Shown here in pieces: positions 1 through 64,000 of a DNA stretch of 64,000 nt (its first letter is position 1; the number at the start of each line of letters is the position of its first letter). The notes under the pieces are model-generated. The model ran no database searches. It was not told the DNA's origin and saw only the letters and a program-made list of their open reading frames with translations. Origin of the DNA: Microbispora corallina (GTDB taxonomy: Bacteria; Actinomycetota; Actinomycetes; Streptosporangiales; Streptosporangiaceae); NCBI RefSeq assembly GCF_016863035.1, contig NZ_BOOC01000011.1, positions 1 through 64,000 on the forward strand. Reading direction: 5' to 3'. Both the position numbers and the translations under genes were made by a program.

Positions 1-61
1 CCTAGGTGTCATGTACAACAGGCACTACCTGGAGGTCCTCGGGCGACGAGGCCCCGGCTGA
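1..61 (+). CDS. C-terminal fragment of an unidentified protein
   Basis: The frame reading LGVMYNRHYLEVLGRRGPG and ending in TGA at 59-61 is open from the window edge. It stops four bases before the convergent NADAR gene, the spacing expected of a real gene end. The fragment is too short to name a family. Confidence 0.3.
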   Translation, partial: LGVMYNRHYLEVLGRRGPG

Positions 62-65
62 GGGG

Positions 66-644
66 TCAGGGGGCCGGGGTCAGGAGGTCGCGGGCCGCCA
101 TCAGGGCGAAGCCCAGCAGGTTCAGCCCGCGCCAGGTCGCCGGGGAGGCCGCCCGTTCGTCGCCGGCGGCCAGGCCGATGCCCCAGACGCGGTCGTACGG
201 GCTGGCCTCGACCAGGACCCGGTTCCGGGTGGTGAGCAGATACTCGCGCAGGCCGGCGTCCTGGCCGAACTTGGCGACGTTGCCGCGGACCACGATGTCG
301 AAGCGGCGGGCCTGCCACACGTCCTCGTCGAAGCCGCGTACGGCGCGGCCGAGCGTCTTGGCCTCGCCGGGGTGGCCGGCCGCGAGGACCCGCTCGGCGG
401 TGGCGTCGTCCCCGAACAGCCACGCCTTGTGCGCCATCATGTAGTGCTCGGCCGAGGCGAAGGCGCGGCCGTCCTCGGAGAAGGCGGCCGGCCACCACTG
501 GGACAGGCACCCGGGGCCGACGCCGCCGTCGCGGGCCGGCTGGTGGCCCCAGAAGTACAGGTAGCGGAGGGCGTGGCCCGCCTGTTCCGCCGTAATCGCC
601 TCGTCCACGCTGCGGAGCGCCGGCGGGACCACATGATCGGACAC
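66..644 (-). CDS. NADAR family protein (YbiA-like N-glycosidase)
   Basis: This 192-residue protein has the hallmarks of the NADAR/YbiA fold: an aromatic N-terminal stretch YLYFWGHQP (about residues 29-37), the conserved AEHYMMAHKAW block (65-75) and the C-terminal NRVLVEASPYDRVWGIG block (141-157). Characterised members hydrolyse the N-glycosidic bond of early riboflavin intermediates, or act on ADP-ribosylated nucleobases. It is probably cytoplasmic, with no signal peptide or membrane segment. It is transcribed alone, convergent with the fragment at the window edge and followed by the HtrA gene on the same strand 55 bases upstream. Family assignment is firm; the substrate is inferred from family members. 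Confidence 0.9.
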   Translation of the reverse strand: MSDHVVPPALRSVDEAITAEQAGHALRYLYFWGHQPARDGGVGPGCLSQWWPAAFSEDGRAFASAEHYMMAHKAWLFGDDATAERVLAAGHPGEAKTLGRAVRGFDEDVWQARRFDIVVRGNVAKFGQDAGLREYLLTTRNRVLVEASPYDRVWGIGLAAGDERAASPATWRGLNLLGFALMAARDLLTPAP

Positions 645-699
645 GCTCCCACCGTGCCACAGGAGGGCCGGGGCGCACCAACCGGTTTCCGGGGCGGGG

Positions 700-1614
700 T
701 CAGATCGAGGAGAGGCCGAGCTCGACCGGCTCGGTGATGACGTCGACCAGGGCGCCGTTGCGGAAGACCGTGATGGGCAGCCGCCGGCCGATGGCCTCGG
801 CGAACAGCAGCCGCTGAAGGCCCTGGGCGTCGCCCACCGGCTCGCCCCCGGCCGTCAGCACCAGGTCGTTCACCCGCAGGCCCGCCTTCGCCGCCGGCGA
901 GCCGGGCACGACCTCGACCACCCGCAGCGCGTTCCGCCGGCCCTCGCGCTCCTGGAGCGCCGGCGGCAGCGGCGCCGGGGCGGTCACCAGGCCCAGGTAG
1001 GCGCGCCGGACCCGTCCCTCGTTCATCAGCGTGGCGATGATCGAACGCGTCGTCGTGTTGATCGGCACCGCCAGCCCGAGCCCGACGCCCGCGACGGCGG
1101 TGTTGATCCCCACAACCCGGCCCTCCGCGTCGGCGAGCGCGCCTCCCGAGTTGCCCGGGTTGAGCGCGGCGTCGGTCTGGATGACGTCCTCGATGAGGCG
1201 CGTGGCGGAGCCGATCCGGGCGGGCAGCGACCGTCCCAGGGCGGAGACGACGCCGGCCGTGACGGACCCGGCGAGGCCGAGCGGGTTGCCGACGGCCACG
1301 ACGAGCTGCCCCACGACGAGGCCGTCGCTGTCGCCGAGGACCGCGGGCGGGGGAGTGGCGCCGAGCGCCCGGACCACGGCGAGGTCCGACAGCGGGTCGG
1401 AGCCGACGACGGAGAAGTCGGCCGACGTGCCGTCGGAGAAGGCCGCCGTGCCGCGCGTGGCCTCGCCCACGACGTGCGCGTTGGTGAGGAGGAACCCGTC
1501 GGCCGTGAAGACGACCGCCGACCCGCTTCCCCTGCGGGTCCTGAGGGCGGCGACCTTCGGCGTGAGCTCGGCCGCGACCGAGGACACGATGTGGGAGTAC
1601 GCGTCGAGCGCCAT
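700..1614 (-). CDS. HtrA/DegP-like trypsin-type serine protease with PDZ domain
   Basis: The 304 residues hold an S1C chymotrypsin-fold domain followed by a PDZ domain (about 205-295). The catalytic triad is visible as His47 in TNAHVVG, Asp77 in PLSDLAVV and Ser156 in NPGNSGGAL. HtrA proteases degrade or refold damaged proteins. Unlike most actinobacterial HtrA proteins it has no signal peptide or membrane anchor before the protease domain, so it should be cytoplasmic. The ATG start at 1614 is preceded by GGGAGG six bases upstream. It diverges from the Gfo/Idh gene across a 118-base intergenic region that is less GC-rich than its surroundings and probably carries both promoters. Confidence 0.93.
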   Translation of the reverse strand: MALDAYSHIVSSVAAELTPKVAALRTRRGSGSAVVFTADGFLLTNAHVVGEATRGTAAFSDGTSADFSVVGSDPLSDLAVVRALGATPPPAVLGDSDGLVVGQLVVAVGNPLGLAGSVTAGVVSALGRSLPARIGSATRLIEDVIQTDAALNPGNSGGALADAEGRVVGINTAVAGVGLGLAVPINTTTRSIIATLMNEGRVRRAYLGLVTAPAPLPPALQEREGRRNALRVVEVVPGSPAAKAGLRVNDLVLTAGGEPVGDAQGLQRLLFAEAIGRRLPITVFRNGALVDVITEPVELGLSSI

Positions 1615-1732
1615 GAAGCCTCCCTACGAGAATGCTTACTTGATTACATCGCAAGCACGGCCGAAGGGAAAGGTATTCCGCCGCCCACTATCCTGAGGCG
1701 GCGGACGTGCGTACGGGGGAGGGCGGAGCACG

Positions 1733-2677
1733 ATGAGCGACCTCGTACGCGTCGGCCTGGCGGGGCTGGGGATCATCGCCCGGACCCACCTCGACGTGCT
1801 GGCCGAGCGCGCCGACGTGTCCCTGGAGTTCACGGCCGACCCCGGGCGGGCCGGGCCGCCGGACTTCCGCGGGTCCACGCCGCCGCACTACGGCGACCTC
1901 GCCGAGGCCCTCGCCGCGCACGACCCGGACCTGGTCGTGATCGCCACCCCGACGGCGACCCACGCGGACCTGACCGTACGGGCCCTCACGACGTCCACCG
2001 CCCGGGTGCTCGTGGAGAAGCCACTCGTCCACGACCTCGCGTCCCTCGACCGGCTGCGGGCGCTGGACGAGACCGCCGGGGTCCGCGGCCGCGTCTTCAC
2101 CGCGCACCACTTCGCGTTCTCCCCCGAGGTGCGCTGGGCCGAGCGCCAGATCGCCGAGCACCCCGAGTGGGGTCCGATCACGAGCATCACCTCGGCGTTC
2201 CACGACCCGTACGTCCAGCGGGGCGAGCAGGCCTTCGCCTCGTACGGCTCGGCCTGGACGGACTCCGGGGTGAACCAGCTCAGCATGCTCGCCCGCTTCG
2301 TCGACCTCGCCGGGCTCAGCTCCGCGTACGACCTGGACGGCGGCGCGAGCGCCTGGTGCACGTGCGAGTACCGGTCCCGGGGCGAGCGGGGCACGGCCCG
2401 GCTGCGCACGAGCTGGCTCACCGGATCCAGCAGCAAGGAGACCGTCCTCGTCCTGGGCCGTTCCGGGGTGGAGGTCTGGATGGACCACACGGCGATGACC
2501 GGCTTCGCCGCGCGCGGCCGCGACCTGCTCGCCTCCCACGGCGACGACGGCCGGACCCCGCGGAAGGTCGCCCACTACCGGCCGCTGTACGAGAGCCTGC
2601 TCTCCGGCCGTCCCGACCCCGTGCTCGGCTTCGACACCACGGCGACCCTCATCGCGCTCCACCACTCCGCCGCCTGA
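1733..2677 (+). CDS. Gfo/Idh/MocA family oxidoreductase
   Basis: This 314-residue protein opens with a Rossmann nucleotide-binding motif (GLAGLGIIA, residues 8-16) and carries the family EKP signature (95-97, in VLVEKPLVHD), whose lysine takes part in catalysis. The C-terminal half matches the alpha/beta substrate-binding domain of the family. Members oxidise or reduce sugars, inositols and similar polyols with NAD(P). The ATG follows a strong GGAGGGCGGAG sequence. No neighbour points to a specific sugar, so the substrate is unknown. It appears monocistronic, and the next gene converges on it. Confidence 0.9.
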   Translation: MSDLVRVGLAGLGIIARTHLDVLAERADVSLEFTADPGRAGPPDFRGSTPPHYGDLAEALAAHDPDLVVIATPTATHADLTVRALTTSTARVLVEKPLVHDLASLDRLRALDETAGVRGRVFTAHHFAFSPEVRWAERQIAEHPEWGPITSITSAFHDPYVQRGEQAFASYGSAWTDSGVNQLSMLARFVDLAGLSSAYDLDGGASAWCTCEYRSRGERGTARLRTSWLTGSSSKETVLVLGRSGVEVWMDHTAMTGFAARGRDLLASHGDDGRTPRKVAHYRPLYESLLSGRPDPVLGFDTTATLIALHHSAA

Positions 2678-2730
2678 GCCCCCGCGACGACGCGGACTCG
2701 GCGGGCGGCAGGAGGCTTGGCGGGCCTGAT

Positions 2731-3180
2731 CTACTCCGGCCGGCGGGCGGTCATCGTGGCGGCCGCCCGGTCCGGCTCCCAGTGGGCGCGCAGCGACGTG
2801 ATCAGTCCTCCGGCGTCGACGGTGTAGACGATCACGCAGTCCACGGTCATGGCCGCTCCGCCGCCGAACAGGACGGTGATCGCGGTGACGTTGGCGCAGC
2901 AGGGCCCGTTGGCGAAGGAGTCCGTGACGCGGAAGCGGAACCCCCGGGCCGCCGCCATGTTCGCGTCCCAGAACCTCCCGATCCCGTCGCGCCCCCGGTG
3001 CCCCGCCCCGTCCGGGTCGAGCATCGAGGGGCCGACGGGGTCCTCCACCAGGGCGTCCGGGGCGAACAGGGCGAGCCAGTCGTCCCGGCGTCCCTCGGCG
3101 ACCGCGGACATGGACAGCCGCGCCGCCCGCCGCGCCGGGTGGTCGGCGTCGGGCGCGAGCCACGTGACGGCGGCGGTCAT
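2731..3180 (-). CDS. NTF2-like / SnoaL-type protein (possible ketosteroid isomerase-like fold)
   Basis: A 149-residue protein of the cone-shaped NTF2-like superfamily. The N-terminal helix pattern ending in DDWLALFAPDALVEDPVGPS and the later GRDGIGRFWDANMA and FFRVTDSF-like strands are typical of SnoaL/ketosteroid-isomerase relatives. Such proteins isomerise or dehydrate small hydrophobic molecules, but many are binding proteins and no catalytic dyad can be assigned by eye. The start at 3180 lies only eight bases from a KstR-like palindrome (3189-3202), which hints at control by a steroid-responsive TetR repressor. It lies downstream of the F420 oxidoreductase on the same strand, 30 bases after that gene's stop. 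Confidence 0.82.
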   Translation of the reverse strand: MTAAVTWLAPDADHPARRAARLSMSAVAEGRRDDWLALFAPDALVEDPVGPSMLDPDGAGHRGRDGIGRFWDANMAAARGFRFRVTDSFANGPCCANVTAITVLFGGGAAMTVDCVIVYTVDAGGLITSLRAHWEPDRAAATMTARRPE

Positions 3181-3188
3181 ACCCGGAC

Positions 3189-3202
3189 TGTAACGCGTTC
3201 TA
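3189..3202. promoter_or_regulatory. KstR-like operator upstream of the NTF2-like gene
   Basis: The sequence TGTAACGCGTTCTA fits the KstR half-site pattern TNNAACNNGTTNNA at every fixed position. It sits between the F420 oxidoreductase stop and the NTF2-like start, close enough to the start codon for a bound repressor to block initiation. The match is seen directly; KstR binding is inferred, and no kstR gene lies in this window. Confidence 0.5.
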
Positions 3203-3210
3203 GTCCTGGG

Positions 3211-4089
3211 TCAAGGGGAGACCCTGGCGATCACCGACTCCGCGAAGCGCTCCAGCAGTTCGATCTTGCGGGCCAGCGGCTGGGTGTCCGGTCCCTTGGC
3301 GTACGGCCACCGGAAGCCCACGATCAGGTCGGTCACGCCCTTGTCCGCCAGCCGCCGCACCCCGTCCACGCTGTACGCGTCGGGCGAGATCGCGTGGATC
3401 TCGAACGGCCGGCCGGCCGTGCCCTCCTCGGCGCGCAGGGCCGCCAGCCGGGCGAGCAGGGCGTCCAGCTCCGCCGGGTCGCCTCCCCCGTGCATCCACC
3501 CGTCGCCCATCCGGGCGGCCCGGCGCAGCGCCGCGTCGCTGTGCCCGCCCACGAGGATCGGGATCGGCTCGGTGGGCACCGGCGACATCTTCACCGGCGG
3601 CAGGTCGTAGAACTCGCCGTGGTACTCGAAGTAGCCGCCGCCCGTCAGCCCGCGGACCACCTCGATGGCCTCGTCCATCCGCCTGCCGCGCCGCGGCCAG
3701 GGGACGCCCATCGCCGCGAAGTCCTCCGGCCACGGGCTCAGGCCGACCCCGAGCGCCAGCCGGTTGCCGGTCAGGTACGCGATCGAGGCGGCCTGCTTGG
3801 CCACCAGCACGGGCGGCCGCACCGGCAGCTTGAGCACGAACGGCGTGAACCGGATCGTGGAGGTCACCGCCCCCATGGCCGCGATCAGGACGAACGTCTC
3901 GACGAAGCTCTTGTCCTCCAGGAACTCCCGGTCGCCGTCCGGTGTGTACGGGTAGCTCGTGCCGGAGTCCTTCGGGTAGACGAGGGAGTCGGCCACGCTG
4001 AAGCCCGCGTAGCCCGCCGCCTCGGCGGCCCGAGCCAGAGGGATGTGGTACGCCGGGTCCGTCATGGCCTCGGCATAGGTGAACCGCAT
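3211..4089 (-). CDS. LLM-class F420-dependent oxidoreductase
   Basis: The 292 residues follow the luciferase-like monooxygenase TIM-barrel family: RFTYAEAMTDPAYHIPLARAAEAAGY at the start, LVLIAAMGAVTSTIRF, ILVGGHSDAALRRAARMGDGW, and a C-terminal VTDLIVGFRWPY block. These enzymes use coenzyme F420 for hydride transfer or, less often, FMN. The GGAGG sequence abuts the ATG at 4089 with no spacer, so the internal ATG at codon 9 is an alternative start, though the family usually keeps the RFTYAEAM segment. A KstR-like palindrome (4104-4115) lies 15 bases upstream. It may be co-transcribed with the NTF2-like gene. The substrate is unknown; a steroid or acyl-CoA role is inferred from the operators only. 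Confidence 0.9.
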   Translation of the reverse strand: MRFTYAEAMTDPAYHIPLARAAEAAGYAGFSVADSLVYPKDSGTSYPYTPDGDREFLEDKSFVETFVLIAAMGAVTSTIRFTPFVLKLPVRPPVLVAKQAASIAYLTGNRLALGVGLSPWPEDFAAMGVPWPRRGRRMDEAIEVVRGLTGGGYFEYHGEFYDLPPVKMSPVPTEPIPILVGGHSDAALRRAARMGDGWMHGGGDPAELDALLARLAALRAEEGTAGRPFEIHAISPDAYSVDGVRRLADKGVTDLIVGFRWPYAKGPDTQPLARKIELLERFAESVIARVSP

Positions 4090-4103
4090 CCTCCGAGCGT
4101 ACG

Positions 4104-4115
4104 AGAACCTGTTCT
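4104..4115. promoter_or_regulatory. KstR-like operator in the F420 oxidoreductase promoter
   Basis: AGAACCTGTTCT is a perfect inverted repeat of AGAAC around a two-base centre, the core of the KstR operator. On the minus strand it reads TAGAACAGGTTCTC, matching TNNAACNNGTTNNA at all but the last position. It is 14 bases from the F420 oxidoreductase start and directly abuts the first copy of the 31-bp repeat. Confidence 0.5.
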
Positions 4116-4116
4116 A

Positions 4117-4147
4117 CCCGCAAGGCCCGTTCCGGCCAAGTGGGACA
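4117..4147. repeat. 31-bp direct repeat, copy 1
   Basis: This 31-base element (begins CCCGCAAGGCCCGTTCC, ends GTGGGACA) is repeated at 4599-4629 with a single mismatch (A here, C there at repeat position 23). The two copies lie 482 bases apart and flank exactly one small gene. Each contains GGCC-N6-GGCC. Copy 1 sits 46 bases upstream of the start at 4194. Confidence 0.85.
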
Positions 4148-4193
4148 CGTACCGCCGGATGCTGCGATCCTTCTCCGAGAGGAGGTGCGCGCG

Positions 4194-4592
4194 ATGGCGA
4201 GGTTCACGTCCCACGCCGAGGCCGTCGACGAGGATCACTGGGCGACGCGGGCGTTCCGGGACGGCTCGATCCCCAGGCTGCCCGGCCGGCTCCTCGGCGA
4301 CGTCCTGCGCGAGACCGGCGGGGTCTACGAGCTCACGCTTCCGCTCACGGACCGCTTCCGAGGGATGCTCACCAGGGCGGCCGCGTTCAGCGAGGCCAAC
4401 AGGCACCTTTTGCGGGTGGCCGGACAGACCACGGTGGTGATCTCCCTGGAGCACCTCCGCGGTCTCGACCCGGCCGTAACCAGGGTCATGTGCGGCTGCC
4501 GGATCGAGTTCGACGACGAGGACGAGGCGCGGGCCGTCAGCCCCCCGGACGGCGATCCGCCGCTCGGCGGCGGAGCCTGCCGGCCGCGGTAG
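4194..4592 (+). CDS. hypothetical protein framed by 31-bp repeats
   Basis: I do not recognise this 132-residue protein. It is acidic in its last third (EFDDEDEAR), has no signal peptide or membrane segment, and contains a CGC pair in VMCGCRIEF. The start at 4194 is chosen because GAGAGGAGGTG lies just upstream; an in-frame GTG reading begins at 4140 but has no binding site. It is a lone plus-strand gene between minus-strand genes, framed by near-identical 31-bp repeats, the second beginning seven bases after its stop. That suggests duplication, insertion, or repeated regulatory elements. Confidence 0.55.
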   Translation: MARFTSHAEAVDEDHWATRAFRDGSIPRLPGRLLGDVLRETGGVYELTLPLTDRFRGMLTRAAAFSEANRHLLRVAGQTTVVISLEHLRGLDPAVTRVMCGCRIEFDDEDEARAVSPPDGDPPLGGGACRPR

Positions 4593-4598
4593 GGGCGC

Positions 4599-4629
4599 CC
4601 CGCAAGGCCCGTTCCGGCCACGTGGGACA
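4599..4629. repeat. 31-bp direct repeat, copy 2
   Basis: Second copy of the element at 4117-4147, 30 of 31 bases identical. It lies between the stop of the hypothetical gene (4592) and the end of the convergent DUF35 gene (4640), filling almost the whole 47-base gap, so it could also act in transcript termination. Confidence 0.85.
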
Positions 4630-4639
4630 ACGGAGGCGG

Positions 4640-5035
4640 TCAGGCCGGGTGGAAGACGGGGACCGCCTCGCCCCCCTCCGGGTGTTCGAACCCGGCGCGG
4701 ACGCGCAGCCCGGCGGACACCTCCTCCGGTGCGACGCCGGTGAGCTGGGCCTGGAGCCACGGCCCCTCGTCGAGCTCGACGACGGCGACGACCGTCCGCG
4801 GGGCGGCCTCGCCGTCGGCCGGGCGGCCGTGCACCACCGCCCAGGTGATCACGGTTCCGGCGCCCGCCGACGGCGCCCACTCCTGCTCGGGCGTCCCGCA
4901 GTGGGCGCAGGCGCGGGCCTGCGGCGCGCTGAAGCCGCCGCACGACGCGCACCGCCGGACGAGCAGCTCGCCACGAGCGGCGCCGTCGAAGAAGGCGGCG
5001 GCGGCGGCGTCGCGGTGGACGATTCCCACGGGCAT
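4640..5035 (-). CDS. DUF35 / OB-fold protein with rubredoxin-type zinc ribbon (thiolase partner)
   Basis: The 131 residues have an N-terminal zinc ribbon with Cys29, Cys32, Cys43 and Cys46 (two CxxC pairs) and a C-terminal OB-fold (about 60-125: TVITWAVVHG, AVVELDEGPWLQAQLTG, LRVRAGFEH). This is the DUF35/OB_aCoA architecture that forms complexes with thiolase-fold proteins, as in ChsH2-Ltp2 retro-aldolases of steroid side-chain degradation. The ATG start at 5035 is followed by the family-typical FFDGAARGELLVRRC. It lies 11 bases downstream of the thiolase-like gene on the same strand, so the two are surely one operon and probably one complex. Confidence 0.9.
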   Translation of the reverse strand: MPVGIVHRDAAAAAFFDGAARGELLVRRCASCGGFSAPQARACAHCGTPEQEWAPSAGAGTVITWAVVHGRPADGEAAPRTVVAVVELDEGPWLQAQLTGVAPEEVSAGLRVRAGFEHPEGGEAVPVFHPA

Positions 5036-5046
5036 CCGGGCTGCTC

Positions 5047-6207
5047 CTAACGCGCGTGCGGGCTGAGGACGAGGGTGGAGTGGTGGTCGAGGACGCCGCC
5101 GTTCCCGCTCACCAGGACGACGTCGTTCCTGGCCGCCTGGCGGTCGCCGCCCTGGCCGCGGGCCTGGACGACGGCCTCCGACAGCGGCGTCATGCCCCAC
5201 ATGTAGTAGGAGGACAGCTGGCCGCCTCCGGTGTTCACGGCGAGTGAGCCCTCCGGGCCGAGCACGCCGCTCGTCACGAAGTCGCCGCCCTCGCCCTTGG
5301 CGCAGAAGCCGTAGTCCTCCAGGCTGACCAGCACGGTGTAGGTGTAGCAGTCGTACAGCTCCGCCACCCCGACGTCGGACAGCGTCACCCCGGCCATCTT
5401 CAGCGCCGCGGGCCCGGAGATCGCCGCCCCGCTGACGAGGCCGAACTCGCTGCCGCGCCCCATGACGTGACCCGGATGGGCCTGCCCCCACCCGAGCACG
5501 TGGACCGGGGGCTGCCGCAGGTGGACGGCCCGGTCGGCCGAGGTCACGATCACGGCGACGCCGCCGTTGCTCACCAGGCAGCAGTCCAGCAGGTGGAACG
5601 GCTCGGTGATCCACCGGGAGGCCTGGTGGTCGGCGAGGGTGATCGGCTCGCGCAGCTGGGCCAGCGGGTTCCGCGCCGCCCAGGCCCGCTGGGCCACCGC
5701 GATCGCGCCGAACTGCTCGCTGGTCGTGCCGTACGTCGTCATGTGCCGGCGGGCGGCCAGCGCGTACATCGTGGTGGCGCTGGAGATGCCCGACGCGGCG
5801 GCCAGCCCCTGCCAGCCCTTCGGCGCCCGGCCCGCCGACGCGTACGCGGACCCGCCCGGGCTCCTCTCCTTGAGCGGCGCGTCGGCGAAGACGCAGGCCA
5901 CGGCGTCGGCCATGCCGCAGGAGACGGCCATCGACGCGTACTGCACCATGGCGCCCGCCGAGGACCCGTACGCCTGGACCTCCGACAGCAGCCGCAGGTC
6001 GCGCAGCCCGAGGTCGCGCTGCAGGCCGAGCCCCACGTCGCGGCTGAGCCCGGTGTTGGTCAGCAGGCCGTCCACCTCGGCGAGGTCCAGCCCGGCGTCG
6101 GCGGCGGCCAGCCGCACGGCCTCGGCCGCGAATTCGGGAGCGCTGCGGCCGTAGACCTTGCCCAGCTCCGTGATGCCGAGCCCCGCGATGACCGGTGCGC
6201 GGTTCAT
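5047..6207 (-). CDS. SCP2-type thiolase / lipid-transfer (Ltp-like) protein
   Basis: This 386-residue protein has the thiolase fold of the SCPx/Ltp group: an N-terminal VIAGLGITELGKVYGRSAPEFAAEA, the central AYGSSAGAMVQYASMAVSCGMADAV strand-helix, LYDCYTYTVLVSLEDYGFC, and a C-terminal NTGGGQLSSYYMWGM. Typical thiolases use an N-terminal cysteine nucleophile; here the equivalent region (about residues 75-90) has Gly-Ser-Ser-Ala, as in Ltp proteins that act as acyl-CoA retro-aldolases rather than thiolases. Pairing with the DUF35 gene 11 bases downstream supports a retro-aldolase complex. Whether the substrate is a steroid side chain is inference. Confidence 0.85.
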   Translation of the reverse strand: MNRAPVIAGLGITELGKVYGRSAPEFAAEAVRLAAADAGLDLAEVDGLLTNTGLSRDVGLGLQRDLGLRDLRLLSEVQAYGSSAGAMVQYASMAVSCGMADAVACVFADAPLKERSPGGSAYASAGRAPKGWQGLAAASGISSATTMYALAARRHMTTYGTTSEQFGAIAVAQRAWAARNPLAQLREPITLADHQASRWITEPFHLLDCCLVSNGGVAVIVTSADRAVHLRQPPVHVLGWGQAHPGHVMGRGSEFGLVSGAAISGPAALKMAGVTLSDVGVAELYDCYTYTVLVSLEDYGFCAKGEGGDFVTSGVLGPEGSLAVNTGGGQLSSYYMWGMTPLSEAVVQARGQGGDRQAARNDVVLVSGNGGVLDHHSTLVLSPHAR

Positions 6208-6377
6208 CGTGCCCTCCCGTTCCCCGTCGTCGTGCCGGTCCTCGTGATCGTCGTGACCCTCGTCGGCGTCGCCGTCAGGGTCATCGTGCCCGCCGCGCCG
6301 GCGCTCACGTGTCCGGAACGGCGACGTGCCGCGGGACGAGGCCGCCGGCGGGGGAGCCGGCGGCCTCGGGCTCACGG

Positions 6378-8819
6378 TCAGCGGGCGTCGCCGACCTGGA
6401 CGGTCTCCTTGTCGTAGTTCTTCCCGTTGCCGTCCGGCTTGTAGTTCTTCTCGACGTTGCCCGCGATGTCCACCGAGAACCAGTGCACCTCGGTGGTCCT
6501 GTCCACGGTGATCTTCTGGGCGCCCTCCCGCATGCCGGCGGCGGCCAGCTTGGGCGAGCTCAGCGTCGGCCGGCTGCCGTCGAGCGTGTAGTACACGTTC
6601 GCCGGCTCGTCGGTGGAGAAGGTGAACGTGGCCGAGGTGGCGGTCGTGCCGGTCACCTCGAGGCGCGAGTCGGGGCGGTCGTGGTCGTCCGCGTAGGTTC
6701 GGGCGACCTCCAGGATGGCGATCTGCCCGTTGGCGAACTCCATCGCCTCCTCGTGGCCCTCGCTGAACGGCGGCTGGAAGCCGACCGCCTGGTACTGCTT
6801 GGTGGCCGGGTCGTAGACGTCGGCGCCGACCTCGAAGTCCCAGCCGATGATGCCCCGGTTGTACCAGTGCTCGTCGGCGCTGTTGCCGGCCGCCGAGTAG
6901 AGCACGTCCGTCACCGGGCCGGTGCGCCCGGGCCAGATGGCCGTGCCGCGCCACGCCTGGACGGCGGACAGGATGTGGCCGGAGGCGTCCCAGAAGTAGT
7001 TCTCGGTGCCGAAGTCGGCCCGCGGCAGCACCTCGCGCCCGGCGGTCTTGTACGCCCCCGGGGGCCACATGAAGTAGCCGCCGTAGGAGTGCGTGTTCAT
7101 GGCGAACTTGATGTTGCGGAACGTGTCGGTCAGCCACACCTCGTTGCGGGTCTCCGGCTCCGACAGCTCGGCCGGGCCGCCGAAGGTGTCGCTCGTGCAG
7201 CTCGTCGACGCGCCGGTGTAGCCGTCGAACACCGAGCCCACGGTGAAGTTGCGGTTGAGGTCGACGCCCCACGAGTTGCGCCGCGCCGGGTCGCCGTTCG
7301 CCGCGGGGCAGTAGTTCGTCATGTTGCGGCGCTGCATGTTGTAGTCGTACATCGAGTAGTGGCCGCCGTCGGGGTTCACGGTCGGCAGGATGAAGATGTC
7401 GAGGTTGTCGACGAGCTTGCGGGTGGCGGCGTCCGTGTCGTAGTTGCGCAGCAGCCGCTCCGCGGTCTCCACGCAGGTGATCGGGGTCACCCACTCGCGG
7501 GCGTGCTCCTGGCAGTACAGGAAGACGCCCGTCCTGGAGCCGTCCCGGTGCTTGCCGATCCGCAGGACCTTCATCTGGAACGGCTGCCGCGACACCGTGG
7601 CCGGCGCCTTGAGGTTGTCGGTGAGGCTCGTCGCGGGGGCCTCGGCCACCACCCCGGCCCCGGCGTTGCCGCGGTAGGTGGCGGCGCTCAGCAGGGCCGA
7701 CGCGGCGGAGTCCCCGTTGAGCGCGGCCACGACCTGGGCGGCGGTGCTCACGATCGCGCCGGACGCGTCGGTGGCCAGGCTGACCGTCACGGCCTTGCCG
7801 TTCACCGCGACCGACAGCGGAGCCGAGGCCGTGGACGGGCGCGCCAGCGCCACGCTGACCTCGTTGCCGCCCTCGGCGCCGTACGCCTTGGAGGTCACGT
7901 AGAACGTGCTCGCGGCGGCCGTGCCGAACTGCGCCTGCGCCGCCCGGCGGTAGCCGTTCGTCTTGTACGGCAGGTCGACGATCTGGGAGATCGCGGGGAA
8001 CTCCTTGGCCAGCGCCGTGATCCGGCCGGTGACCTCCGTCGGGTCCATGTAGTGGTCCACGAAGTCCTGCACGTAGTGCGCGCCGGGGGCCTTGCGCGGC
8101 TCGCCGAGCCACTTCGTCACCGGGACGGTGACCGAGCCGCCCCGGCTGCTGGTCACGGTGACCTTCGCCGGGGTCTGGTCGACCGGCAGCGGCGTGTTGA
8201 AGCGGTGGTACATGTACTGCCCGGCGTCGGTGAAGCGCGACATCGTCGCCGTGCCGCCCGAGCCGGGAGCCGTGCCGGGGCCGCTGTCCCAGGTGGCGGT
8301 GAGCACGGTCTCCGCGTCGGTCGCGCTCGTCTTCACCTCCACGGACAGGAAGCGCCGGCCGTCGAGGCTGGTGAACCACTCCGCGCGCAGCGGGGTCAGC
8401 GTGTCGGTCTCCGCCGCGTCCGCGGACGCCGACGCGAGGGCCTGCCTCCGCTCGGCCGTGTTGGCGGCGTAGTCGCTCTGGTCGGAGATCGCGTCCCGGA
8501 CGTCGAAGCCCTTGTCCCGCAGGTCGCGGGTCTCCTCGGGGCTCAGCACGGCGTGCACCTCGATGCCGCCGTCCACCGGCTTGGTGTACTCGGCCAGGTC
8601 GACCCCGAGCGCGGCGAGCCGGTCCACGGCGGCCTGGTCGGGGACGACGACCCGCATGAGGGCCACGCCGTTCTGGGCGGTGCTGGACGGTCGGTCGGGG
8701 GCGATCTCGCTCGGTTGCGGAGAAGGGGCGGCGAGCACCGGAAGGGCGTTCAGGGTGATCGCCAGCGGCAGCGCGAGGACCGCCGCCAGGCGCCTGGCTC
8801 TTCTGGGAGAGCTCCTCAT
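6378..8819 (-). CDS. secreted M14 zinc carboxypeptidase with inserted domain and C-terminal CHB_HEX-like domain
   Basis: An 813-residue exported metallopeptidase. The start at 8819 gives a clear signal peptide (RRARRLAAVLALPLAITLNALPVLA). Zinc ligands of the M14 family are visible: His439 and Glu442 in CQEHAREWV and His577 in NTHSYGG; a catalytic glutamate is likely in WDFEVGADVYDP. The catalytic domain starts near residue 250 but is split by an extra region (about 300-412, STFYVTSKAYGAEGG onward) before the core resumes at FQMKVLRIGKH. The C-terminus (about 725-800) resembles the chitobiase/hexosaminidase C-terminal immunoglobulin-like domain (VYYTLDGSRP). It should remove C-terminal residues from peptides outside the cell. 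It is monocistronic, with a TTGACA promoter candidate upstream. Confidence 0.92.
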   Translation of the reverse strand: MRSSPRRARRLAAVLALPLAITLNALPVLAAPSPQPSEIAPDRPSSTAQNGVALMRVVVPDQAAVDRLAALGVDLAEYTKPVDGGIEVHAVLSPEETRDLRDKGFDVRDAISDQSDYAANTAERRQALASASADAAETDTLTPLRAEWFTSLDGRRFLSVEVKTSATDAETVLTATWDSGPGTAPGSGGTATMSRFTDAGQYMYHRFNTPLPVDQTPAKVTVTSSRGGSVTVPVTKWLGEPRKAPGAHYVQDFVDHYMDPTEVTGRITALAKEFPAISQIVDLPYKTNGYRRAAQAQFGTAAASTFYVTSKAYGAEGGNEVSVALARPSTASAPLSVAVNGKAVTVSLATDASGAIVSTAAQVVAALNGDSAASALLSAATYRGNAGAGVVAEAPATSLTDNLKAPATVSRQPFQMKVLRIGKHRDGSRTGVFLYCQEHAREWVTPITCVETAERLLRNYDTDAATRKLVDNLDIFILPTVNPDGGHYSMYDYNMQRRNMTNYCPAANGDPARRNSWGVDLNRNFTVGSVFDGYTGASTSCTSDTFGGPAELSEPETRNEVWLTDTFRNIKFAMNTHSYGGYFMWPPGAYKTAGREVLPRADFGTENYFWDASGHILSAVQAWRGTAIWPGRTGPVTDVLYSAAGNSADEHWYNRGIIGWDFEVGADVYDPATKQYQAVGFQPPFSEGHEEAMEFANGQIAILEVARTYADDHDRPDSRLEVTGTTATSATFTFSTDEPANVYYTLDGSRPTLSSPKLAAAGMREGAQKITVDRTTEVHWFSVDIAGNVEKNYKPDGNGKNYDKETVQVGDAR

Positions 8820-8872
8820 CGAGTTTCCTCCAGTCGGCGTGCCCGGCCGGGCGGGGGAGGTCGACCGGCCGT

Positions 8873-8900
8873 TGATCACGCGAGTTGGAGGCAGTGTCAA
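8873..8900 (-). promoter_or_regulatory. candidate sigma70-type promoter of the M14 carboxypeptidase
   Basis: On the minus strand a perfect TTGACA -35 (plus-strand 8895-8900) is followed after 16 bases by TGATCA (8873-8878) as a possible -10, about 55 bases before the start codon. The -35 is good and the -10 only fair. Confidence 0.35.
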
Positions 8901-9020
8901 TCAGCGCCAAATGATCGTCAAGGCCTCATACCACCTGATTTCGGGATCTTTCAGTTACATCCTGATCTAGACGCCTTCAGAGGGATTTTGCGCACGACCG
9001 TCACGGGGGGCGGCCGTGTG

Positions 9021-9428
9021 TCATCCCGGGGAGAGCGCTGCGGCGATCCGCTCGGCGACCTCCCGCCAGTGGGCGAGCATGAGTTCCCGCTCGGACGCGC
9101 TCGCCAGCCGATCCTGGTGGATGCCGATCGTCGTGCCCGTCGCCGCGGGCGACACCGTGATCTGCAGCGTGGAGTCGTGCGTCCAGTCCGGCGGACGCCA
9201 GGTGAGGCGCACGCGGACCCGCTCGGTGCGGCTGCGCAGCTCCCCGCGCACGCCGTGGCCGGTGACGTAGGCGTCGCCCTTGCGCGTGCCCAGTTCGGCG
9301 GCGCCCAGCCACAGCGCCAGTCCATCGCCCAGGAGGTAGTCCCAGACGGCGTCGAGCGGGACCGGGACCGTTCGGCGCACGCCGAGCTCCCATCCCGCGT
9401 CCTTGGTGAGACCCGGTGTGGCGGACAT
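9021..9428 (-). CDS. SRPBCC (START/Bet v1-like) family protein
   Basis: This 135-residue protein matches the activator-of-Hsp90/SRPBCC group: ELGVRRTVPVPLDAVWDYLLGDGLALWLG near the start, GVRGELRSRTERVRVRLTWRPPDW in the middle and LMLAHWREVAERI in the last helix. The fold forms a hydrophobic ligand cavity, and similar proteins are often annotated as polyketide cyclase or ATPase activator. The ATG at 9428 is preferred over an in-frame TTG at 9464; neither has a good binding site. A near-palindrome ACCAGT-AAT-ACCGGT (9432-9446) lies immediately upstream of the ATG and may be an operator. The ligand is unknown. Confidence 0.82.
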   Translation of the reverse strand: MSATPGLTKDAGWELGVRRTVPVPLDAVWDYLLGDGLALWLGAAELGTRKGDAYVTGHGVRGELRSRTERVRVRLTWRPPDWTHDSTLQITVSPAATGTTIGIHQDRLASASERELMLAHWREVAERIAAALSPG

Positions 9429-9649
9429 GTAACCAGTAATACCGGTTTCACCGGGGGGCGGCAAGGGGCGAGCGCGTCATCACAGGTGAGGGCATGTCCG
9501 GGTGAGATCGGACAGGAGGTCAGGGCGGCCTTTTCCCTTACATGTTGATCTCTGTTCGACCACCGGACCCCCATATACCGTCGCGCTCGTCACCCCCCGT
9601 GCACTAGGGACGGACGGCCGGGCGGCCGTCCGCCAGGGTAGGAAGAGCC

Positions 9650-11233
9650 ATGGCACGCACGCCGTTGTTCGCCGCACTCCGTCACCTCGTCGACCAGGCC
9701 GCGCCGGACGCGGCGCCCGCACCGTCGCCCACACCGTCGTCCGCAGCGTCCGGGCCGGCCGTCTCCCGCCGCACCCTGATGAAGGCGGCCGGCGCGGCGG
9801 CCGGCCTCGGCGCCACCGCCGCGTACGGCCTCACCGCTCCCGTCCGCGCCCGCGCGGCGCAGCCGCGGATCGTCGTCATCGGAGCCGGCCTCGCCGGGCT
9901 CACCGCCGCGTACCGGCTGAGGCAGGCCGGCTACACTGCGACCGTCTACGAGGCCGCCGACCGGGTCGGCGGGCGCTGCTGGAGCGACCGGGGCACGTTC
10001 GCGTCCGGCCAGGTCGTGGAGCACGGGGGCGAGCTCATCGACCAGGGCCACACGGCGCTGCTCCAGCTCACCCAGGAGCTCGGCCTCACCACACAGAACC
10101 TGCTCGCCGCCGAGCCCAGCGGCTCCGAGCCCGTCTTCCACTTCGACGGCGCCCGCTACGACTACGACACCGCCAAGGCCGACCTGAAGGGCATCTGGCA
10201 GCAGTTGCACGACGACGCGTCGGCGGCGAGCTACCCCACCCTCTACTCCGGCTACACCCAGCGCGGCTACGAACTCGACCACATGTCGGTGCGCGACTGG
10301 ATCGACGCGTACGTCCCGGGAGGGTCCGGCTCGCGCCTCGGTCAGCTCCTCGACGTCGCGTACAACATCGAGTACGGCGCGGAGACCACGCGGCAGTCGT
10401 CGCTGAACCTCATCTACCTGCTGGCCTACCAGGGGCCCGGAAACATCCGGATGTTCGGGAAGTCGAACGAGAAGTACCACGTGACGGGCGGCAACGACCA
10501 GGTCGCCCAGCGGCTGGCGGCCGCCCTCCCCGGCCAGGTCGCGCTGGGCACGGCGCTGCGCGCGCTCGCCGACCGCGGTGACGGCACCTGGGCGGTCACC
10601 GCGGGAACGCCCGGGGCGGCGAAGTCCACAACCGTCGTCGCCGACCACGTCGTGTTGGCGCTGCCCTTCTCGCTGCTGCGCGACGTCGACCTCGCCGGCG
10701 CCCGGTTCCCCGCCCGCAAGGCCGCGGCGATCGCCGGGTCCCTGATGGGCACCAACTCCAAGCTGCACCTCCAGTTCAGCCGGCGGCTGTGGAACGAGAT
10801 CGGGTCCAACGGGGAGACGTACGCCGACACGGGCTACCAGAACACCTGGGACGTCACGCGCGGGCAGAGCGGCACGGAGGGAATCCTGGTCAACTACACC
10901 GGCGGCGCGATCGGCGCGGACTTTGGAACGCTCCGGCCCGCCCAGTACGCCACGAGGTTCCTCGGCCAGTTCGAACCGGTCGTGCCCGGGATCGGCGCGC
11001 TCTGGAACGGGCGGGTTTTGCTGAACCACTGGGCGTCGTACCCGTGGACCCGCGGCTCCTACTCCTACTGGGGCGTGGGCCAGTACACCACGGTCGTCGG
11101 CGTGGAGCGCGAGGCCGTCGGCACCTGTCACTTCGCCGGCGAGCACACCTCTGTCGACTTCCAGGGATACCTCAACGGCGCCGTCGAGTCGGGCCAGCGC
11201 GCCGCCGCGGAGATCATCGCCGCCCTGCGGTGA
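9650..11233 (+). CDS. Tat-exported flavin monoamine oxidase family protein
   Basis: The 527 residues begin with a twin-arginine signal (SRRTLMKAAGAAAG, about 39-52) followed by an FAD-binding motif GAGLAG (78-83) with the downstream acidic EAADRVGGRCWS segment, and end with CHFAGEHTSVDFQGYLNGAVESGQRAA, the C-terminal FAD signature of amine oxidases. Family members oxidise amines or L-amino acids to the imine, releasing hydrogen peroxide. AGGAAG precedes the ATG by six bases. It is followed by a strong hairpin and is transcribed alone. The exact amine cannot be read from the sequence. Confidence 0.92.
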   Translation: MARTPLFAALRHLVDQAAPDAAPAPSPTPSSAASGPAVSRRTLMKAAGAAAGLGATAAYGLTAPVRARAAQPRIVVIGAGLAGLTAAYRLRQAGYTATVYEAADRVGGRCWSDRGTFASGQVVEHGGELIDQGHTALLQLTQELGLTTQNLLAAEPSGSEPVFHFDGARYDYDTAKADLKGIWQQLHDDASAASYPTLYSGYTQRGYELDHMSVRDWIDAYVPGGSGSRLGQLLDVAYNIEYGAETTRQSSLNLIYLLAYQGPGNIRMFGKSNEKYHVTGGNDQVAQRLAAALPGQVALGTALRALADRGDGTWAVTAGTPGAAKSTTVVADHVVLALPFSLLRDVDLAGARFPARKAAAIAGSLMGTNSKLHLQFSRRLWNEIGSNGETYADTGYQNTWDVTRGQSGTEGILVNYTGGAIGADFGTLRPAQYATRFLGQFEPVVPGIGALWNGRVLLNHWASYPWTRGSYSYWGVGQYTTVVGVEREAVGTCHFAGEHTSVDFQGYLNGAVESGQRAAAEIIAALR

Positions 11234-11243
11234 CGCGTGGATC

Positions 11244-11278
11244 CCGGGCGCGGCCGGCATGGTTCCGGCCGCGCCCGG
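11244..11278 (+). terminator. 14-bp stem hairpin after the amine oxidase
   Basis: CCGGGCGCGGCCGG (11244-11257) and its exact complement (11265-11278) enclose a seven-base loop CATGGTT. It starts 11 bases after the stop codon. There is no T-run, as is common for actinobacterial terminators. Confidence 0.7.
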
Positions 11279-11491
11279 CCGCGGCACCGCTCACCGCGGT
11301 CCGGTCTCCCGGGACCGCGGGGCGCGCCCTCTCGGGGGGGCGCACGACCGCCTCCGCGGGTCATGGGCGTGCAAGGTTTTGGTTCGGCTATGCCCTGGTC
11401 GGGTCTCGGCAATGGGCTCGTGGGCTTCCCCTTGCATAGGCTTTGACCTGTTCATTTGCCCCAAAATGGACGGATGGAGGGAGGGTGCGCC

Positions 11492-12961
11492 GTGAGAGGC
11501 CCCTTGTCATCACTCCTGCCGCGCTCGATCCGCGCCCGCTTCACCATCGCCGCGGCGGCGCTCGCGCTGGTGGCCCTCACCGTGATCGGAGCCGGGGTCG
11601 ACTACTCGATCCGGAACATGATCGAGGATCACATCTACAAGGAGACGGGCCGCGTCGCCACCGACTGGATCGCCTCGATGCGGCCCGACCGCATCCCGCC
11701 TCCGATCACCACCCCGCGTATCGACCTCCTCCAGCTCGTCGACTCCCGTCAGCACGTCGTGGCCGCCAGCGCGGCCGCGGCGGGCAGGCCCCCGCTGAGC
11801 ACGCTGCTGCCCCCCACGGACGACCGCATCCAGAGCGGGACGCGGTGTTCCCCCGGAACCGGATGCCTCATGCTCACGGCCGTCCGGATCTTCCCCCAGG
11901 AGGTCGGCCTGCTGTGGGGCGGCGAGACCCACGTGGTCTACGCGGCCATGCGGCAGCCACCGGTCCTGGCGACGCGCGAGCTCGAGCTCGTGACCGCGGG
12001 GCTCGTCCTGGTCGGCGTCGGCCTGGTGGCGCTCACGACCTGGCTCCTGGTGGGCCGCACGCTGCGGCCCGTCGCCGCCATCCGGTCGAGGATCGCCGAG
12101 ATCACCGTCAGCGACCTGAGCCTGCGGGTGCCCGAGCCGCGCTCCGACGACGAGATCGGCCAGCTCGCCCGCACCGCCAACCGGACCCTCGCCCAGCTGG
12201 AGGAGTCCGTCGCCTACCAGCGGCACTTCGCCTCGATGGTCTCCCACGAGCTCAAGAACCCCGTCGCCGGCCTCCAGACCCAGCTGGAGGAGGCCCTGCT
12301 GTACCCCGGCCAGGTCGACCGCGACGAGACGATCAGGTCGGCGCTGTCCACCGCCACCCGGCTGCGCGCGATCATCGACGACATGCTGGTCTTCGCCCGG
12401 GTCCGCAACGTGTCGCCGGAGGGGCCGGCCCCCGTCGACCTGACCCGGCTCGTACGGGACGAGGTGGTCGCCCGGGCGACGGGGGTGCCGGTGCGGGCCG
12501 ACGCGGAACCCGGCGTCCGGGTGCTCGGCAACCACATCCAGCTCGCCGCCGTGGTGAGCAACCTGATGGTCAACGCGCAGCGGCACGCGGCCACGTCCGT
12601 CGAGGTCACGGTACGGAGGTCGGGCGGCCACGCCGTCGTGGCCGTGACCGACGACGGCGACGGCATCGCGCTACGCGACCGGGAGCGCGTGTTCGAGCCG
12701 TTCGTGCGGCTGCAGGACGGACGCCGCCGGGACCCGAAGGGCAGCGGGCTCGGCCTGGCCATCAGCCGCGCGATCGCCCTGGCCCACGACGGCACCCTGA
12801 CGATCGAGGACTCCCCGCGGGGCGCCCGCTTCGTCCTGCGGCTCCCGCTGTTCGACGCCGGCCCGCCGCCCCGGGCGGAGGGGGCTCCCGAGGGCCTGGA
12901 GGGGCGCGACGGCGACAGCGGGCGGCGCGGCCCCGCCCGCGAGGCGGTGCGGACGACGTGA
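11492..12961 (+). CDS. membrane sensor histidine kinase (HAMP, HisKA, HATPase)
   Basis: A 489-residue transmitter with a first membrane segment (about 17-38), an extracytoplasmic sensor loop containing a Cys pair (TRCSPGTGC), a second membrane segment (about 165-187, VTAGLVLVGVGLVALTTWLLV), a HAMP linker, the H-box with His252 in ASMVSHELKNP, the N-box NLMVNAQRHA and G-boxes TDDGDGI and GSGLGLAI. The GTG start at 11492 is chosen because GGAGGGAGGG ends six bases before it; an ATG at 11474 lies inside that sequence. No response regulator adjoins, so its partner is elsewhere. The terminal 30 residues are low-complexity Gly/Arg/Glu. Confidence 0.92.
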   Translation: MRGPLSSLLPRSIRARFTIAAAALALVALTVIGAGVDYSIRNMIEDHIYKETGRVATDWIASMRPDRIPPPITTPRIDLLQLVDSRQHVVAASAAAAGRPPLSTLLPPTDDRIQSGTRCSPGTGCLMLTAVRIFPQEVGLLWGGETHVVYAAMRQPPVLATRELELVTAGLVLVGVGLVALTTWLLVGRTLRPVAAIRSRIAEITVSDLSLRVPEPRSDDEIGQLARTANRTLAQLEESVAYQRHFASMVSHELKNPVAGLQTQLEEALLYPGQVDRDETIRSALSTATRLRAIIDDMLVFARVRNVSPEGPAPVDLTRLVRDEVVARATGVPVRADAEPGVRVLGNHIQLAAVVSNLMVNAQRHAATSVEVTVRRSGGHAVVAVTDDGDGIALRDRERVFEPFVRLQDGRRRDPKGSGLGLAISRAIALAHDGTLTIEDSPRGARFVLRLPLFDAGPPPRAEGAPEGLEGRDGDSGRRGPAREAVRTT

Positions 12962-13083
12962 GGGCCGCCGCCGCGCGAGAGCGCGCCGCGGGCGGTTCCC
13001 GCGCCGCGCGGAGGGCATCACCGCCTACGGGAGCGGCGACCGCGCCGGGAACGGCCGGACGGCCCGCCCGCTCCGACGCGAGC

Positions 13084-13731
13084 GTGGTGGACGTGGCACG
13101 ACCGGGCCCCGACGACCTCGCCCGGGCCGTACGGGCCGCGGGCGTCCGCGACGAGCGCCTGATCGAGGCGGTCCGCGCCACGCCCCGGGCGGGGTTCGTG
13201 GCGGCGGGCCAGGCGGCACGGGCGTACGAGGACGTGCCGCTGCCCATCGGCCACGGGCAGGTCACCACGCAGCCCTCGCTGTCCGCCCGGATGATCGAGG
13301 GGCTCGCGCTCACCGGACGCGAGCACGTGCTGGAGGTCGGCACCGGGCTCGGCTTCCAGACCGCGCTGCTCGCCCGGCTGGCCGGCGGCGTGGTGAGCGT
13401 CGACCTGTGGCCCGATCTCGTCACCCGGGCGCGGCGCAACCTCGCCCGGCGGGGCATCGGCAACGTCGAGGTGCTCGTGGGGGACGGCGGCCAGGGGGCG
13501 CCGGAGCGCGCGCCGTACGACGCGGTGCTGGTGTCGGCCGCGTTCCCCACCGTCCCCGCGCCGCTCGTCGGGGTGCTGCGGCCCGGCGGCCGCCTGGTGC
13601 AGCCCATCGGGACCGGCGGCCAGGAGGAGGTCGTCCTGTTCGAACGCACCGTCATCGGGCTGGAGCCCCGGGAGGTGCTGAGCCTGGCGCGGTTCGTCCG
13701 CCTCCACGGCCGGTACGGCTACCCCTCCTGA
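13084..13731 (+). CDS. protein-L-isoaspartate O-methyltransferase-like protein
   Basis: The protein (about 215 residues from GTG 13084) carries the PCMT pattern: DERLIEAVRATPRAGFV, then LPIGHGQVTTQPSLSARMIEGL, then the SAM-binding motif VLEVGTGLGFQTALLA, and a late VLRPGGRLVQPIG. PCMT methylates L-isoaspartyl residues to start repair of aged proteins. The start is uncertain: the frame is open back to a GTG at 12958 that overlaps the kinase stop (GTGA), which would add 42 low-complexity Ala/Arg/Gly residues. No convincing binding site decides it. It may be translationally coupled to the kinase. Confidence 0.85.
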   Translation: MVDVARPGPDDLARAVRAAGVRDERLIEAVRATPRAGFVAAGQAARAYEDVPLPIGHGQVTTQPSLSARMIEGLALTGREHVLEVGTGLGFQTALLARLAGGVVSVDLWPDLVTRARRNLARRGIGNVEVLVGDGGQGAPERAPYDAVLVSAAFPTVPAPLVGVLRPGGRLVQPIGTGGQEEVVLFERTVIGLEPREVLSLARFVRLHGRYGYPS

Positions 13732-13788
13732 GGCGCGGACGCGCGTACGGGCGGAGGCGGCCGGGGCCGGTGCGGTCGTCACCGGCGT

Positions 13789-13805
13789 CCGTCCAGGCCG
13801 GACGG
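13789..13805 (+). terminator. hairpin downstream of the PCMT-like gene
   Basis: CCGTCC and GGACGG flank a five-base AGGCC loop, 57 bases after the stop codon. Short but perfect, and the only terminator candidate before the lactate permease. Confidence 0.35.
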
Positions 13806-13818
13806 CAGGGCGCGGGCT

Positions 13819-13833
13819 TCACGGACGCCGTGA
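13819..13833. promoter_or_regulatory. palindrome upstream of the lactate permease
   Basis: TCACGG-ACG-CCGTGA is a perfect inverted repeat 55 bases before the permease start. Its position suits an operator; the regulator is unknown and no candidate lies next to it. Confidence 0.3.
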
Positions 13834-13888
13834 TGGGGAGAAAACCCGGAGTGTTCGTCGGCCGATCCACACAGGCGGGGTGGTCGCC

Positions 13889-15529
13889 GTGTACCAGCAG
13901 GTCCTCGATCCCGTCGCCCACTCGCTCGCCTGGAGCTCAGTTGTCGCGGCGCTGCCGCTGCTCCTGCTGTTCGTGCTGCTCGGGCTGGTGCGCCTGACTG
14001 CGTGGGTCGCCGCGCTGGTGTCGCTCGCGCTCGCCCTCCTGGTCGCCGTCGCGGTGTACGGCATGCCCGCCGGGCAGGCGCTGCTGGCCGGGACCGAGGG
14101 CGCGGCGTTCGGGTTCTTCCCGATTCTCTGGATCGTCGTCAACGCGATCTGGGTGTTCGAGATGACGGTCGAGACCGGGCACTTCGACGTGCTGCGGCGC
14201 TCGTTCGCCCGGGTGAGCGACGACCGGCGGATCCAGGCGATCATCATCGCGTTCTCGTTCGGCGCGCTCCTCGAGGCCCTCGCCGGCTTCGGGACGCCGG
14301 TGGCGGTGACCTCGGTCATGCTGATCGCCCTGGGTTTCCAGCCGCTCCGGGCCGCCGTGCTCGCGCTCAGCGCCAACACGGCCCCCGTGGCGTTCGGGGC
14401 CATGGCCACGCCGATCATCACGCTGGGCAAGGTGACGGGCATCCCGAGCGACACCCTCGGGGCCATGGCCGGCAGGCAGACCCCCGTCCTCGCGGTGTTC
14501 GTGCCGCTGGCGCTCGTCGTGATCGCGGACGGCCCGCGCGGCCTGAGGGAGACGTGGCCGGTGGCGCTGACGTGCGGGCTGGTCTTCGCCGTCGCGCAGT
14601 ACGCCACCTCCAACTTCGTCTCGGTGCCGCTCTCCGACGTGGTCGCGTCCCTCCTGTCGGCGGCCGCCGTGGTCGCCCTGGTCCGGGTGACCGGTTCACG
14701 CCCGGCCCCCGCCGGGCCCGCAGTGATCGCGGGCGGCGCGGCCGACGAGCCCACCGCTGAGTTCACGGGAGGCGTCACCCGCCCCGACTCGCGGGCCGAG
14801 GTGATCCGGGCCTACGCCCCCTACGCGATCATCGTCGCCGTCTTCGTCGTCTGCCAGATCCCCCCGGTCAGGAGCCTCCTCGACCGCGCGACGAGCATCG
14901 TGAGGTGGCCCGGGCTCCACCTGCTCGGCGTGAAGGGCGAACCGCTGTCGCCGGCGTCGTTCACGCTCAACCTCCTCACCACCCCCGGGACGCAGATGCT
15001 CGCCGCGGGGCTGCTTACGATGCTCGCGCTCCGGCGCACGCCGGCCCGCGCCGTCAGGGCGTACGGAGCGACGCTCCACCGGCTGCGGTGGGCGATCGTC
15101 ACGGTGATGGCGGTGCTGGCGCTGGCCTTCGTGATGAACGCCTCGGGGCAGACCACCACGCTCGGCGCCTGGATGGCCGGCGCGGGCGACGTTTTCGCGC
15201 TGCTGTCGCCGATCGTCGGCTGGCTCGGGGTGGCGGTGACCGGCTCCGACACCTCGTCCAACTCGCTGTTCGGCGCGCTGCAGGTGGCCGCCGCCAGGGA
15301 GGCGGGGCTCAGCCCGACCCTGCTGGCCGCCGCGAACAGCTCGGGCGGCGTGCTCGGCAAGATGATCTCCCCGCAGAACCTCGCGATCGCGGCCGCGGCC
15401 GTCGGCCTGCACGGCAGGGAGGGGGACATCTTCCGGCGCGTCATCGGCTGGAGCCTGGCATTCCTGGTCGCCCTCTGCGTGCTTTCCGGGCTCCAGGCCT
15501 CCCCGGTCCTGTCCTGGATGGTCCCCTGA
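13889..15529 (+). CDS. lctP: L-lactate permease (LctP family)
   Basis: A hydrophobic carrier of 546 residues with at least twelve membrane segments. Family landmarks are FGALLEALAGFGTPVAVTSVMLIALGF, NTAPVAFGAMATPIITLGKVTG, TWPVALTCGLVFAVAQYATSNFV and the C-terminal GSDTSSNSLFGALQ, all close to E. coli LldP. It should import L-lactate (and perhaps glycolate) with protons. The GTG at 13889 is chosen because AGGCGGGG lies eight bases upstream; a GTG at 13880 in the same frame is too close to that site. No lactate dehydrogenase genes adjoin. A hydrophilic loop near residue 290 (RPAPAGPAVIAGGAADEP) is longer than in E. coli. Confidence 0.93.
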   Translation: MYQQVLDPVAHSLAWSSVVAALPLLLLFVLLGLVRLTAWVAALVSLALALLVAVAVYGMPAGQALLAGTEGAAFGFFPILWIVVNAIWVFEMTVETGHFDVLRRSFARVSDDRRIQAIIIAFSFGALLEALAGFGTPVAVTSVMLIALGFQPLRAAVLALSANTAPVAFGAMATPIITLGKVTGIPSDTLGAMAGRQTPVLAVFVPLALVVIADGPRGLRETWPVALTCGLVFAVAQYATSNFVSVPLSDVVASLLSAAAVVALVRVTGSRPAPAGPAVIAGGAADEPTAEFTGGVTRPDSRAEVIRAYAPYAIIVAVFVVCQIPPVRSLLDRATSIVRWPGLHLLGVKGEPLSPASFTLNLLTTPGTQMLAAGLLTMLALRRTPARAVRAYGATLHRLRWAIVTVMAVLALAFVMNASGQTTTLGAWMAGAGDVFALLSPIVGWLGVAVTGSDTSSNSLFGALQVAAAREAGLSPTLLAAANSSGGVLGKMISPQNLAIAAAAVGLHGREGDIFRRVIGWSLAFLVALCVLSGLQASPVLSWMVP

Positions 15530-15549
15530 CTCGGACCTGATGCCCTGCT

Positions 15550-15591
15550 GGGGTATGTTATGGTCGCACCGGTGCATACCCCCTATGGGTA
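15550..15591 (+). promoter_or_regulatory. CsoR-like copper operator/promoter region
   Basis: Two nested symmetric elements lie just upstream of the copper chaperone: GGGGTATG (15550-15557) paired with CATACCCC (15575-15582) around a perfect GCACCGGTGC palindrome, and TACCC-N5-GGGTA (15577-15591). G-tract inverted repeats of the TACCC/GGGTA kind are bound by the copper sensor CsoR in actinobacteria. TATGTT at 15554 could serve as a -10. No csoR gene is present nearby. Confidence 0.5.
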
Positions 15592-15617
15592 AATATCTGG
15601 CAAAGGAGTGAGACGGG

Positions 15618-15905
15618 ATGACCATCGCCGCCTACACCGTCACGGGCATGACCTGCGGACACTGCGTGAGCTCCGTGAAGGAGGACGTCGGGGAGGTGCC
15701 GGGCGTCACCGGCGTGGAGGTCGACCTGGCCACGGGCCTGGTCACCGTGCGGAGCGGCGAACCCGTCGACCCGGCTCTGATCGCGGCGGCGGTCCGCGAG
15801 GCCGGGTACGAGGTGGCCGGGTACGAGGTGGCCGGGTACGAGGTGGCCGGGTACGAGACGGCCGGGACTGGGACGGCCGGGACTGGGACGGCCGGGGCGC
15901 CGTGA
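15618..15905 (+). CDS. copZ: copper chaperone (HMA domain) with repeat tail
   Basis: A 95-residue HMA-domain protein with the metal-binding motif MTCGHC (about 11-16) that binds Cu(I) in CopZ/Atx1 chaperones. The domain ends near residue 64 at AAVREAGYEV. It is followed by a 30-residue tail made of six five-residue repeats (AGYEV, AGYEV, AGYEV, AGYET, AGTGT, AGTGT) encoded by a perfect 15-bp minisatellite, not part of the usual chaperone. GGAG precedes the ATG. The stop codon overlaps the GTG of the next gene (GTGA), so the two are translationally coupled, and a CsoR-like operator lies upstream. Confidence 0.92.
   Translation: MTIAAYTVTGMTCGHCVSSVKEDVGEVPGVTGVEVDLATGLVTVRSGEPVDPALIAAAVREAGYEVAGYEVAGYEVAGYETAGTGTAGTGTAGAP
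15801..15890 (+). repeat. 15-bp tandem repeat, six units, inside copZ
   Basis: Units are GCCGGGTACGAGGTG three times, GCCGGGTACGAGACG once and GCCGGGACTGGGACG twice, without gaps. Because 15 is a multiple of three, unit gain or loss would lengthen or shorten the protein tail without frameshift. Confidence 0.95.
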
Positions 15906-16891
15906 GCGCCGCGACCAGAACCGCGGTGTACGCCCTCGGCCTCGGCGTCGCGTTCGCGGCCGCGTTCGGCGCCGGCAGGGCCGTCGGGGACGCCGACGGC
16001 CTCGGCCCGGCGCCGGCCCCGACCGGCCACGCGGCCTCGGGGGGCATGAGCATGCCGGGTGGAGTGCCCGGGCACGGCGCCGACGGCGACGCGGCCTCCG
16101 GGGGCATGAGCATGCCCGGTGGTGTCGTCGGGCACGGCGCCGCCGGCCACCAGGCCCACGAGAGCGCCCTCCCGGAGGGGCTCCAGATCTCGCAGGACGG
16201 CTACACGCTGCGGCCGACGACCACGACCCTCGAGCCCGGCCGGGAGACGGAGTTCACCTTCCGCGTCATCGGGCCCGACGGCGCACCGGTGACGCGCTAC
16301 CGCACCGAACACGGCAAGAAGCTCCACTTCATCGTCGTGAGCCGGGATCTCGGCACGTTCCGGCACGTCCACCCCGCCCTCGACGGCTCGGGCCTGTGGT
16401 CGGTCCGGCTGACGCCGCCGTCGGCCGGGCCGTACCGCGCCTTCGCCGACTTCGCCCCGGAGGGGCACGACCCGCTGACCCTGGGCGTCGACCTCCAGGC
16501 CCCCGGCGGCTACACCCCGCGTCCGCTGCCGGCCCCGTCCCGTACGGCGACGGTCGACGGCTACACGGTCACGCTCGTCGGCGCGCTCACGCCGGGGAGG
16601 GCCGCCCCGCTCACGGCCACCGTCACCCGGGCCGGGCGGCCCGTCACCGACCTCCAGCCCTATCTGGAGGCGTACGGCCACCTGGTCGCCCTGCGCGCCG
16701 GGGACCTGGCCTACCTGCACGTGCATCCCCAGGGCGCCCCGGGCGACGGGGTGACCCCGGCCGGGCCGGCGATCACCTTCCACGCGCAGGTCCCCAGCGG
16801 GGGCGCGTACCGGCTGTTCCTCGACTTCCGGCACGGCGGGTCCGTCCACACGGCCGCCTTCACGGTGACCGCGGACGGGACGGACGGCTGA
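15902..16891 (+). CDS. exported Met/His-rich putative copper-binding protein
   Basis: This 329-residue protein starts with a signal or anchor segment (AVYALGLGVAFAAAFGAGRAVG, about 8-29). Next comes a Met/His-rich region with two near-identical 20-residue repeats containing GGMSMPGG and GHGA (about 42-82), then a conserved domain with HGKKLHFIVVSRDLGTFRHVHP and a second YLHVHPQG block. Met-X-Met and His-X-His clusters are typical Cu(I)/Cu(II) ligands. GTG at 15902 overlaps the copZ stop by four bases. It is probably an extracytoplasmic copper carrier or scavenger; that role comes from composition and context. Confidence 0.78.
   Translation: MSAATRTAVYALGLGVAFAAAFGAGRAVGDADGLGPAPAPTGHAASGGMSMPGGVPGHGADGDAASGGMSMPGGVVGHGAAGHQAHESALPEGLQISQDGYTLRPTTTTLEPGRETEFTFRVIGPDGAPVTRYRTEHGKKLHFIVVSRDLGTFRHVHPALDGSGLWSVRLTPPSAGPYRAFADFAPEGHDPLTLGVDLQAPGGYTPRPLPAPSRTATVDGYTVTLVGALTPGRAAPLTATVTRAGRPVTDLQPYLEAYGHLVALRAGDLAYLHVHPQGAPGDGVTPAGPAITFHAQVPSGGAYRLFLDFRHGGSVHTAAFTVTADGTDG
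16027..16146 (+). repeat. 60-bp tandem duplication encoding the Met-rich motif
   Basis: Two adjacent 60-base units differ at only a few positions and each encode ASGGMSMPGGV-GHGA. An in-frame duplication has doubled the putative metal-binding motif. Confidence 0.85.
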
Positions 16892-17013
16892 GCGCCGGAA
16901 GAAGAGGCGGGCGGCCTTGGGGAAGAGATGACCGTTTCCTGGCCGCCCTCTGGCCATGATCTCCGGCGACCGGGTACGGAGGGATCGAGCACTGTGGGAA
17001 GAGGTGACGAATC

Positions 17014-17478
17014 ATGGTGCGATCAGGTCTCAACCGTCCCGACGTGATGGAGCTGCGGCAGACGTACGACCGAGTGGGGTCGGCCGCGCCCGCGCAGGTC
17101 ATGGATGGACTCACCTGCCTCGCGGGCCTGTATCTGGCCATCTCGCCGTGGGTCGTGGGGTTCACCGGGTTCCGGAGCCTGCTCGTCAACAACCTGATCG
17201 TCGGCCTGGCCGTCGCGGCGCTCGCCCTCGGGTACGCGTCCGCGTTCGGCCGCACGTACGGCGTGAGCTGGGTGACGCCGTTGCTGGGCATCTGGACGAT
17301 CGTCGCGCCCTGGGTGATCAGGGGGCAGCCGGCGACGACCGCGACGATCTGGAACAACGTGGTCACCGGGGCCGTCATCCTCGTGCTCGGCGCGGGCGCG
17401 ATGGCTATGGCCCTGCGGCACCGGATGCCCGCGCGCGCGCCACGGGCGACCGGGGAGACGCACCCCGGCGAGTGGTGA
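17014..17478 (+). CDS. SPW repeat membrane protein
   Basis: A 154-residue membrane protein with two SPW-type motifs, ISPWVVGF and VAPWVIRG, each starting a helix pair, giving four membrane segments between about residues 32 and 128. The SPW family is widespread in actinobacteria and of unknown function. The N-terminal 30 residues are soluble and acidic to neutral. It stands alone downstream of the copper pair with a 122-base gap, and a small perfect hairpin follows its stop. Confidence 0.88.
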   Translation: MVRSGLNRPDVMELRQTYDRVGSAAPAQVMDGLTCLAGLYLAISPWVVGFTGFRSLLVNNLIVGLAVAALALGYASAFGRTYGVSWVTPLLGIWTIVAPWVIRGQPATTATIWNNVVTGAVILVLGAGAMAMALRHRMPARAPRATGETHPGEW

Positions 17479-17484
17479 CGCCGA

Positions 17485-17499
17485 GCCCGGCAGCCGGGC
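17485..17499 (+). terminator. short GC hairpin after the SPW gene
   Basis: GCCCGGC-A-GCCGGGC lies seven bases downstream of the stop codon. The single-base loop means it would fold as a shortened stem. Confidence 0.35.
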
Positions 17500-17571
17500 G
17501 TCGCCCCGTCACCCCGGAGATCCGGGCGTGAGCTTTCGGCGGCCTCATAGGGGCGACCGGGACCGGACGCC

Positions 17572-18459
17572 GTGACCGTCACGATCCTGGTCGCCCTCGC
17601 CGGGGCGGCGCTGCTGGGCGTCGGGTTCGTGGCCCAGCAGCACGCCGCCTACACCGAGCCGCTCAGACGGATGCTGCACCTCAGCCTGCTGGCCGACCTG
17701 ATCCACAAGCGGTTGTGGCTGGGCGGCCTGGCGGCCATGGTCGGCGGTCAGGTGCTGGGCGCGCTGGCCCTGCGGGAGGCCGACGTCACGCGCGTCGAGC
17801 CGCTGCTGGCCACCAACCTGCTGTTCGCGCTGGGGACGGCGGCCGTCGTGTACCAGGAGCGCCTGGGCCCGGGGGAGTGGCTGGGCGCCATTTTGGTGAG
17901 CGGCGGCGTGGCCGGGTTCCTGCTGTCGGCGCAGCCGCACGGGGGAGGGCTGCCGGGTCCCGCCTCCCTGGTGTGGTTCGGCGTGCTGGCCGTGCTGGCG
18001 GTGGCCGCGGTGCTGGTCGCGGTGGCCTTGCGGGTCGCCCTGCAGACCAAGGCGATGCTGCTGGCAGCGGCGGCCGGAGTGCTGTACGGGCTGCAGGACG
18101 TGCTGACCCGGGGGTCCCTGCTGTCGCTCAGGGAGGGGCCGGCGGCGCTGTTCACGACCTGGCAGCCGTATCTTGTGCCGCTGATCGCGGCGGCCGGGAT
18201 CCTGCTGAACCAGAGCGCGTTCGACGCGGCCCCGCTGCGGATCTCGCTGCCCGCGACCACCGCGGCCGAGCCGATCACCGGCATCGTGCTCGGCGTGGCG
18301 ATCCTCGGCGAGCGGCTGCGCGTCGCCCCCGACGCCCTGGCCGGCGAGGTCCTCGGCCTGATCGCGCTCGTGGCCGGCATCGTGGTCCTCGGCAGGTCGC
18401 CGTTCCTGGCAAAGTCGGAACAGGGCCGGTCCGAGCGGCCCGACCCCGAGCGGCGGTAA
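17572..18459 (+). CDS. DMT-superfamily (EamA-like) transporter
   Basis: The 295 residues form about nine to ten membrane helices in two halves, with LGALALREADVTRVEPLLATNLLFALGTAAVVYQERLG in the first and AEPITGIVLGVAILGERLRV in the second; the latter is the EamA signature at the end of the repeat. DMT proteins export or exchange small metabolites. The GTG start at 17572 leaves a membrane segment from residue 2. The last 20 residues are charged and cytoplasmic. The substrate cannot be inferred from neighbours. Confidence 0.85.
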   Translation: MTVTILVALAGAALLGVGFVAQQHAAYTEPLRRMLHLSLLADLIHKRLWLGGLAAMVGGQVLGALALREADVTRVEPLLATNLLFALGTAAVVYQERLGPGEWLGAILVSGGVAGFLLSAQPHGGGLPGPASLVWFGVLAVLAVAAVLVAVALRVALQTKAMLLAAAAGVLYGLQDVLTRGSLLSLREGPAALFTTWQPYLVPLIAAAGILLNQSAFDAAPLRISLPATTAAEPITGIVLGVAILGERLRVAPDALAGEVLGLIALVAGIVVLGRSPFLAKSEQGRSERPDPERR

Positions 18460-18464
18460 CTCTT

Positions 18465-18507
18465 CCGGCCCGGCCGCGGCGGCGTCCCCGGCCCGGCCGC
18501 GGCGGCG
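18465..18507. repeat. 20-bp direct repeat between convergent genes
   Basis: CCGGCCCGGCCGCGGCGGCG occurs at 18465-18484 and 18488-18507, filling the gap between the convergent DMT and NTF2-like genes. Each copy contains CCGCGG and could fold as part of a bidirectional terminator. Confidence 0.6.
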
Positions 18508-18508
18508 A

Positions 18509-18874
18509 TCAGCGGGTGGGCGGGGCGAACTCGGGCTGGTCGATCAGGCGCAGCCAGCTCCCGTCCGGCTGGCGGCGGACGACCTGGGCCCGGGCGCCCG
18601 CCCCGTCCTTCGGCGGGGTCGAGGTGAGGGCGATGTCCCCGTGGACCAGCGTGGGCAGCGGCTCCTCCGGCTCGAACCGGGGCCGGTCGGCCAGCACCTT
18701 CTCCCACAGCGCGCGGATGGCCTCGCGGCCCACGGTCCGGGAGCCCGGCGGGTAGGCCAGCACCGCGTCCTCCTCGTAGAGCGCGGCCACCCCCGCCGCG
18801 TCCCCGGCGTTCGACCGCTCGACGAACAGGCGGGTGATGTCCTCGGGCCGCCAGGCCTTCTCGTGTTCCGTCAT
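18509..18874 (-). CDS. NTF2-like (SnoaL/SgcJ type) protein
   Basis: A 121-residue single-domain protein: ITRLFVERSNAGDAAGVAALYEEDAVLAYPPG, GREAIRALWEKVLADRPRF and a C-terminal ARAQVVRRQPDGSWLRLIDQPEF are typical of NTF2-like proteins of the nuclear-transport-factor/ketosteroid-isomerase superfamily. No catalytic residues are obvious. GAGGAGG lies five bases before the ATG at 18874. It diverges from the LysR gene with 98 bases between them, a classic regulator-target arrangement. Confidence 0.85.
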   Translation of the reverse strand: MTEHEKAWRPEDITRLFVERSNAGDAAGVAALYEEDAVLAYPPGSRTVGREAIRALWEKVLADRPRFEPEEPLPTLVHGDIALTSTPPKDGAGARAQVVRRQPDGSWLRLIDQPEFAPPTR

Positions 18875-18944
18875 GGGTTCCTCCTCGGTGGGATCTCGTC
18901 CACGACCCACCCTGGTCGACCGACGTCCAGAAGTCCAACAGATG

Positions 18945-18958
18945 GTTCTGATGGGAAC
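18945..18958. promoter_or_regulatory. candidate LysR binding site in the divergent promoter
   Basis: GTTC-N6-GAAC is an inverted repeat located 15 bases before the LysR start and about 70 bases upstream of the divergent NTF2-like gene. It overlaps a longer TTCT-N10-AGAA symmetry. Position supports a LysR autoregulatory site; the sequence lacks a clear T-N11-A. Confidence 0.35.
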
Positions 18959-18972
18959 TAGAATCAGCAGTT

Positions 18973-19893
18973 ATGGAACTGCGGCAGCTCGAGTACTTCG
19001 TGGCGGTGGCGGAGGAGCGCAGCTTCACCCGTGCGGCCCAGCGGGTGCACATCAGCCAGTCGGGCGTGAGCGCCCAGATCCGGCACCTGGAGCGCGAGCT
19101 CGGCGCCGAGCTGTTCGACCGGTCGGCGCGCACGGCCACGCTCACGGTCGCGGGCAAGGCCGCCCTGGAGCACGCCCGCGCCGCGCTGGCCGCGGCCGGC
19201 GCCCTCGCCCAGTCGGTGGGAGAGGTGACCGGCCTCATCCGGGGACGGCTGACCGTCGGGATGGTCGTCGGCTGCACGATCACGCCGCTGTTCGACGCCC
19301 TGGCCGCGTTCCACCGGGCCCATCCCGGCGTGGAGATCGCGCTGACGGAGGACAACTCCGACCGGCTCGTCGAGGCCGTGCGCGCCGGGACGGCCGACCT
19401 CGCCCTGGTGGGGACGGCGGCGGCACCGGAGGGGCTGGAGGCGCTGACGATCGTCAGCGAGCGGCTCGTCGCGGCGGCTCCCCCGGGGCATCCGCTGGCC
19501 GCGGTGGATCGGGTGACCCTGCCCGACCTGCTGGACCACCCGCTCGTGTGCATGCCGCGCGGCACCGGGCTGCGGGCCGTGCTCGACCGGGCATGCGAGG
19601 CGCGGGGGCTGCGGCCGGTGGTCGCCCTGGAGGCCGGCGCCGCGGACGCCGTCGCCGACCTCGCCGCCCGGGGCCTCGCCGTCGCCGTCCTCAGCGAGTC
19701 GATGGCCTCCCTCCACCGCGACCGGCTCACCACGTCCCTGATCGAGGACGTCGAGACGCCCGCCCTGCTCGCCCTGGTCTGGCGCAGCCCCTCCGGGCCG
19801 GCCGTGCGGGCGTTCCTCGGACACGCGCGGAGGGCGTTCGCCGGGCCGGGCGGACCGCCGGCTCCCCAGGTGACGGCGGCTACGGGCGGGTGA
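18973..19893 (+). CDS. LysR family transcriptional regulator
   Basis: A 306-residue regulator with the N-terminal winged helix-turn-helix (MELRQLEYFVAVAEERSFTRAAQRVHISQSGVS, 1-33, continuing ELGAELFDRSART) and an effector-binding domain starting near residue 90 (RGRLTVGMV). LysR proteins typically activate an adjacent divergent gene when bound to a small effector. The obvious target here is the NTF2-like gene at 18509-18874. Its 3' end overlaps the convergent MEDS-kinase gene by 14 bases. Confidence 0.93.
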   Translation: MELRQLEYFVAVAEERSFTRAAQRVHISQSGVSAQIRHLERELGAELFDRSARTATLTVAGKAALEHARAALAAAGALAQSVGEVTGLIRGRLTVGMVVGCTITPLFDALAAFHRAHPGVEIALTEDNSDRLVEAVRAGTADLALVGTAAAPEGLEALTIVSERLVAAAPPGHPLAAVDRVTLPDLLDHPLVCMPRGTGLRAVLDRACEARGLRPVVALEAGAADAVADLAARGLAVAVLSESMASLHRDRLTTSLIEDVETPALLALVWRSPSGPAVRAFLGHARRAFAGPGGPPAPQVTAATGG

Positions 19894-20836
19894 CGTACAG
19901 GCGGGTCGTGGTGCCGCCGGCGTGGTCGTGCCAGCGCACCAGGTCGGCCAGCTCGTTGACCAGGACCAGGCCGTGGCCGCGCTCGTGGGACCGCTCGGGC
20001 GGGACGCGCCCGGCCAGCGGGTCGCGGATGTGGCCGGTGTCGTCGATCTGGCAGACCAGCGCGCCGGGCTCGGCCCAGACGGTGAGCGTGCCCCCGGACC
20101 CGGTGTGCTCGACGGCGTTGGCCGCCAGCTCGTTGACCGCCATCAGGACCTCGGCCACCCGCTTGGGGGCGAGGCCGGCGGCGCCGGCGTGCCGGGCGAG
20201 GGACGCGCGCAGCGGCGCCAGGTCCGTGAGGCTCGCGAAGCCCTCCCGGTGGGCGCCGGGGGGCGGCGGCGGGAGGGGCCGGTCGAACAGGGCGGCGGCC
20301 TCCGCCGGGTCGGTGTAGTCCGGGCTCTCCCAGCTCGCTGTGCCGTCCGACATGATCGGATGCGTCCGGTGGGAGTCGCGCACGGCGTCCGGGTCGAGCC
20401 CGGTGGTGTCGTACGGGCACAGGATGGCGGCGTCGCGCCCGGCGAAGGCCGCGTTGATGAGCGCCTCGTGCGCCGCGCAGGCGGGGTACTCGACCGCGCT
20501 CCGACCGGGCCAGATCGGCTCGCCGATGATCCACACCCGGCGGCCCGCGTTCCGGCGGGCGAAGTCGAGCAGCACGCGGGGGATGATCCGCCCGGGGTTG
20601 CGGCCGGCGACCGCCATGTCGGCGAAGCGGACCTCCGCGGCCCGGTCGCCCAGACGCTCCCTGATCAGGCTCCCGTTGCCGCCGGGGACGGCGACCAGGA
20701 CAGGGTCGCCCGCCTCCAGTCCCCGCCGGGCGAACGCCGCGCACCCCTCGGCGTAGTCGCCGGGCGCGGAGTACAGCAGGCCGATGTGCTCGAACGGGTC
20801 CGCCTCGGGAAGGGCGGGCGACGCCCCGGCGCTCAC
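19880..20836 (-). CDS. MEDS-domain protein with HATPase anti-sigma kinase domain
   Basis: This 318-residue protein has an N-terminal MEDS (DcmR-type sensory) domain (about 10-190: HIGLLYSAPGDYAEGCAAFARRGLEAGD, VWIIGEPIWPG, ILCPYDTTGLD) and a C-terminal GHKL ATPase domain (about 215-318: EVLMAVNELAANAVEHTGSGG, QIDDTGHIRDP, RGHGLVLVNEL). That is the kinase fold of RsbW/SpoIIAB anti-sigma factors, without a histidine phosphoacceptor domain. GTG at 20836 overlaps the stop of the MEDS-STAS gene by four bases, so the pair is coupled and probably forms a partner-switch module. No sigma-factor gene is adjacent. Confidence 0.9.
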   Translation of the reverse strand: MSAGASPALPEADPFEHIGLLYSAPGDYAEGCAAFARRGLEAGDPVLVAVPGGNGSLIRERLGDRAAEVRFADMAVAGRNPGRIIPRVLLDFARRNAGRRVWIIGEPIWPGRSAVEYPACAAHEALINAAFAGRDAAILCPYDTTGLDPDAVRDSHRTHPIMSDGTASWESPDYTDPAEAAALFDRPLPPPPPGAHREGFASLTDLAPLRASLARHAGAAGLAPKRVAEVLMAVNELAANAVEHTGSGGTLTVWAEPGALVCQIDDTGHIRDPLAGRVPPERSHERGHGLVLVNELADLVRWHDHAGGTTTRLYVTRP

Positions 20837-21711
20837 GCGACCCTCCCGTCCGCCGTGGCCGCCTCTTCGTCCGGCTGGTCGAGGAAGGCCAGGAGGTCGA
20901 CCAGGAAGGGGCCCGAGCCCTCCAGCCGCATGCGGCCGCCGGAGGACGTGACGGCGCTCGCGAGCGCCCGGGCGGCGCCGAGGTCCGCGAAGGTCAGCCC
21001 GGACACGTCGACGACGACCGGATCGTTCCCGGTGGGCACGTCCTCGACCAGGTGGCGGAGGACGGTCGCGAGCGCGTCGCGGTTGGTCATGTCGGCCTCG
21101 CCGCTCAGCGACAGCCCCGTGGAGGTCCGGCGCATGCGCAGCAGCGGCCGCCACTCGTCGCCGGATCCGGCGTCCGCCTGCGCCGTGCCGGGGTGGGCCA
21201 TGCCGACGCGTTCCAGCTCCCTGGCCGTGAACAGCCGCCGGTCGTAGCAGCACAGGGCGAGCGCCTCGCCCTGGGAGAAGATGCGGTTGGCCTGGGCCTC
21301 GTACCACGCCAGGCGGTCGATGCCGGGGATCGGCCGCACGGTCCATCCCATGTCGGCCGCCACCCGCAGCCCGGCGTACCCCTGCCGCCGCGCCTCCTCC
21401 ACGGCCGTCGTCCACCCCCGCAGCGCCTGCTCCGGGTCGAAGGCGCCCCGGGCCAGGTAGGACTCGTCGGCCGTGCTCACGACCAGGCGGCCGGAGCGCC
21501 GGGCGTCGTCCGCGTCCACGCCGTACGTCTCGACGGCGGCCAGGAACGCCGCCGGCAGGAAGGTGTCGGTGAGGTACAGCACCTTCTGGTCCTGGGCCAG
21601 TCCGGCACGGACAAAACGGGCCAAAGCCTCCAGGTGCCGCTCGTGGTCGTCGAAGGTCCAGCAGACGTGGTCGCCGAGGGAGAGCGCGTCGACTGTGGTG
21701 GGATCTGCCAT
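20833..21711 (-). CDS. MEDS-domain protein with STAS (anti-sigma antagonist) domain
   Basis: The 292 residues combine a MEDS sensory domain (about 8-185: LGDHVCWTFDDHERHLEALARFVRAGL, KVLYLTDT, LALCCYDRRLF) with a C-terminal STAS domain (about 195-280: LRMRRTSTGLSLSGEADMTNRDALATVL, VVVDVSGLTFADLGAARAL). The usual phosphorylatable Ser of STAS antagonists appears replaced: the segment reads SGLTFADLGA, so Thr in LTF or none may serve. ATG 21711 is preferred to a TTG one codon upstream. It shares the MEDS domain with the next gene, suggesting both proteins sense the same ligand. Confidence 0.9.
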   Translation of the reverse strand: MADPTTVDALSLGDHVCWTFDDHERHLEALARFVRAGLAQDQKVLYLTDTFLPAAFLAAVETYGVDADDARRSGRLVVSTADESYLARGAFDPEQALRGWTTAVEEARRQGYAGLRVAADMGWTVRPIPGIDRLAWYEAQANRIFSQGEALALCCYDRRLFTARELERVGMAHPGTAQADAGSGDEWRPLLRMRRTSTGLSLSGEADMTNRDALATVLRHLVEDVPTGNDPVVVDVSGLTFADLGAARALASAVTSSGGRMRLEGSGPFLVDLLAFLDQPDEEAATADGRVA

Positions 21712-21789
21712 CAAGAGCTTCCCGCTACTAGGCGAACGGCGGCGGCGACGGTCGCGGCGGCCTGAGCCCGATGATAGCCGCGGGGGGTT

Positions 21790-22404
21790 TCAGCGGGAGT
21801 AGTGCTCGACGACCAACTGCTCGTCGACGGGGACGGCGATCTCCTCGCGCGCGGGCCGCCGCAGCAGCGTGAAGCGCAGGTCGCCGTGGTTCACGTCGAG
21901 GTAGGGGGCGATCCGGTCGTCGGCGTACACGCCCTCCGACGCGGCCACGAAGGGCTGCATCCGGCGCGATCTGTCCCGGACGCCGACCGACTGCCCCGGC
22001 CGCACCAGGTAGCTGGGAATGTCGAGCGTGCGGCCGTCGACCGTGATGTGGCCGTGGTTCACGTACTGCCGGGCGGCGTAGATCGAGGGCGCGAGGCCGG
22101 CTCTCAGCACGAGCGACGCGAGGCGGGTCTCCAGGAGCGTGAGCAGTTCCTCGCCCGACCGTCCCGGGCGGCGCACGGCCAGGTCCCAGTAGCGCCGCAG
22201 CTGGCGTTCCGACACGTCGTAGTACCAGCGGAGCTTCTGCTTCTCCAGCAGGCGCACGCCGTAATCGCCGGTCTTGCGCCGGTCGGTCGCCCGGCCGTGC
22301 TGGCCGGGCGGGTAGGGCCGGGCCTCGAAGTACCTGACCGCCTTGCGGGTCAGGGGGACGCCCGCCCGCCGGGACAGCCGCACCTTCGGTCCGGTGTAGC
22401 GCAT
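21790..22404 (-). CDS. rpsD: 30S ribosomal protein S4 (probable second copy)
   Basis: A 204-residue S4 protein with the N-terminal YTGPKVRLSRRAGVPLT and PYPPGQHGR segments, LLEKQKLRWYYDVSERQLRRYW, the S4 RNA-binding domain (about 95-155: LETRLASLVLRAGLAPSIYAARQYVNHGHI) and the terminal VDEQLVVEHYSR. It has no cysteines, so it cannot carry the zinc knuckle found in some S4 proteins. It stands outside any ribosomal operon and its promoter overlaps an iron box, suggesting a conditional paralogue rather than the housekeeping copy. The rest of the genome would have to be checked for the latter. AAAGGCGG precedes the ATG. Confidence 0.93.
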   Translation of the reverse strand: MRYTGPKVRLSRRAGVPLTRKAVRYFEARPYPPGQHGRATDRRKTGDYGVRLLEKQKLRWYYDVSERQLRRYWDLAVRRPGRSGEELLTLLETRLASLVLRAGLAPSIYAARQYVNHGHITVDGRTLDIPSYLVRPGQSVGVRDRSRRMQPFVAASEGVYADDRIAPYLDVNHGDLRFTLLRRPAREEIAVPVDEQLVVEHYSR

Positions 22405-22436
22405 GGTTCCGCCTTTCCAAGTGAGGTCATCCTTAT

Positions 22437-22455
22437 TAAGGTAAGGCTAACCTAA
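22437..22455. promoter_or_regulatory. DmdR/IdeR/DtxR-type iron box
   Basis: TAAGGTAAGGCTAACCTAA matches the 19-bp iron box TTAGGTTAGGCTAACCTAA at 17 positions. It lies 32 bases upstream of the S4 gene and 25 bases upstream of the DUF2470 gene, so one iron-loaded repressor dimer pair could shut both. An AATAAGG stretch beside it is a likely -10 for the S4 gene. Confidence 0.8.
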
Positions 22456-22480
22456 CTAACCCTGAGGCTCAAGGAGCGCC

Positions 22481-23200
22481 ATGCAGCACCCCGTCACGGC
22501 ACCGCCCGTACCCGAGCGCGTGCGGACCCTCGCCGCCCTCGCGGCGCCGACCCACGTATCCGTCGCCGGCAGCGGCATCCCCGCGTCCGCCGCCCGCGGC
22601 GGGGTCGACGCCACTGGCCGCCCCGTGCTGCTGGTCGGGCCCGCCGAGGTCCTGCACGGCCTCCCCCCGGAGACGCTCGTCACCGTCGACCTCACCGCCG
22701 TCCGCGCGTACGGCGGGGTGGAGCGGCCGAGAGGGCTGCTCAAGGTGCGGGGGTGGACGCAGCCGGTGCCGGCGGCCGAGGCGCGCGCCACCGCCGTCGC
22801 GATCGCCGAGAGGTGCCCCGACGAGGATCTGTTCGCGGTCGTCGAGGGCGGCGGGCCGGAGCTCGTCCGGGTGGACGTGTGCCAGGTGGTCTACCTGACC
22901 GGCGGGGAGTCCGGCGTCCTCGACGCCGAGGACTACCTCGCCGCGACCCCCGACCCGCTGCTCGGCGCGGCGGAGCGGATGGTGCGCCACGTGAACGAGG
23001 CCCACCGCGACCGGCTGGCCGGGACCGTCGCGCGGCTGACCGGTGAGCCGGTGGGCGACGCGTGGCTGTGGGAGCTCGACCGGTACGGCGCCACCGTCCG
23101 GATGGGAGAGGACGGCCTGGTCCGGGTCCCCTGGCCCGCCCTCGCCGCCACCCCCGCGGCCCTCGAACGGGCGCTCGCGTGCCTGCTGTGCCCCTCCTGA
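22481..23200 (+). CDS. DUF2470 (HugZ-like) protein, iron-box controlled
   Basis: The 239-residue protein has a C-terminal DUF2470 domain (about 150-230: GAAERMVRHVNEAHRDRL, WLWELDRYGATVRMGEDGLVRVPWP), and an N-terminal region (1-140) with strands compatible with a divergent PPOX-type split barrel (VRTLAALAAPTHVSVAG, ETLVTVDLTAV, EDLFAVVEGGGPELVRVDVCQVVYL). In HugZ-type haem oxygenases DUF2470 is joined to such a barrel and helps bind haem. The iron box immediately upstream supports a role in iron or haem acquisition. AAGGAG precedes the ATG. Haem degradation is inferred and would need the histidine ligand to be identified (His170 region, RHVNEAH). Confidence 0.75.
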   Translation: MQHPVTAPPVPERVRTLAALAAPTHVSVAGSGIPASAARGGVDATGRPVLLVGPAEVLHGLPPETLVTVDLTAVRAYGGVERPRGLLKVRGWTQPVPAAEARATAVAIAERCPDEDLFAVVEGGGPELVRVDVCQVVYLTGGESGVLDAEDYLAATPDPLLGAAERMVRHVNEAHRDRLAGTVARLTGEPVGDAWLWELDRYGATVRMGEDGLVRVPWPALAATPAALERALACLLCPS

Positions 23201-23218
23201 CCGCCTTCGGCGGGGGTC
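23199..23218 (+). terminator. hairpin after the DUF2470 gene
   Basis: CCGCC-TTC-GGCGG, extended by GACC/GGTC with a small bulge, overlaps the stop codon. It could end transcription or separate this gene from the EF-Tu-like gene 83 bases on. Confidence 0.4.
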
Positions 23219-23283
23219 GGAACCTGAATAAAGGAGACAATAGAGGAGAATGCGGACATCGCCTCTGAAAGGTCGTGGTCGCG

Positions 23284-23601
23284 ATGACCGTCAGGGCCAA
23301 AGCGCTCATCACCCTCTATCCGCCGGACGAGGGCGGCCTCGCCCACGAGCTGCCCTTCCGCACGCAGTCCCTCGTGATCTGCGCGCACACGGCGCGGGAG
23401 GGCAGGGAGCTCGACCGGCCGTTCCAGGCGGCCATCACGGCGGACGACGAGGAGCCCCTGGTCCCCGGTGAGCGGCTGCACGTGGTCACCATCGCGACCA
23501 ACGACGACGACGCGGTCGACTACCTGCGGCCCGGCCTGCGCTTCCGCCTGTGGTGCGGCCACGACGTCGGGAGCGGCATCGTCTCCCGCCGCGTGATCTG
23601 A
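23284..23601 (+). CDS. EF-Tu C-terminal-barrel-like small protein
   Basis: This 105-residue protein resembles the third (C-terminal) beta-barrel domain of elongation factor Tu standing alone: RAKALITLYPPDEGG at the start, PGERLHVVTIATNDD in the middle, and LRPGLRFRLWCGHDVGSGIVSRRV at the end, comparable to the EF-Tu ending GLRFAIREGGRTVGAGVV. It has no GTPase domain. ATG 23284 is preferred to GTG 23275, which is too close to the AAAGG site. Strong purine-rich sequences at 23231-23248 precede an out-of-frame ATG (23250) and may mark a leader. Function unknown; the company of an S4 paralogue is suggestive. Confidence 0.6.
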   Translation: MTVRAKALITLYPPDEGGLAHELPFRTQSLVICAHTAREGRELDRPFQAAITADDEEPLVPGERLHVVTIATNDDDAVDYLRPGLRFRLWCGHDVGSGIVSRRVI

Positions 23602-23635
23602 CGCCCCCGCCCCGGGCGCGAACCGCCCCGGCGAT

Positions 23636-23668
23636 CGTGTCGTCCAACCTCGTGTCCACGACACGAGG
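23636..23668 (+). promoter_or_regulatory. alternative hairpins over the esterase ribosome binding site
   Basis: CCTCGTGT (23648-23655) pairs perfectly with ACACGAGG (23661-23668), and CGTGTCGT (23636-23643) pairs perfectly with ACGACACG (23658-23665). The right-hand arms overlap, so only one hairpin can form at a time, and the first covers the GAGGAGG ribosome binding site (23665-23671). It could equally be a repressor palindrome. Confidence 0.5.
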
Positions 23669-23677
23669 AGGCACCGG

Positions 23678-24583
23678 ATGGTCACCAGGCGGGGAGCGCT
23701 GGCCGGAGGGCTGGGCGCGCTCGGGGCGCTCGCCCTGACGGGCGGCGCGGGCGCGGCGCTGGTCGAGGCGGAGGTGCTGCCGGGGAAGGTCTGGCTCGAC
23801 CGCACCCTGGGCCGCTGCGGGAGGCTCCCGTCCGCGCCGCCGGCCCCCGGCGTCCTGCGGACCCGCACGTTCGCCTCCCGCCGGCGCGGGACGGACGTCA
23901 CCGTCGTGACCGTGCTGCCCGCGGGGGTCCCGTCGGTGCGGGGCCTGGGCGTCGCCGTGGCGCTGCACGGTTACGGCGCCACCGCCTCGTCGGTGGTGGG
24001 TTCCCTCGCGCTCGACCACTACCTGACCGAGGCCGTGGCCCGCGGCGGCGTCCCGCCGTACGCGCTGGTCGCGGTGGACGGCGGCGCCGCCGGGTACTGG
24101 CACCGCCGGGCGAACGGGGACGACCCGCTCGCGATGATCCGCGCCGAGATCCTGCCGTGGCTGCGCGGGCAGGGCGCGCTCACCGGCCGCGTCGGCGTCA
24201 TCGGCTGGTCCATGGGCGGGTACGGCGCCCTGCTGCTGGCCCAGACGCTCGCGGGCGGCGGCGGGCCGCGGGCGGCCGCCGTCGTGGCGTCCTCACCGGC
24301 CCTGTTCTCCGGGTACGCCGACGCCCGCGCGGCCAACCGGCTGGCGTTCGACGACGCCGCCGACTTCGCCCGCAACGACGTGTTCGCCCGGCTGGACGCG
24401 CTCGGCGGCGTGCCCGTGCGGGTCGACTGCGGGGCAAGCGACCCGTTCGCCCCGATGGCGCGCCGCCTGCTGGAACGCCTCCGGCCCGAGGGCGGCATGG
24501 GCGAGGGCTGCCACGACTACGCGTTCTGGCGCGGCCGCCTCCCCGCCCAGCTCGCCTTCCTCGGCCGGCACCTCGCCGCCTGA
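23678..24583 (+). CDS. exported alpha/beta-hydrolase esterase
   Basis: A 301-residue hydrolase with an N-terminal Tat-like signal or anchor (TRRGALAGGLGALGALALTGGAGAAL, about 3-28). The nucleophile elbow GWSMGGYGALL contains the catalytic serine (about 181), an acid is likely in CGASDPFAP, and the histidine in GCHDYAFW near the end. The HGYGATASS oxyanion loop lies upstream. The layout resembles esterase D/mycolyltransferase-like and PHB-depolymerase-like enzymes. GAGGAGG precedes the ATG but is covered by a possible hairpin. The substrate is not evident. Confidence 0.87.
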   Translation: MVTRRGALAGGLGALGALALTGGAGAALVEAEVLPGKVWLDRTLGRCGRLPSAPPAPGVLRTRTFASRRRGTDVTVVTVLPAGVPSVRGLGVAVALHGYGATASSVVGSLALDHYLTEAVARGGVPPYALVAVDGGAAGYWHRRANGDDPLAMIRAEILPWLRGQGALTGRVGVIGWSMGGYGALLLAQTLAGGGGPRAAAVVASSPALFSGYADARAANRLAFDDAADFARNDVFARLDALGGVPVRVDCGASDPFAPMARRLLERLRPEGGMGEGCHDYAFWRGRLPAQLAFLGRHLAA

Positions 24584-24587
24584 GCCC

Positions 24588-24655
24588 GTGATCCGGTGTG
24601 GCGTGATCCGGCGCGGCGTGATCCGGCGCCGGCGGGGCGCGCGCCGGATCACGCC
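24588..24655. terminator. bidirectional terminator with tandemly repeated left arm
   Basis: GGCGTGATCCGGCGC (24615-24629) and its perfect 15-base complement (24641-24655) form a hairpin between convergent genes. The left arm is itself tandemly repeated: an identical copy lies at 24600-24614 and a degenerate one begins at 24588. The hairpin can therefore form in more than one register. Confidence 0.8.
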
Positions 24656-24660
24656 TCCGG

Positions 24661-26835
24661 TCACAGCGTCGTCAGGTGGACGTGGCCGTCCGTGCCGTTG
24701 ACGGCGGCCGATACCCGGCCGTCGGGCGCGGCGGCCGCGCCGAGCGCGCCGGTGAAGGTGTCACCGGCCCAGCTCGCCGGCTGGTACCAGCCGCCCCACT
24801 GCCCGTCCGCGAAGTCGCGCCGCCAGAGCTTGTAGTCGGCGGCCCGGGCGAACAGCGACATCCCGGCGGGGGTCGCGGTCACCGTGGGGCTGCCGCTGAT
24901 CGTGCCGTCGCCCGGCCGCCACCCGTCCCACCGGCCGCCGGACAGCGTGCGCAGGTAGAGGTGGTCGTCGTTGCCGCGGACGGCCAGCTCGACGCCGCCG
25001 TCGGGCCGCGCCGCCGCGGACGGCCGGCCGTAGACCACGCCGCCGGCGGGGGAGCCGAGGTCGGCCCAGCCCGACGTGCCGGTGCGGTAGCTCACCCGCC
25101 CGTCGGGGCCGGTGACGAACACGGTCCAGGAGTCGGGGCTCCGCCAGGCGACCGCCGGTCCGTCGGCGGCGGTCCCGCCCCAGCTGTGCCAGCGGCCCCA
25201 CTTCCCGCCCGTGTACGTCCGCTGCCACACGGCACTGTCGGTCCCCCGTACGAACAGGTCGAGCCGATTGCGGCGGGCGACGACGGCGGGCTGCCCGAGG
25301 ATCGCGTCGCCGACCGGGCCGCCCAGCCTGGTCCACTGCCGCGACCAGGCGCCGCCGGTGGAGCGCTGCTCGTAGAGGGCGCCGTCGCCGCCCCGGACGA
25401 ACGCGACGGCGTGGGTCGCGTCCTGCCAGGCGAACGCCGGGCTGGCCGTGGCGTCGCCGCCGAGGTCCGTCCCGAGGACCGACTCCGCTCCGGCCAGCGT
25501 GAGCAGGACGACGCCGTGCCGCGGCACCGTGGTCGTGTAGGAGGTCGTGAAGGTCCCGGCGTCCTGGCGCTCCCAGAGGCGGCGCACCCGGACCGGGCCG
25601 CCGAGGCCGGCGTCGGAGAAGTTCAGGGTCATGGACGCGTCGGACTCCGACGCGTTCAGCAGGGCGACCGCCCGCGTGCCGCGCGCCGACAGGCGCTTGC
25701 TCCACACCTCCAGGCCGTCGCCGGGCGACGCCACCCGGACGCCCTGGATCCCGAGCGGGTCGCGGTCGACCGCGATGACCTCGGGGTTGGACAGCATCTG
25801 CGTGGTGGCCGCGTCGAACGCGGTGACGTCGGTGCCGATGACGAGCGGGGCCGCCATGATGGCGAACATGCCGAACTGGGCGCGCCCCTCCTCGAACGTC
25901 AGGCCGTGGCCGGGCAGCAGGTAGTCGGGGTCGTTGTAGTGGCCGGGGCCGTTCGCCTCGGGATGGTAGGAGTTGACGCCGATCGTCCGCCGGAAGTACG
26001 CCCACTCGTTGCCGTCGCTGTCGAAGAAGGCGCTGTCGGTCCCGGTGCGCCACGAGTCGGCGATCGTCGCGCCGAAGCTGTAGGAGTGGACGGCCGTGCG
26101 CTCGACCGGGTAGTTCCCCCAGTCGGTGGTGACGGGGTTGCAGATGTTGAGGATCATCCGGCCCGCGACGGCCTGGCTGACCTGCCGGTACGTCGTCGCG
26201 GGGTCGAGCCCGGCGGCCACGCCGCACAGGAAGTCGACCTTCACGGCGTCGAAGCCCCACGACACGAACCGGTCGGCGTCCTGCTGGTAGTGGCCGCCGC
26301 TGGAGACGCCGCAGCTGCCCGGGATGTCCGGCCCGGCGTCGGTGTAGATGCCGGCCTTGAGGCCGAGCGCGTGCAAGTAGCCGGTGAGCTGCCGCAGGCC
26401 GTTGGTCTCCGCGTCGGCCGGCCGCGCCGGGTCGAAGCGCCACCGCTCGGGGTCGTAGCGCAGGTCGCCCCGCGCGTCGCGGCCCATGGAGTGGGACACG
26501 GGGTCGCCGCCCGACTGGTCCGCGGCGAGGTTCCACCCGCCGTCGATCCAGACGATCGTGTACCCGGCCGCGGCGAGCCCGCTGTCCACCAGGTGGCGGG
26601 CGACCCTCTTGATCGCCTGCGCGCCCAGGTACTTGTCCGGGTCGCTGGTGTACGGCAGGAACCCGCCGTAGTAGGTGTTCCAGCCCATGTACGGCACGGG
26701 GGCCAGGCCGCTGTCGTAGTAGGCGGGGGCGCCCTGGTCGGCTCCCTGGTCCGCGGCGGCCGCCGTCGTCGTGACGAGGAGTGCCGCGACGACGACGGAG
26801 AGTATCGCCGCCAGGCCGCGTGGTCGTCGGGTCAT
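24661..26835 (-). CDS. secreted GH27 alpha-galactosidase with C-terminal beta-propeller lectin domain
   Basis: The 724 residues comprise a signal peptide (1-28), a GH27 barrel (about 40-360) and beta-domain (to about 455), then a repeat domain (about 460-724). GH27 features are PVPYMGWNTYYGGF, the nucleophile Asp201 in DAVKVDFLCG, a likely acid/base Asp267 in SWRTGTDSAF and LVIGTDVTAFDA. The C-terminal part holds repeated blocks such as LDLFVRGTDSAVWQRTYTGGKWGRWHSWGG, typical of PLL-like sugar-binding beta-propellers. It should release galactose from alpha-galactosides outside the cell. It is last in the galactoside operon, 25 bases after the lactonase. GGAGG precedes the ATG. Confidence 0.93.
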   Translation of the reverse strand: MTRRPRGLAAILSVVVAALLVTTTAAAADQGADQGAPAYYDSGLAPVPYMGWNTYYGGFLPYTSDPDKYLGAQAIKRVARHLVDSGLAAAGYTIVWIDGGWNLAADQSGGDPVSHSMGRDARGDLRYDPERWRFDPARPADAETNGLRQLTGYLHALGLKAGIYTDAGPDIPGSCGVSSGGHYQQDADRFVSWGFDAVKVDFLCGVAAGLDPATTYRQVSQAVAGRMILNICNPVTTDWGNYPVERTAVHSYSFGATIADSWRTGTDSAFFDSDGNEWAYFRRTIGVNSYHPEANGPGHYNDPDYLLPGHGLTFEEGRAQFGMFAIMAAPLVIGTDVTAFDAATTQMLSNPEVIAVDRDPLGIQGVRVASPGDGLEVWSKRLSARGTRAVALLNASESDASMTLNFSDAGLGGPVRVRRLWERQDAGTFTTSYTTTVPRHGVVLLTLAGAESVLGTDLGGDATASPAFAWQDATHAVAFVRGGDGALYEQRSTGGAWSRQWTRLGGPVGDAILGQPAVVARRNRLDLFVRGTDSAVWQRTYTGGKWGRWHSWGGTAADGPAVAWRSPDSWTVFVTGPDGRVSYRTGTSGWADLGSPAGGVVYGRPSAAARPDGGVELAVRGNDDHLYLRTLSGGRWDGWRPGDGTISGSPTVTATPAGMSLFARAADYKLWRRDFADGQWGGWYQPASWAGDTFTGALGAAAAPDGRVSAAVNGTDGHVHLTTL

Positions 26836-26860
26836 GTGGGTGAACCTCCGGGGGGAAGGG

Positions 26861-27700
26861 TCAGCCGATGGCGAAGCGGCTCGCGGGCCGGCCGGGCGCG
26901 ACCCCGTCCACCGCGTACACCGCGCCCGCGCCGGGCGGCGCCGGGTCGAGGCCGTACGCGGCCGACGTGACGAGCAGACGGCCGCCGGCGAGGCAGACGC
27001 TGGTCGGCTGGGGGGTGGGCAGCGGGACGACGCGGACGAGACGGCCGTCCGGGGCGTAGCGGTGGACGGCCGACCCGCCCCACACCGCGACCCACAGGTG
27101 ACCCTCGTCGTCCACCGTCATCCCGTCCGGATCGCCGTCCGCGATCGTGGCGAAGACGGACGGCTCGCCGAGGTCGCCGGTGTCCGGGTCGACCGGGTGA
27201 CGGTCGATCCGGCCAGCGGCGCTGTCGGCGAGGTACATGGTGCGGCCGTCGGCGGTGAACGCCGGGCCGTTCGGGATCGTCAGGCCGGTCCTGACGACGG
27301 TGACGGAGAGATCGGGACCGACCCGGTACAGCGCCCCGGCCCCGCGCGCCGCGTCGTACGCCATGGACCCGGCCCAGAAGCGGCCGGCGGGGTCGCAGAC
27401 GCCGTCGTTCATGCGCGAGGTGGGGGGCAGCGGCCGCGCGATCCAGTCGAGCGCGCCGGACGCCTCGTCGAGCAGGGCGAACCCCTGCCCGGCGGCGGCC
27501 AGCCAGCGGCCGGGAGCGCCGGCCAGCGGGGCGACGGCGCCGAGCGGCGTCCCCACCGTGGCCAGGACCTCGGCCGGGCCGGGACGGTCGGCCGGGGCGG
27601 CGAGCAGCCGCCCGGCGAGGATGTCGACGAAGACGAGCCGCCCGTCGACCCACCGGGCGCCCTCGCCGAGCTCACAGGAGGTCGGGCTCCAGACGTTCAC
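26861..27700 (-). CDS. SMP-30/gluconolactonase family protein (probable galactonolactonase)
   Basis: A 279-residue six-bladed propeller of the SMP-30/regucalcin family: LGEGARWVDGRLVFVDILAGRL with the metal-binding Glu, MNDGVCDPAGRFWAGSMAY, IPNGPAFTADGRTMYLADSAAGRI and GDPDGMTVDDEGHLWVAVWGG carry the Asn and Asp metal ligands. These enzymes hydrolyse sugar lactones with a divalent metal. In this operon the obvious substrate is galactono-lactone made by the SDR galactose dehydrogenase, giving galactonate for DgoD. That assignment rests on context. It sits 15 bases downstream of the kinase gene. Confidence 0.9.
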   Translation of the reverse strand: MNVWSPTSCELGEGARWVDGRLVFVDILAGRLLAAPADRPGPAEVLATVGTPLGAVAPLAGAPGRWLAAAGQGFALLDEASGALDWIARPLPPTSRMNDGVCDPAGRFWAGSMAYDAARGAGALYRVGPDLSVTVVRTGLTIPNGPAFTADGRTMYLADSAAGRIDRHPVDPDTGDLGEPSVFATIADGDPDGMTVDDEGHLWVAVWGGSAVHRYAPDGRLVRVVPLPTPQPTSVCLAGGRLLVTSAAYGLDPAPPGAGAVYAVDGVAPGRPASRFAIG

Positions 27701-27715
27701 GTGTTCCTCACCTCG

Positions 27716-28666
27716 TCAGCGCAGGGTGGAGCCGGGCGGGGAGTCGAGCAGGGCGAGCTCGGCGCGGGTGGGCAGGCCCTCCCAGTCGCCCTCGGAGGCC
27801 ACGGCGAAGGCTCCCGTCGTCACGGCGCGGTCCAGCCGGCCGGCGAGGTCGAGGGAGTCGAGCAGTCCGGACAGGTAGCCGGCCACGAAGGCGTCGCCGG
27901 CCCCGACGACGTCCCGCACGCCGACCCGCCGCGCCGGCGCGTGCGCCGACCCCGAGCGGGTGTGCGCGTCTGCGCCGTCGGCGCCCCGCTTGACGACGAC
28001 CTCGGCCACGCCGGCGTCCAGGAGGGCCTCGACGCGGTCGCGCTCGGTGGCCGCGGAGGCGGGCGCGACCAGGTCCAGCTCGTCGTCCGAGGCGACGACC
28101 ACGTCCAGCAGCCGCGCCAGCGGGCGCAGTTCGCCGGCCGCCCGCTCCCGGTCCCACAGCCGTGAGCGGTGGTTGACGTCCAGGCAGACCCGGACGCCGG
28201 GGGTGGCGGCCGCGGCCTCGACCGCGGCCCTAACGGCCGCGGCCGGACCCGGGCCGAGCGCGGGCGTGATACCCGTGACGTGCAGGATCCTCGGCGCGGG
28301 GGTGAGCGCGGGCAGGACGTCGGCGGGCGACAGGAACGACGCCGCCGACCCGGAGCGGTGGTAGATCACCCGGGTGACGTCGCCCACCCGGCGCTCCCGG
28401 AGCATCAGCCCGGTCGGCCCCCGGTCGTCCGTCCGCACGTGGGAGACGTCGACGCCCTCGGCCCGGAGGGTGCGCACGACGAGCGCCCCCGTCTCGTCGT
28501 CTCCGACGAGCCCGGTCCACCGCACGGTGTGACCCAGCCGGGCGAGGCCGATGGCCACGGTGGACTCGGCGCCCGCGGCCGACAGGCGCAAGGCGCCGCC
28601 CAGCCGGATCGGGTCGGCCGCCCGCAGGGCGGCCATCGTCTCCCCGAAGGTCGCGACGTCGGTCAC
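27716..28666 (-). CDS. PfkB family sugar kinase (2-keto-3-deoxy-galactonate/gluconate kinase)
   Basis: A 316-residue ribokinase-family enzyme. The ATP/anion-hole signature is DVVGAGDAFVAGYLSG, containing the catalytic Asp; substrate-binding features include GGALRLSAAGAESTVAIGLARLG and TDDRGPTGLMLRER. It would phosphorylate 2-keto-3-deoxy-galactonate at C6 to KDPGal, the third enzyme of the De Ley-Doudoroff route. GTG start at 28666, 13 bases after the aldolase stop. Specificity is inferred from the neighbours DgoD and KDPGal aldolase. Confidence 0.9.
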   Translation of the reverse strand: MTDVATFGETMAALRAADPIRLGGALRLSAAGAESTVAIGLARLGHTVRWTGLVGDDETGALVVRTLRAEGVDVSHVRTDDRGPTGLMLRERRVGDVTRVIYHRSGSAASFLSPADVLPALTPAPRILHVTGITPALGPGPAAAVRAAVEAAAATPGVRVCLDVNHRSRLWDRERAAGELRPLARLLDVVVASDDELDLVAPASAATERDRVEALLDAGVAEVVVKRGADGADAHTRSGSAHAPARRVGVRDVVGAGDAFVAGYLSGLLDSLDLAGRLDRAVTTGAFAVASEGDWEGLPTRAELALLDSPPGSTLR

Positions 28667-28679
28667 GGCGTCTCCCCGG

Positions 28680-29306
28680 TCACAGCGCCTCCCGGAAGGC
28701 CGCGGCGCGGGACCTGAGCGCGTCGAGGCTCCCGCCGGCCGCCGCGTCGCCCACCAGGGGTGAGCCGACGCCGACCGCCACGGCCCCCGCCCGCAGGTAG
28801 GCCACCGCGTCCTCGGCCGACACCCCGCCCACCGGCACGAACGGCACGGCGGGGAAGGGGTCGCGCAGCGCGCGCAGGTACGGCACGCCGCCGAGGGACG
28901 CGGGGAACAGCTTGACCGCGGTCGCCCCCGCGGCGAGCGCGGCCACGACCTCGGTCGGCGTGAGGGCGCCCGCCAGGACGGGGAGGCCGAGCGCGTGCCC
29001 GGCGGCCACCGCCTCGCTCACGGCGGGCGTGACGAGGTAGGCGGCGCCCGCGTCGGCCGCGCGCCGGGCGTCGTCGGCGGTGAGGACCGTCCCGGCCCCC
29101 AGGAGGGCGGCGTCGCCCAGCTTCCGGCGGGCGCGGGCGATCACCGACAGCGCGCCGGGGGTCACCAGGGAGACCTCGACCAGGTCGACGCCCTCCTCCG
29201 CCAGCGTCGTCACGGCGCGCAGCGCCGCCTCGGGGTCGGCGCCGCGCACGATGGCCAGCAGCCGCCGCTCGGCCAGGGTCTCCAGGAACCGCTCGCCCTC
29301 AGTCAT
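28680..29306 (-). CDS. KDPG/KDPGal aldolase (Eda/DgoA family)
   Basis: A 208-residue class I aldolase with the TIM-barrel landmarks LAIVRGADPEAALRA, GVDLVEVSLVTPGAL (catalytic Glu), LLGAGTVLTADDARRA and the Schiff-base lysine in GATAVKLFPASLGG, followed by VPFVPVGGVSAEDA. It splits 2-keto-3-deoxy-6-phosphogalactonate to pyruvate and glyceraldehyde-3-phosphate. Its ATG lies inside the end of the epimerase-like gene (8-base overlap). The family does not by sequence alone separate gluconate from galactonate specificity. Confidence 0.92.
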   Translation of the reverse strand: MTEGERFLETLAERRLLAIVRGADPEAALRAVTTLAEEGVDLVEVSLVTPGALSVIARARRKLGDAALLGAGTVLTADDARRAADAGAAYLVTPAVSEAVAAGHALGLPVLAGALTPTEVVAALAAGATAVKLFPASLGGVPYLRALRDPFPAVPFVPVGGVSAEDAVAYLRAGAVAVGVGSPLVGDAAAGGSLDALRSRAAAFREAL

Positions 29307-30126
29307 CGTCCATCCGTTCCGCGGCCAGGACCAGCCGCCAGGTCAGCTCGCCGGAGGCGGGGACCGCGGCGGCGTCGCCGGGACCCGCCTCCGCGAGGTC
29401 GAACACCGCGCCGAGCATGGGCTCCACGCCCAGGCTCCGGTACGGCGCGTGGGCGGGGAACCCGCCGAGGTTGCGCCAGAGCGCGGTGGAGACCGGGACC
29501 TCCGGCGGCGCCTCCACGCGCAGGACGAGGGCGTCGGCGCCGTCGACGACCCGGACCGCCGGGCAGCGGATCACCGCGCCGACGGCCGTCCCGTCGTCCG
29601 GCCCGAGCCGGTCGAGCGGGAGATCGAGCGGCGTCGGCCACACGCCCTCCAGGAAGGGGGCGCCGTCCGGCCACGGTCGGCCGATCAGCGGCGCGGCCTC
29701 GGGGAAGACCCGAACGGCGGCGCCCGCGGGCGCCTCCAGCCTCGCCTCCGCCCCCAGGTGGAGCAGCGCGTGCGCGGCCCAGACGAAGCGGTACCCGGGG
29801 TCGGCGGACAGCCGGTAGGCCGCGACCAGCGCGCCGCCCTCCTCGCCCACCTCGCGCGTCAGCTCGAACTCGTCGCAGGTGACGACCGCCGCGGCGGGGG
29901 AGCCCGACCAGGGCCGGCTCCAGGCGTCGCCGTGGTCGGGCAGGCCGCGCACGGTGGGGACGCACTCCTCCAGGCCCCCCGCGTCCACGAAGCCGGAACC
30001 GGGGACGACGCCCGTCCGGGCGGGGTCGGGGCGGGACCACAGCCACTCGCGGCCGCCCCCGCTGAGCGAGGTCCACCGGCCGCCGCGCGCCAGGTCCATG
30101 CGGGCGGCGAGCGGGACCGGGGTCAC
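29299..30126 (-). CDS. aldose 1-epimerase-like protein
   Basis: The 275 residues fit the galactose mutarotase-like superfamily: SLSGGGREWLWSRPDP, GSGFVDAGGLEECVPTVRG, a DHGDAWSRPWSG segment with the conserved His, YRFVWAAHALLHLG, and a late WRNLGGFPAHAPYRSLGVEPMLGA containing the putative catalytic Glu. Mutarotases interconvert sugar anomers, and here would supply the beta-galactose anomer to the dehydrogenase. GTG 30126 overlaps the dgoD stop by four bases. It is divergent enough that another aldose-processing role is possible. Confidence 0.8.
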   Translation of the reverse strand: MTPVPLAARMDLARGGRWTSLSGGGREWLWSRPDPARTGVVPGSGFVDAGGLEECVPTVRGLPDHGDAWSRPWSGSPAAAVVTCDEFELTREVGEEGGALVAAYRLSADPGYRFVWAAHALLHLGAEARLEAPAGAAVRVFPEAAPLIGRPWPDGAPFLEGVWPTPLDLPLDRLGPDDGTAVGAVIRCPAVRVVDGADALVLRVEAPPEVPVSTALWRNLGGFPAHAPYRSLGVEPMLGAVFDLAEAGPGDAAAVPASGELTWRLVLAAERMDDD

Positions 30127-31268
30127 CACTCCGCCAGCCCGCCGTCGTCGTGCCGCCAGACGGGGTTGCGCCAGGCGTGCCCCGTGCGGTCCGCCCGCCG
30201 TACCGCGGCCTCGTCGACCTCCACGCCCAGCCCCGGGGCCTGCGAACGGGAGGCGTACCCGTCGACGAAGCGGAACACCTCGGGGTCGAGCACGTAGTCG
30301 AGCAGGTCGGCGCCCTCGTTGTAGTGGATGCCGATCGAGTGCTCCTGGATCAGGAAGTTCGGCGTGGCGAAGGCGACCTGGAGGCTGGCGGCGAGCGCTA
30401 TCGGGCCGAGCGGGCAGTGCGGGGCCAGCTTCGCGTCCCACACCTCGGCGAGGGCGGCGATCCTGCGGGTCTCGGAGATGCCGCACGCGTGCGACAGGTC
30501 CGGCTGCACGACCGCGACCCCGGCCTCCAGCGGCTGCCGGAAGTCCCACCGGGAGTACAGCCGCTCGCCGGTGGCGATCGGCACGCTGCTGGCCGTCACG
30601 ACGTCACGCAGCAGGTGGGGCCGGTCGGGCAGGACCGGCTCCTCGGCGAACATCGGCTGCAGCCCGGCGATGAGGGGCAGGATCCGCCGGGCGTCGGCCG
30701 CGCTGGTCCGGCCGTGGAAGTCGACGGCCACGTCGCGGGCCGGCCCGAGGACGTCCCTGGCCAGCGCCACCCGTTCGACCACCGCGCCGATGTCGGCCGC
30801 GGTCGCGAGCGCGGGCATGCGCCCGGCCGCGTTCATCTTGACCGCGGTGAAGCCGGCGTCCACCCGGGCGGCGATGCTCTCGGCCAGCTCGCCGGGGTCG
30901 TCGCCGCCGACCCACGCGTACATGCGGACCCGGTCGCGGACCGGGCCGCCGAGCAGCGCGTGCACGGGAGCGCCGTACGTCTTGCCCGCGATGTCCCACA
31001 GCGCCTGGTCGAGGCCGGCCAGGGCGCTCGACAGCACCGGCCCGCCACGGTAGAAGCCGCCGTTGGCCAGGACCTGCCAGTGGTCCTCCACGCGCAGCGG
31101 ATCCTGTCCGATCAGGTACTCCGCCATGATGCCGACGGCCGACCGCACCGCCTCGGCGCGGCCCTCCACCACCGGCTCGCCCCAGCCGATCAGCCCCTCG
31201 TCGGTCTCCACCCGGCAGAACAGCCAGCGTGGAGGCACGAGGAACGTCTCGACCTTGACGATCTTCAT
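30123..31268 (-). CDS. dgoD: D-galactonate dehydratase (enolase superfamily)
   Basis: The 381 residues match DgoD: MKIVKVETFLVPPRWLFCRVETDEGLIGWGEP at the start, Mg-binding Asp and catalytic His in VAVDFHGRTS, Glu in MFAEEPVLPD and in IATGERLYSRWDFR, and the second catalytic His in APHCPLGPIALAAS. It removes water from D-galactonate to give 2-keto-3-deoxy-galactonate. ATG 31268 overlaps the GntR stop (ATGA). The length is that of the E. coli enzyme. Related acid sugar dehydratases differ subtly, but the operon supports galactonate. Confidence 0.92.
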   Translation of the reverse strand: MKIVKVETFLVPPRWLFCRVETDEGLIGWGEPVVEGRAEAVRSAVGIMAEYLIGQDPLRVEDHWQVLANGGFYRGGPVLSSALAGLDQALWDIAGKTYGAPVHALLGGPVRDRVRMYAWVGGDDPGELAESIAARVDAGFTAVKMNAAGRMPALATAADIGAVVERVALARDVLGPARDVAVDFHGRTSAADARRILPLIAGLQPMFAEEPVLPDRPHLLRDVVTASSVPIATGERLYSRWDFRQPLEAGVAVVQPDLSHACGISETRRIAALAEVWDAKLAPHCPLGPIALAASLQVAFATPNFLIQEHSIGIHYNEGADLLDYVLDPEVFRFVDGYASRSQAPGLGVEVDEAAVRRADRTGHAWRNPVWRHDDGGLAEW

Positions 31269-31969
31269 TGTCGCCCCCGGTTCTTGATCTCCTGCTCGTC
31301 CTTGGCCGCCTGCTCCAGCAGGGCCCGCATCGCCCGTTCGGCCCCGTCGGCGTCCGCGGCGCGCACGGCGTCGAGCACGGCCCGGTGGGGAGGCAGGAAG
31401 TCGTCCTGGTGGCCTTCGCCGTGGACGAGCAGGTCGCGGGCCCGCAGCCCGACCTCGATGATGTACTCCATGCGGATCAGCAGCTCGTTGTGCGACGCCT
31501 CCAGCAACTGGCGGTGGAAGGCGAGGTCCGCCTCGACGATCTCCTTCGCGCCCGCGTCCGGACCGACCGCGTCGAGCGTGGCCGTGAGCCGCGCGACGTC
31601 CTCGTCCGTACGGCGGGCCGCGGCCAGCCGGGCGCCCGCCGGCTCGACGATGATCCGCACCTCGTAGAGGTCGTCGAGCATCCCCGACCCCGCCGGGTCC
31701 TCGAACTGCCAGCGCAGCAGGTCGGGATCGAGCAGGCTCCACTCGGAACGAGGCCGGACGAACGTGCCGCGCTTGGGCCGGGCGTCCACGAGTCCCTTGG
31801 CCGCGAGCACCTTGAGCGCCTCACGCACGACCGTCTTGCTGACGTCGTAGGTGATCTCCAGCGCGTCCAGGTCGAGGGTGGCGCCCGGCGCCTCCTGGCC
31901 CGTGATGATCCGCCTGCCGATCGCCTCGACGACCTGCCCGTGTACGCCGCGGCCCGGATAGACGCTCAA
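31265..31969 (-). CDS. GntR/FadR-type transcriptional regulator of the galactoside operon
   Basis: A 234-residue regulator with an N-terminal winged helix (QVVEAIGRRIITGQEAPGATLDLDALEITYDVSKTVVREALKVLAAKGLVDARPKRGTFV) and an all-helical FCD effector domain (about 90-225: VRIIVEPAGARLAAA, LAFHRQLLEASHNELL). In E. coli the related DgoR represses dgo genes and responds to galactonate. Here it lies within the operon between the SDR and dgoD genes. The start is TTG at 31969 with GAGGA upstream. The likely target is the inverted repeat at 38060-38074 before the first gene. Confidence 0.9.
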   Translation of the reverse strand: MSVYPGRGVHGQVVEAIGRRIITGQEAPGATLDLDALEITYDVSKTVVREALKVLAAKGLVDARPKRGTFVRPRSEWSLLDPDLLRWQFEDPAGSGMLDDLYEVRIIVEPAGARLAAARRTDEDVARLTATLDAVGPDAGAKEIVEADLAFHRQLLEASHNELLIRMEYIIEVGLRARDLLVHGEGHQDDFLPPHRAVLDAVRAADADGAERAMRALLEQAAKDEQEIKNRGRQ

Positions 31970-32000
31970 TTTCGCCGTCCTCGTGGTCGGGAATTTGTGA

Positions 32001-32747
32001 TCATGCGGAATCTTTCACCGCCGTCCACCCGCCGTCCACCAGCAGGCACGCCCCGGTGATGTAGGAGCTCTCCTCGGAGGCGAGGAAGGCGACCGCGGCG
32101 GCCACCTCCTCCGGCCGTCCGAGGCGCCCGGCTGCGGTGCCGGCCGCGCTGCGGCGGCGGTCCTCCTCGCCGATGCCGTCCCAGGCGGGCGTGAGGATCG
32201 GGCCGGGGAGCACGGCGTTGACGCGCACCCGGGGGCCGTACTCGACCGCGAGCTGGCGGCCGAGTGAGACGAGCCCGCCCTTGGCGGCGGCGTACGCCGG
32301 ATGCCCGGGCAGCCCCGCGAGGGCGTGGACGGAGGAGCTCAGCACGACCGAGCCCGCCCCCCGCTCGGGGAACCCGGCTTCCAGAAGGCCCATGCACGCG
32401 CGCACGGCGAGGTAGGCCGCCTTGAGGTTGACGGCGATCTGGCGGTCCCAGTCGTCCTCGGCGAGCTCGTGGGCCGGGGCCCGGACGACCACGCTGGCGT
32501 TGGAGTGCAGCACGTCGAGCCGGCCGAACTCCGCCCGGGCCAGAGCCTCGACGCGTTCCCACGTGGCGGCCGCGGACACGTCGCCGGTGACGCCCAGCGC
32601 CTCGCAGCGGCCGGTCGCCGGGTCCGTCACGTCGACCGCGATCACGTGCGCGCCCTCGGCCAGGAAGCGGTCGACGACCGCGGCCCCGATCCCGGACGCG
32701 GCGCCGGTCACCACGGCCACCCTGCCGGTCAGCGATTCCCGTCCCAT
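32001..32747 (-). CDS. SDR-family oxidoreductase (probable galactose dehydrogenase)
   Basis: A 248-residue classical SDR: cofactor motif TGAASGIGAA (about 15-24), VDVTDP suggesting NAD preference, HSNASV in place of NNAG, catalytic Ser in LSSSVHA, YxxxK as YAAAKGG, and the terminal ITGACLLVDGGWTAV. In this operon it is the only candidate for oxidising free galactose to galactono-lactone, the first step toward DgoD. It lies three bases after the GH36 stop. The substrate is inferred from pathway logic. Confidence 0.88.
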   Translation of the reverse strand: MGRESLTGRVAVVTGAASGIGAAVVDRFLAEGAHVIAVDVTDPATGRCEALGVTGDVSAAATWERVEALARAEFGRLDVLHSNASVVVRAPAHELAEDDWDRQIAVNLKAAYLAVRACMGLLEAGFPERGAGSVVLSSSVHALAGLPGHPAYAAAKGGLVSLGRQLAVEYGPRVRVNAVLPGPILTPAWDGIGEEDRRRSAAGTAAGRLGRPEEVAAAVAFLASEESSYITGACLLVDGGWTAVKDSA

Positions 32748-32750
32748 CCC

Positions 32751-34913
32751 CTACTCCCTGTCCAGCACGATGACGGCCGCGTCGGCGGCGTCGTCCGGCA
32801 GCGGGACCAGGCCGGCCGCCGCCAGGGCCGCCCCGCCGTGTCGCCCGCCGTCTCGTCTGCCCTGTCCACCGCCGTGTCCACCGCTGTGTGCACCGCCGTC
32901 GTCCCTTCGCCGGTACGCCGCCGCGGGGTCCACGCCGCGGAGCCGGACGCGGACGGGGCGCCCGGTGTGGGTGCCCGACCCGCGGGCCGGTCCTGTGCGC
33001 CAGGCCAGCAGGACCACGGTGTCCTCCAGCGCGTACTCGACCGCGTACACCGGCAGGGACGGGTCGCCGTGCCGGTGGACCTCGCCGTCCCGGATGACGT
33101 GCCTGATCGACCTGTACAGGGCGACCCACCGGGCGGCCTCGGCCCGCTCCGCCTCCCCCCACGCCCCGATGTCGGCGCCGATGCCGAGGGCGCCGGACAT
33201 CGCCACGGCGAACCGGAAGGCGAGGCTCCGCGGCGCGGTGTCGAACAGGCCGGGGTCGTCGGTCACCCACGAGCTCATCAGGTGGGGCGCGTAGCCGTGC
33301 AGGAAGCCGTCCTGGACGGCGAGGCGGTCGAGCGGGCCGGTGTTGTCGCTCGGCCACAGCACGTCGCAACGGGCCGCGGTGGCCAGGTCGACCCGTCCGC
33401 CGCCCGCCGCGCAGCCCTCGACGACCACGTGCGGGTGGTCGCGGCGGAGCCGCTCCAGGATCCGGTGGAAGTTCGCGACGTGCCGCCCGTCGCGGTCGGG
33501 CCCCGGCCCGCGTTCGGTCATCGGGCGGTTCATGTCCCACTTCAGGTAGGTGATGTCGTAGCGCCGGAGCAGGCCGTCGACGGTCTCCCACACCCAGGCG
33601 GCGGCGTCGTCGCGGCCGAGGTCGAGCACGTACTGGTTGCGGATCGTCGTCATCGGCCGCCCCGGGATCCGGTAGACCCAGTCCGGGTGCTCCGCGAACA
33701 GGCGCGACCGGGGACTCACGCCCTCCGGCTCGATCCACAGGCCGAACCCGAGACCGAGCGCCCGCACCCCGGCGACGAACTCGGCGAACCCGCCGGGGAA
33801 CTTCGCCGGGTCCGGCTCCCAGTCGCCGAGCCCCCCGCGGTCGTCGTCCCGGCCGGTGAACCATCCGTCGTCCACCACGAACGTCTCGACCCCGATGGCG
33901 GCGGCGGTCCTCGCCAGCTCCAGCTGCCGATCGGCCCGTACGTCGAACCCGGTGGCGAACCACGAGTTGTAGACGACGGGCGGGGTGACAGGACGGCGGA
34001 GCGTCCGCTGATAGGCGTGCCAGGCCCGGGCGACGCCCTGCAGGCCGTCCCCGCTGTACAGCCCGCACGCGGGAGGCGTGGCGAGCGTCTCGCCGGGGGC
34101 CAGCACGATCGCCGCCTCGTTCGGCAGCCGGCCGAGGCCGACCCTGGTCGTCCCGGCGGCCGCGTCGGCGTCCACGTCGATCGTCCACGACCCGCTCCAG
34201 GCCAGCGCGGCGCTCCAGGTCGGTCCGTCGGGCTCGGCGAGGGGCTGCACGGCGACCCAGGGGGAGTGCGACAGCCCGGTCAGGCCGAGGCGGCTCTCCA
34301 GCGTGAACCGGCCGTGGCGCAGCTCGACCCGGCCGGCCTGGAACTCCTGGGCCCAGCGTCCGTGCAGGTGGTGCACCAGGGCGCCGCCGGGGGTCGGGAC
34401 CGTGAAGCCGGCCGACCGGACGCGCTCCAGCCGGAGCGGGGTGTCGCCCTGGTTGCCGATCTCGGCCCACCGCTCGACGACGTCGTGGCCGGGATGGACG
34501 CGGTAGCAGAGGGTGGCGGTGAGCCGCTGCAGGTCGTCGGCGAAGTGGACGCGCAGCTCGGTCCCGCCGTCCTTGTCCGTCAGCTCGTCGCCCGTGTGCT
34601 GCCAGACCGTTCCGCGCAGGCCCTCCCCGCCGGGGGCGGGCCGTTCGGCGACCAGGTCGAGCTGCGCGAAGTGCCGCACGCCCAGCGGCGCGTACTCGCA
34701 GGCCGCGGCGTCCGCGGGCGTCGAGTACGGCGTGGGCCCGGCGTACTCCAGAGGGCCGGGGACCGGGGGGTCGTCGAGGGCCGGGCCCCAGTAGGCGAGC
34801 TCGGCCCAGCCGCCGCCCGGTGCCAGGCGCACCTGGTAGACGGTCGTGGCGGTGCGCAGCGTCCACCGGGTGCCCGCGGCCGGCCCGGCCGGGCCGGTCG
34901 TCGTGTCGGTCAT
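32751..34913 (-). CDS. GH36 alpha-galactosidase (intracellular)
   Basis: A 720-residue GH36 enzyme without signal peptide. The nucleophile is Asp460 in YLKWDMNRP and the acid/base Asp523 in PSDNTGPLDR; other landmarks are VVDDGWFTGRDDDRGGLGDWEPDP, LGFGLWIEPEGVSPRSRL and SWVTDDPGL. It should hydrolyse imported melibiose/raffinose-type oligosaccharides in the cytoplasm. The C-terminal beta-domain contains a Gly/His/Arg/Asp-rich low-complexity insertion of about 27 residues (near 670-696) that other family members would not need. ATG 34913 overlaps the permease stop by four bases. Confidence 0.95.
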   Translation of the reverse strand: MTDTTTGPAGPAAGTRWTLRTATTVYQVRLAPGGGWAELAYWGPALDDPPVPGPLEYAGPTPYSTPADAAACEYAPLGVRHFAQLDLVAERPAPGGEGLRGTVWQHTGDELTDKDGGTELRVHFADDLQRLTATLCYRVHPGHDVVERWAEIGNQGDTPLRLERVRSAGFTVPTPGGALVHHLHGRWAQEFQAGRVELRHGRFTLESRLGLTGLSHSPWVAVQPLAEPDGPTWSAALAWSGSWTIDVDADAAAGTTRVGLGRLPNEAAIVLAPGETLATPPACGLYSGDGLQGVARAWHAYQRTLRRPVTPPVVYNSWFATGFDVRADRQLELARTAAAIGVETFVVDDGWFTGRDDDRGGLGDWEPDPAKFPGGFAEFVAGVRALGLGFGLWIEPEGVSPRSRLFAEHPDWVYRIPGRPMTTIRNQYVLDLGRDDAAAWVWETVDGLLRRYDITYLKWDMNRPMTERGPGPDRDGRHVANFHRILERLRRDHPHVVVEGCAAGGGRVDLATAARCDVLWPSDNTGPLDRLAVQDGFLHGYAPHLMSSWVTDDPGLFDTAPRSLAFRFAVAMSGALGIGADIGAWGEAERAEAARWVALYRSIRHVIRDGEVHRHGDPSLPVYAVEYALEDTVVLLAWRTGPARGSGTHTGRPVRVRLRGVDPAAAYRRRDDGGAHSGGHGGGQGRRDGGRHGGAALAAAGLVPLPDDAADAAVIVLDRE

Positions 34914-35740
34914 CGGGAGGATCCGATCAGCAGGCCGGAGATGAAGTAGCGCTGGAAGCGCAGGAACACGACCACCGTCGGGACGGCCGCGACGACCGTG
35001 GCGGCGGCGATGACGTTCCACGAGGAGAAGTACTGCCCCTGCATGCCGAGGATGGCCGGGGTCACCGGCAGCTTGGTCTCGTCGCGCAGGAGCGTGATGG
35101 CCCACAGCAGGTCGTTGAACGTCCACGTGAAGGCGAGCGACCCCAGGGCGGCCATCGCCGGCTTGGTCAGCGGGAGCACGATGCGCAGGTAGACGCCGGC
35201 GGCGGAGGCGCCGTCGATCCTGGCGGCCTGGGTGACCTCCTGCGGGATGCCCCGCATGAAGCCGTGCAGCACGAACGTGTAGAAGCCGAGCCCGACCGCG
35301 GTCAGCACCACGATCATGCCGATGCGGCTGTCGAACACGCCGAACCGCTCGGTCAGCTTCAGCACCGGGATCAGCAGCAACTGGGCGGGCAGCAGGTTGC
35401 CGGCCAGCATGAGCAGCAGCAGCGTCCTGCGGAACGGGATGCGGTACCTGGCCAGGCCGTACGCCGCCATCGAGGCGAGGACGAGCGTCGCGACGACGAC
35501 GGGAACCGTGATGAGCAGGCTGTTGCCGACCGCCCGCAGCTCACCGTTGGCGAGGGCCTGCCCGTACGGCTCGAGGGTGAGGCCCGCGGGCAGGCTCGCC
35601 AGCCCCTTCGCGGCGAGGTCGTCGAACGTGCGCAGCGAGGTGACCAGGACCAGCGCGAGCGGGAGCAGCCACAGCGCGGCCAGCAGGCCCATCCCGCCGT
35701 GGAACAGCCAGGGCCTGAGCCGGGCGTTCGCGGTTCTCAT
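34910..35740 (-). CDS. carbohydrate ABC transporter permease (MalG type)
   Basis: The 276 residues have six predicted membrane segments and the EAA loop EVTQAARIDGASAAGVYLRIVLPLTKP (about 177-203), which docks the ATPase. It is the second of two permeases of a CUT1 sugar importer. ATG 35740 overlaps the first permease stop (ATGA). No ATPase gene is present, as is usual in actinobacteria where one MsiK-type ATPase energises many sugar importers. The substrate is probably an alpha-galactoside. Confidence 0.93.
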   Translation of the reverse strand: MRTANARLRPWLFHGGMGLLAALWLLPLALVLVTSLRTFDDLAAKGLASLPAGLTLEPYGQALANGELRAVGNSLLITVPVVVATLVLASMAAYGLARYRIPFRRTLLLLMLAGNLLPAQLLLIPVLKLTERFGVFDSRIGMIVVLTAVGLGFYTFVLHGFMRGIPQEVTQAARIDGASAAGVYLRIVLPLTKPAMAALGSLAFTWTFNDLLWAITLLRDETKLPVTPAILGMQGQYFSSWNVIAAATVVAAVPTVVVFLRFQRYFISGLLIGSSR

Positions 35741-36678
35741 GCGGCCTCCTCATCGCGCAGGCTCCGGACCAGGTAGACGACGATGGTGGCCACGGTCAGC
35801 AGGAAGATCACGACGGCGAGGGCCGAGCCGTAGCCGAGCTGGGAGCCCAGCACCCCGGTGGAGAACTGATAGGTGCTCAGCAGCTCCGAGGAGTGGTACG
35901 GCCCGCCCTTCGTCAGCGCCCAGACGATGTCGAACGAGCGCAGGGCGTCGATCACGGTCACCGCGAGGACGACCGTGCTGACCGGGCGCAGCTGCGGGAG
36001 CGTGATGTGCCGGAACCGCGCGAGCGCGCCCGCGCCGTCGGTCTTGGCCGCCTCGTGCAGCAGCGGGTCCACCGTCTTCAGCCCGGCCAGGAACAGCACC
36101 ATGATGTAGCCCACCTGGCGCCACAGCGCGGGCACGATGAGGGCGTACAGGGCCGTGTCCGGGTCGCCGAGCCAGATCCGCGCCTGGTCCTTCAGCCCGA
36201 CCGCGGTGAGCAGGCCGTTGACCACGCCGTCCGGCTGGTAGATCATCCGCCAGACCAGCGCGGAGACCACCATGGAGAACACCACCGGCAGGAAGAACAC
36301 GGCCCGGTAGATCCCGATCCCCCGTCGCGGCCGGTCGAGCAGCAGCGCCAGTCCCAGCCCGCCCAGCACCGACAGCCCGCCGAACAGCACCAGCCAGACG
36401 ACGGTGTTGCGGAGCGCCGTCCGGAACGTCTCGTCGGACCACATCCGGGTGTAGTTGCCGAGCCCGACGAACACCGGCGGCGAGATGCCGTCCCAGCGGG
36501 TCAGGGAGATGTAGACGCTGTTCAGCGCCGGCCAGAAGGTCCAGAACATCTCGACGGCGAACGGCACGAGCACGAACGCGAGGAGGACGGCCGCCTCACG
36601 CGACCCCCTCCGGCCGCCCCGGGACGGGGCGCCGGTGCCGCGGGAGCCGCGTGAGACGGCCTCGGGGAGGGCGGTCAT
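35737..36678 (-). CDS. carbohydrate ABC transporter permease (MalF/UgpA type)
   Basis: A 313-residue membrane protein with a charged N-terminus, the WPALNSVYISLTRWDG segment common to UgpA-type permeases, and an EAA loop HEAAKTDGAGALARFRHITLPQLRP (about 210-234). With the MalG-type partner it forms the membrane channel of the importer. It lies just after the solute-binding gene (stop 36681) and overlaps its partner by four bases. Confidence 0.93.
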   Translation of the reverse strand: MTALPEAVSRGSRGTGAPSRGGRRGSREAAVLLAFVLVPFAVEMFWTFWPALNSVYISLTRWDGISPPVFVGLGNYTRMWSDETFRTALRNTVVWLVLFGGLSVLGGLGLALLLDRPRRGIGIYRAVFFLPVVFSMVVSALVWRMIYQPDGVVNGLLTAVGLKDQARIWLGDPDTALYALIVPALWRQVGYIMVLFLAGLKTVDPLLHEAAKTDGAGALARFRHITLPQLRPVSTVVLAVTVIDALRSFDIVWALTKGGPYHSSELLSTYQFSTGVLGSQLGYGSALAVVIFLLTVATIVVYLVRSLRDEEAA

Positions 36679-36680
36679 GG

Positions 36681-37973
36681 TCAGTTACCGCGCGCCTTGG
36701 CGGAGTCGTCCTGCCACTGGGCGAGGATGCCGGCGGCGTCCCCGGGCTTGTCGATGAACTTCACCAGGGCCGTCGTGAGCGCGTTGAGCTGGTCGTCGTT
36801 GGAGTCGCGGTTGAAGAACTGCGTCACGTCGGCCGCGGCCGCCACCATCGCCCGGCCCTTCTCCAGCAACGGCGTGGAGTAGGGGGACTTCGCCTGGCTG
36901 TTGGCCGGGATGACCGTGTTCTGCGAGATCTTCAGGTAGAGCTCCTGCGCCGCCGGCGTCGCCGCGTACTTCAGGAACGCCAGCGCGCCGTCAGGGTCGG
37001 CGCTGCGGGCGCTCGCGATGAACCCGTCCAGCGGCGCCTCCTCGGCCACCGGGACGGCCGGGTCGACGATGGGGAACTGGAAGAAGCTGATGTCGGCCTT
37101 CACGTCGTCCGGCATCGAGTCGGCGAGGAAGGGGCCGCACAGGAACATCGCGTCCTTGCCCTGCTGCCACTTCGCCGAGCCCTCCTGGAAGGACAGGCCC
37201 TTGCCCGCCGGGTCGAGGTACGGCAGCACCTCCCGCCAGACGTCCAGGACCTTGGCCACCCGGGGATCGGTGTAGCTCTCCTGGCCGGCCAGCAGGGCGC
37301 GGTGGAAGGTCGCGCCGTTGATCCGGAGGTTGAGGTAGTCGAACCACGACGCGGTGAGCCACGCGGCGTCGGCCAGCGGCAGGGCGAGCGGGCTGACGCC
37401 CTTGCCCTGCAGCGTCTTGCAGAGGGCGACGAACTCGTCCCAGGTCTTCGGCTCGGACACGCCCCACTTCTCGAACTGGGACGTCCGGTAGAACATGCCC
37501 CACCAGTAGTAGTTGGTCGGGATGAAGATCTTCTTGCCCGAGGCGTCCGCGGACAGCTTCGCGAACTGGTCGCTGTATCCCTGCGCGGGGAACGCGGAGG
37601 TCGCGTCGAGCAGGAGCCCCTGCTTGGCGAAGTTGCTCGCGATCTCCCCGGCGAACCAGGTCAGCACGTCGGGCGGCGTCGAGAGCGTGAGGTCGGCGCG
37701 GATCTGCTGCTGGAAGGCCGCCGCCTCCATCGTGTTCAGCGTCGGCTTGTACTGCGGGTTGGCCTTCACGAACTCGTCGAGCAGCGCCTGCATCGCCTTG
37801 CGGCTCTTGTCGCTGGTCTCGCGGGACTTCAGCAGCAGGGCCTTCGACGAGCCCGATCCGGTGGCGGCCGGTGCGGCCGGGGTGCTCGTCGCGCACGCGC
37901 TCAGCGCCGACGCGAGGCCGAGCGCTCCGACGCCGGACAGGAAGCCGCGGCGGCTCACAGTGGGGTGATTCAA
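36681..37973 (-). CDS. sugar ABC transporter solute-binding lipoprotein
   Basis: A 430-residue extracellular binding protein with a twin-arginine and lipobox leader (SRRGFLSGVGALGLASALSACAT; lipid-modified Cys about 28). The body fits the family 1 extracellular sugar-binding fold (LLDEFVKANPQYKPTLNTMEAAAFQQQIRADL, WWGMFYRTSQFEKWGV, DAMFLCGPFLAD). It is the first gene of the galactoside operon. The start is taken as TTG 37973 because GGAGG ends six bases before it; GTG at 37958 also works but lacks a site. Confidence 0.93.
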   Translation of the reverse strand: MNHPTVSRRGFLSGVGALGLASALSACATSTPAAPAATGSGSSKALLLKSRETSDKSRKAMQALLDEFVKANPQYKPTLNTMEAAAFQQQIRADLTLSTPPDVLTWFAGEIASNFAKQGLLLDATSAFPAQGYSDQFAKLSADASGKKIFIPTNYYWWGMFYRTSQFEKWGVSEPKTWDEFVALCKTLQGKGVSPLALPLADAAWLTASWFDYLNLRINGATFHRALLAGQESYTDPRVAKVLDVWREVLPYLDPAGKGLSFQEGSAKWQQGKDAMFLCGPFLADSMPDDVKADISFFQFPIVDPAVPVAEEAPLDGFIASARSADPDGALAFLKYAATPAAQELYLKISQNTVIPANSQAKSPYSTPLLEKGRAMVAAAADVTQFFNRDSNDDQLNALTTALVKFIDKPGDAAGILAQWQDDSAKARGN

Positions 37974-38050
37974 GGGTGGCCTCCGGTGGGACCAGGGGGT
38001 AAGGGGCGGCCAAGCCGAAGCACACCCTCGCACCCCCGGCCGCGCGTCGT

Positions 38051-38080
38051 CAATAACTATTCATAAGAAATGAAAATTGA
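38051..38080 (-). promoter_or_regulatory. AT-rich promoter/operator of the galactoside operon
   Basis: A 30-base AT-rich patch in otherwise very GC-rich DNA lies 78-107 bases upstream of the binding-protein start. It includes TTCAT-N5-ATGAA (38060-38074), an inverted repeat of the size bound by FadR-type GntR regulators. The rest of the 272-base gap up to 38246 shows nothing else clear. Confidence 0.5.
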
Positions 38081-38245
38081 GCCCTCAGGAGTGTGGGGGG
38101 CCAGGCCGAGGCGCCGGGGGGTGGCAGGGAGAGCGGGAAATGGGAGAAGGTCGGGTGTGGCCGCACAGACCCACCAGGAGCGCGGGCCCGCCTCGCCGGC
38201 CTGCTGCCGTGCCGTGCCGTACCGACCCGACGAGGAGTTCCCCGC

Positions 38246-39943
38246 GTGACCAGCACCACCGTCTTCCGTGACGCCCGCGACCTGCTGCTCGGCCTGTACG
38301 GCGACTACGACCGGGCGCTCGCCTCGTTCTCCTGGCCGTCCTTCGGGGAGTCGTTCAACTGGGCCACCGACTGGTTCGACGCCATCGCCCGGGGCAACGA
38401 CCGCACCGCTCTGTGGATCGTGGAGGAGGACGGCTCCGAGCGCCGGTACTCGTTCGACGAGATGGCCCGCCGCTCGGACCAGGTGGCCACCTGGCTGGAG
38501 TCGAACGGCGTCGGCAAGGGCGACCACGTGCTGATGATGCTCGGCAACCAGGTCGAGCTGTGGGAGTCGATGCTGGCCGTGATGAAGCTCGGCGCGGTCA
38601 TCATGCCCGCGACCACGGCGCTCGGCGGCGCCGACCTCGCCGACCGCGTCGTGCGGGGCGGGGCCCGGCACGTGATCGCCAACGCCGCCGACACCGCCAA
38701 GTTCGCGGCCATCGAGGGCGACTACGGCCGCGTCTGCGTGGGCGGCGCGGCCGGCGGCTGGCTGCGGTACGCCGACGCCTACGAGGTGGCCGGGCCGCGG
38801 AGCTTCGAGGCCCGCACGCGGCCCGGCGACCCGCTGCTCCTCTACTTCACCTCGGGCACGACCAGCCGGCCCAAGCTCGTGGGCCACACGCAGGTGTCCT
38901 ATCCGGTGGGCCACCTGACCACCATGTACTTCATCGGGCTGCGCCCCGGCGACGTGCACCTCAACATCAGCTCGCCCGGCTGGGCCAAGCACGCCTGGAG
39001 CTGCTTCTTCGCGCCGTGGAACGCCGAGGCCACGGTGTTCGTGTACAACTACTCCCGCTTCGACGCCGCCGCCCTGCTGGGCCGGATGCGGCAGGCCGGG
39101 ATCACCACGTTCTGCGCTCCGCCGACCGTGTGGCGCATGCTGATCCAGGCCGACCTGTCCGGCGGGCCGGGGACGCTGCGCGAGGCCGTCGCCGCGGGCG
39201 AGCCGCTGAACCCCGAGGTGATCGCGCGGGTCCAGGAGGCCTGGGGGCTGACCGTCCGCGACGGCTACGGCCAGACGGAGACGACCGCTCTGGTGGCCAA
39301 CACGCCGGGCGCGCCGCTCACGCCCGGCTCGATGGGCCGTCCGCTGCCCGGCGTGCCCGTCGTGATCGTCGACCCGGTGACCGGACGCCGCGGCGACGAG
39401 GGGGAGATCTGCCTCGACCTCGCCGCGCGGCCGGCCAACCTCATGACGGGCTACCTCGGCGACCCGGCGCGGCACGAGGAGGTCATGGCGGACGGGCTGT
39501 ACCACACCGGCGACGTGGCGGTCCGGGACGCCGACGGCCACATCACGTTCGTCGGGCGGACCGACGACGTGTTCAAGGCGTCCGACTACAAGATCTCGCC
39601 GTTCGAGCTGGAGAGCGTGCTCATCGAGCACCCGGCCGTGGCCGAGGCGGCCGTCGTGCCGGCCCCCGACCCGATCCGCCTCGCCGTCCCCAAGGCGTAC
39701 GTGGTGCTGGCGGCGGGCTGGGAGCCCGGACGGGAGACGGCGGCGGCGATCCTGCGGCACGCGAGGGAGAACCTCGCGCCCTACCAGCGGGTACGCCGGA
39801 TCGAGTTCGCCGACCTGCCCAAGACGATCTCCGGCAAGATTCGCCGGGTGGAGCTGCGGGCCCGCGAGAACGACGTGGCCGGCGCGGGCGGCTCGCCCGA
39901 GGGGGAGTGGCGCGACGACCAGTTCCCCGAGCTGCGCGGCTGA
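38246..39943 (+). CDS. AMP-forming acyl-CoA synthetase
   Basis: A 565-residue adenylate-forming enzyme. The P-loop is YFTSGTTSRPKLV, followed by the DGYGQTETT motif, the YHTGDVAVRDADGHITFVGRTDD hinge region and the C-terminal KTISGKIRRVELR with the catalytic lysine. The overall pattern (PGWAKHAWSCFFAPWN, AAGEPLNPEV) is that of medium-chain/acetyl-type ACS proteins. It activates a carboxylic acid to its CoA thioester. GTG 38246 follows GAGGAG. It may serve fatty or steroid side-chain acids, given the acyl-CoA dehydrogenases 5 kb on, but specificity is not visible. Confidence 0.92.
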   Translation: MTSTTVFRDARDLLLGLYGDYDRALASFSWPSFGESFNWATDWFDAIARGNDRTALWIVEEDGSERRYSFDEMARRSDQVATWLESNGVGKGDHVLMMLGNQVELWESMLAVMKLGAVIMPATTALGGADLADRVVRGGARHVIANAADTAKFAAIEGDYGRVCVGGAAGGWLRYADAYEVAGPRSFEARTRPGDPLLLYFTSGTTSRPKLVGHTQVSYPVGHLTTMYFIGLRPGDVHLNISSPGWAKHAWSCFFAPWNAEATVFVYNYSRFDAAALLGRMRQAGITTFCAPPTVWRMLIQADLSGGPGTLREAVAAGEPLNPEVIARVQEAWGLTVRDGYGQTETTALVANTPGAPLTPGSMGRPLPGVPVVIVDPVTGRRGDEGEICLDLAARPANLMTGYLGDPARHEEVMADGLYHTGDVAVRDADGHITFVGRTDDVFKASDYKISPFELESVLIEHPAVAEAAVVPAPDPIRLAVPKAYVVLAAGWEPGRETAAAILRHARENLAPYQRVRRIEFADLPKTISGKIRRVELRARENDVAGAGGSPEGEWRDDQFPELRG

Positions 39944-39968
39944 CCCGCCCGGCTGACCCGCCCGGCCC

Positions 39969-40076
39969 GACCCGCGAATGAGCCCGACCCGCGAATGAGC
40001 CCGGCCCGCGAATGAGCCCTGCCCGCGAAACAGCCCTGCCCGCGAAACAGCCCTGCCCGCGAAACAGCCCTGCCCG
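39969..40076. repeat. 17-bp intergenic minisatellite, six full units
   Basis: Units begin at 39969, 39986, 40003, 40020, 40037 and 40054. The first three read (GA/GG)CCCGCGAATGAGCCC and the last three TGCCCGCGAAACAGCCC, followed by a six-base partial unit. The array fills the gap between the acyl-CoA synthetase stop and the DyP promoter region. Units within each subtype are identical or nearly so, meaning recent expansion. Confidence 0.93.
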
Positions 40077-40160
40077 GCCGTGGGCGACCCCGCCGCGGAC
40101 CCGTGGTCGCGGCCTGACAGGCTTGTCCTCCAGGGCGCGATCGCGGGGGAGGACGTGACG

Positions 40161-41225
40161 ATGACGCAGCAGGTGCCTGACGGGGGACCCGGGCGGCCGC
40201 CGGTGCCGCAGCCGGTGCTGAGCCCGCTGACCACCGCGGCGGTCTTCCTGGTCGTCACCGTCGACGCCGGCGGCGAGCCGATCGCGCGGGAGCTGCTGAC
40301 CGACCTGCCGGCGCTCCAGCGGTCCGTGGGCTTCCGGGTGCCCGAGGGCAGGCTGAGCTGCGTGGCCGGCATCGGCTCGGCCGCCTGGTACCGGCTGTTC
40401 GCCGGGCCGCGCCCGGCCGAGCTGCACGAGTTCCGCGAGCTGCGGGGGCCCGTCCACCACGCGGTGTCCACGCCCGGCGACCTGCTCTTCCACATCCGGG
40501 CCACGCGGCTCGACCTGTGCTTCGAGCTGGCCTCGCAGATCATGGATCGGCTCCGCGGCGCGGTCGTCGTGAGGGACGAGGTCCAGGGCTTCGTGTACTT
40601 CGACATGCGCGACCTGCTCGGCTTCGTCGACGGGACGGAGAACCCGGTCGGCCCGGTCGCCGACGAGGCCGTCCTCATCGGCGGGGAGGACCCGGAGTTC
40701 GCCGGCGGCAGCTACGTGATCGTGCAGAAGTACCTGCACGACCTCCAGGCGTGGAACGCCCTGACCGTCGAGGAGCAGGAGAAGGTGATCGGGCGGACGA
40801 AGCTGTCCGACATCGAGCTGGACGACGACGTCAAGCCCGCCGACTCGCACGTCGCGCTGACCACGATCACCGACCCCGACGGGACGGAACGGCGGATCCT
40901 GCGCGACAACATGCCGTTCGGCAACGTGGGCAGGGGCGAGTTCGGCACCTACTTCATCGGGTACGCCCGCACGCCGCAGGTCACCGAGACGATGCTGGAG
41001 AACATGTTCCTGGGCGACCCGCCCGGCACCACCGACAGGATCCTCGACTTCTCCACCCCGGTGACCGGGACGCTGTTCTTCGTCCCCACCGTCGACTTCC
41101 TCGACGACCTTCCCGACCCTCCGGGCGCCGGCGGCACGGCCGGGGCCGGTACGACCACCGATGCCCCGGCCCGGCGCGACGGGTCTCTCGGCATCGGCGA
41201 CCTGAAGAGGAGCACCTCGCAATGA
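40161..41225 (+). CDS. DyP-type haem peroxidase, encapsulin cargo
   Basis: A 354-residue dye-decolourising peroxidase. The GxxDG motif is GFVDGTENP (Asp157 distal acid), the proximal haem ligand is His230 in ADSHVALT, and Arg248 lies in ILRDNMPFGN. The last 15 residues, DGSLGIGDLKRSTSQ, after a Pro/Gly/Ala-rich linker, are the cargo-loading peptide that docks DyP inside encapsulin shells. ATG 40161 has GGGGGAGGA upstream; the 27 codons before it in the same frame are not needed. Its stop overlaps the encapsulin start (ATGA), so cargo and shell are made together. It oxidises substrates with hydrogen peroxide. Confidence 0.96.
   Translation: MTQQVPDGGPGRPPVPQPVLSPLTTAAVFLVVTVDAGGEPIARELLTDLPALQRSVGFRVPEGRLSCVAGIGSAAWYRLFAGPRPAELHEFRELRGPVHHAVSTPGDLLFHIRATRLDLCFELASQIMDRLRGAVVVRDEVQGFVYFDMRDLLGFVDGTENPVGPVADEAVLIGGEDPEFAGGSYVIVQKYLHDLQAWNALTVEEQEKVIGRTKLSDIELDDDVKPADSHVALTTITDPDGTERRILRDNMPFGNVGRGEFGTYFIGYARTPQVTETMLENMFLGDPPGTTDRILDFSTPVTGTLFFVPTVDFLDDLPDPPGAGGTAGAGTTTDAPARRDGSLGIGDLKRSTSQ
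41178..41222 (+). other. encapsulin cargo-loading peptide coding segment
   Basis: Encodes DGSLGIGDLKRSTSQ at the DyP C-terminus. The DGSLGIG-LK core is the targeting signature described for DyP cargo of family 1 encapsulins. Confidence 0.9.
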
Positions 41226-42037
41226 ACAACCTGCACCGCGAGCTGGCGCCCATCTCGGATGCGGCGTGGGCCGACCTCGAGGAGGAGGCGCGGCGCACGT
41301 TCAAGCGGCACGTGGCCGGCCGCCGCGTGGTCGACGTCCCCGAGCCGGCCGGTCTCGCGCTGTCCGCCGTCTCCACCGGCCACCTCGACTCCGTGGAGCC
41401 GCCCGCCCCCGGCGTCGTCGCCCACACCCGCCGCTCGCAGCCGATTCTTGAGCTGCGGGTGCCGTTCACGGTCGACCGCCGGCAGGTGGACGACGTCGAG
41501 CGGGGCGCCAAGGACGCCGACTGGCAGCCGGTGAAGGACGCCGCCAAGCGGATCGCGTTCGCCGAGGACCGGGCGGTGTTCGAGGGGTACGCCGCGGCGG
41601 GCATCGCCGGAATCCGCGACGGCTCCTCGAACCCCGTCGTGCCGCTCCCGGCCGAGGCGGGCGACTACCCCGACGCCATCAGCCAGGCCGTCTCCGCCCT
41701 GCGCCTGGCCGGAGTCGGCGGGCCCTATGACCTCGTCCTCAGCGCCGCCGCCTACACGGCCGTGAACGAGACCAGCGTGTACGGCTACCCCGTCCACGAG
41801 CACATCGCCCGGCTGCTCAGCGGGAAGATCATCTGGGCGCCGGCCATCGACGGCGCCTTCCTGGTGTCCAGCCGCGGCGGCGACTTCGAGCTGTGCATCG
41901 GCCAGGACCTGTCGATCGGCTACCTGTCCCACGACGCCGGCAGCGTGGAGCTGTACTTCCAGGAGACGCTGACCTTCCTCGTGCACACGTCCGAGGCCGC
42001 CGTCGCCCTGACGCCCACCCCGGCCGCCGCGGGCTGA
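41222..42037 (+). CDS. family 1 encapsulin shell protein
   Basis: A 271-residue HK97-fold shell protein: NNLHRELAPISDAAWADLEEEARRTFKRHVAGRRVVDV at the start (the N-terminal helix that binds cargo peptides), LELRVPFTVDRRQVDDVERGAKD (E-loop region), FEGYAAAGIAGIRDGSSNP and IGQDLSIGYLSHDAGSVELYFQETLTFLVHTSEAAVAL at the end. Family 1 shells of this size usually assemble as 60-subunit, about 24-nm cages. The start overlaps the DyP stop by four bases. The compartment probably handles oxidative stress. Confidence 0.96.
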   Translation: MNNLHRELAPISDAAWADLEEEARRTFKRHVAGRRVVDVPEPAGLALSAVSTGHLDSVEPPAPGVVAHTRRSQPILELRVPFTVDRRQVDDVERGAKDADWQPVKDAAKRIAFAEDRAVFEGYAAAGIAGIRDGSSNPVVPLPAEAGDYPDAISQAVSALRLAGVGGPYDLVLSAAAYTAVNETSVYGYPVHEHIARLLSGKIIWAPAIDGAFLVSSRGGDFELCIGQDLSIGYLSHDAGSVELYFQETLTFLVHTSEAAVALTPTPAAAG

Positions 42038-42051
42038 CCGGGCCGGGAGGC

Positions 42052-42906
42052 TCAGACCCCGGGGACCCGGGCGCGGGCGTGGACGGACAGGTGCGAGGGG
42101 CGCAGCGCGTCCGACCTGTCCCACAGCGCCGGGTCGACGCTGTCGCGCTGGCCCGAGTGCCGGACGACCTCCAGGCCGTGCTCGCGGAGCAGGGACGACA
42201 TCTCCTCCGGGCTGAGGAACGTCAGCCAGGGCTCGCCGCGTTCCGCCGCCACCGGCGCGACGGCCTCGACGTACGCCTGGCCGGCGGCGTCGCGCAGCCC
42301 CTCGGGGAGCATGTAGTCCAGGACGATCTCCGTGCCCGGGGCGAGGCCGGCCACCGTGTCGAGGGTCCGCCCGATGGCCTCCCGGGTCAGGTACATCGTG
42401 ACGCCCAGCCAGCCCACGAGGGCCGGAACGGCGGGGTCGAACCCGCCGGCGACCAGGGCGTCCAGCGGCGACCCCGCCTCGAGGTCCACGGGGACGAACG
42501 CCAGCGAGGGCGGCACCGGCACGCCGGCCGCCTCCAGCAGGCCGCGCTTCCACCGCTGGCTCGACGGGTGGTCGACCTCGAACACCCGGACGCGCCCCGC
42601 GAGCGGCGACCGGTAGGCGAAGGTGTCCAGGCCCGCGCCGAGGATCACGTACTGGGCGAACCCGCCCTCCTCCAGGAGGTCCTCCGTGTAGCGGCTCCGC
42701 GTCACCACCGCCGCTCGCGCGCCCACGAGCACCGGGTGCGTGCCCTTCGCGCGGTGGTAGCCCACCAGCGTCTCGGCCAGGTCGCCCAGCAGCCGGTACG
42801 CCAAAGTGTCGCGGAAGATGAGGGGCTCGTCGTCGACGATCAGGTGCGCCGCGCGGGCGGCCGCCGCGGTCATCGCGGTCTGGCTCGGCTCTCCATTGCT
42901 GTCCAT
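42052..42906 (-). CDS. class I SAM-dependent methyltransferase (TIGR00027/LCMT-like)
   Basis: A 284-residue methyltransferase with MTAAAARAAH, DTLAYRLLGDLAETLVGYHRAKG, the SAM-binding YVILGAGLDTFAYR, VFEVDHPSSQRWKRGLL and WLGVTMYLTREAIGRTLD motifs typical of the TIGR00027 family, which is related to leucine carboxyl methyltransferases and common in mycobacteria and Streptomyces. The methyl acceptor is unknown; some members act in natural-product pathways. It converges on the encapsulin gene with 14 bases between. Its upstream region is unusually AT-rich for this DNA. Confidence 0.9.
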   Translation of the reverse strand: MDSNGEPSQTAMTAAAARAAHLIVDDEPLIFRDTLAYRLLGDLAETLVGYHRAKGTHPVLVGARAAVVTRSRYTEDLLEEGGFAQYVILGAGLDTFAYRSPLAGRVRVFEVDHPSSQRWKRGLLEAAGVPVPPSLAFVPVDLEAGSPLDALVAGGFDPAVPALVGWLGVTMYLTREAIGRTLDTVAGLAPGTEIVLDYMLPEGLRDAAGQAYVEAVAPVAAERGEPWLTFLSPEEMSSLLREHGLEVVRHSGQRDSVDPALWDRSDALRPSHLSVHARARVPGV

Positions 42907-42990
42907 GCCGGAGAAAATATCTTACCTAAACGCAATCATATCAGCGGCATAAATCTTTTCGATTTCCGGTGAATCACATTTTCATTTCTC
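42907..42990 (-). promoter_or_regulatory. AT-rich promoter region of the methyltransferase gene
   Basis: These 84 bases are far more AT-rich than the surroundings. On the minus strand TATGAT lies about 30 bases before the start and is a plausible -10; no good -35 is seen. It separates the methyltransferase from the acyl-CoA dehydrogenase on the same strand. Confidence 0.4.
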
Positions 42991-44064
42991 TCATTTCGTG
43001 AGGCCGAGCACCATGGGGGCCAGCCGGGCGCGGTGCCAGGCCGCGTCCCCGAACAGCTCGGCCGCCGCGTGGGCGCGCTTGAGGTGCAGGTGGGCCTCGT
43101 GCTCCCAGGTGAAGCCGATCCCGCCGTGGAGCTGGACGGTCTCCGCGGCCGCCGCGCGGTACGCCTCCGAGCAGTACGCCTGGGCGGCCGCGGCCCGCAC
43201 CTCCAGGCCGGGCGCCTCCTCGGCCAGCGCGCGGGCGGCGTCGTCGCCCAGCGACCCGGCCGACTCGACGAGCACGTAGAGGTCGGCCAGCCGGTGCTTG
43301 ACGGCCTGGAAGGACCCGATCGGCCGGCCGAACTGCCGCCGGTTCGTCACGTGCGTCAGCGTCATCTCCAGGCACCGCCGCGCGCCGCCCACCTGCTCCG
43401 CGGCGAGCGCGGCCGCCGCCACCGCGAGCAGCCGGCCGAGCACCCGCTCCCCGTCGGCGGAGAGGAGCCGCGCCGGGGCCCCGTCCAGGCGGACGCGGGC
43501 CTGCGGCCGGGTGCGGTCGAGGGGGGCCAGCGGCTCGACCCGCACTCCGGGGGCCGCCGGCTCGACGGCGTAAACGGCCAGGTCCCCGCCGTCCGTCCGG
43601 GCCGGGACCACGAGCAGGCCGGCCGCCTCGCCGTCGAGCACGTGCTCCTTCACCCCCGTCAGCCGGCCGCCCTCGGCGCGGCACCGAACGGCGGCCGGGT
43701 CCCAGGAGCCGCCCTCCGCCCAGGCGAGCGCGCCGACGAGGGCGCCGTCCGCCAGCGTGGGCAGCCACTCCGTCACCCCGCACGCGAGCAGGGCCTGCGT
43801 GGCGAGCACGGCCGAGCCGAGGTACGGCAGGGGGGTCAGCGCCCGACCCAGCTCCTCGCACACGACGAGGGCCTCGGCCAGGGTCGCGCCGGCCCCGCCG
43901 TGCTCCTCCGGCACCGCGAGCCCGAACGCCCCCACCTGCCCGGCCAGCAATCGCCAGGCCGCCTCGTCGTACGGCGCGGGGGCGTCGGGGGCGGGGCGCG
44001 GCGCGGGGGCGCGCCCCAGCACGGCCCGCACCGTCCGGCGCAGTTCCTCCCGCTCCTCGGTCAC
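42991..44064 (-). CDS. acyl-CoA dehydrogenase (FadE-like)
   Basis: A 357-residue flavoprotein of the acyl-CoA dehydrogenase fold: GAFGLAVPEEHGGAGATLAEALVVCEELGRAL, TNRRQFGRPIGSFQAVKHRLADLYVLVESA and TVQLHGGIGFTWEHEAHLHLKRA. The FAD-binding and R-Q-F-G motifs are intact; the middle beta-domain is shortened and a catalytic Glu is not obvious at the usual C-terminal site, as in one subunit of the heteromeric steroid FadE pairs. The divergent gene at 44190 is a candidate partner. GTG start. It likely oxidises steroid side-chain or ring-derived acyl-CoAs. Confidence 0.88.
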   Translation of the reverse strand: MTEEREELRRTVRAVLGRAPAPRPAPDAPAPYDEAAWRLLAGQVGAFGLAVPEEHGGAGATLAEALVVCEELGRALTPLPYLGSAVLATQALLACGVTEWLPTLADGALVGALAWAEGGSWDPAAVRCRAEGGRLTGVKEHVLDGEAAGLLVVPARTDGGDLAVYAVEPAAPGVRVEPLAPLDRTRPQARVRLDGAPARLLSADGERVLGRLLAVAAAALAAEQVGGARRCLEMTLTHVTNRRQFGRPIGSFQAVKHRLADLYVLVESAGSLGDDAARALAEEAPGLEVRAAAAQAYCSEAYRAAAAETVQLHGGIGFTWEHEAHLHLKRAHAAAELFGDAAWHRARLAPMVLGLTK

Positions 44065-44124
44065 CCGGTCCCTCCGACGTCGGCGATGCGAGGGTAGGGC
44101 GGCCCCGGCGTGCGCGCCCGCCCC

Positions 44125-44141
44125 CTCCCGCTCTCCGGGAG
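44125..44141. promoter_or_regulatory. 17-bp steroid-island inverted repeat, site 1
   Basis: CTCCCGCTCTCCGGGAG lies between the divergent acyl-CoA dehydrogenase genes, 60 and 48 bases from their starts. It shares CTCCCGCT and GGGAG with the sites before the hsaD, hsaE and hsaC units. Confidence 0.5.
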
Positions 44142-44162
44142 TGATCGGGCCTCTTTCCTTCC

Positions 44163-44176
44163 ACCAAGCGTTTGGT
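44163..44176. promoter_or_regulatory. KstR2-like palindrome
   Basis: ACCAAGCGTTTGGT matches the KstR2 pattern ANCAAGNNCTTGNT at all but one fixed position. It is 13 bases before the plus-strand acyl-CoA dehydrogenase start. TetR-family repressors of acyl-CoA metabolism bind such sites; the regulator gene is not in the window. Confidence 0.5.
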
Positions 44177-44189
44177 AGGGTCCCGGGGT

Positions 44190-45356
44190 GTGGAGCCGGA
44201 CGAGGCCTTCCGCGCCGAGGTGCGGGCGTGGCTGGAGGACAACCTGACCGGAGAGTTCGCGAACGCCCGCGGGCTCGGCGGGCCCGGCCGCGAGCACGAG
44301 GCGTTCGGCCTGAGGCTGGCGTGGGAGCGGCACATGGCCGCGGCCGGCTGGACCTGCGTCGGCTGGCCCGAGCGCCACGGAGGGCGCGGCGCGAGCGTGG
44401 AGCGGCAGGTGGCCTTCCACGAGGAGTACGCGCTCGCCGACGCCCCCGCCCGTGTCAACCACATCGGCGAGAACCTGCTCGGCCCGACGCTCATCGCGTA
44501 CGGCACGCGGGAGCAGCGGAGTCGGTTCCTGCCGGAGATCGCGGCCGTGCGGGAGCTGTGGTGCCAGGGGTACTCGGAGCCCGACGCCGGATCCGACCTG
44601 GCCGGCGTGCGGACCAGGGCCCGGCTCGACGGCGGCCGGTGGCGGATCGACGGGCAGAAGGTGTGGACCTCGCTCGCGCTGGAGGCCGACTGGTGCTTCG
44701 CGCTCTGCCGCACCGAGCCGGGCTCGGCCCGCAGCCGCGGCCTGTCGTTCCTGCTCGTGCCGATGCGGCAGGACGGGGTGGAGGTGCGGCCCATCACCCA
44801 GATCACCGGCACCTCGGAGTTCAACGAGGTGTTCTTCGACGGCGCGGTGACCGACGCCGCCAACATCGTGGGGGCCCCGGGCGACGGCTGGCGGATCGCG
44901 ACGGCCACCCTCGGCTTCGAGCGCGGGGTGGCGACGCTGGGCCAGCAGGTCGGGTTCCGCAGGGAGTTCGAGGGCGTGGTGCGGCTGGCCCGGCGGACCG
45001 GGGCCGTCGACGACCCGCTGCTGCGCGACCGGCTCGTCCGGGCGTGGATCGGCCTGCAGGTCCTCCGTCTGAACGCGGTCCGCACGATGGCCGGCGTCGC
45101 CGCGGGCGCGCCCGGGCCCGAGTCGTCCATATCCAAGATCTCGTGGGCCACCTGGCACCAGGAGCTGGGCGAGCTGGCCATGGACGTGCTGGGCGCGGCG
45201 GGCACGGTCGCCGAGGGCCCGCCGTACGAGCTGGGGGAGTGGCAGCGGCTCTTCCTGTTCTCCCGGGCGGACACCATCTACGCGGGTTCGAACGAGATCC
45301 AGCGGCAGATCATCGCCGAACGGGTGCTCGGGCTGCCGAGGGAGCCGCGCGGCTGA
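44190..45356 (+). CDS. acyl-CoA dehydrogenase (FadE-like)
   Basis: A 388-residue acyl-CoA dehydrogenase: FRAEVRAWLEDNLTGEF at the start, GYSEPDAGSDLAGVRTRARLDGGRWRIDGQKVWTSLALEADW (flavin and substrate contacts), ITGTSEFNEVFFDGAVTD, and a C-terminal ADTIYAGSNEIQRQIIAERVLGLPR. The arrangement resembles the larger subunit of mycobacterial FadE26/27-type heterotetramers used on steroid-CoA substrates. GTG 44190 is chosen since the frame upstream runs through the palindrome. It diverges from the other dehydrogenase, 125 bases apart, with two operator candidates between. Confidence 0.9.
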   Translation: MEPDEAFRAEVRAWLEDNLTGEFANARGLGGPGREHEAFGLRLAWERHMAAAGWTCVGWPERHGGRGASVERQVAFHEEYALADAPARVNHIGENLLGPTLIAYGTREQRSRFLPEIAAVRELWCQGYSEPDAGSDLAGVRTRARLDGGRWRIDGQKVWTSLALEADWCFALCRTEPGSARSRGLSFLLVPMRQDGVEVRPITQITGTSEFNEVFFDGAVTDAANIVGAPGDGWRIATATLGFERGVATLGQQVGFRREFEGVVRLARRTGAVDDPLLRDRLVRAWIGLQVLRLNAVRTMAGVAAGAPGPESSISKISWATWHQELGELAMDVLGAAGTVAEGPPYELGEWQRLFLFSRADTIYAGSNEIQRQIIAERVLGLPREPRG

Positions 45357-45423
45357 GAACCCCTGGAGCGAGACCGCGGGCGGCCCTTCCCGAAGACGGC
45401 TCCCGTTGTTAGATTCCAGAACG

Positions 45424-45441
45424 AGAATTGATTTCAATTCT
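45424..45441. promoter_or_regulatory. perfect 18-bp palindrome before the IclR gene
   Basis: AGAATTGATTTCAATTCT consists of eight-base arms around TT. It lies 14 bases upstream of the IclR start, where a bound dimer would block initiation, so autoregulation is likely. It differs from the 17-bp repeat of the catabolic units. Confidence 0.6.
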
Positions 45442-45455
45442 GGTGGGAGGGTGCG

Positions 45456-46346
45456 ATGGCCGCCGTCAGCCCGTCGCCGGAGCCGGCCGCCCCCGAGCGG
45501 GGCGACCTGCCGCCGTCCATGGTGGAGCGGATGACCCTGATCATGGACGCGTTCCCGGGCCGGTCGACCCGGCTCACGCTGGAGGACGTGGCCCGCCGCA
45601 CACACCTGCCGCGGTCGACGGCGCACCGGATCCTCGACCAGCTCGTCCGCCTGCGCTGGCTGGAGCACACGTCGTTCGGCTACAGCCTGGGACAGCGCGC
45701 GCTCGGCCTCGGGGGCCGCGACGGCGGGTACGGCGAGATCCGCGAGGCCGCCGCCCCCCTGCTGCACGGCCTGCAGATGCGCACCGGGATGGTCGTCCAC
45801 CTGGCCGTGCTCGACACGGCCGACGTCTTCTACCTCGACAAGGTGGGCGGGCGGTTCGCGCTGTCGGTGCCCTCGCGGGTGGGCGGCCGGGCGCCGGCCC
45901 ACTGCACCGCCCTCGGCAAGTCGATGCTCGCCTGGCTGGCGCCCGAGCGGGTGGACGCCCTGGTCGGCGGCTCGCTCAGCCGGCTCACCGACCGCACCAT
46001 CGGCGAGCTCGGCGTGCTCCACCAGGAGCTCGACCGCATCCGGCGGCGGCACGGGGTCGCGTACGAGCGGGGGGAGTGCTTCCCCGGCATCGCGTGCGTC
46101 GCGGCCGCGGTCCGCGGCAGGGAGGGGCCGGTGGCGAGCATCTCCCTCGTGGGCGACGCGCGGACGCCGCTGGAGCGGGTCGCGCCGCTTGTGGCCGACG
46201 CGGCGCGCCAGGTCGCGCTCGACCTGTTCCCCGACGCGGAGGGCGCCCGGCGCGCTCGGTTCGTGCGGCCGGTCCTGGACGGCGCCTGGTCGGCCGAGAC
46301 CATGAACCGGCTCCTCGCCGCCGGTCAGAACGGCGACTGGCTCTAG
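45456..46346 (+). CDS. IclR-family transcriptional regulator
   Basis: A 296-residue regulator with an N-terminal winged helix-turn-helix (ERMTLIMDAFPGRSTRLTLEDVARRTHLPRSTAHRILDQLVRLRWLEHTSFGYSLG) and an effector domain (about 95-270: MVVHLAVLDTADVFYLDKVGG, HCTALGKSMLAWL, ECFPGIACVAAAVRG). IclR proteins often control aromatic catabolic operons and sense ring-derived acids. It is the only one-component regulator inside the island, hence the best local candidate for the shared 17-bp site. It converges on hsaB. Confidence 0.92.
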   Translation: MAAVSPSPEPAAPERGDLPPSMVERMTLIMDAFPGRSTRLTLEDVARRTHLPRSTAHRILDQLVRLRWLEHTSFGYSLGQRALGLGGRDGGYGEIREAAAPLLHGLQMRTGMVVHLAVLDTADVFYLDKVGGRFALSVPSRVGGRAPAHCTALGKSMLAWLAPERVDALVGGSLSRLTDRTIGELGVLHQELDRIRRRHGVAYERGECFPGIACVAAAVRGREGPVASISLVGDARTPLERVAPLVADAARQVALDLFPDAEGARRARFVRPVLDGAWSAETMNRLLAAGQNGDWL

Positions 46347-46394
46347 CCCGGGCGCGGTCAGCCCCAGTGTCAGCCCCCACGGTGAGCGCCGGAG

Positions 46395-46958
46395 TCAGCC
46401 CCAGTGGTCGCCCCAGCCCCAGAGGCCGGCCGCCTGGGGCTCGCCGGGGTCCACGCCGAACCGCCCCCCGTAGAAGATCATCGGCCGTCGCTCGCCGTCG
46501 CCCGCCTCCAGCAGCACCACCCGGCCGACGACCACGTCGTGGTCCCCGGCGGGGTGCACGTCCTCGATCTCGGCGTGCACCCGCAGCAGCACGCCGCGCA
46601 GCGCGGGGACGCCCCACGGGGAGGGGTCCCACTCCAGCCCGTCGTACTTCCTGCCGGTGCTCGACCCGAACCGGGCGCACATCTCGACCTGGTCCTCGCC
46701 CAGCACGTTGACGCAGAACCGGCCCGACCTCCTGATCCTCGGCCAGGCGCGCCCGCCTCTGTCGGCGCAGAACAGCACGAGCGGAGGGTCGAGGGACACC
46801 GAGGCGAAGGCCTGGCAGGCGAACCCCACCGGCTCCCCGTCGTCGCTGCCGGTTACCACGGTCACCCCGCTGGCGAACAGCCCCATCGCCCGGCGGAACT
46901 CCGGCGGCCCCGGCGCGGCCGCCGGCCGGGCCGCCGTACGGACGGGATCGGCCGTCAT
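46395..46958 (-). CDS. hsaB: flavin reductase, HsaB-like
   Basis: A 187-residue flavin reductase of the HpaC/HsaB family: FRRAMGLFASGVTVVTGSDDGEPVGFACQAFASVSLDPPLVLFCADRGG, FCVNVLGEDQVEMCARFG and the terminal MIFYGGRFGVDP are diagnostic. It reduces FMN with NADH and hands it to the HsaA oxygenase, which hydroxylates 3-HSA. It diverges from hsaD across 249 bases that contain one 17-bp inverted repeat. The enzyme is shared, presumably, by the two HsaA-like oxygenases of this window. Confidence 0.88.
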   Translation of the reverse strand: MTADPVRTAARPAAAPGPPEFRRAMGLFASGVTVVTGSDDGEPVGFACQAFASVSLDPPLVLFCADRGGRAWPRIRRSGRFCVNVLGEDQVEMCARFGSSTGRKYDGLEWDPSPWGVPALRGVLLRVHAEIEDVHPAGDHDVVVGRVVLLEAGDGERRPMIFYGGRFGVDPGEPQAAGLWGWGDHWG

Positions 46959-47119
46959 GGGCTCACCTCACCTCGGCTCAGCTCGGCTCTGCGGGTCGCG
47001 CGGGCCCGGACGTCCGCGGGTCCCGCGACCGGCCTCCGACGCTAGGCGCCCCGCCGGCCGCCCGGCCCGCCCGGTCCCGTTGAGTGGGCCCCGGTGAGTG
47101 AGCCCCGTCGAGCGGACCC

Positions 47120-47136
47120 GTCCCGCTGATCGGGAG
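47120..47136. promoter_or_regulatory. 17-bp steroid-island inverted repeat, site 2
   Basis: GTCCCGCTGATCGGGAG contains TCCCG-N5-CGGGA. It lies 71 bases before hsaD and 161 bases before the divergent hsaB. TACGGT at 47165 is a possible -10 for hsaD. The rest of the 249-base gap shows only GC-rich sequence. Confidence 0.6.
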
Positions 47137-47207
47137 GCCGCCGCCGCCCGGCCCGCCGCTTGGCTACGGTCCGACGAGCCGGCACTCCTTCAGGACGGGG
47201 GCGGACG

Positions 47208-48077
47208 ATGACGACGCGGCCCACGCACGACTCGACGGCGCGCGAGCTCGCGACCGGCACGGGCGTGCTGCGCTACCACGAGGCGGGCGACGGCCCCCCG
47301 CTGCTGTTCCTGCACGGCTCCGGGCCCGGCGTCACCGGCTGGCGCAACTTCGGCGGCAACCTGCCTGCCTTCGCCGAGCACTTCCGCTGCCTGATCCTGG
47401 AGTTCCCCGGGTTCGGGGTGAGCGACCCGGTGGACGGCCACCCGATGGCCGCGGCCCCCGCCGCGGTGCTCCGCCTCCTCGACGGGCTCGGGCTCCACCA
47501 GGTCGACGTGGTCGGCAACTCGATGGGCGGCATCGTCGCCGCCCAGGTGGCGGCCGCCCATCCCGAGCGGATCCGGCGGCTGGTCACGGTGGGCGGGATC
47601 GGGGTCGGCCTCTTCAGCCCCTCGCCGGGCGAGGGGATCACCCTGCTGACGGAGTTCGCCGAACGGCCCAGCCGGGAGGCGCTCGTCCGGTGGCTCCACT
47701 CCATGGTGTACGACCCGGCCCTCGTCACCGAGGAGCTCGTAGAGGAGCGCTGGGCCCAGGCCACCGACGAGGCCGCCCTCGCGAGCGCCCGCAGGATGTA
47801 CGGCAGGGCCGCGGTCGCCGCCCGGGCCGCCGCCGCCGCGGCCTCCGACCGGCCGCCGTACTGGGCGACGCTGCACCGGATCCAGGCGCCGACGCTGATC
47901 ACGTGGGGCCGCGACGACCGGGTCAGCCCGCTCGACATGGCCATCGTGCCGATGCGCACGATCCCCGGCGCCGAGCTGCACGTGTTCCCCGACTGCGGGC
48001 ACTGGGTGATGATCGAGCAGAGGGCCGCCTGGGAGAGCGTCGTGCTCGCGTTCCTGACCAGGAAGGACCCGGCATGA
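47208..48077 (+). CDS. hsaD: 4,9-DSHA hydrolase (meta-cleavage product hydrolase)
   Basis: A 289-residue alpha/beta-hydrolase of the MCP hydrolase group. Ser105 is the nucleophile in VVGNSMGGIVAA, Asp lies in LITWGRDDRVSPLD and His in DCGHWVMIEQ; the oxyanion region is LHGSGPGVTGWRNF. HsaD cleaves 4,9-DSHA, the ring-opened product of HsaC, into DOHNAA (HIP) and 2-hydroxyhexa-2,4-dienoate. ATG 47208 follows AGGACGGGGGCGG. Its stop overlaps the kstD start (ATGA), making this the first gene of the hsaD-kstD-kshB unit. Confidence 0.93.
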   Translation: MTTRPTHDSTARELATGTGVLRYHEAGDGPPLLFLHGSGPGVTGWRNFGGNLPAFAEHFRCLILEFPGFGVSDPVDGHPMAAAPAAVLRLLDGLGLHQVDVVGNSMGGIVAAQVAAAHPERIRRLVTVGGIGVGLFSPSPGEGITLLTEFAERPSREALVRWLHSMVYDPALVTEELVEERWAQATDEAALASARRMYGRAAVAARAAAAAASDRPPYWATLHRIQAPTLITWGRDDRVSPLDMAIVPMRTIPGAELHVFPDCGHWVMIEQRAAWESVVLAFLTRKDPA

Positions 48078-49756
48078 CCGAGACCCCGTGGGACGAGGAG
48101 TTCGACTTCGTCGTGGTGGGAAGCGGGGGCGGCGGCATGGCGGCGGCGCTCACCGCCGCCGACGCGGGCCTCACGGCGGTCGTGCTGGAGAAGGGCAAGA
48201 GGTTCGGCGGCAGCACCGCCATCTCGGGGGGCGGGATCTGGATCCCCGGCAATCCGGCGCTGCGCGCGAGCGGGGTCCACGACGACCCGCGGGAGGTGCG
48301 GCGCTACCTCGACCTGATCACGGGTGGCCGGGTGCCCGCCGCGCGGCTCGACGCGTTCGTGGACAACGGCCCCGCCGCGATGGAGGTGCTGTGCCGCAGC
48401 AGGTGGATGCGCTTCCTCTGGACGAAGGGCTACCCCGACTACCATCCGGAGCTGGAGGGCGGCAGCCCGATGGGCCGCTCGATCGAGGCGGCGCCGTTCG
48501 ACACCCGGGCGCTGGGCCCGGACGAGCGCCACCAGCGCCCGAACGGCATGGCGGGCCCGCTGGGCCTGTGGATCACGGCGAAGGACTACCACGACCTGGC
48601 GATGGCCAGGCGCACCTGGCGGGGCCGCTGGGCCACGGTCGTGTCGGCGTGGCGGGTCTCGTCCAACCTCATCCGCCGACGCCACATGTCCACGGGCGGC
48701 CGGGCGCTGGTCGCGCGGCTGCGGATGGCGCTCAGGGACGCCGGCGTCCCCGTGTGGCTGCGCACCGCCATGACCGACCTCGTCCTCGACGACGGCGGCC
48801 GGGTCCGCGGCGTCGCCGCCGAGCGCGAGGGGCGGACGCTGCGGATCCGCGGCAGGCTCGGGGTGCTGCTCGCCACCGGGGGCTTCGACCACAACCCGGC
48901 GCTGCGGGCCGCCCACCTGCCGGAGGGCGGGCGGGCCGACTTCAGCATGGGCGCGCGGGAGAACACCGGCGACGGCATCCTCGCGGGCGAGCGGGCCGGC
49001 GCCGCCCTCGATCTGATGGACGACGCCTGGTGGATGCCCGCCGTCCGGCACCCGGCGGGGGCCACCATCCCGCTCGTGTCGGAGCGGTGCATCCCGCCGT
49101 CGATCATCGTGTCCGGGGACGGCAGGAGGTTCGCCAACGAGTCGTCGCCGTACGTGAACTTCGTGCACGACCAGCTCGCGGGCGGCCACGTGCCGGCCTG
49201 GGTCGTCATGGACGCCAAGGCGCGCGCCCGCTACCCCTTCGCGCGGCTCCTGCCCGGCGCGCCCGTGCCGGACGAGTTCTACGCCGCGGGGCTCGCCTTC
49301 CGCGCGGACACGCTGGCGGAGCTGGCCGCCCTGATCGGCGTCCCGCCGGCGGCGCTGGAGGAGACGGTCGAGCGGTTCAACGGCTTCGCCAGGGCCGGCC
49401 GCGACGAGGACTTCGGCCGGGGCGACAGCGCGTACGACCGCTACTACGGCGATCCCACGCTGCCGAACCCGAACCTCGACGTCATCGACCGCCCGCCGTT
49501 CCACGCCTTCCGGCTGGAGGTCGGCGACCTCGGCACCAAGGGAGGCCTCGTCTGCGACGAGCACAGCCGCGTCCTGCGCGCCGACGGCTCGGCCATCGAG
49601 GGACTGTACGCCACCGGGAACACCTCGGCCTCGGTCATGGGCAACGAGTACGCCGGTCCCGGCGCGACCATCGGGCCGTCCATCGTCTTCGGGTACGTCG
49701 CCGCCCGCCACGTGGCCGCGCGGGCCCGGGAGCGGGCCGCCGAGCGGCCGGCCTGA
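48074..49756 (+). CDS. kstD: 3-ketosteroid Delta1-dehydrogenase
   Basis: A 560-residue FAD dehydrogenase. The Rossmann motif is VVVGSGGGGMAAALTA (about 14-29) and the C-terminal active-site segment GNTSASVMGNEYAGPGATIGPSIVFGY carries the Tyr and the Gly four residues later that polarise the 3-keto group in KstD enzymes; another catalytic Tyr is probably in NESSPYVNFV. It introduces the 1,2-double bond into androstenedione-type steroids. It overlaps hsaD by four bases and is followed by kshB after 21 bases. Confidence 0.94.
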   Translation: MTETPWDEEFDFVVVGSGGGGMAAALTAADAGLTAVVLEKGKRFGGSTAISGGGIWIPGNPALRASGVHDDPREVRRYLDLITGGRVPAARLDAFVDNGPAAMEVLCRSRWMRFLWTKGYPDYHPELEGGSPMGRSIEAAPFDTRALGPDERHQRPNGMAGPLGLWITAKDYHDLAMARRTWRGRWATVVSAWRVSSNLIRRRHMSTGGRALVARLRMALRDAGVPVWLRTAMTDLVLDDGGRVRGVAAEREGRTLRIRGRLGVLLATGGFDHNPALRAAHLPEGGRADFSMGARENTGDGILAGERAGAALDLMDDAWWMPAVRHPAGATIPLVSERCIPPSIIVSGDGRRFANESSPYVNFVHDQLAGGHVPAWVVMDAKARARYPFARLLPGAPVPDEFYAAGLAFRADTLAELAALIGVPPAALEETVERFNGFARAGRDEDFGRGDSAYDRYYGDPTLPNPNLDVIDRPPFHAFRLEVGDLGTKGGLVCDEHSRVLRADGSAIEGLYATGNTSASVMGNEYAGPGATIGPSIVFGYVAARHVAARARERAAERPA

Positions 49757-49777
49757 CCGGCGTCCCGGGAGGCGGCC

Positions 49778-50806
49778 GTGCGGGGTCCGTACAAGGTGCG
49801 CGTCGCCGGCGTGGTCGCCGAGACGGCGGACGCCCGCTCGTTCGTGCTCGAACCCGCGGCCGGCGACCGGGAGGCGTTCCGCTACCGGCCCGGCCAGTTC
49901 CTCACCCTCCGGGTGCCCCTCGGCCCCGGCCTCGCGCGCTGCTACTCCCTCAGCAGCTCGCCGCACTGCGACGAGCCGTTGAAGGTGACGGTGAAGCGCG
50001 CGGGGCCCGGGTCGAGCTGGCTGTGCGACACCGTGGCGGAGGGAGACGTGCTGGAGGTCCTGCGGCCCGCGGGCGCCTTCACCCCGGGCTCGCTCGACGC
50101 GGACCTCCTGCTGCTCGCCGCGGGCAGCGGCATCACCCCGGTCATGTCGATCGTGAAGTCGTGCCTCGCGGCCGGGACGGGCTCACTGGTGCTCGTGTAC
50201 GCCAACCGCGACGAGCGCTCGGTCATCTTCCGCGACGAGCTGGCGGCCCTGGCCGGCCGGCACGGGGAGCGGCTGAGCGTGGTCCACTGGCTGGAGTCGG
50301 TGCAGGGGCTGCCGAGCGCGGCGGGCCTGACGGCGCTGGCCCGCCCGTACGCCGGCCGGGAGGCGTTCGTCTGCGGCCCCGAGCCGTTCATGGATGTGGC
50401 GACCGGGGTGCTCGCCGGGCTCGGCGCGCCGCGCGTGCGGCTGGAGCGGTTCACCACCCTGGAGGGCGACCCGTTCGCCGCGCCGCCCCACGAGGAGCCG
50501 GACAGTGAGCCGGACGGGGAGCCCGCCGGGGCGGCCGAGGTCGAGGTGGTGCTCGACGGCGAGACCACGACCCTGCCCTGGCCCAGGAACCGGCGTCTCC
50601 TCGACGTGCTCCTCGCGGCCGGGCTGGACGCGCCGTACTCCTGTCGCGAGGGCTCCTGCGCGGCGTGCGCCTGCGTGCTCGTCGAGGGCGAGGCGGCGAT
50701 GGAGCGCAACCAGGTGCTCGACCGGCGGGACGTGGCCGACGGCCTGCTGCTCGCCTGCCAGGCGCTCCCGGTCAGCGAGCGGGTCAGGGTCACCTACGAC
50801 GGCTGA
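49778..50806 (+). CDS. kshB: 3-ketosteroid 9alpha-monooxygenase reductase
   Basis: A 342-residue class IA oxygenase reductase: an FAD domain ([23 protein letters not shown], about 40-62), a pyridine-nucleotide domain ([27 protein letters not shown]) and a C-terminal plant-type [2Fe-2S] ferredoxin domain (about 250-342) with Cys ligands in [16 protein letters not shown] plus a distal Cys in LLACQALP. It passes electrons from NADH to KshA. An acidic linker ([11 protein letters not shown]) joins the domains. GTG 49778 follows GGGAGGCGG. The oxygenase kshA is 12 kb away on the other strand. Confidence 0.92.
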
Positions 50807-50825
50807 CCCCCGCCTCCGCGGACGG

Positions 50826-50842
50826 CTCCCACTCAGCGGGAG
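50826..50842. promoter_or_regulatory. 17-bp steroid-island inverted repeat, site 3
   Basis: CTCCCACTCAGCGGGAG has five-base perfect outer arms and lies 57 bases before hsaE, 19 bases after the kshB stop. It marks a separate promoter for the hsaE-G-F-A-like unit. Confidence 0.65.
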
Positions 50843-50899
50843 GCCCGGCGCGCGGGGCCGGGGCCACTGGGAGCGTGGAGCCGAGCGGAGGAGGTCCGG

Positions 50900-51697
50900 A
50901 TGCTGGAGGAGGCGCGGCGGGCGGCCGTGCTGGAGGAGGCGGCCGGCCGGCTGCGGGCCGCCGAGCGCGACCGCGCGCCGATCGAGCCGCTGACCGCGGC
51001 CGAGCCCGGCCTCGGCGCCGGCGAGGCGTACGAGATCCAGCTCATCAACATCCGGCGCCGCCTCGCCGCGGGCGCCCGGGTGCTCGGGCACAAGGTCGGC
51101 CTGTCGTCCCCCGTCATGCAGCGGATGATGGGCGTGGACGAGCCCGACTACGGCCACCTGCTCGACACGATGCTGCTGCGGGAGGACGTGCCCGTCCCGG
51201 CGGCGGCGTACTGCCATCCCCGCGTCGAGGTGGAGGTCGGCTACGTCCTCGGGGCGAGCCTGCCCGGCGAGGGCTGCACCGAGGCCGACGTGCTCGCCGC
51301 CACCGAGTACGTCGTGCCGAGCATCGAGCTGATCGACAGCCGGATCAGGGACTGGCGGATCGCCCTCGCCGACACGATCGCCGACAACGCGTCGTCGGCG
51401 GGTGTCGTCCTCGGCGCGGCCCGCGTGCGGCCGGACGCCCTCGACCTCGCCGGCATCGAGGCCGTCCTGCGCCGCAACGGCGAGGAGGCCGCGCGGGGGA
51501 ACACCAGCGCGGTGCTGGGGAACCCGACGACCGCGGTGGCCTGGCTCGCCGGGAAGGTGGCGGCGTTCGGCGTGAAGCTGGAGGCCGGGCACCTGATCCT
51601 CCCCGGGTCCTGCACCCGGGCCGTGGACGTCCGGCCGGGGGACGTCTTCCACGCCGAGTTCGCCGGGCTCGGCTCCGTGACCGCGCGATTCGAGTGA
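50900..51697 (+). CDS. hsaE: 2-hydroxyhexa-2,4-dienoate hydratase
   Basis: A 265-residue hydratase of the fumarylacetoacetase/2-keto-4-pentenoate hydratase fold: [50 protein letters not shown], metal ligands expected in [13 protein letters not shown] (Glu-x-Glu) and [14 protein letters not shown]. HsaE adds water to the C6 dienoate released by HsaD, giving 4-hydroxy-2-oxohexanoate. It starts a new unit behind a 17-bp repeat and is followed by hsaG after 11 bases. Confidence 0.93.
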
Positions 51698-51708
51698 GGG
51701 GACCACAG

Positions 51709-52608
51709 GTGGGCAAGGCGACCGCGGCCATCGTCGGCTCGGGGAACATCGGCACCGACCTGATGTGCAAGCTGCTGCGCTCCGACCTCGTCGAGCCGCG
51801 CTGGATGGCCGGGGCCGACCCGGAGAGCCCGGGACTCGCCCGGGCCGCGGCGGCCGGGCTGGCCGTCTCCGCCGGGGGCGCCGACTGGCTGCTCGGGCTG
51901 GACGAGCGTCCCGACATCGTCTTCGAGGCCACCTCGGCGCGGGTGCACCGGGAGAACGCGCCGCGCTACGCCGCGCTCGGCATCCGGGCCGTCGACCTCA
52001 CCCCGGCCGTGCTCGGGCCGCCGGTCGTGCCCGCGGTCAACCTCGGCGCCCACCTCGACGAGCCGAACGTCAGCCTCGTCAGCTGCGGCGGCCAGGCCAC
52101 GATCCCGATGGTGCACGCCGTCTCCCGGGTGACCGAGGTCGCGTACGCCGAGATCGTCGCCAGCGTCGCCTCGCCGTCGGCGGGCCCGGGGACGCGGGCC
52201 AACATCGACGAGTTCACCCTCACCACGAGCCGCGGCCTGGAGACGGTCGGCGGAGCGGGCCGGGGCAAGGCCATCATCATCCTCAACCCGGCGGAGCCGC
52301 CCATGATCATGCGGGACACCGTGTTCTGCTCGATCCCCGCGGACGCCGACCGGGCGGCGATCGCGGCCTCGATCAAGGAGGTGGCCGCCGCCGTCGCGGC
52401 GTACGTGCCGGGCTACCGGCTGCGCGCCGAGCCGCAGTTCGACGAGCCGTCGGCCGCGACCGGCGGCGCGGCCCGCGTGGCCGTGCTGCTGGAGGTCGAG
52501 GGGGCCGGCGACTTCCTGCCGCCGTACGCGGGCAACCTCGACATCATGACGGCCGCCGCCGCCCGGGTCGGGGAGGGCTTCGCCCGCCGCCTGCTCGCCG
52601 CCCGATGA
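51709..52608 (+). CDS. hsaG: acylating aldehyde dehydrogenase (propanal/acetaldehyde)
   Basis: A 299-residue acetaldehyde dehydrogenase of the BphJ/DmpF/HsaG family. The NAD-binding [16 protein letters not shown] (8-23) and the catalytic Cys126 in [15 protein letters not shown] are clear. It oxidises propanal, channelled from the aldolase HsaF, to propionyl-CoA. GTG 51709 has AGGGG upstream. It precedes hsaF with overlap or a 14-base gap depending on the hsaF start, matching the HsaF-HsaG complex known from Mycobacterium. Confidence 0.94.
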
Positions 52609-52622
52609 CAGGAGACCCACCC

Positions 52623-53642
52623 ATGCCCCACAGCGCCGGCCTCGACGTACGGGTCACCGACTCCTCCCTGCGGGACGGGTCGCACGCCAAGCGGCACCGC
52701 TTCACCGCCGAGGACGTGCGGGCCGTCGTCGCCGCCCTCGACGACGCCGGCGTCCCCGTCGTCGAGGTCGCCCACGGCGACGGGCTCGGCGGCTCGTCGT
52801 TCACGTACGGCTTCAGCCACACACCCGAGCAGACCCTCATCAGGACGGCCGTCGAGACCGCGAAGCGGGCGAGGATCGCCTTCCTCATGCTCCCCGGCGT
52901 CGGCGTCCGGGACGACATCCGGGAGGCCGCAGGCAACGGCGCGTCCGTCTGCCGGATCGCCACCCACTGCACCGAGGCGGACATCGCGGTCCAGCACTTC
53001 GGACTGGCCCGGGACCTCGGCCTGGAGACCGTCGGGTTCCTCATGATGGCCCACAGCAGCCCGCCCGAGGCCCTCGCCCGGCAGGCCCGGATCATGGCCG
53101 ACGCCGGCTGCCAGTGCGTGTACGTCGTCGACTCGGCGGGTGCGCTCGTCATGGACCAGGTCGGCGACCGGGTCGCCGCGCTCGTGGCCGAGCTCGGCGG
53201 CGACGCCCAGGTCGGCTTCCACGGCCACGAGAACCTCGGGCTCGGCGTGGCCAACTCCGTCATCGCGGTCCGGGCCGGCGCCCTGCAGATCGACGGCTCG
53301 ACCCGACGGTTCGGCGCGGGGGCGGGCAACACCCCCGTCGAGGCGTTCGCCGCGGTCGCCGACCGGCTCGGCATCCGCACCGGCATCGACGTCGTGAAGA
53401 TCATCGACGCCGCCGAGGACGTGGTCCGCCCGATCATGGACGGCGAGTGCCTGCTCGACCGCATGGCCCTCACCATGGGCTACGCCGGCGTCTACTCCAG
53501 CTTCCTGCGGCACGCCGAGAGGCAGGCCGCCAGGTACGGCGTGTCCGGCGTCGAGATCCTCGTCGAGGCCGGGCGGCGCAAGCTCGTCGGCGGCCAGGAG
53601 GACCAGCTCATCGAGATCGCCGTCGAACTGGCGGGGAGGTGA
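52623..53642 (+). CDS. hsaF: 4-hydroxy-2-oxohexanoate/valerate aldolase
   Basis: A 339-residue class II aldolase of the HMG-CoA-lyase-like family: [17 protein letters not shown] (Arg17, metal-binding Asp18, His21), [18 protein letters not shown], and metal-binding histidines in [16 protein letters not shown]. It cleaves 4-hydroxy-2-oxohexanoate into pyruvate and propanal. ATG 52623 follows GGAGA and begins like known HsaF proteins; ATG 52605, which overlaps the hsaG stop, would add six residues. Confidence 0.94.
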
Positions 53643-53650
53643 CGGCGCCC

Positions 53651-54835
53651 ATGGCGCACGAGGTGCTCGACGCGATCGGCAGGCGGGCGGAGGAGATCCG
53701 GGCGCTCGGGCCGGTGAACGAGACGCTCGGCCGGCTCGACGACCAGGCGGCCAAGGTCCTGCGGGAGTCGGGGGCCGTCCGGCTGCTGCAGCCCGCGGCG
53801 TACGGCGGCTTCGAGGCCCACCCCCGGGAGTTCGCCGAGGCCGTCATGGCCCTGGCCGCCCTGGACGGCTCGACCGGGTGGGTCGCCGGCATCGTCGGGG
53901 TGCATCCGTGGGAGATGGCGTTCGCCGACCCCCGGGTCCGGGAGGAGGTCTGGGGCGGCAACCGGGACACGTGGGTCGCCTCGCCGTACGCGCCGATGGG
54001 CGTGGCCCGGCCGGTCGACGGCGGCTACGTGTTCACCGGCCGCTGGCAGTTCTCGTCCGGGACCGACCACTGCGACTGGATCTTCCTCGGCGGCCTGCTC
54101 GGCGACGCCGAGGGGCGGCCGGTCCAGCCGGCGACCTCCCTGCACCTGATCCTCCCGAGGTCCGACTACGAGATCGTGGAGGACTCCTGGGACGTGGTCG
54201 GCCTGCGCGGGACGGGCAGCAAGGACATCGCGGTGGCGGGGGCGTTCGTCCCCGGCTACCGGGTCATCCCGTTCGCGAAGGTCGCCGACGGGACGGCCGC
54301 GCGGGAGGCGGGGCTCACCAACCCGCTCTACCACGTGCCGTTCTCCTGCGCCTTCCCCCTCGGCATCACCGCGGCGGTCGTCGGCATCGCCGAGGGCGCC
54401 CTCGCGCACCACCTGGCCTACCAGCGCGACCGGGTGCAGATCACCGGCACCCGTGCCGCGGACGACCCGTACGCGCTGTACGCGATCAGCGAGGCGGCCG
54501 CCGAGATCGGCGCGGCGCGGGCGGCGCTGCTCGACAACGCCTGCCGCATGTACGACGCGGTGGCGGCCGGGCGGGAGGTCACGTTCGAGGAGCGGGCCGT
54601 GGGCCGCCGCACGCAGGTGCGGGCCGCCTGGCGGGCGGTCCGGGCCGTCGACGAGATCATGGCCCGGTCGGGGGGCAACGCGATGCGGTCCGCCAACCCC
54701 ATCCAGCGGTTCTGGCGGGACGCCCACATGGGGCTCGCGCACGCCATCCACGTGCCCGGCGCGGTGTTCCACATCGCCGCGTCCGCGCAGCTCGGGATGG
54801 ACCCGCCGCCCGGCGCCGGACGCGCCATGATCTGA
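53651..54835 (+). CDS. HsaA-like flavin-dependent monooxygenase (paralogue)
   Basis: A 394-residue acyl-CoA-dehydrogenase-fold oxygenase: LLQPAAYGGFEAHPREFAEAVMALAALDGSTGWVAGIVGVHPWEMAFAD, WQFSSGTDHCDWIFLGG, SWDVVGLRGTGSKDIAV and FWRDAHMGLAHAIHVPG, the same landmarks as 3-HSA hydroxylase HsaA and its HpaB/C2-like relatives. It uses reduced FMN from a partner reductase such as HsaB. The protein beginning at 63478 is a second member and by eye resembles classical HsaA more closely in its first 170 residues, so this copy may have another substrate. ATG 53651 lies nine bases after the hsaF stop. Confidence 0.88.
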   Translation: MAHEVLDAIGRRAEEIRALGPVNETLGRLDDQAAKVLRESGAVRLLQPAAYGGFEAHPREFAEAVMALAALDGSTGWVAGIVGVHPWEMAFADPRVREEVWGGNRDTWVASPYAPMGVARPVDGGYVFTGRWQFSSGTDHCDWIFLGGLLGDAEGRPVQPATSLHLILPRSDYEIVEDSWDVVGLRGTGSKDIAVAGAFVPGYRVIPFAKVADGTAAREAGLTNPLYHVPFSCAFPLGITAAVVGIAEGALAHHLAYQRDRVQITGTRAADDPYALYAISEAAAEIGAARAALLDNACRMYDAVAAGREVTFEERAVGRRTQVRAAWRAVRAVDEIMARSGGNAMRSANPIQRFWRDAHMGLAHAIHVPGAVFHIAASAQLGMDPPPGAGRAMI

Positions 54836-54862
54836 CGCCCGCCGGTCCGGCCGTCGCCGCGG

Positions 54863-55867
54863 CTAGGGGAGCGTGCCGTCCCAGACGGTGACGACGACCT
54901 TGCCGCGGGCCCGGCCCTCCTCCTGGTACCGCACGGCCTCCGGGATCTCCTCGAACCGATGGCACCGGTCGACGACCGGCCTGACCAGGCCGTCCTCGAT
55001 GAGCCCGGTCAACGTGGCGAGGTTGCGCCCGTTCTCCGCGCAGCCGATCACGTCCGCCGTCACCGTCCTGCGGGACGCGAACGGCGCGGTGGCGAGCGCC
55101 GCGGCGATGCGGCCGACGGGCTGCACCCACCGGCCACCCGGCCCGCCGACCAGGACGTGCGTCCCCCCGCGGGCCAGCGCCCGCCGGCACGTCCGCAGGG
55201 AGCGGCCGCCCCAGATGTCGATCAGCAGGTCGTGCCGCCGTCCCGACCCGGTGACGTCCTCGCGGGTGTAGTCGACCACCTCGTCCGCGCCGATCGACCG
55301 GACCAGGTCCGCGTTGCGCCCGCTGCACACGCCGGTGACCTTGGCGCCGAACGCCTTGGCGAGCTGGACGGCGAACGTGCCGACGCCTCCCGACGCCCCG
55401 TCGACGAGCACGCTCTGGCCCGCCTCGATCCGTCCCCGGTCGCGCAGAGCCAGCAGGGCGGTGTTCGCCGCCAGCGGGACCGCCGCCGCCTCCTCGAACG
55501 AGAGGTTCCGCGGCTTGCGCGCCAGCTCGCTCTCCGGGACGCACACGTACTCGCCGAAGCCGCCCTGCTTCGGCATGGCGTACACCTCGTCGCCGGGCCG
55601 GAACCCCGTCACGTCCGCGCCGACCTCCTCCACCCGGCCGGCGACGTCGGCGCCCAGGACGCGGAGCCTCGGCGCGCGCACGCCGACGGTGCCGCCCATC
55701 AGCCGTGCGACGTACGGCTGCCCCCGCATGAGGTGCCAGTCGTAGGGCTGGACGGAGGTGGCGCGCACCCGGACCAGGACCTCGTCGCGGCGGGGCACGG
55801 GCGTGGGCACCTCCGTGAGCTCCAGGACATCCGGTGAGCCGTACGAGCGCAAGACGAACGCCTTCAT
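54863..55867 (-). CDS. zinc-independent MDR alcohol dehydrogenase / quinone oxidoreductase
   Basis: A 334-residue medium-chain reductase: MKAFVLRSYGSPDVLELTEVPTPVPRRDEVLVRVRATSVQPYDWHLMRGQ, the VLGADVAGRVEEVGADVTGFRPGDEVY block, and the NADP-binding VLVDGASGGVGTFAVQLAKAFGAKVTGVCS. The structural and catalytic zinc cysteines are absent, as in quinone oxidoreductase types. It probably reduces quinones or enones with NADPH. ATG 55867 is one codon after an in-frame GTG; both follow GGGAGG. It interrupts the steroid island on the minus strand and has no evident tie to it. Confidence 0.9.
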   Translation of the reverse strand: MKAFVLRSYGSPDVLELTEVPTPVPRRDEVLVRVRATSVQPYDWHLMRGQPYVARLMGGTVGVRAPRLRVLGADVAGRVEEVGADVTGFRPGDEVYAMPKQGGFGEYVCVPESELARKPRNLSFEEAAAVPLAANTALLALRDRGRIEAGQSVLVDGASGGVGTFAVQLAKAFGAKVTGVCSGRNADLVRSIGADEVVDYTREDVTGSGRRHDLLIDIWGGRSLRTCRRALARGGTHVLVGGPGGRWVQPVGRIAAALATAPFASRRTVTADVIGCAENGRNLATLTGLIEDGLVRPVVDRCHRFEEIPEAVRYQEEGRARGKVVVTVWDGTLP

Positions 55868-55927
55868 CACGTTCCTCCCGATCCGGTGGGGGCCGATGGA
55901 GCAGGAGCGTAAAAGGCGGGACCGGCG

Positions 55928-56001
55928 GGCTCATCGGCCGAAAGTACGCCCGTTTGCCGGTCGATCGGCCGGTGCGGGTCCGGCCCTCTTCCCGATGAGC
56001 C
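55928..56001. repeat. 10-bp inverted repeat in a divergent promoter region
   Basis: GGCTCATCGG (55928-55937) and its complement CCGATGAGCC (55992-56001) are 54 bases apart between the alcohol dehydrogenase and DUF2306 genes. They could be paired regulator sites, for example for the nearby response regulator. The arms are too far apart for a terminator. Confidence 0.35.
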
Positions 56002-56030
56002 GGGGCCGGGCCGCGCGCCACGATCGGGGC

Positions 56031-56705
56031 ATGACCGACGAGAGCGCCGTGCGGCGCCTCCCCCGAACGCGGCCTGCCGTCCCGCCGCACCCGAAGGGCT
56101 CCCGAGCCCGGTTCGTGCCCGCCGCGCTGATCGCGCTCGGCGCCGTGCCCGTCGCGGCCGGGGCCTTCCGCCTGACCCAGCTCGCCGGCGGCGCCGCCGT
56201 CACGCCGGACAACGCGCGGTTCTTCGCCGTGCCGCTGCCCGTGGTGCTGCACATCGTCGGCGCCTCCCTCTACACCGTGGCGGGCGCCTTCCAGTTCGCC
56301 CCCGGCTTCCGCCGCCGCAGGCCCGGCTGGCACCGCGTAGCCGGGCGGGTCCTGGTGCCGTGCGGGCTCACGGCGGCGCTCAGCGGCCTGTGGATGGCCG
56401 TCTACTATCCCCGCCCGGTGGGCGACGGCGACCTGACCGAGGTGTTCCGGCTCGTGTTCGGCACGGCCATGGCCGTGTCCCTCGTCCTCGGCCTCGTCGC
56501 GATCCTGCGGCGCGACGTCCGCCGGCACCGCGCGTGGATGATGCGCGGCTACGCGATCGGGCAGGGGGCGGGCACGCAGGCGCTGACCCAGCTGCCCTGG
56601 ATCCTGGTCGCCGGCCTGCCCGGCGAGACCACCCGGGCGTTCCTCATGGCCGCCGCCTGGATGCTCAACCTCGCCGTGGCCGAGTGGGTCATCCGGAGGC
56701 CTTGA
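56031..56705 (+). CDS. DUF2306 membrane protein
   Basis: A 224-residue membrane protein with about five to six helices. FVPAALIALGAVPVAAGAFRLTQLAG, HIVGASLYTVAGAFQFAPGFRRRRPGWHRVAGRVLVPCGLTAALSGLWMAVYY and RRHRAWMMRGYAIGQGAGTQAL are characteristic of DUF2306, whose conserved histidines (H of LHIVGA, WHR, RHRAW) suggest haem or metal binding. The function is unknown. ATG 56031 is preceded by GATCGGGGC. Its end overlaps the convergent response regulator by 17 bases. Confidence 0.85.
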   Translation: MTDESAVRRLPRTRPAVPPHPKGSRARFVPAALIALGAVPVAAGAFRLTQLAGGAAVTPDNARFFAVPLPVVLHIVGASLYTVAGAFQFAPGFRRRRPGWHRVAGRVLVPCGLTAALSGLWMAVYYPRPVGDGDLTEVFRLVFGTAMAVSLVLGLVAILRRDVRRHRAWMMRGYAIGQGAGTQALTQLPWILVAGLPGETTRAFLMAAAWMLNLAVAEWVIRRP

Positions 56706-57351
56706 CGCGGTTGGTCTCGTACGCCCACATCGCGATCTCGACCCGGTTGCGGGCGCCGAGCTTGGCCATGAGGCTCGCGATGTGGGTCTTGACCGTGCTC
56801 AGCGAGATGTGCAGCTCGTCGGCGATCTCGCTGTTGGTCCGCCCGCGGGCGACGGTGAGCAGGATCTCCTCCTCCCGGTACGTCAGCGCCTCGACCGGGT
56901 GGGCCGGGGGCGCGGCAGGTCCGGTGCGGGCGAAGGCCCCGAGCAGCCGCGCGGTGACGCTGGGCGCGATGAGCGCGTCGCCCTCCGCCGCGGCGTGGAC
57001 GGCCTGGGAGAGCATCTGCGCCCCGGCGTTCTTGAGCAGGAAGCCACGGGCGCCCGCCCGCAGGGCGGCGTAGACGTACTCGTCGAGGTCGAACGTCGTG
57101 ATGACGACCACGGCGAGGGGGTCGGGCACGCCGGGCCCCGCGAGGAGCCGGGTGGCCTCGATGCCGTCGAGACCGGGCATGCGGATGTCGAACAGGCAGA
57201 CGTCGGGCCGCAGTCGGCGGGCGAGCTCCACCGCCCGCCGCCCGTCGGGGGCCTGGCCCACGACCTCGATGTCCGGCTGGGCGTCGAGGATCATCGCGAG
57301 CCCGGTGCGGACGATCTCCTGGTCGTCGGCGACGAGCACCCGGACGCTCAT
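56689..57351 (-). CDS. NarL/LuxR-type response regulator
   Basis: A 220-residue regulator: receiver domain with acidic VADDQ, phospho-acceptor Asp in CLFDIRMPG, Thr in VVITTFD and Lys in FLLKNAG, and a LuxR-type helix-turn-helix (LTYREEEILLTVARGRTNSEIADELHISLSTVKTHIASLMAKL). It is the cognate partner of the upstream kinase: its ATG overlaps the kinase stop by four bases. A target could be the divergent DUF2306/alcohol dehydrogenase promoter nearby. Confidence 0.95.
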   Translation of the reverse strand: MSVRVLVADDQEIVRTGLAMILDAQPDIEVVGQAPDGRRAVELARRLRPDVCLFDIRMPGLDGIEATRLLAGPGVPDPLAVVVITTFDLDEYVYAALRAGARGFLLKNAGAQMLSQAVHAAAEGDALIAPSVTARLLGAFARTGPAAPPAHPVEALTYREEEILLTVARGRTNSEIADELHISLSTVKTHIASLMAKLGARNRVEIAMWAYETNRVKASG

Positions 57352-58487
57352 GGGGCGCCCCCGGTCAGCGGCAGCTCGGCGCTGACGGTCCAGCCCCGCT
57401 GCGGGTCCGGGCCGGCCACGCAGGTGCCGCCCAGCAGCCCGGCGCGCTCGACCATGCCGGCGATGCCGTACCCCGGCGCCCCGGCCGGGCGGATGAGGCC
57501 GCCGTCCCCGTCGTCGCTCACGCGCAGCCGCACCGACCTCTCGCCGGCGCTGACCCGAACCTCGATGTGGGTGGCGTGCCGCGCGTGCCGGATCGCGTTG
57601 GTGACCGACTCCTGGGCGATGCGGTAGACCGCCGCGCCGACCGCCGGAGGCAGCCGGTCGAGGTCGCCCGCGATCTCCACGTCGACCGGCGGGCCTGAGT
57701 GGCCGTCGTTCGCCAGCTCCCCGAGGTCGGCGATCTGCCGGCCGGGCGTCAGCTCCGCGGGCTCGTTTTTGCGCAGCACGCGGACCATGGCGCGCATCTC
57801 GTCCAGGGCGCGCGCGGCCTCCGCCTCGATCACCCGCAGCGCCTCCACCGCCGAGTCCGGCCGGGACGCCGACGTGGCGAGGCCCGCCTGCGCGCGCACG
57901 GCCATGGCCGAAACGTGGTGGGCGACCGTGTCGTGCAGGTCGCGGGCGAGCTGCTCCCGTTCGAGCAGCTTGATCCGGTCGAGCTCGCGCATCCGCTCCC
58001 CGGCCCGGTACCGGAACGCCCCGCCGAGGGCGGTGGACGCGAACAGCACGGCGAACGGGCCGATCACGTCGCCGGCGGTGGCGTGGTCGACCGTCACCGA
58101 CAGGCAGACCGCGGCGAGCATGAGCGCCGTCCCCGTCACCACGTCGCGCCCCGACCCCCAGCGGAACAACGCGTACGGCAGGAGCAGCATGAACGCGAGG
58201 GTGTAGTTGCCCAGCGGGCCGCCGCCCAGCAGGAGCGGGACGAGGCCGGTGACGACGAAGCAGATCGCGACCATGAGCAGGGGCCGCGTCCGGCGCCACA
58301 GCAGCATGGGCACGAGCGCGGCGGTCACGGCCGTCGAGACCGTCCGCCAGGGGAGATCCGGCCGCAGGACCCCTTCGAGGATCGCGAGCGGCACGAGAAC
58401 GCCCACGAGCGCCCAGTCACGCCACACCCGCCGCGGCGGGTGCGGGGGAGGCGGCTCGTTCCACACGGAGCGAAGAAGGCCCGGCAC
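57348..58487 (-). CDS. sensor histidine kinase (HisKA_3/NarX-like)
   Basis: A 379-residue kinase with about five membrane segments in the first 150 residues and almost no extracytoplasmic loop, then the dimerisation motif EREQLARDLHDTVAHHVSAMAVRAQ with the phospho-His, the N-box AQESVTNAIRHARHAT and GYGIAGMVERAGLLGG. This is the membrane-sensing type common in actinobacterial NarL-pair systems. GTG start at 58487. The upstream 206 bases to hsaC contain the hsaC operator but no obvious kinase promoter. Confidence 0.94.
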   Translation of the reverse strand: MPGLLRSVWNEPPPPHPPRRVWRDWALVGVLVPLAILEGVLRPDLPWRTVSTAVTAALVPMLLWRRTRPLLMVAICFVVTGLVPLLLGGGPLGNYTLAFMLLLPYALFRWGSGRDVVTGTALMLAAVCLSVTVDHATAGDVIGPFAVLFASTALGGAFRYRAGERMRELDRIKLLEREQLARDLHDTVAHHVSAMAVRAQAGLATSASRPDSAVEALRVIEAEAARALDEMRAMVRVLRKNEPAELTPGRQIADLGELANDGHSGPPVDVEIAGDLDRLPPAVGAAVYRIAQESVTNAIRHARHATHIEVRVSAGERSVRLRVSDDGDGGLIRPAGAPGYGIAGMVERAGLLGGTCVAGPDPQRGWTVSAELPLTGGAP

Positions 58488-58610
58488 GACACGATGGTAC
58501 GAAACCCCCGCCCCTGTGACGCCGCCCGCTCACGCCGGGACGAGACGGGCGTCCCGCCGGAGCCGGCACCTTGACGAGGACGGGGGCGTCCCTCTGGGTC
58601 CGGTGCGGGA

Positions 58611-58627
58611 CTCTCACTGAGCGGGAG
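58611..58627. promoter_or_regulatory. 17-bp steroid-island inverted repeat, site 4
   Basis: CTCTCACTGAGCGGGAG differs from site 3 at two positions and lies 66 bases before hsaC, like site 3 followed directly by GCC. One arm has a single mismatch. Confidence 0.6.
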
Positions 58628-58693
58628 GCCGCGGGCGTCCGCCTCCGCGCCCGTGCGACCGTTCTCGGCGGGCGGAAGATGGGACGGACGACT

Positions 58694-59608
58694 GTGACGC
58701 AGATCCGCGGCCTCGGCTACCTGAAGATCCAGACGCGCGACCTCCCCCGCTGGCGCGACCTCGTCCTCGACGGGCTCGGGTTCGCCGAGGGATCGGGACC
58801 CGACCCGGACGGCCTCTACCTGCGCATGGACGAGCGACGGGCCCGGCTCGCCGTGCTGCCCGGCGACGCGGACCGGGTGCTCGCCGTGGGCTGGGAGGTC
58901 CGCGACCAGTTCGCCCTGGCCGCCGTGGGCCGTACGGTCGAGGCGTCGGGCACGCCGGTGAAGGTGCTGTCGGAGGCCGAGGCCGCCGAGCGCGACGCCG
59001 AGCAGGTCATCGCCTTCGCCGACCCCGCCGGCACCCCGGTCGAGGTCTTCTTCGGGCCCGTCCTCGACCACCGCCCGGTCCTGACCGGGAGGGGGCAGCG
59101 GTTCGTCACGGGCGTCCAGGGGATGGGCCACGTCGTCCTGCCCGCCCCCGCGATCGACGAGACCGTGGCCTTCTACACCGAGGTGCTGGGGTTCCTGCCG
59201 CGCGGCGCGTTCCGGCCCGCGGCCGGCCGGGGACGGGCGCCGCGCGTGCGCTTCCTCGGCGTGAACCGCCGCCACCACAGCCTGGCCGTCTGCCCGGCGC
59301 CCCGGGGCGGGGACCCGGGCCTGGTGCACCTGATGGTGGAGGTCGACACCCTCGACGCCGTGGGCATGGCCTACGACCGGGTCCGCGGCCTGGGGTTCTC
59401 CATCTCCTCGACGCTCGGACGGCACACCAACGACAAGATGGTCTCCTTCTACGTCCGCGCCCCCGGCGGCTGGGACATCGAGTACGGCACCGACGGCGCC
59501 CTCGTCGACGAGGCCTACTACACGGCCGAGGAGATCACGAGCGACAGCTACTGGGGTCACGACTGGTCCGGCTCCGAGCCGCTGGCCGCGTTCTCCCCGC
59601 GCCCGTGA
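58694..59608 (+). CDS. hsaC: 3,4-DHSA extradiol dioxygenase
   Basis: A 304-residue two-domain type I extradiol dioxygenase. Fe(II) ligands are His146 in GMGHVVLP, His212 in GLVHLMVEV and Glu263 in GWDIEYGTDG; the catalytic His195 lies in NRRHHSLAV. The first domain matches HsaC (IRGLGYLKI, LYLRMDERRARLAVLPGDADR). It opens ring A of 3,4-DHSA by meta-cleavage to 4,9-DSHA, the HsaD substrate. GTG 58694 gives the N-terminus seen in other HsaC proteins; ATG 58679 would add five residues. The stop overlaps the next GTG by four bases. Confidence 0.93.
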   Translation: MTQIRGLGYLKIQTRDLPRWRDLVLDGLGFAEGSGPDPDGLYLRMDERRARLAVLPGDADRVLAVGWEVRDQFALAAVGRTVEASGTPVKVLSEAEAAERDAEQVIAFADPAGTPVEVFFGPVLDHRPVLTGRGQRFVTGVQGMGHVVLPAPAIDETVAFYTEVLGFLPRGAFRPAAGRGRAPRVRFLGVNRRHHSLAVCPAPRGGDPGLVHLMVEVDTLDAVGMAYDRVRGLGFSISSTLGRHTNDKMVSFYVRAPGGWDIEYGTDGALVDEAYYTAEEITSDSYWGHDWSGSEPLAAFSPRP

Positions 59609-61089
59609 CCGCCGGCCCTCCCACCCTGCCTGACGTCCCCCCGGGCGAGCCGGTCGCGGCCCCCCGGCGGTTCGACCACGAGTGCGACGTGCTCGTCGTG
59701 GGCTTCGGATGCGCCGGCGCGGCGGCGGCGTACGAGGCGGCGGCCGCCGGAGCCCGCGTGATCGTGCTGGAGCGGGCGGACGCCCCCGGCGGCACCTCCG
59801 CGCTGTCCGGCGGCGAGATCTACCTCGGCGGCGGCACCCCCGTGCAGAAGGCGTGCGGCTTCGACGACACGCCGGGCGACATGTTCGCCTACCTGCGGGC
59901 CGCGCTCGGCCCGCACGCCGACGAGGAGAAGCTGCGCCTGTACTGCGACGGCAGCCTGGAGCACTTCCGCTGGCTGACCGACCGGGGGGTGACGTTCACC
60001 GAGCGGCTGTACGGCGAGCCCTGCTGGATGCCGCCGACCGGCGACGGCCTGATGTGGCTGGGGGAGAACGCCTGGCCGTACCGGACCCTCGCCCGCCCCG
60101 CGCCGCGCGGCCACCGCCCGCCCGCGCCGGGCTTCGCCGGGCGGCTGCTCATGGACGCCCTCGTGTCCGCCGCGACGTCGGCGGGCGCGGCCTGCCACAC
60201 CGGCACGAAGGCCGTGAACCTGGCGCTGGACGTCGGCGGGCGGGTGATCGGCGTCCTGGCCACCCGGTACGGCGAGCGCGTGGCCTACCGCGCCCGCCGC
60301 GGCGTCGTGCTCGCGACCGGCGGCTTCGCCGACTCCGACGAGATGCTGGAGCAGCACGCTCCCGCGCTGCTCGGTCACGCCCGGCTGACGTCGGGCGGCG
60401 ACGACGGCGGCGGCATCCGGATGGCGGCGGCCCTCGGGGCGGCCACCCGGCGCATGTCGTCCGTCGAGGTCGCGCTGGCCGTGGTGCCCGGCGTCGTCGT
60501 GCGCGGCATGCTGGTCAACGCCGCCGGCCAGCGGTTCCTCAACGAGGACGTGTACCCCGGCCTGCTGAGCTCCGCGGCCGTGCTGCGGCAGCCCGCGCCG
60601 CTGTGGGCGGTCGTGGACGAGGAGGGCTACGAGGCCGTGCCCGAGCCCGAGCGCTGGGGCGTCCGCCCCCGGCACATCGCCGGGACGGTCGCGGAGCTGG
60701 AGTCCGCGCTCGGCATGCCGGCGGGGGCGCTCGCCGCCACCGTCGAGCTGTACAACCGGCACGCCGCGGGTGGCGAGGACCCCCTCTTCCACAAGGACGC
60801 CCGGTGGCTCAGGCCGCTGGCGCCGCCGTTCGCCGCCCTGGACCCCCGGGACGGGTTCTGGTCGGCCGGCCGGGGGACCGGGGTGTCCGGCTTCACCCTG
60901 GGCGGGCTGCGCACCACCCCGGACGGCGCCGTCCTGCGCCATTCAGGACGGCCGATCGGCGGGCTGTACGCCGCGGGCCGGACCACGGCCGGGCTGCACG
61001 GCGAGGGGTACGTCAGCGGGACGTCGCTGGGCGACGGCACGTTCTTCGGCCGGAGAGCCGGCCGGGCGGCGGCAGTGGAGGGCCGATGA
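59605..61089 (+). CDS. KstD-like FAD-dependent steroid dehydrogenase (second copy)
   Basis: A 494-residue flavoprotein of the fumarate reductase/KstD group with FAD motif VLVVGFGCAGAAAAYEAAAAGARV (about 29-52), GGTSALSGGEIYLGGG, RGVVLATGGFADSDEM, and the C-terminal GLYAAGRTTAGLHGEGYVSGTSLGDGTFFGRRAGR. It is closer to the Rv0785-like branch than to the kstD at 48074, and lacks that enzyme's NEYAGPG motif, having GYVSGTS instead. It may act on another ring position (Delta4) or a different steroid. GTG 59605 overlaps the hsaC stop, so it is coupled to ring cleavage. Confidence 0.85.
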   Translation: MTAGPPTLPDVPPGEPVAAPRRFDHECDVLVVGFGCAGAAAAYEAAAAGARVIVLERADAPGGTSALSGGEIYLGGGTPVQKACGFDDTPGDMFAYLRAALGPHADEEKLRLYCDGSLEHFRWLTDRGVTFTERLYGEPCWMPPTGDGLMWLGENAWPYRTLARPAPRGHRPPAPGFAGRLLMDALVSAATSAGAACHTGTKAVNLALDVGGRVIGVLATRYGERVAYRARRGVVLATGGFADSDEMLEQHAPALLGHARLTSGGDDGGGIRMAAALGAATRRMSSVEVALAVVPGVVVRGMLVNAAGQRFLNEDVYPGLLSSAAVLRQPAPLWAVVDEEGYEAVPEPERWGVRPRHIAGTVAELESALGMPAGALAATVELYNRHAAGGEDPLFHKDARWLRPLAPPFAALDPRDGFWSAGRGTGVSGFTLGGLRTTPDGAVLRHSGRPIGGLYAAGRTTAGLHGEGYVSGTSLGDGTFFGRRAGRAAAVEGR

Positions 61090-61835
61090 ACCGTTTCGAG
61101 GACAAGCGGGCGCTGGTGACCGGCGCCGGGTCGGGCATCGGCCGGGCGACGGCGGCGCGGCTGGTGGCCGAGGGGGCCACGGTGTTCGCGGTGGACAAGG
61201 ACGAGGCCGGGCTGGCCGCCACCGGCGAGATCGTGGACGACCCCAAGCGCCTCCTCGCGCACGTGGCCGACCTGTCGTCGGAGGAGGGCGCGGCCGGGGC
61301 CGCGGCGGCCGCCGTCGCCGCGCTCGGCCGGATCGACGCCCTGGTCAACGTGGCGGGGTTCCTGCGGACCACCCCGGTCGCCACGCTCCGGCTCGACGAC
61401 TACCGCGACCTGCTCGCGGTCAACCTGTTCGCCCCCGTCACGCTGGTGCGCGAGCTGCTGCCGCACATCCCGGAGGGCACCGGGGTGATCGTGAACGTCA
61501 CCTCCACGGCCGCGACCCGGGCGCACCCCGGCATGACGGGCTACGCCGCGTCGAAGGGCGCCCTGCTGGCGTTCTCGATCAGCCTGGCCGCCGAGCTCGC
61601 GCCGCGCCGCATCCGGGTCGTCCCGGTCTCGCCCGGCGGCGTCGCGACGCCGCTCACCCGCGACAGGCAGACCTTCGCCGGCATCGACGTCCGGTGGTTC
61701 GCCCGCATCCACCCGCTGTGGGGCGCGCAGGGCAGGCCGGAGGACGTGGCCGGGGCGATCGCCTTCGCCGCCTCGTCCGACGGGGCGTACCTGAACGGCG
61801 TCGAGCTGCGCGTCGACGGGGGCTCGCACAGCTGA
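61086..61835 (+). CDS. SDR-family hydroxysteroid dehydrogenase-like protein
   Basis: A 249-residue classical SDR: TGAGSGIGRATAARL (cofactor), VDKDEA after strand 2 suggesting NAD, NVAGFL, catalytic Ser in NVTSTAATRAH, YxxxK in GYAASKGALLAF, and LNGVELRVDGGSHS at the end. Located in the hsaC unit with overlapping start (ATGA), it may interconvert a steroid hydroxyl and ketone, for example at C17 or C3. The position is not readable from sequence. Confidence 0.88.
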   Translation: MNRFEDKRALVTGAGSGIGRATAARLVAEGATVFAVDKDEAGLAATGEIVDDPKRLLAHVADLSSEEGAAGAAAAAVAALGRIDALVNVAGFLRTTPVATLRLDDYRDLLAVNLFAPVTLVRELLPHIPEGTGVIVNVTSTAATRAHPGMTGYAASKGALLAFSISLAAELAPRRIRVVPVSPGGVATPLTRDRQTFAGIDVRWFARIHPLWGAQGRPEDVAGAIAFAASSDGAYLNGVELRVDGGSHS

Positions 61836-61845
61836 CGCCGGCCCG

Positions 61846-62112
61846 TCAGGGGTCGGGGACGACGAGGGCGCCGTCGAGCGCCGCCCTCGTGATCGACGCG
61901 CGCAGGGCCTCGCAGCCGAGGAACAGCCCGCCGTCCTGGCCGCCGGGCGCCGCGCGGCGCTCGGCGCAGGCGGCCGCGGCGGCGGCGGTCCACTGCACGC
62001 TGGTCTGCTGCCAGCTCGCCTTGCGCGCCTCGACGCCCGCGCCGCACCGGTCGCAGCGCACCGGGCGCATGCCGGGACCGTCGGCCAGGCGGTCGTCCCT
62101 CCGGACCGTCAT
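61846..62112 (-). CDS. small Cys-containing protein coupled to kshA
   Basis: An 88-residue protein I do not recognise. It has a CxxC pair (Cys20, Cys23, in RCDRCGAG) and single cysteines at 49 and 67, which could form a zinc or iron site. WQQTSVQWTAAAAAACAERRA reads as an amphipathic helix, and the C-terminus is hydrophobic (GALVVPDP). ATG 62112 overlaps the kshA stop by four bases, so it is translated with kshA. A role in electron transfer to, or assembly of, the Rieske oxygenase is possible but unproven. Confidence 0.75.
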   Translation of the reverse strand: MTVRRDDRLADGPGMRPVRCDRCGAGVEARKASWQQTSVQWTAAAAAACAERRAAPGGQDGGLFLGCEALRASITRAALDGALVVPDP

Positions 62113-63266
62113 GCCGGCCGGCCCGCGGCCGCCCTGCGGGCGATGTTCGCCTCGACCTCGGCCTGCCACGCCTCGGTCGTCCGGGAGGTGTCCAGCTCGA
62201 ACTCGAACCGCTCCACCATCTCGGGCCGGACGTCCGCCACGTCGACGTAGAACTGCTCGTACCAGCGGCGCAGCTGGTAGACCGGGCCGTCCTCCTCGCA
62301 CAGCAGCGGGTTGTCGATGCGGGTCTTGCTCTTCCAGATCCGCACGTCCTGCTCGAAGCCCATCGCGATGAAGGCGGCGAGCTTGGTGGCCGTCTCGTCC
62401 GCCGCCGTGCCCTCCATGCCCTCCCCGCGCCGCACGATGATGCCGGACTGCAGCACGAACGAGTTCGCGTCGATCGGGTAGTGGCAGTTGATCAGCACGC
62501 ACTCGACGTCCATCGTGTCGTAGTGGTACGTCAGGTCGTCGATCATGAAGGACGGCCCGTGGTAGGAGGCGACGGACGAGTTGCCGGTCATGACCCGGCC
62601 GCCCTCCCCGGCCTTCGGCGGCCGGACGTCGGGCCGCCGCACGCCCTTCATCACCTGCGTCGCCACGTGCCCCTCGAAGATGTTCTTGAAGTACGTCGGG
62701 AACGAGTAGTGCACGTAGAAGAAGTGCGCCATGTCGACCACGTTGTCGATGACCTCGCGGCAGTTGGCGTGGACGACGGTCTCGCCCCACACCCAGTCGG
62801 TCCAGTCGTCGCGGGTGGCGCCCTCGATCCGGGGGATCGCGACCTCCGGCGGCGGCGGGTTGCCCTCGGGGTCGTTCCACACCAGGAGCAGGCCGTCCTG
62901 GTCGAGGGTCGTCCACGACGCCGTACGGGCCCGCAGCGGGACCCGGCGCGCGTACGGGATCCTCTTGCAGCGGCCGTCGCCGCCCCACCGCCAGTCGTGG
63001 AACGGGCAGGCGATCTCGTCGCCCTTGACCGTGCCCTCGGCGAGGTTGCCGCCCATGTGGCGGCAGTAGGCGTCGAGGACGTTGAGCCGGCCGTCGCCGC
63101 TCTCGAACACCACGAGCCGCTGCCCGAAGGCGTCCACCGCGTGCGGGCGGCCGTCCCGGAACCGCTCCGACAGCCCCAGGCAGTGCCACCCCCGGGCGAA
63201 CCGCGTGGGCGCCGCCTCCGCCCCGATGGCGCGGACTCCGCCGCGCTCCGCATCGACCGCAGTCAC
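62109..63266 (-). CDS. kshA: 3-ketosteroid 9alpha-monooxygenase oxygenase subunit (Rieske)
   Basis: A 385-residue Rieske non-haem oxygenase. The [2Fe-2S] ligands are Cys68, His70, Cys87 and His90 (CRH and CPFH); the mononuclear iron ligands are probably His181 and His186 in DMAHFFYVHYSFP. KshA signatures include ARGWHCLGLSERF at the start and TYFKNIFEGHVATQ. With KshB it hydroxylates C9 of ADD; the product opens ring B spontaneously to 3-HSA. GTG 63266 with AAGGGACGGG upstream gives the normal length. It diverges from the hsaA gene at 63478. Confidence 0.93.
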   Translation of the reverse strand: MTAVDAERGGVRAIGAEAAPTRFARGWHCLGLSERFRDGRPHAVDAFGQRLVVFESGDGRLNVLDAYCRHMGGNLAEGTVKGDEIACPFHDWRWGGDGRCKRIPYARRVPLRARTASWTTLDQDGLLLVWNDPEGNPPPPEVAIPRIEGATRDDWTDWVWGETVVHANCREVIDNVVDMAHFFYVHYSFPTYFKNIFEGHVATQVMKGVRRPDVRPPKAGEGGRVMTGNSSVASYHGPSFMIDDLTYHYDTMDVECVLINCHYPIDANSFVLQSGIIVRRGEGMEGTAADETATKLAAFIAMGFEQDVRIWKSKTRIDNPLLCEEDGPVYQLRRWYEQFYVDVADVRPEMVERFEFELDTSRTTEAWQAEVEANIARRAAAGRPA

Positions 63267-63339
63267 CTCGACCCGTCCCTTCGCAGGCGCGTTCCCTCCG
63301 GCGCAACGGTAGGCCGGTCGGTCCGGCCGGGGACCGCGA

Positions 63340-63356
63340 GTCCCGGTGGCCGGGAT
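63340..63356. promoter_or_regulatory. possible 17-bp steroid-island inverted repeat, site 5 (weak)
   Basis: GTCCCGGTGGCCGGGAT preserves TCCCG-N5-CGGGA as in site 2 but not the outer bases or centre. It lies 74 bases before kshA and 121 bases before hsaA in their shared promoter region, the expected place for the operator. The GC-rich motif alone is weak evidence. Confidence 0.35.
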
Positions 63357-63477
63357 GCCTCCGGCGGCGGCGGGCCCTCCCGGCGCACCATCGGTCCCGG
63401 GCGGGGAACGGCGGCCGCCGGCCCCCGGGAGGCGCACCCCCGAGGACCCGAGGACCGAGGAACGGAGCGGCCCCACG

Positions 63478-64000
63478 ATGAGCGACGACGTCCTGGAGCG
63501 CGTCCGGAGGCTGCTGCCCGCCATCGCGGAGCGGGCCGCGCTCGCCGACGAGAGCGCCCGGGTGCCCGCCGAGTCGATCGGGGAGCTCGCCGCCGCGGGG
63601 GTCTTCCGGATGCTCCAGCCCAAGAGGTACGGCGGCGCGGAGAGCGACCCTGTGGCGTTCTTCGAGGCGGTGCGGGAGATCTCCGGCGTCTGCGGCTCGA
63701 CCGGCTGGGTGGCATCGGTGCTCGGCGTGCATCCCTGGCACGTCGCGCTGTTCGCGGAGGACGCCCAGGACGAGGTCTGGGGCGGCGACCCCGGCGCGCT
63801 CGTCTCGTCCTCCTACGCCCCGGCGGGACGGCTGGCCCCGGCCGAGGGGGGCTGGGAGCTGTCGGGCCGGTGGCGGTTCTCCTCCGGCTGCGAGCACGCG
63901 TCGTGGGCGCTGGTGGGCGCCCTCGTCGTCGGCGCCAGGGGCCGCCCGGTGGACTTCATGACCGTGCTGGTCCCGCGCGCCGACTACCGCATCGAGGACG
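63478..64000 (+). CDS. hsaA: 3-HSA hydroxylase oxygenase subunit, truncated by the window edge
   Basis: The first 174 residues of an HsaA-type flavin monooxygenase: MLQPKRYGGAESDPVAFFEAVREISGVCGSTGWVASVLGVHPWHVALFAEDAQDEVWG, then VSSSYAPAG, WRFSSGCEHASWALVGA and DFMTVLVPRADYRIED. By eye this is closer to mycobacterial HsaA than the copy at 53651. It inserts oxygen at C4 of 3-HSA with FMNH2 from HsaB to make 3,4-DHSA, the HsaC substrate. ATG 63478 follows GGAGCGG. The gene runs off the right edge. Confidence 0.88.
   Translation, partial: MSDDVLERVRRLLPAIAERAALADESARVPAESIGELAAAGVFRMLQPKRYGGAESDPVAFFEAVREISGVCGSTGWVASVLGVHPWHVALFAEDAQDEVWGGDPGALVSSSYAPAGRLAPAEGGWELSGRWRFSSGCEHASWALVGALVVGARGRPVDFMTVLVPRADYRIED

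Follow-up and report, generated by a model that had tools for sequence, protein, structure and literature searches.

A conserved palindrome at steroid ring-degradation promoters of Microbispora corallina and its candidate IclR-family regulator

Described operators related to the palindrome

Actinobacterial steroid catabolism has so far been described mainly through TetR-family repressors. The operator consensus of KstR is TNNAACNNGTTNNA, and that of KstR2 is ANCAAGNNCTTGNT. The KstR, KstR2 and KstR3 regulons serve steroid catabolism (see PMC10398937), as does the palindrome regulon described here, but these three regulators are TetR-family proteins, whereas the candidate regulator of the palindrome is an IclR-family protein.

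The closest element in print is Lcin1, TCCCGGTSACCGGGA, published in 2020 for Nocardioides simplex VKM Ac-2033D. It is a 15-bp palindrome, TCCCGGT[C/G]ACCGGGA, located within the bile-acid cluster, in front of hsaEGF and at a kshA orthologue, and was identified with homologous regions of other actinobacteria (PMC7593942). A KstR3 homologue, KR76_18060, was tentatively given as its regulator because lithocholate induces it, with a call for further research (PMC7593942). The sections of that paper that describe Lcin1 mention neither an IclR protein nor promoter spacing. By sequence comparison, the palindrome reported here is not wholly new in print, being almost identical to Lcin1. The hsa sites have one changed base per half-site (GCT/AGC against GGT/ACC in Lcin1), the sites at 68172 and 68209 differ from Lcin1 at one position, and the casG gene of a Planotetraspora locus (L149) is preceded by an exact copy.

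In its core, the palindrome also resembles operators of the IclR family. It shares the 17-bp layout and the core CCGnTSAnCGG with the PobR operator, TTGTCCGATSATCGGACAR (PMC8222616). The outer bases differ, being mostly CTCCC or GTCCC here against TGTCC or GTTCG in PobR, PcaU and PcaR operators (PMC8222616), and those regulators control aromatic-acid genes, whereas the palindrome accompanies steroid genes. Compared by eye with the IclR group 1 operator GKTYCRYW3-4RYGRAMC (PMC8222616), the palindrome keeps the 17-bp layout but has a C where that operator has T (motif position 10), and its outer bases are mixed. An IclR protein has been described in a steroid-responsive island of Pimelobacter simplex: SRTF2, which is steroid-induced and adjoins a ketosteroid dehydrogenase gene, and for which the relevant part of the report gives no binding site (PMC7062782).

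A conserved element at a fixed distance from hsa and ksh promoters

The window is the whole 64,000-nucleotide stretch of M. corallina DNA that was analysed; positions beyond it are given on contig C11. The first-pass annotation had proposed that a 17-bp inverted repeat at 44125, 47120, 50826, 58611 and, more weakly, 63340 marks a steroid regulon. All five 17-mers read exactly as claimed and are intergenic by GC-frame gene calls. Sites 1-4 lie 48, 71, 57 and 66 bp from the gene start, within the 48-71 bases given, and the gene units agree, several names being only '-like' because the proteins score below curated cut-offs. Site 2 (47120..47136, + strand, GTCCCGCTGATCGGGAG, one mismatch from the refined core) is a predicted operator before the hsaD-like, kstD-like and kshB-like genes (47208..50806, +), with the -10-like NAnnnT hexamer TACGGT (47165..47170, +) 29 nt downstream. 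The same divergent region holds a second site on the - strand (47074..47090, GTCCCGTTGAGTGGGCC), which faces the gene for an HsaB-like flavin reductase (46395..46886, -; NF045630 at 1.8e-52, below its cut-off) and has the -10-like TAGCGT at offset 30 on that strand. Predicted operators also precede the hsaE-like, hsaG, hsaF and hsaA-like genes (50900..54835, +) and the hsaC-like, kstD2-like and SDR genes (58694..61835, +): site 3 (50826..50842, +, CTCCCACTCAGCGGGAG, no mismatches) with GAGCGT at offset 29, and site 4 (58611..58627, +, CTCTCACTGAGCGGGAG) with GACCGT at offset 30. The single, Lcin1-like site 5 (63340..63356, GTCCCGGTGGCCGGGAT) lies between divergent genes, 74 bp from the kshA-like gene (62109..63266, -; weak family matches only, the name being carried over from the first-pass annotation by position) and 121 bp from hsaA (63478..63999, +, running past the window to C11:64644; NF045629 at 649 bits, over its cut-off). 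It has -10-like hexamers both ways, CACCAT at 30 (+) and TACCGT at 29 (-). Outside the window, casG, the TetR gene and a unit of SDR-fadE-fadE each have a site before them, and the additional site at C11 68209, at a distance of about 24 kb from site 1, is in a divergent promoter; the regulon is bigger than had been proposed. A genome search for a second HsaC returned the island copy only.

The sites at 47120, 50826, 58611 and 63340 are a conserved promoter element, and the palindrome has a consensus of approximately TCCC(G/A)(C/G)TSA(G/C)(C/T)GGGA. The conservation anticipated upstream of orthologous hsa genes is present: counting distinct upstreams at up to 2 mismatches, a site stands before hsaE in 28/30, hsaD in 86/88 and hsaC in 28/48, while 200 permuted palindromes on the same upstreams gave means of at most 0.5, with single ones reaching 12 (hsaC). 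The flavin reductase gene has a site in 84/93 upstreams, kshA in 12/22 (21/30 with motif-picked loci added, the hexamer being present in all), the TetR gene in 16/18 without the TetR-only loci L130-L132 and 24/32 in the enlarged locus set, and iclR in only 30/106. The casG promoters carry the Lcin1 pattern as exact copies, in 8/10 upstreams; seven of these eight loci were fetched for exact matches and the eighth (L149) was not. Relatives' loci were mostly fetched through the IclR protein, so these fractions hold for IclR-bearing loci; 40 of the 61 IclR-bearing family genomes were reached in this way. Some genomes appear under two handles, and identical upstreams were counted once. Loci L061, L062 and L074 were picked for motif matches, and L250-L257, from a second genus, for exact Lcin1 matches. 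The latter enter the kshA 21/30, TetR 24/32, casG, iclR and fadE/ipdE2-like counts and the second-genus pair count below, and are excluded from the hsaE, hsaD, hsaC, flavin reductase, kshA 12/22 and TetR 16/18 counts, the hexamer percentages and the 13-pair count. L130-L132 are out of the hsaE/hsaD/hsaC and TetR 16/18 set and in the enlarged one. Among the IclR neighbourhoods, L069 and L140 have no site, L133 has one inside a gene and L078 one far from the called start; in three IclR-lacking genus members (L141-L143), the motif matches are all inside genes.

Spacing to the promoter is fixed, with a -10-like NAnnnT 29-32 nt downstream of the palindrome. On C11, 13 oriented palindrome-NAnnnT pairs fall in 40-76 kb and none in 1-40 or 76-100 kb, and permuted palindromes in the same test gave a mean of 0.5 and a maximum of 4. 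One of the 13 pairs belongs to the doubtful 44125 and two to the doubtful 72285, which leaves 10. The hexamer is most frequent at an offset of 29 or 30 nt, where it follows 61% of the sites for hsaE, 77% for hsaC, 40% for hsaD and 53% for kshA; the mean over offsets is 2-4%. Eight second-genus loci, picked by motif matches, gave 34/50 pairs. A -35 TTGACA with 5 or 6 bases matching was found in 0/236 cases. This spacing places the palindrome centre near -50, which is an activator position.

Clustering and conservation, rather than number, carry the weight here. The genome scan that had been suggested is weak as a count: at up to 2 mismatches the 8.36 Mb genome holds 17 sites against 14 for a reversed control pattern, and we rejected this total as proof. 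Twelve matches lie off the island: 9 fall within called genes, 2 separate converging genes and 1 precedes a gene. When up to 3 mismatches are allowed, the window holds 8 matches against 2.59 expected, and 1/100 shuffles attained 8.

Site 1 (44125..44141, between the fadE pair) is a doubtful palindrome with 2 mismatches and a -10-like TACCCT at offset 29 on the - strand. Relatives have the site in 0/10 ipdE2-like and 0/11 fadE upstreams, and a terminator scan of 44001-64000 placed one weak stem (44134-44149) across it. Adjoining it is a KstR2-like sequence (44163..44176, ACCAAGCGTTTGGT), one mismatch from the KstR2 consensus and the sole KstR2 match in the window at that threshold; 0.11 are expected, and one was present in 10/100 shuffles. 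With up to 1 mismatch allowed, the KstR consensus matches the window at 6 places, and none of these coincides with sites 1-5. The proposal of a shared element stands for sites 2-5, by upstream conservation, and is unsupported for site 1, which is probably outside the conserved promoter element. The claim that the repeat is neither the KstR nor the KstR2 motif holds for sites 2-5, where both motifs are absent and both regulators are rejected; site 1 adjoins the KstR2-like sequence. L073 and L075 have a 2-mismatch KstR2-like match between the same fadE-pair genes, and the 44163 sequence together with a KstR2 homologue (C11:82340-82957) suggests that the fadE pair may be under KstR2 control. The site at 72285 precedes both an SDR gene and a FadD3-like gene; despite -10-like hexamers both ways, it was left out because 0/3 and 0/2 orthologous upstreams have it.

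The IclR protein and palindrome copy number

The protein encoded at 45456..46346 (+) contains PF09339 (HTH_IclR) and PF01614 (IclR_C) above their cut-offs, which assigns it to the IclR family. Its best NCBIfam match, below the cut-off of that model, is pcaR_pcaU, and by HMM it belongs to the same protein family as PobR, PcaU and PcaR. Its PRSTAHR is exact in 119/130 called homologues, and PRSTxHR in 128/130, in a tally that leaves genomes under two handles unmerged. Published residue rules associate Arg28 with G/C at 8/24 and, weakly, His32 with C10, and hold that Arg33 is avoided in even-length motifs (PMC8222616). PRSTAHR fits these rules, which were applied once the motif was already known.

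Palindrome copy number tracks the IclR gene. Among 297 family genomes, the mean is 4.16 copies with IclR (n=61) and 1.19 without (n=236), against 0.48 and 0.40 for a control pattern; the counted 15-mer was designed from hsa promoters of IclR-bearing loci. Within the genus, the means are 3.5 (n=8) and 1.29 (n=7; p 0.003, Mann-Whitney, kinship among genomes ignored). The KstR3-like TetR protein (C11:64739-65356 here) occurs in 57 of the 297 genomes, and IclR, TetR and hsa genes mostly occur together, so few genomes separate them. Seven IclR-only genomes (TetR under cut-off) average 4.0 copies, and three TetR-only genomes, which may lack the hsa genes behind the 15-mer, have 1.0 each. A regulator was called lacking when its match fell below E 1e-50; G206 nevertheless has a 45% TetR homologue. 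IclR-lacking family genomes hold three or more copies in 32/236 cases, and their mean of 1.19 compares with 0.40 for the control. In the second genus, exact Lcin1 is present in 15/27 IclR-bearing genomes against 16/91 others, and 13/25 exact sites in the IclR-bearing genomes lie within 25 kb of iclR; 12/27 have none, including G698, the sole genome there with IclR and without TetR. A class-wide search found IclR in 16/394 genomes. Copy-number tracking and the PobR-like core make this protein the best candidate regulator, as had been suggested, and we infer that it binds the palindrome.

Candidate regulation of the steroid genes

We consider it likely (probability about 0.7) that the island IclR protein has the palindrome as its operator and would activate A/B-ring and side-chain genes in response to a steroid or bile-acid effector. 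IclR would bind immediately before promoters that lack a conserved -35 and whose -10-like hexamer follows the palindrome at 29-32 nt, and the effector of IclR may be a steroid or bile-acid breakdown product. Its predicted targets are the genes for ring A/B cleavage (kshA, kstD and hsaA-G), those for side-chain activation (casG and SDR-fadE-fadE), and the TetR gene. Autoregulation is suggested by the palindrome before iclR in some relatives, where the fixed spacing is absent. The fadE pair, and perhaps the ring C/D genes, would have KstR2-like sequences in place of the palindrome.

The tentative published assignment would instead make the palindrome the operator of the KstR3-like TetR protein of the island. 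The lithocholate induction of KR76_18060 (PMC7593942), the site before 24/32 TetR genes and the co-occurrence of the two regulators agree with this, but the separating genomes do not. The TetR-only family loci L130-L132 have no intergenic site at up to 2 mismatches, TetR upstreams included, and their genomes have one match each; the TetR-only second-genus genomes G653, G682 and G441, which may lack hsa genes, have no exact Lcin1; and the IclR-only genomes keep their high copy number. The palindrome also stands 29-32 nt before the -10 and does not cover the promoter, and its core resembles IclR-family operators. The evidence favours IclR over KstR3 for the Lcin1-type motif, and control by the TetR protein is distinctly unlikely.

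It is also unlikely that IclR binds the palindromes as a repressor that steroid intermediates relieve. Both repressors and activators are known in the family (PMC8222616), but a fixed upstream position centred near -50, with no conserved -35, is what an activator requires. A role of the palindromes as RNA hairpins, such as transcription terminators, is scarcely credible: site 50826 is 20 bp past the kshB-like stop, yet the terminator scan gave nothing at 47120, 50826, 58611 or 63340, and palindromes occur in divergent promoters without gene ends, locked to the -10-like hexamer.

Beyond this locus, we would give even odds to a wider reading, in which the degradation of steroid A/B rings and bile-acid side chains is switched mainly by an IclR activator instead of a TetR repressor across many genera of actinomycetes (Microbispora, Actinomadura, Streptomyces, Saccharopolyspora, Geodermatophilus, Nocardioides and Rhodococcus). 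This activator would work from a position near -50 at promoters that lack a -35, and would control its own gene and a KstR3-like repressor, with rings C/D left to KstR2. If this holds, the published guess at the Lcin1 regulator would need revision, and an IclR activator on the A/B-ring and bile-acid branch would offer another handle for strain engineering and steroid biosensors.

Palindromes and gene units of the steroid island

The five 17-bp palindromes reported in the first-pass annotation are present with the same sequences at 44125, 47120, 50826, 58611 and 63340, and all are intergenic by gene calls from codon-position composition. The genes around them comprise an hsaD-like, kstD-like and kshB-like unit, a second unit with hsaE-like, hsaG, hsaF and hsaA-like genes, a third with hsaC-like, kstD2-like and SDR genes, and the kshA-like and hsaA genes. 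Between the hsaA-like and hsaC units, the reverse strand (56689-58427) encodes a response regulator of LuxR type together with a histidine kinase (HisKA_3). Beyond the window, contig NZ_BOOC01000011.1 carries a TetR gene for a KstR-like protein (64739-65356; nearest solved sequence 3bjb), followed by an SDR gene, casG (steroid-24-oyl-CoA synthetase, 872 bits, above cut-off) and an SDR-fadE-fadE unit. Genome-wide (8.36 Mb), CTCCCRCTNAGYGGGAG with up to two mismatches has 17 matches, against 14 for the reversed control. Five of the 17 fall within ~24 kb on this contig; four of these had defined the pattern, and the fifth, at 68209 between casG and the SDR-fadE-fadE unit, had not.

Conservation was examined in 40 stretches from 40 of the 61 Streptosporangiaceae genomes with the IclR gene, three of the stretches having been picked through motif matches. 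With up to two mismatches, the site occurs in 15/18 hsaE and 13/20 hsaC upstreams (shuffled expectation 0.00 and 0.02), and with up to three in 25/34 hsaD upstreams (expectation 0.48). A further 80 named loci were added, their genomes partly overlapping those of the 40 stretches; among the matches listed, from 16 of the 80 loci, sites occur in Geodermatophilus, Saccharopolyspora, Streptomyces, Nocardioides, Rhodococcus and others. The larger count took both core variants, up to two mismatches and distinct upstreams only. The first-pass annotation had left conservation before orthologous hsa genes to be checked, and the site is indeed there, at 86/88 hsaD and 28/30 hsaE upstreams. It also precedes genes for an HsaB-like flavin reductase (84/93), hsaC (28/48), TetR (16/18), kshA (12/22), hsaA (9/21), hsaG (4/18), iclR (22/95) and kshB (1/9). 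Two hundred permuted palindromes averaged at most 0.5 upstreams, with single ones reaching 12, at hsaC.

Site 1 (44125), which had been counted in the regulon, probably does not belong there by this measure: with up to two mismatches, 0/10 ipdE2-like and 0/11 fadE upstreams of relatives have a site. Beside it at 44163 is ACCAAGCGTTTGGT, one mismatch from the KstR2 consensus (0.11 expected by chance; one in 10 of 100 shuffles). KstR2-like two-mismatch matches lie between the same two fadE-pair genes in two Planotetraspora loci, and intergenic ones lie beyond the window at 74057, directly before an enoyl-CoA hydratase gene, and at 81470; such matches are weak on their own because 100 kb holds 21 of them. 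The contig also encodes a KstR2 homologue (82340-82957; match to 4w1u, 5e-57). The island may be shared by two regulators, the fadE pair falling to KstR2. Elsewhere in the window, KstR-like intergenic matches lie at 3189, 4103, 9428 and 9437 (one exact, two overlapping). The window has six KstR-like matches against 1.38 expected, a number reached in 0/100 shuffles, and its first 10 kb perhaps holds KstR-controlled genes.

Spacing between site and promoter

A hexamer NAnnnT begins 29 or 30 nt past the site at hsaE (61%, n=31), hsaC (77%, n=30), hsaD (40%, n=157) and kshA (53%, n=15), over a background of 2-4% (mean across offsets). Genes beyond the named set likewise peak at 30 (21%, n=133). 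At the TetR gene the peak is at 33 (59%, n=17), and in this genome the offset is 32 there, against 29-31 elsewhere. Upstreams of iclR have no peak at 29-30 nt. No conserved TTGACA lies at 16-19 nt: five or six positions match in 0/236 cases, and four in 29 of 236, against 10 in shuffles. If the hexamer is the -10 element, the site centre would lie near -50.

We defined an oriented pair as a core with up to three mismatches, NAnnnT at 29-32 and a start 45-200 nt further on, in the correct direction. Positions 1-100 kb of the contig hold 13, all within 40-76 kb, against a mean of 0.5 and a maximum of 4 for permuted palindromes; one of them lies at 44125 and two at 72285, both doubtful sites. Site 63340 has a hexamer on either side, one for kshA and one for hsaA. 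Eight second-genus loci, picked because they hold an exact match to Lcin1 (a published near-identical 15-bp motif) near iclR, show the spacing in 34/50 site-gene pairs and in 0/7 pairs at iclR's own upstream.

Candidate regulators of the palindrome

Lcin1, TCCCGGT[C/G]ACCGGGA, came from phylogenetic footprinting for Nocardioides simplex, where it occurs ahead of hsaEGF, at a kshA orthologue and within the bile-acid cluster. The paper tentatively proposes the KstR3 homologue KR76_18060 as its regulator and calls for further research (PMC7593942). A TetR protein of this kind is one candidate; the island's IclR-family protein (45456-46346, forward strand) is the other. SRTF2 is a steroid-induced IclR protein of P. 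simplex whose gene adjoins a ketosteroid dehydrogenase gene (PMC7062782), and an iclR gene is drawn in a steroid cluster of Rhodococcus ruber (PMC6498646). Among the open-access papers listed on this subject, no title or abstract opening names an IclR protein as the binder of a steroid operator.

At E 1e-50, 61/297 family genomes have the IclR gene and 57/297 the TetR gene. Copies of TCYCRCTSAKCGGGA, a pattern built on the sites before hsaE, hsaC and hsaD in IclR-carrying loci, average 4.16 with IclR (n=61) and 1.19 without (n=236), against 0.48 and 0.40 for the reversed control; within Microbispora the means are 3.5 (n=8) and 1.29 (n=7). Genomes with IclR and no TetR average 4.0 (n=7), and TetR-only genomes 1.0 (n=3). 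This tracking in part reflects hsa gene content, because the pattern derives from hsa promoters. A sharper observation is that the TetR upstreams of the three TetR-only family loci (L130-L132) lack the site, against 24/32 TetR upstreams overall that have it. At least three matches occur in 32/236 IclR-less genomes, a group that includes G019, and may mark a related regulator. In the second genus (one member's IclR shares 88% identity with the Nocardioides speluncae protein), 15/27 genomes with IclR and 16/91 others carry exact Lcin1, and 13/25 exact sites of the former sit within 25 kb of an iclR. An exact copy is absent from three TetR-only genomes (G653, G682, G441) and from G698, the sole genome there with IclR and no TetR.

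The operator of PobR, another IclR-family regulator, is TTGTCCGATSATCGGACAR (PMC8222616); it shares the core CCGnTSAnCGG with both Lcin1 and the sites studied here. The same source ties Arg28 to G/C at motif positions 8/24 and, weakly, His32 to C at 10, with Arg33 avoided with even-length motifs. In the numbering of its Table 5, the island IclR reads PRSTAHR at positions 27-33, exact in 119/130 called homologues (PRSTxHR in 128/130). The palindrome is odd in length, with C at 10 and, at most sites, G/C at 8/24, an agreement noted only once the motif was known.

We favour the palindrome as the operator of the island's IclR, acting as an activator, with a probability of roughly 0.70. That IclR binds the same sites as a repressor appears unlikely. 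The odds of the IclR readings are lowered because the second-genus loci were chosen by motif matches and the counted pattern came from IclR-carrying loci. The chances are about even that the IclR activator is the main switch of steroid A/B-ring and bile-acid side-chain degradation in many actinomycete genera.
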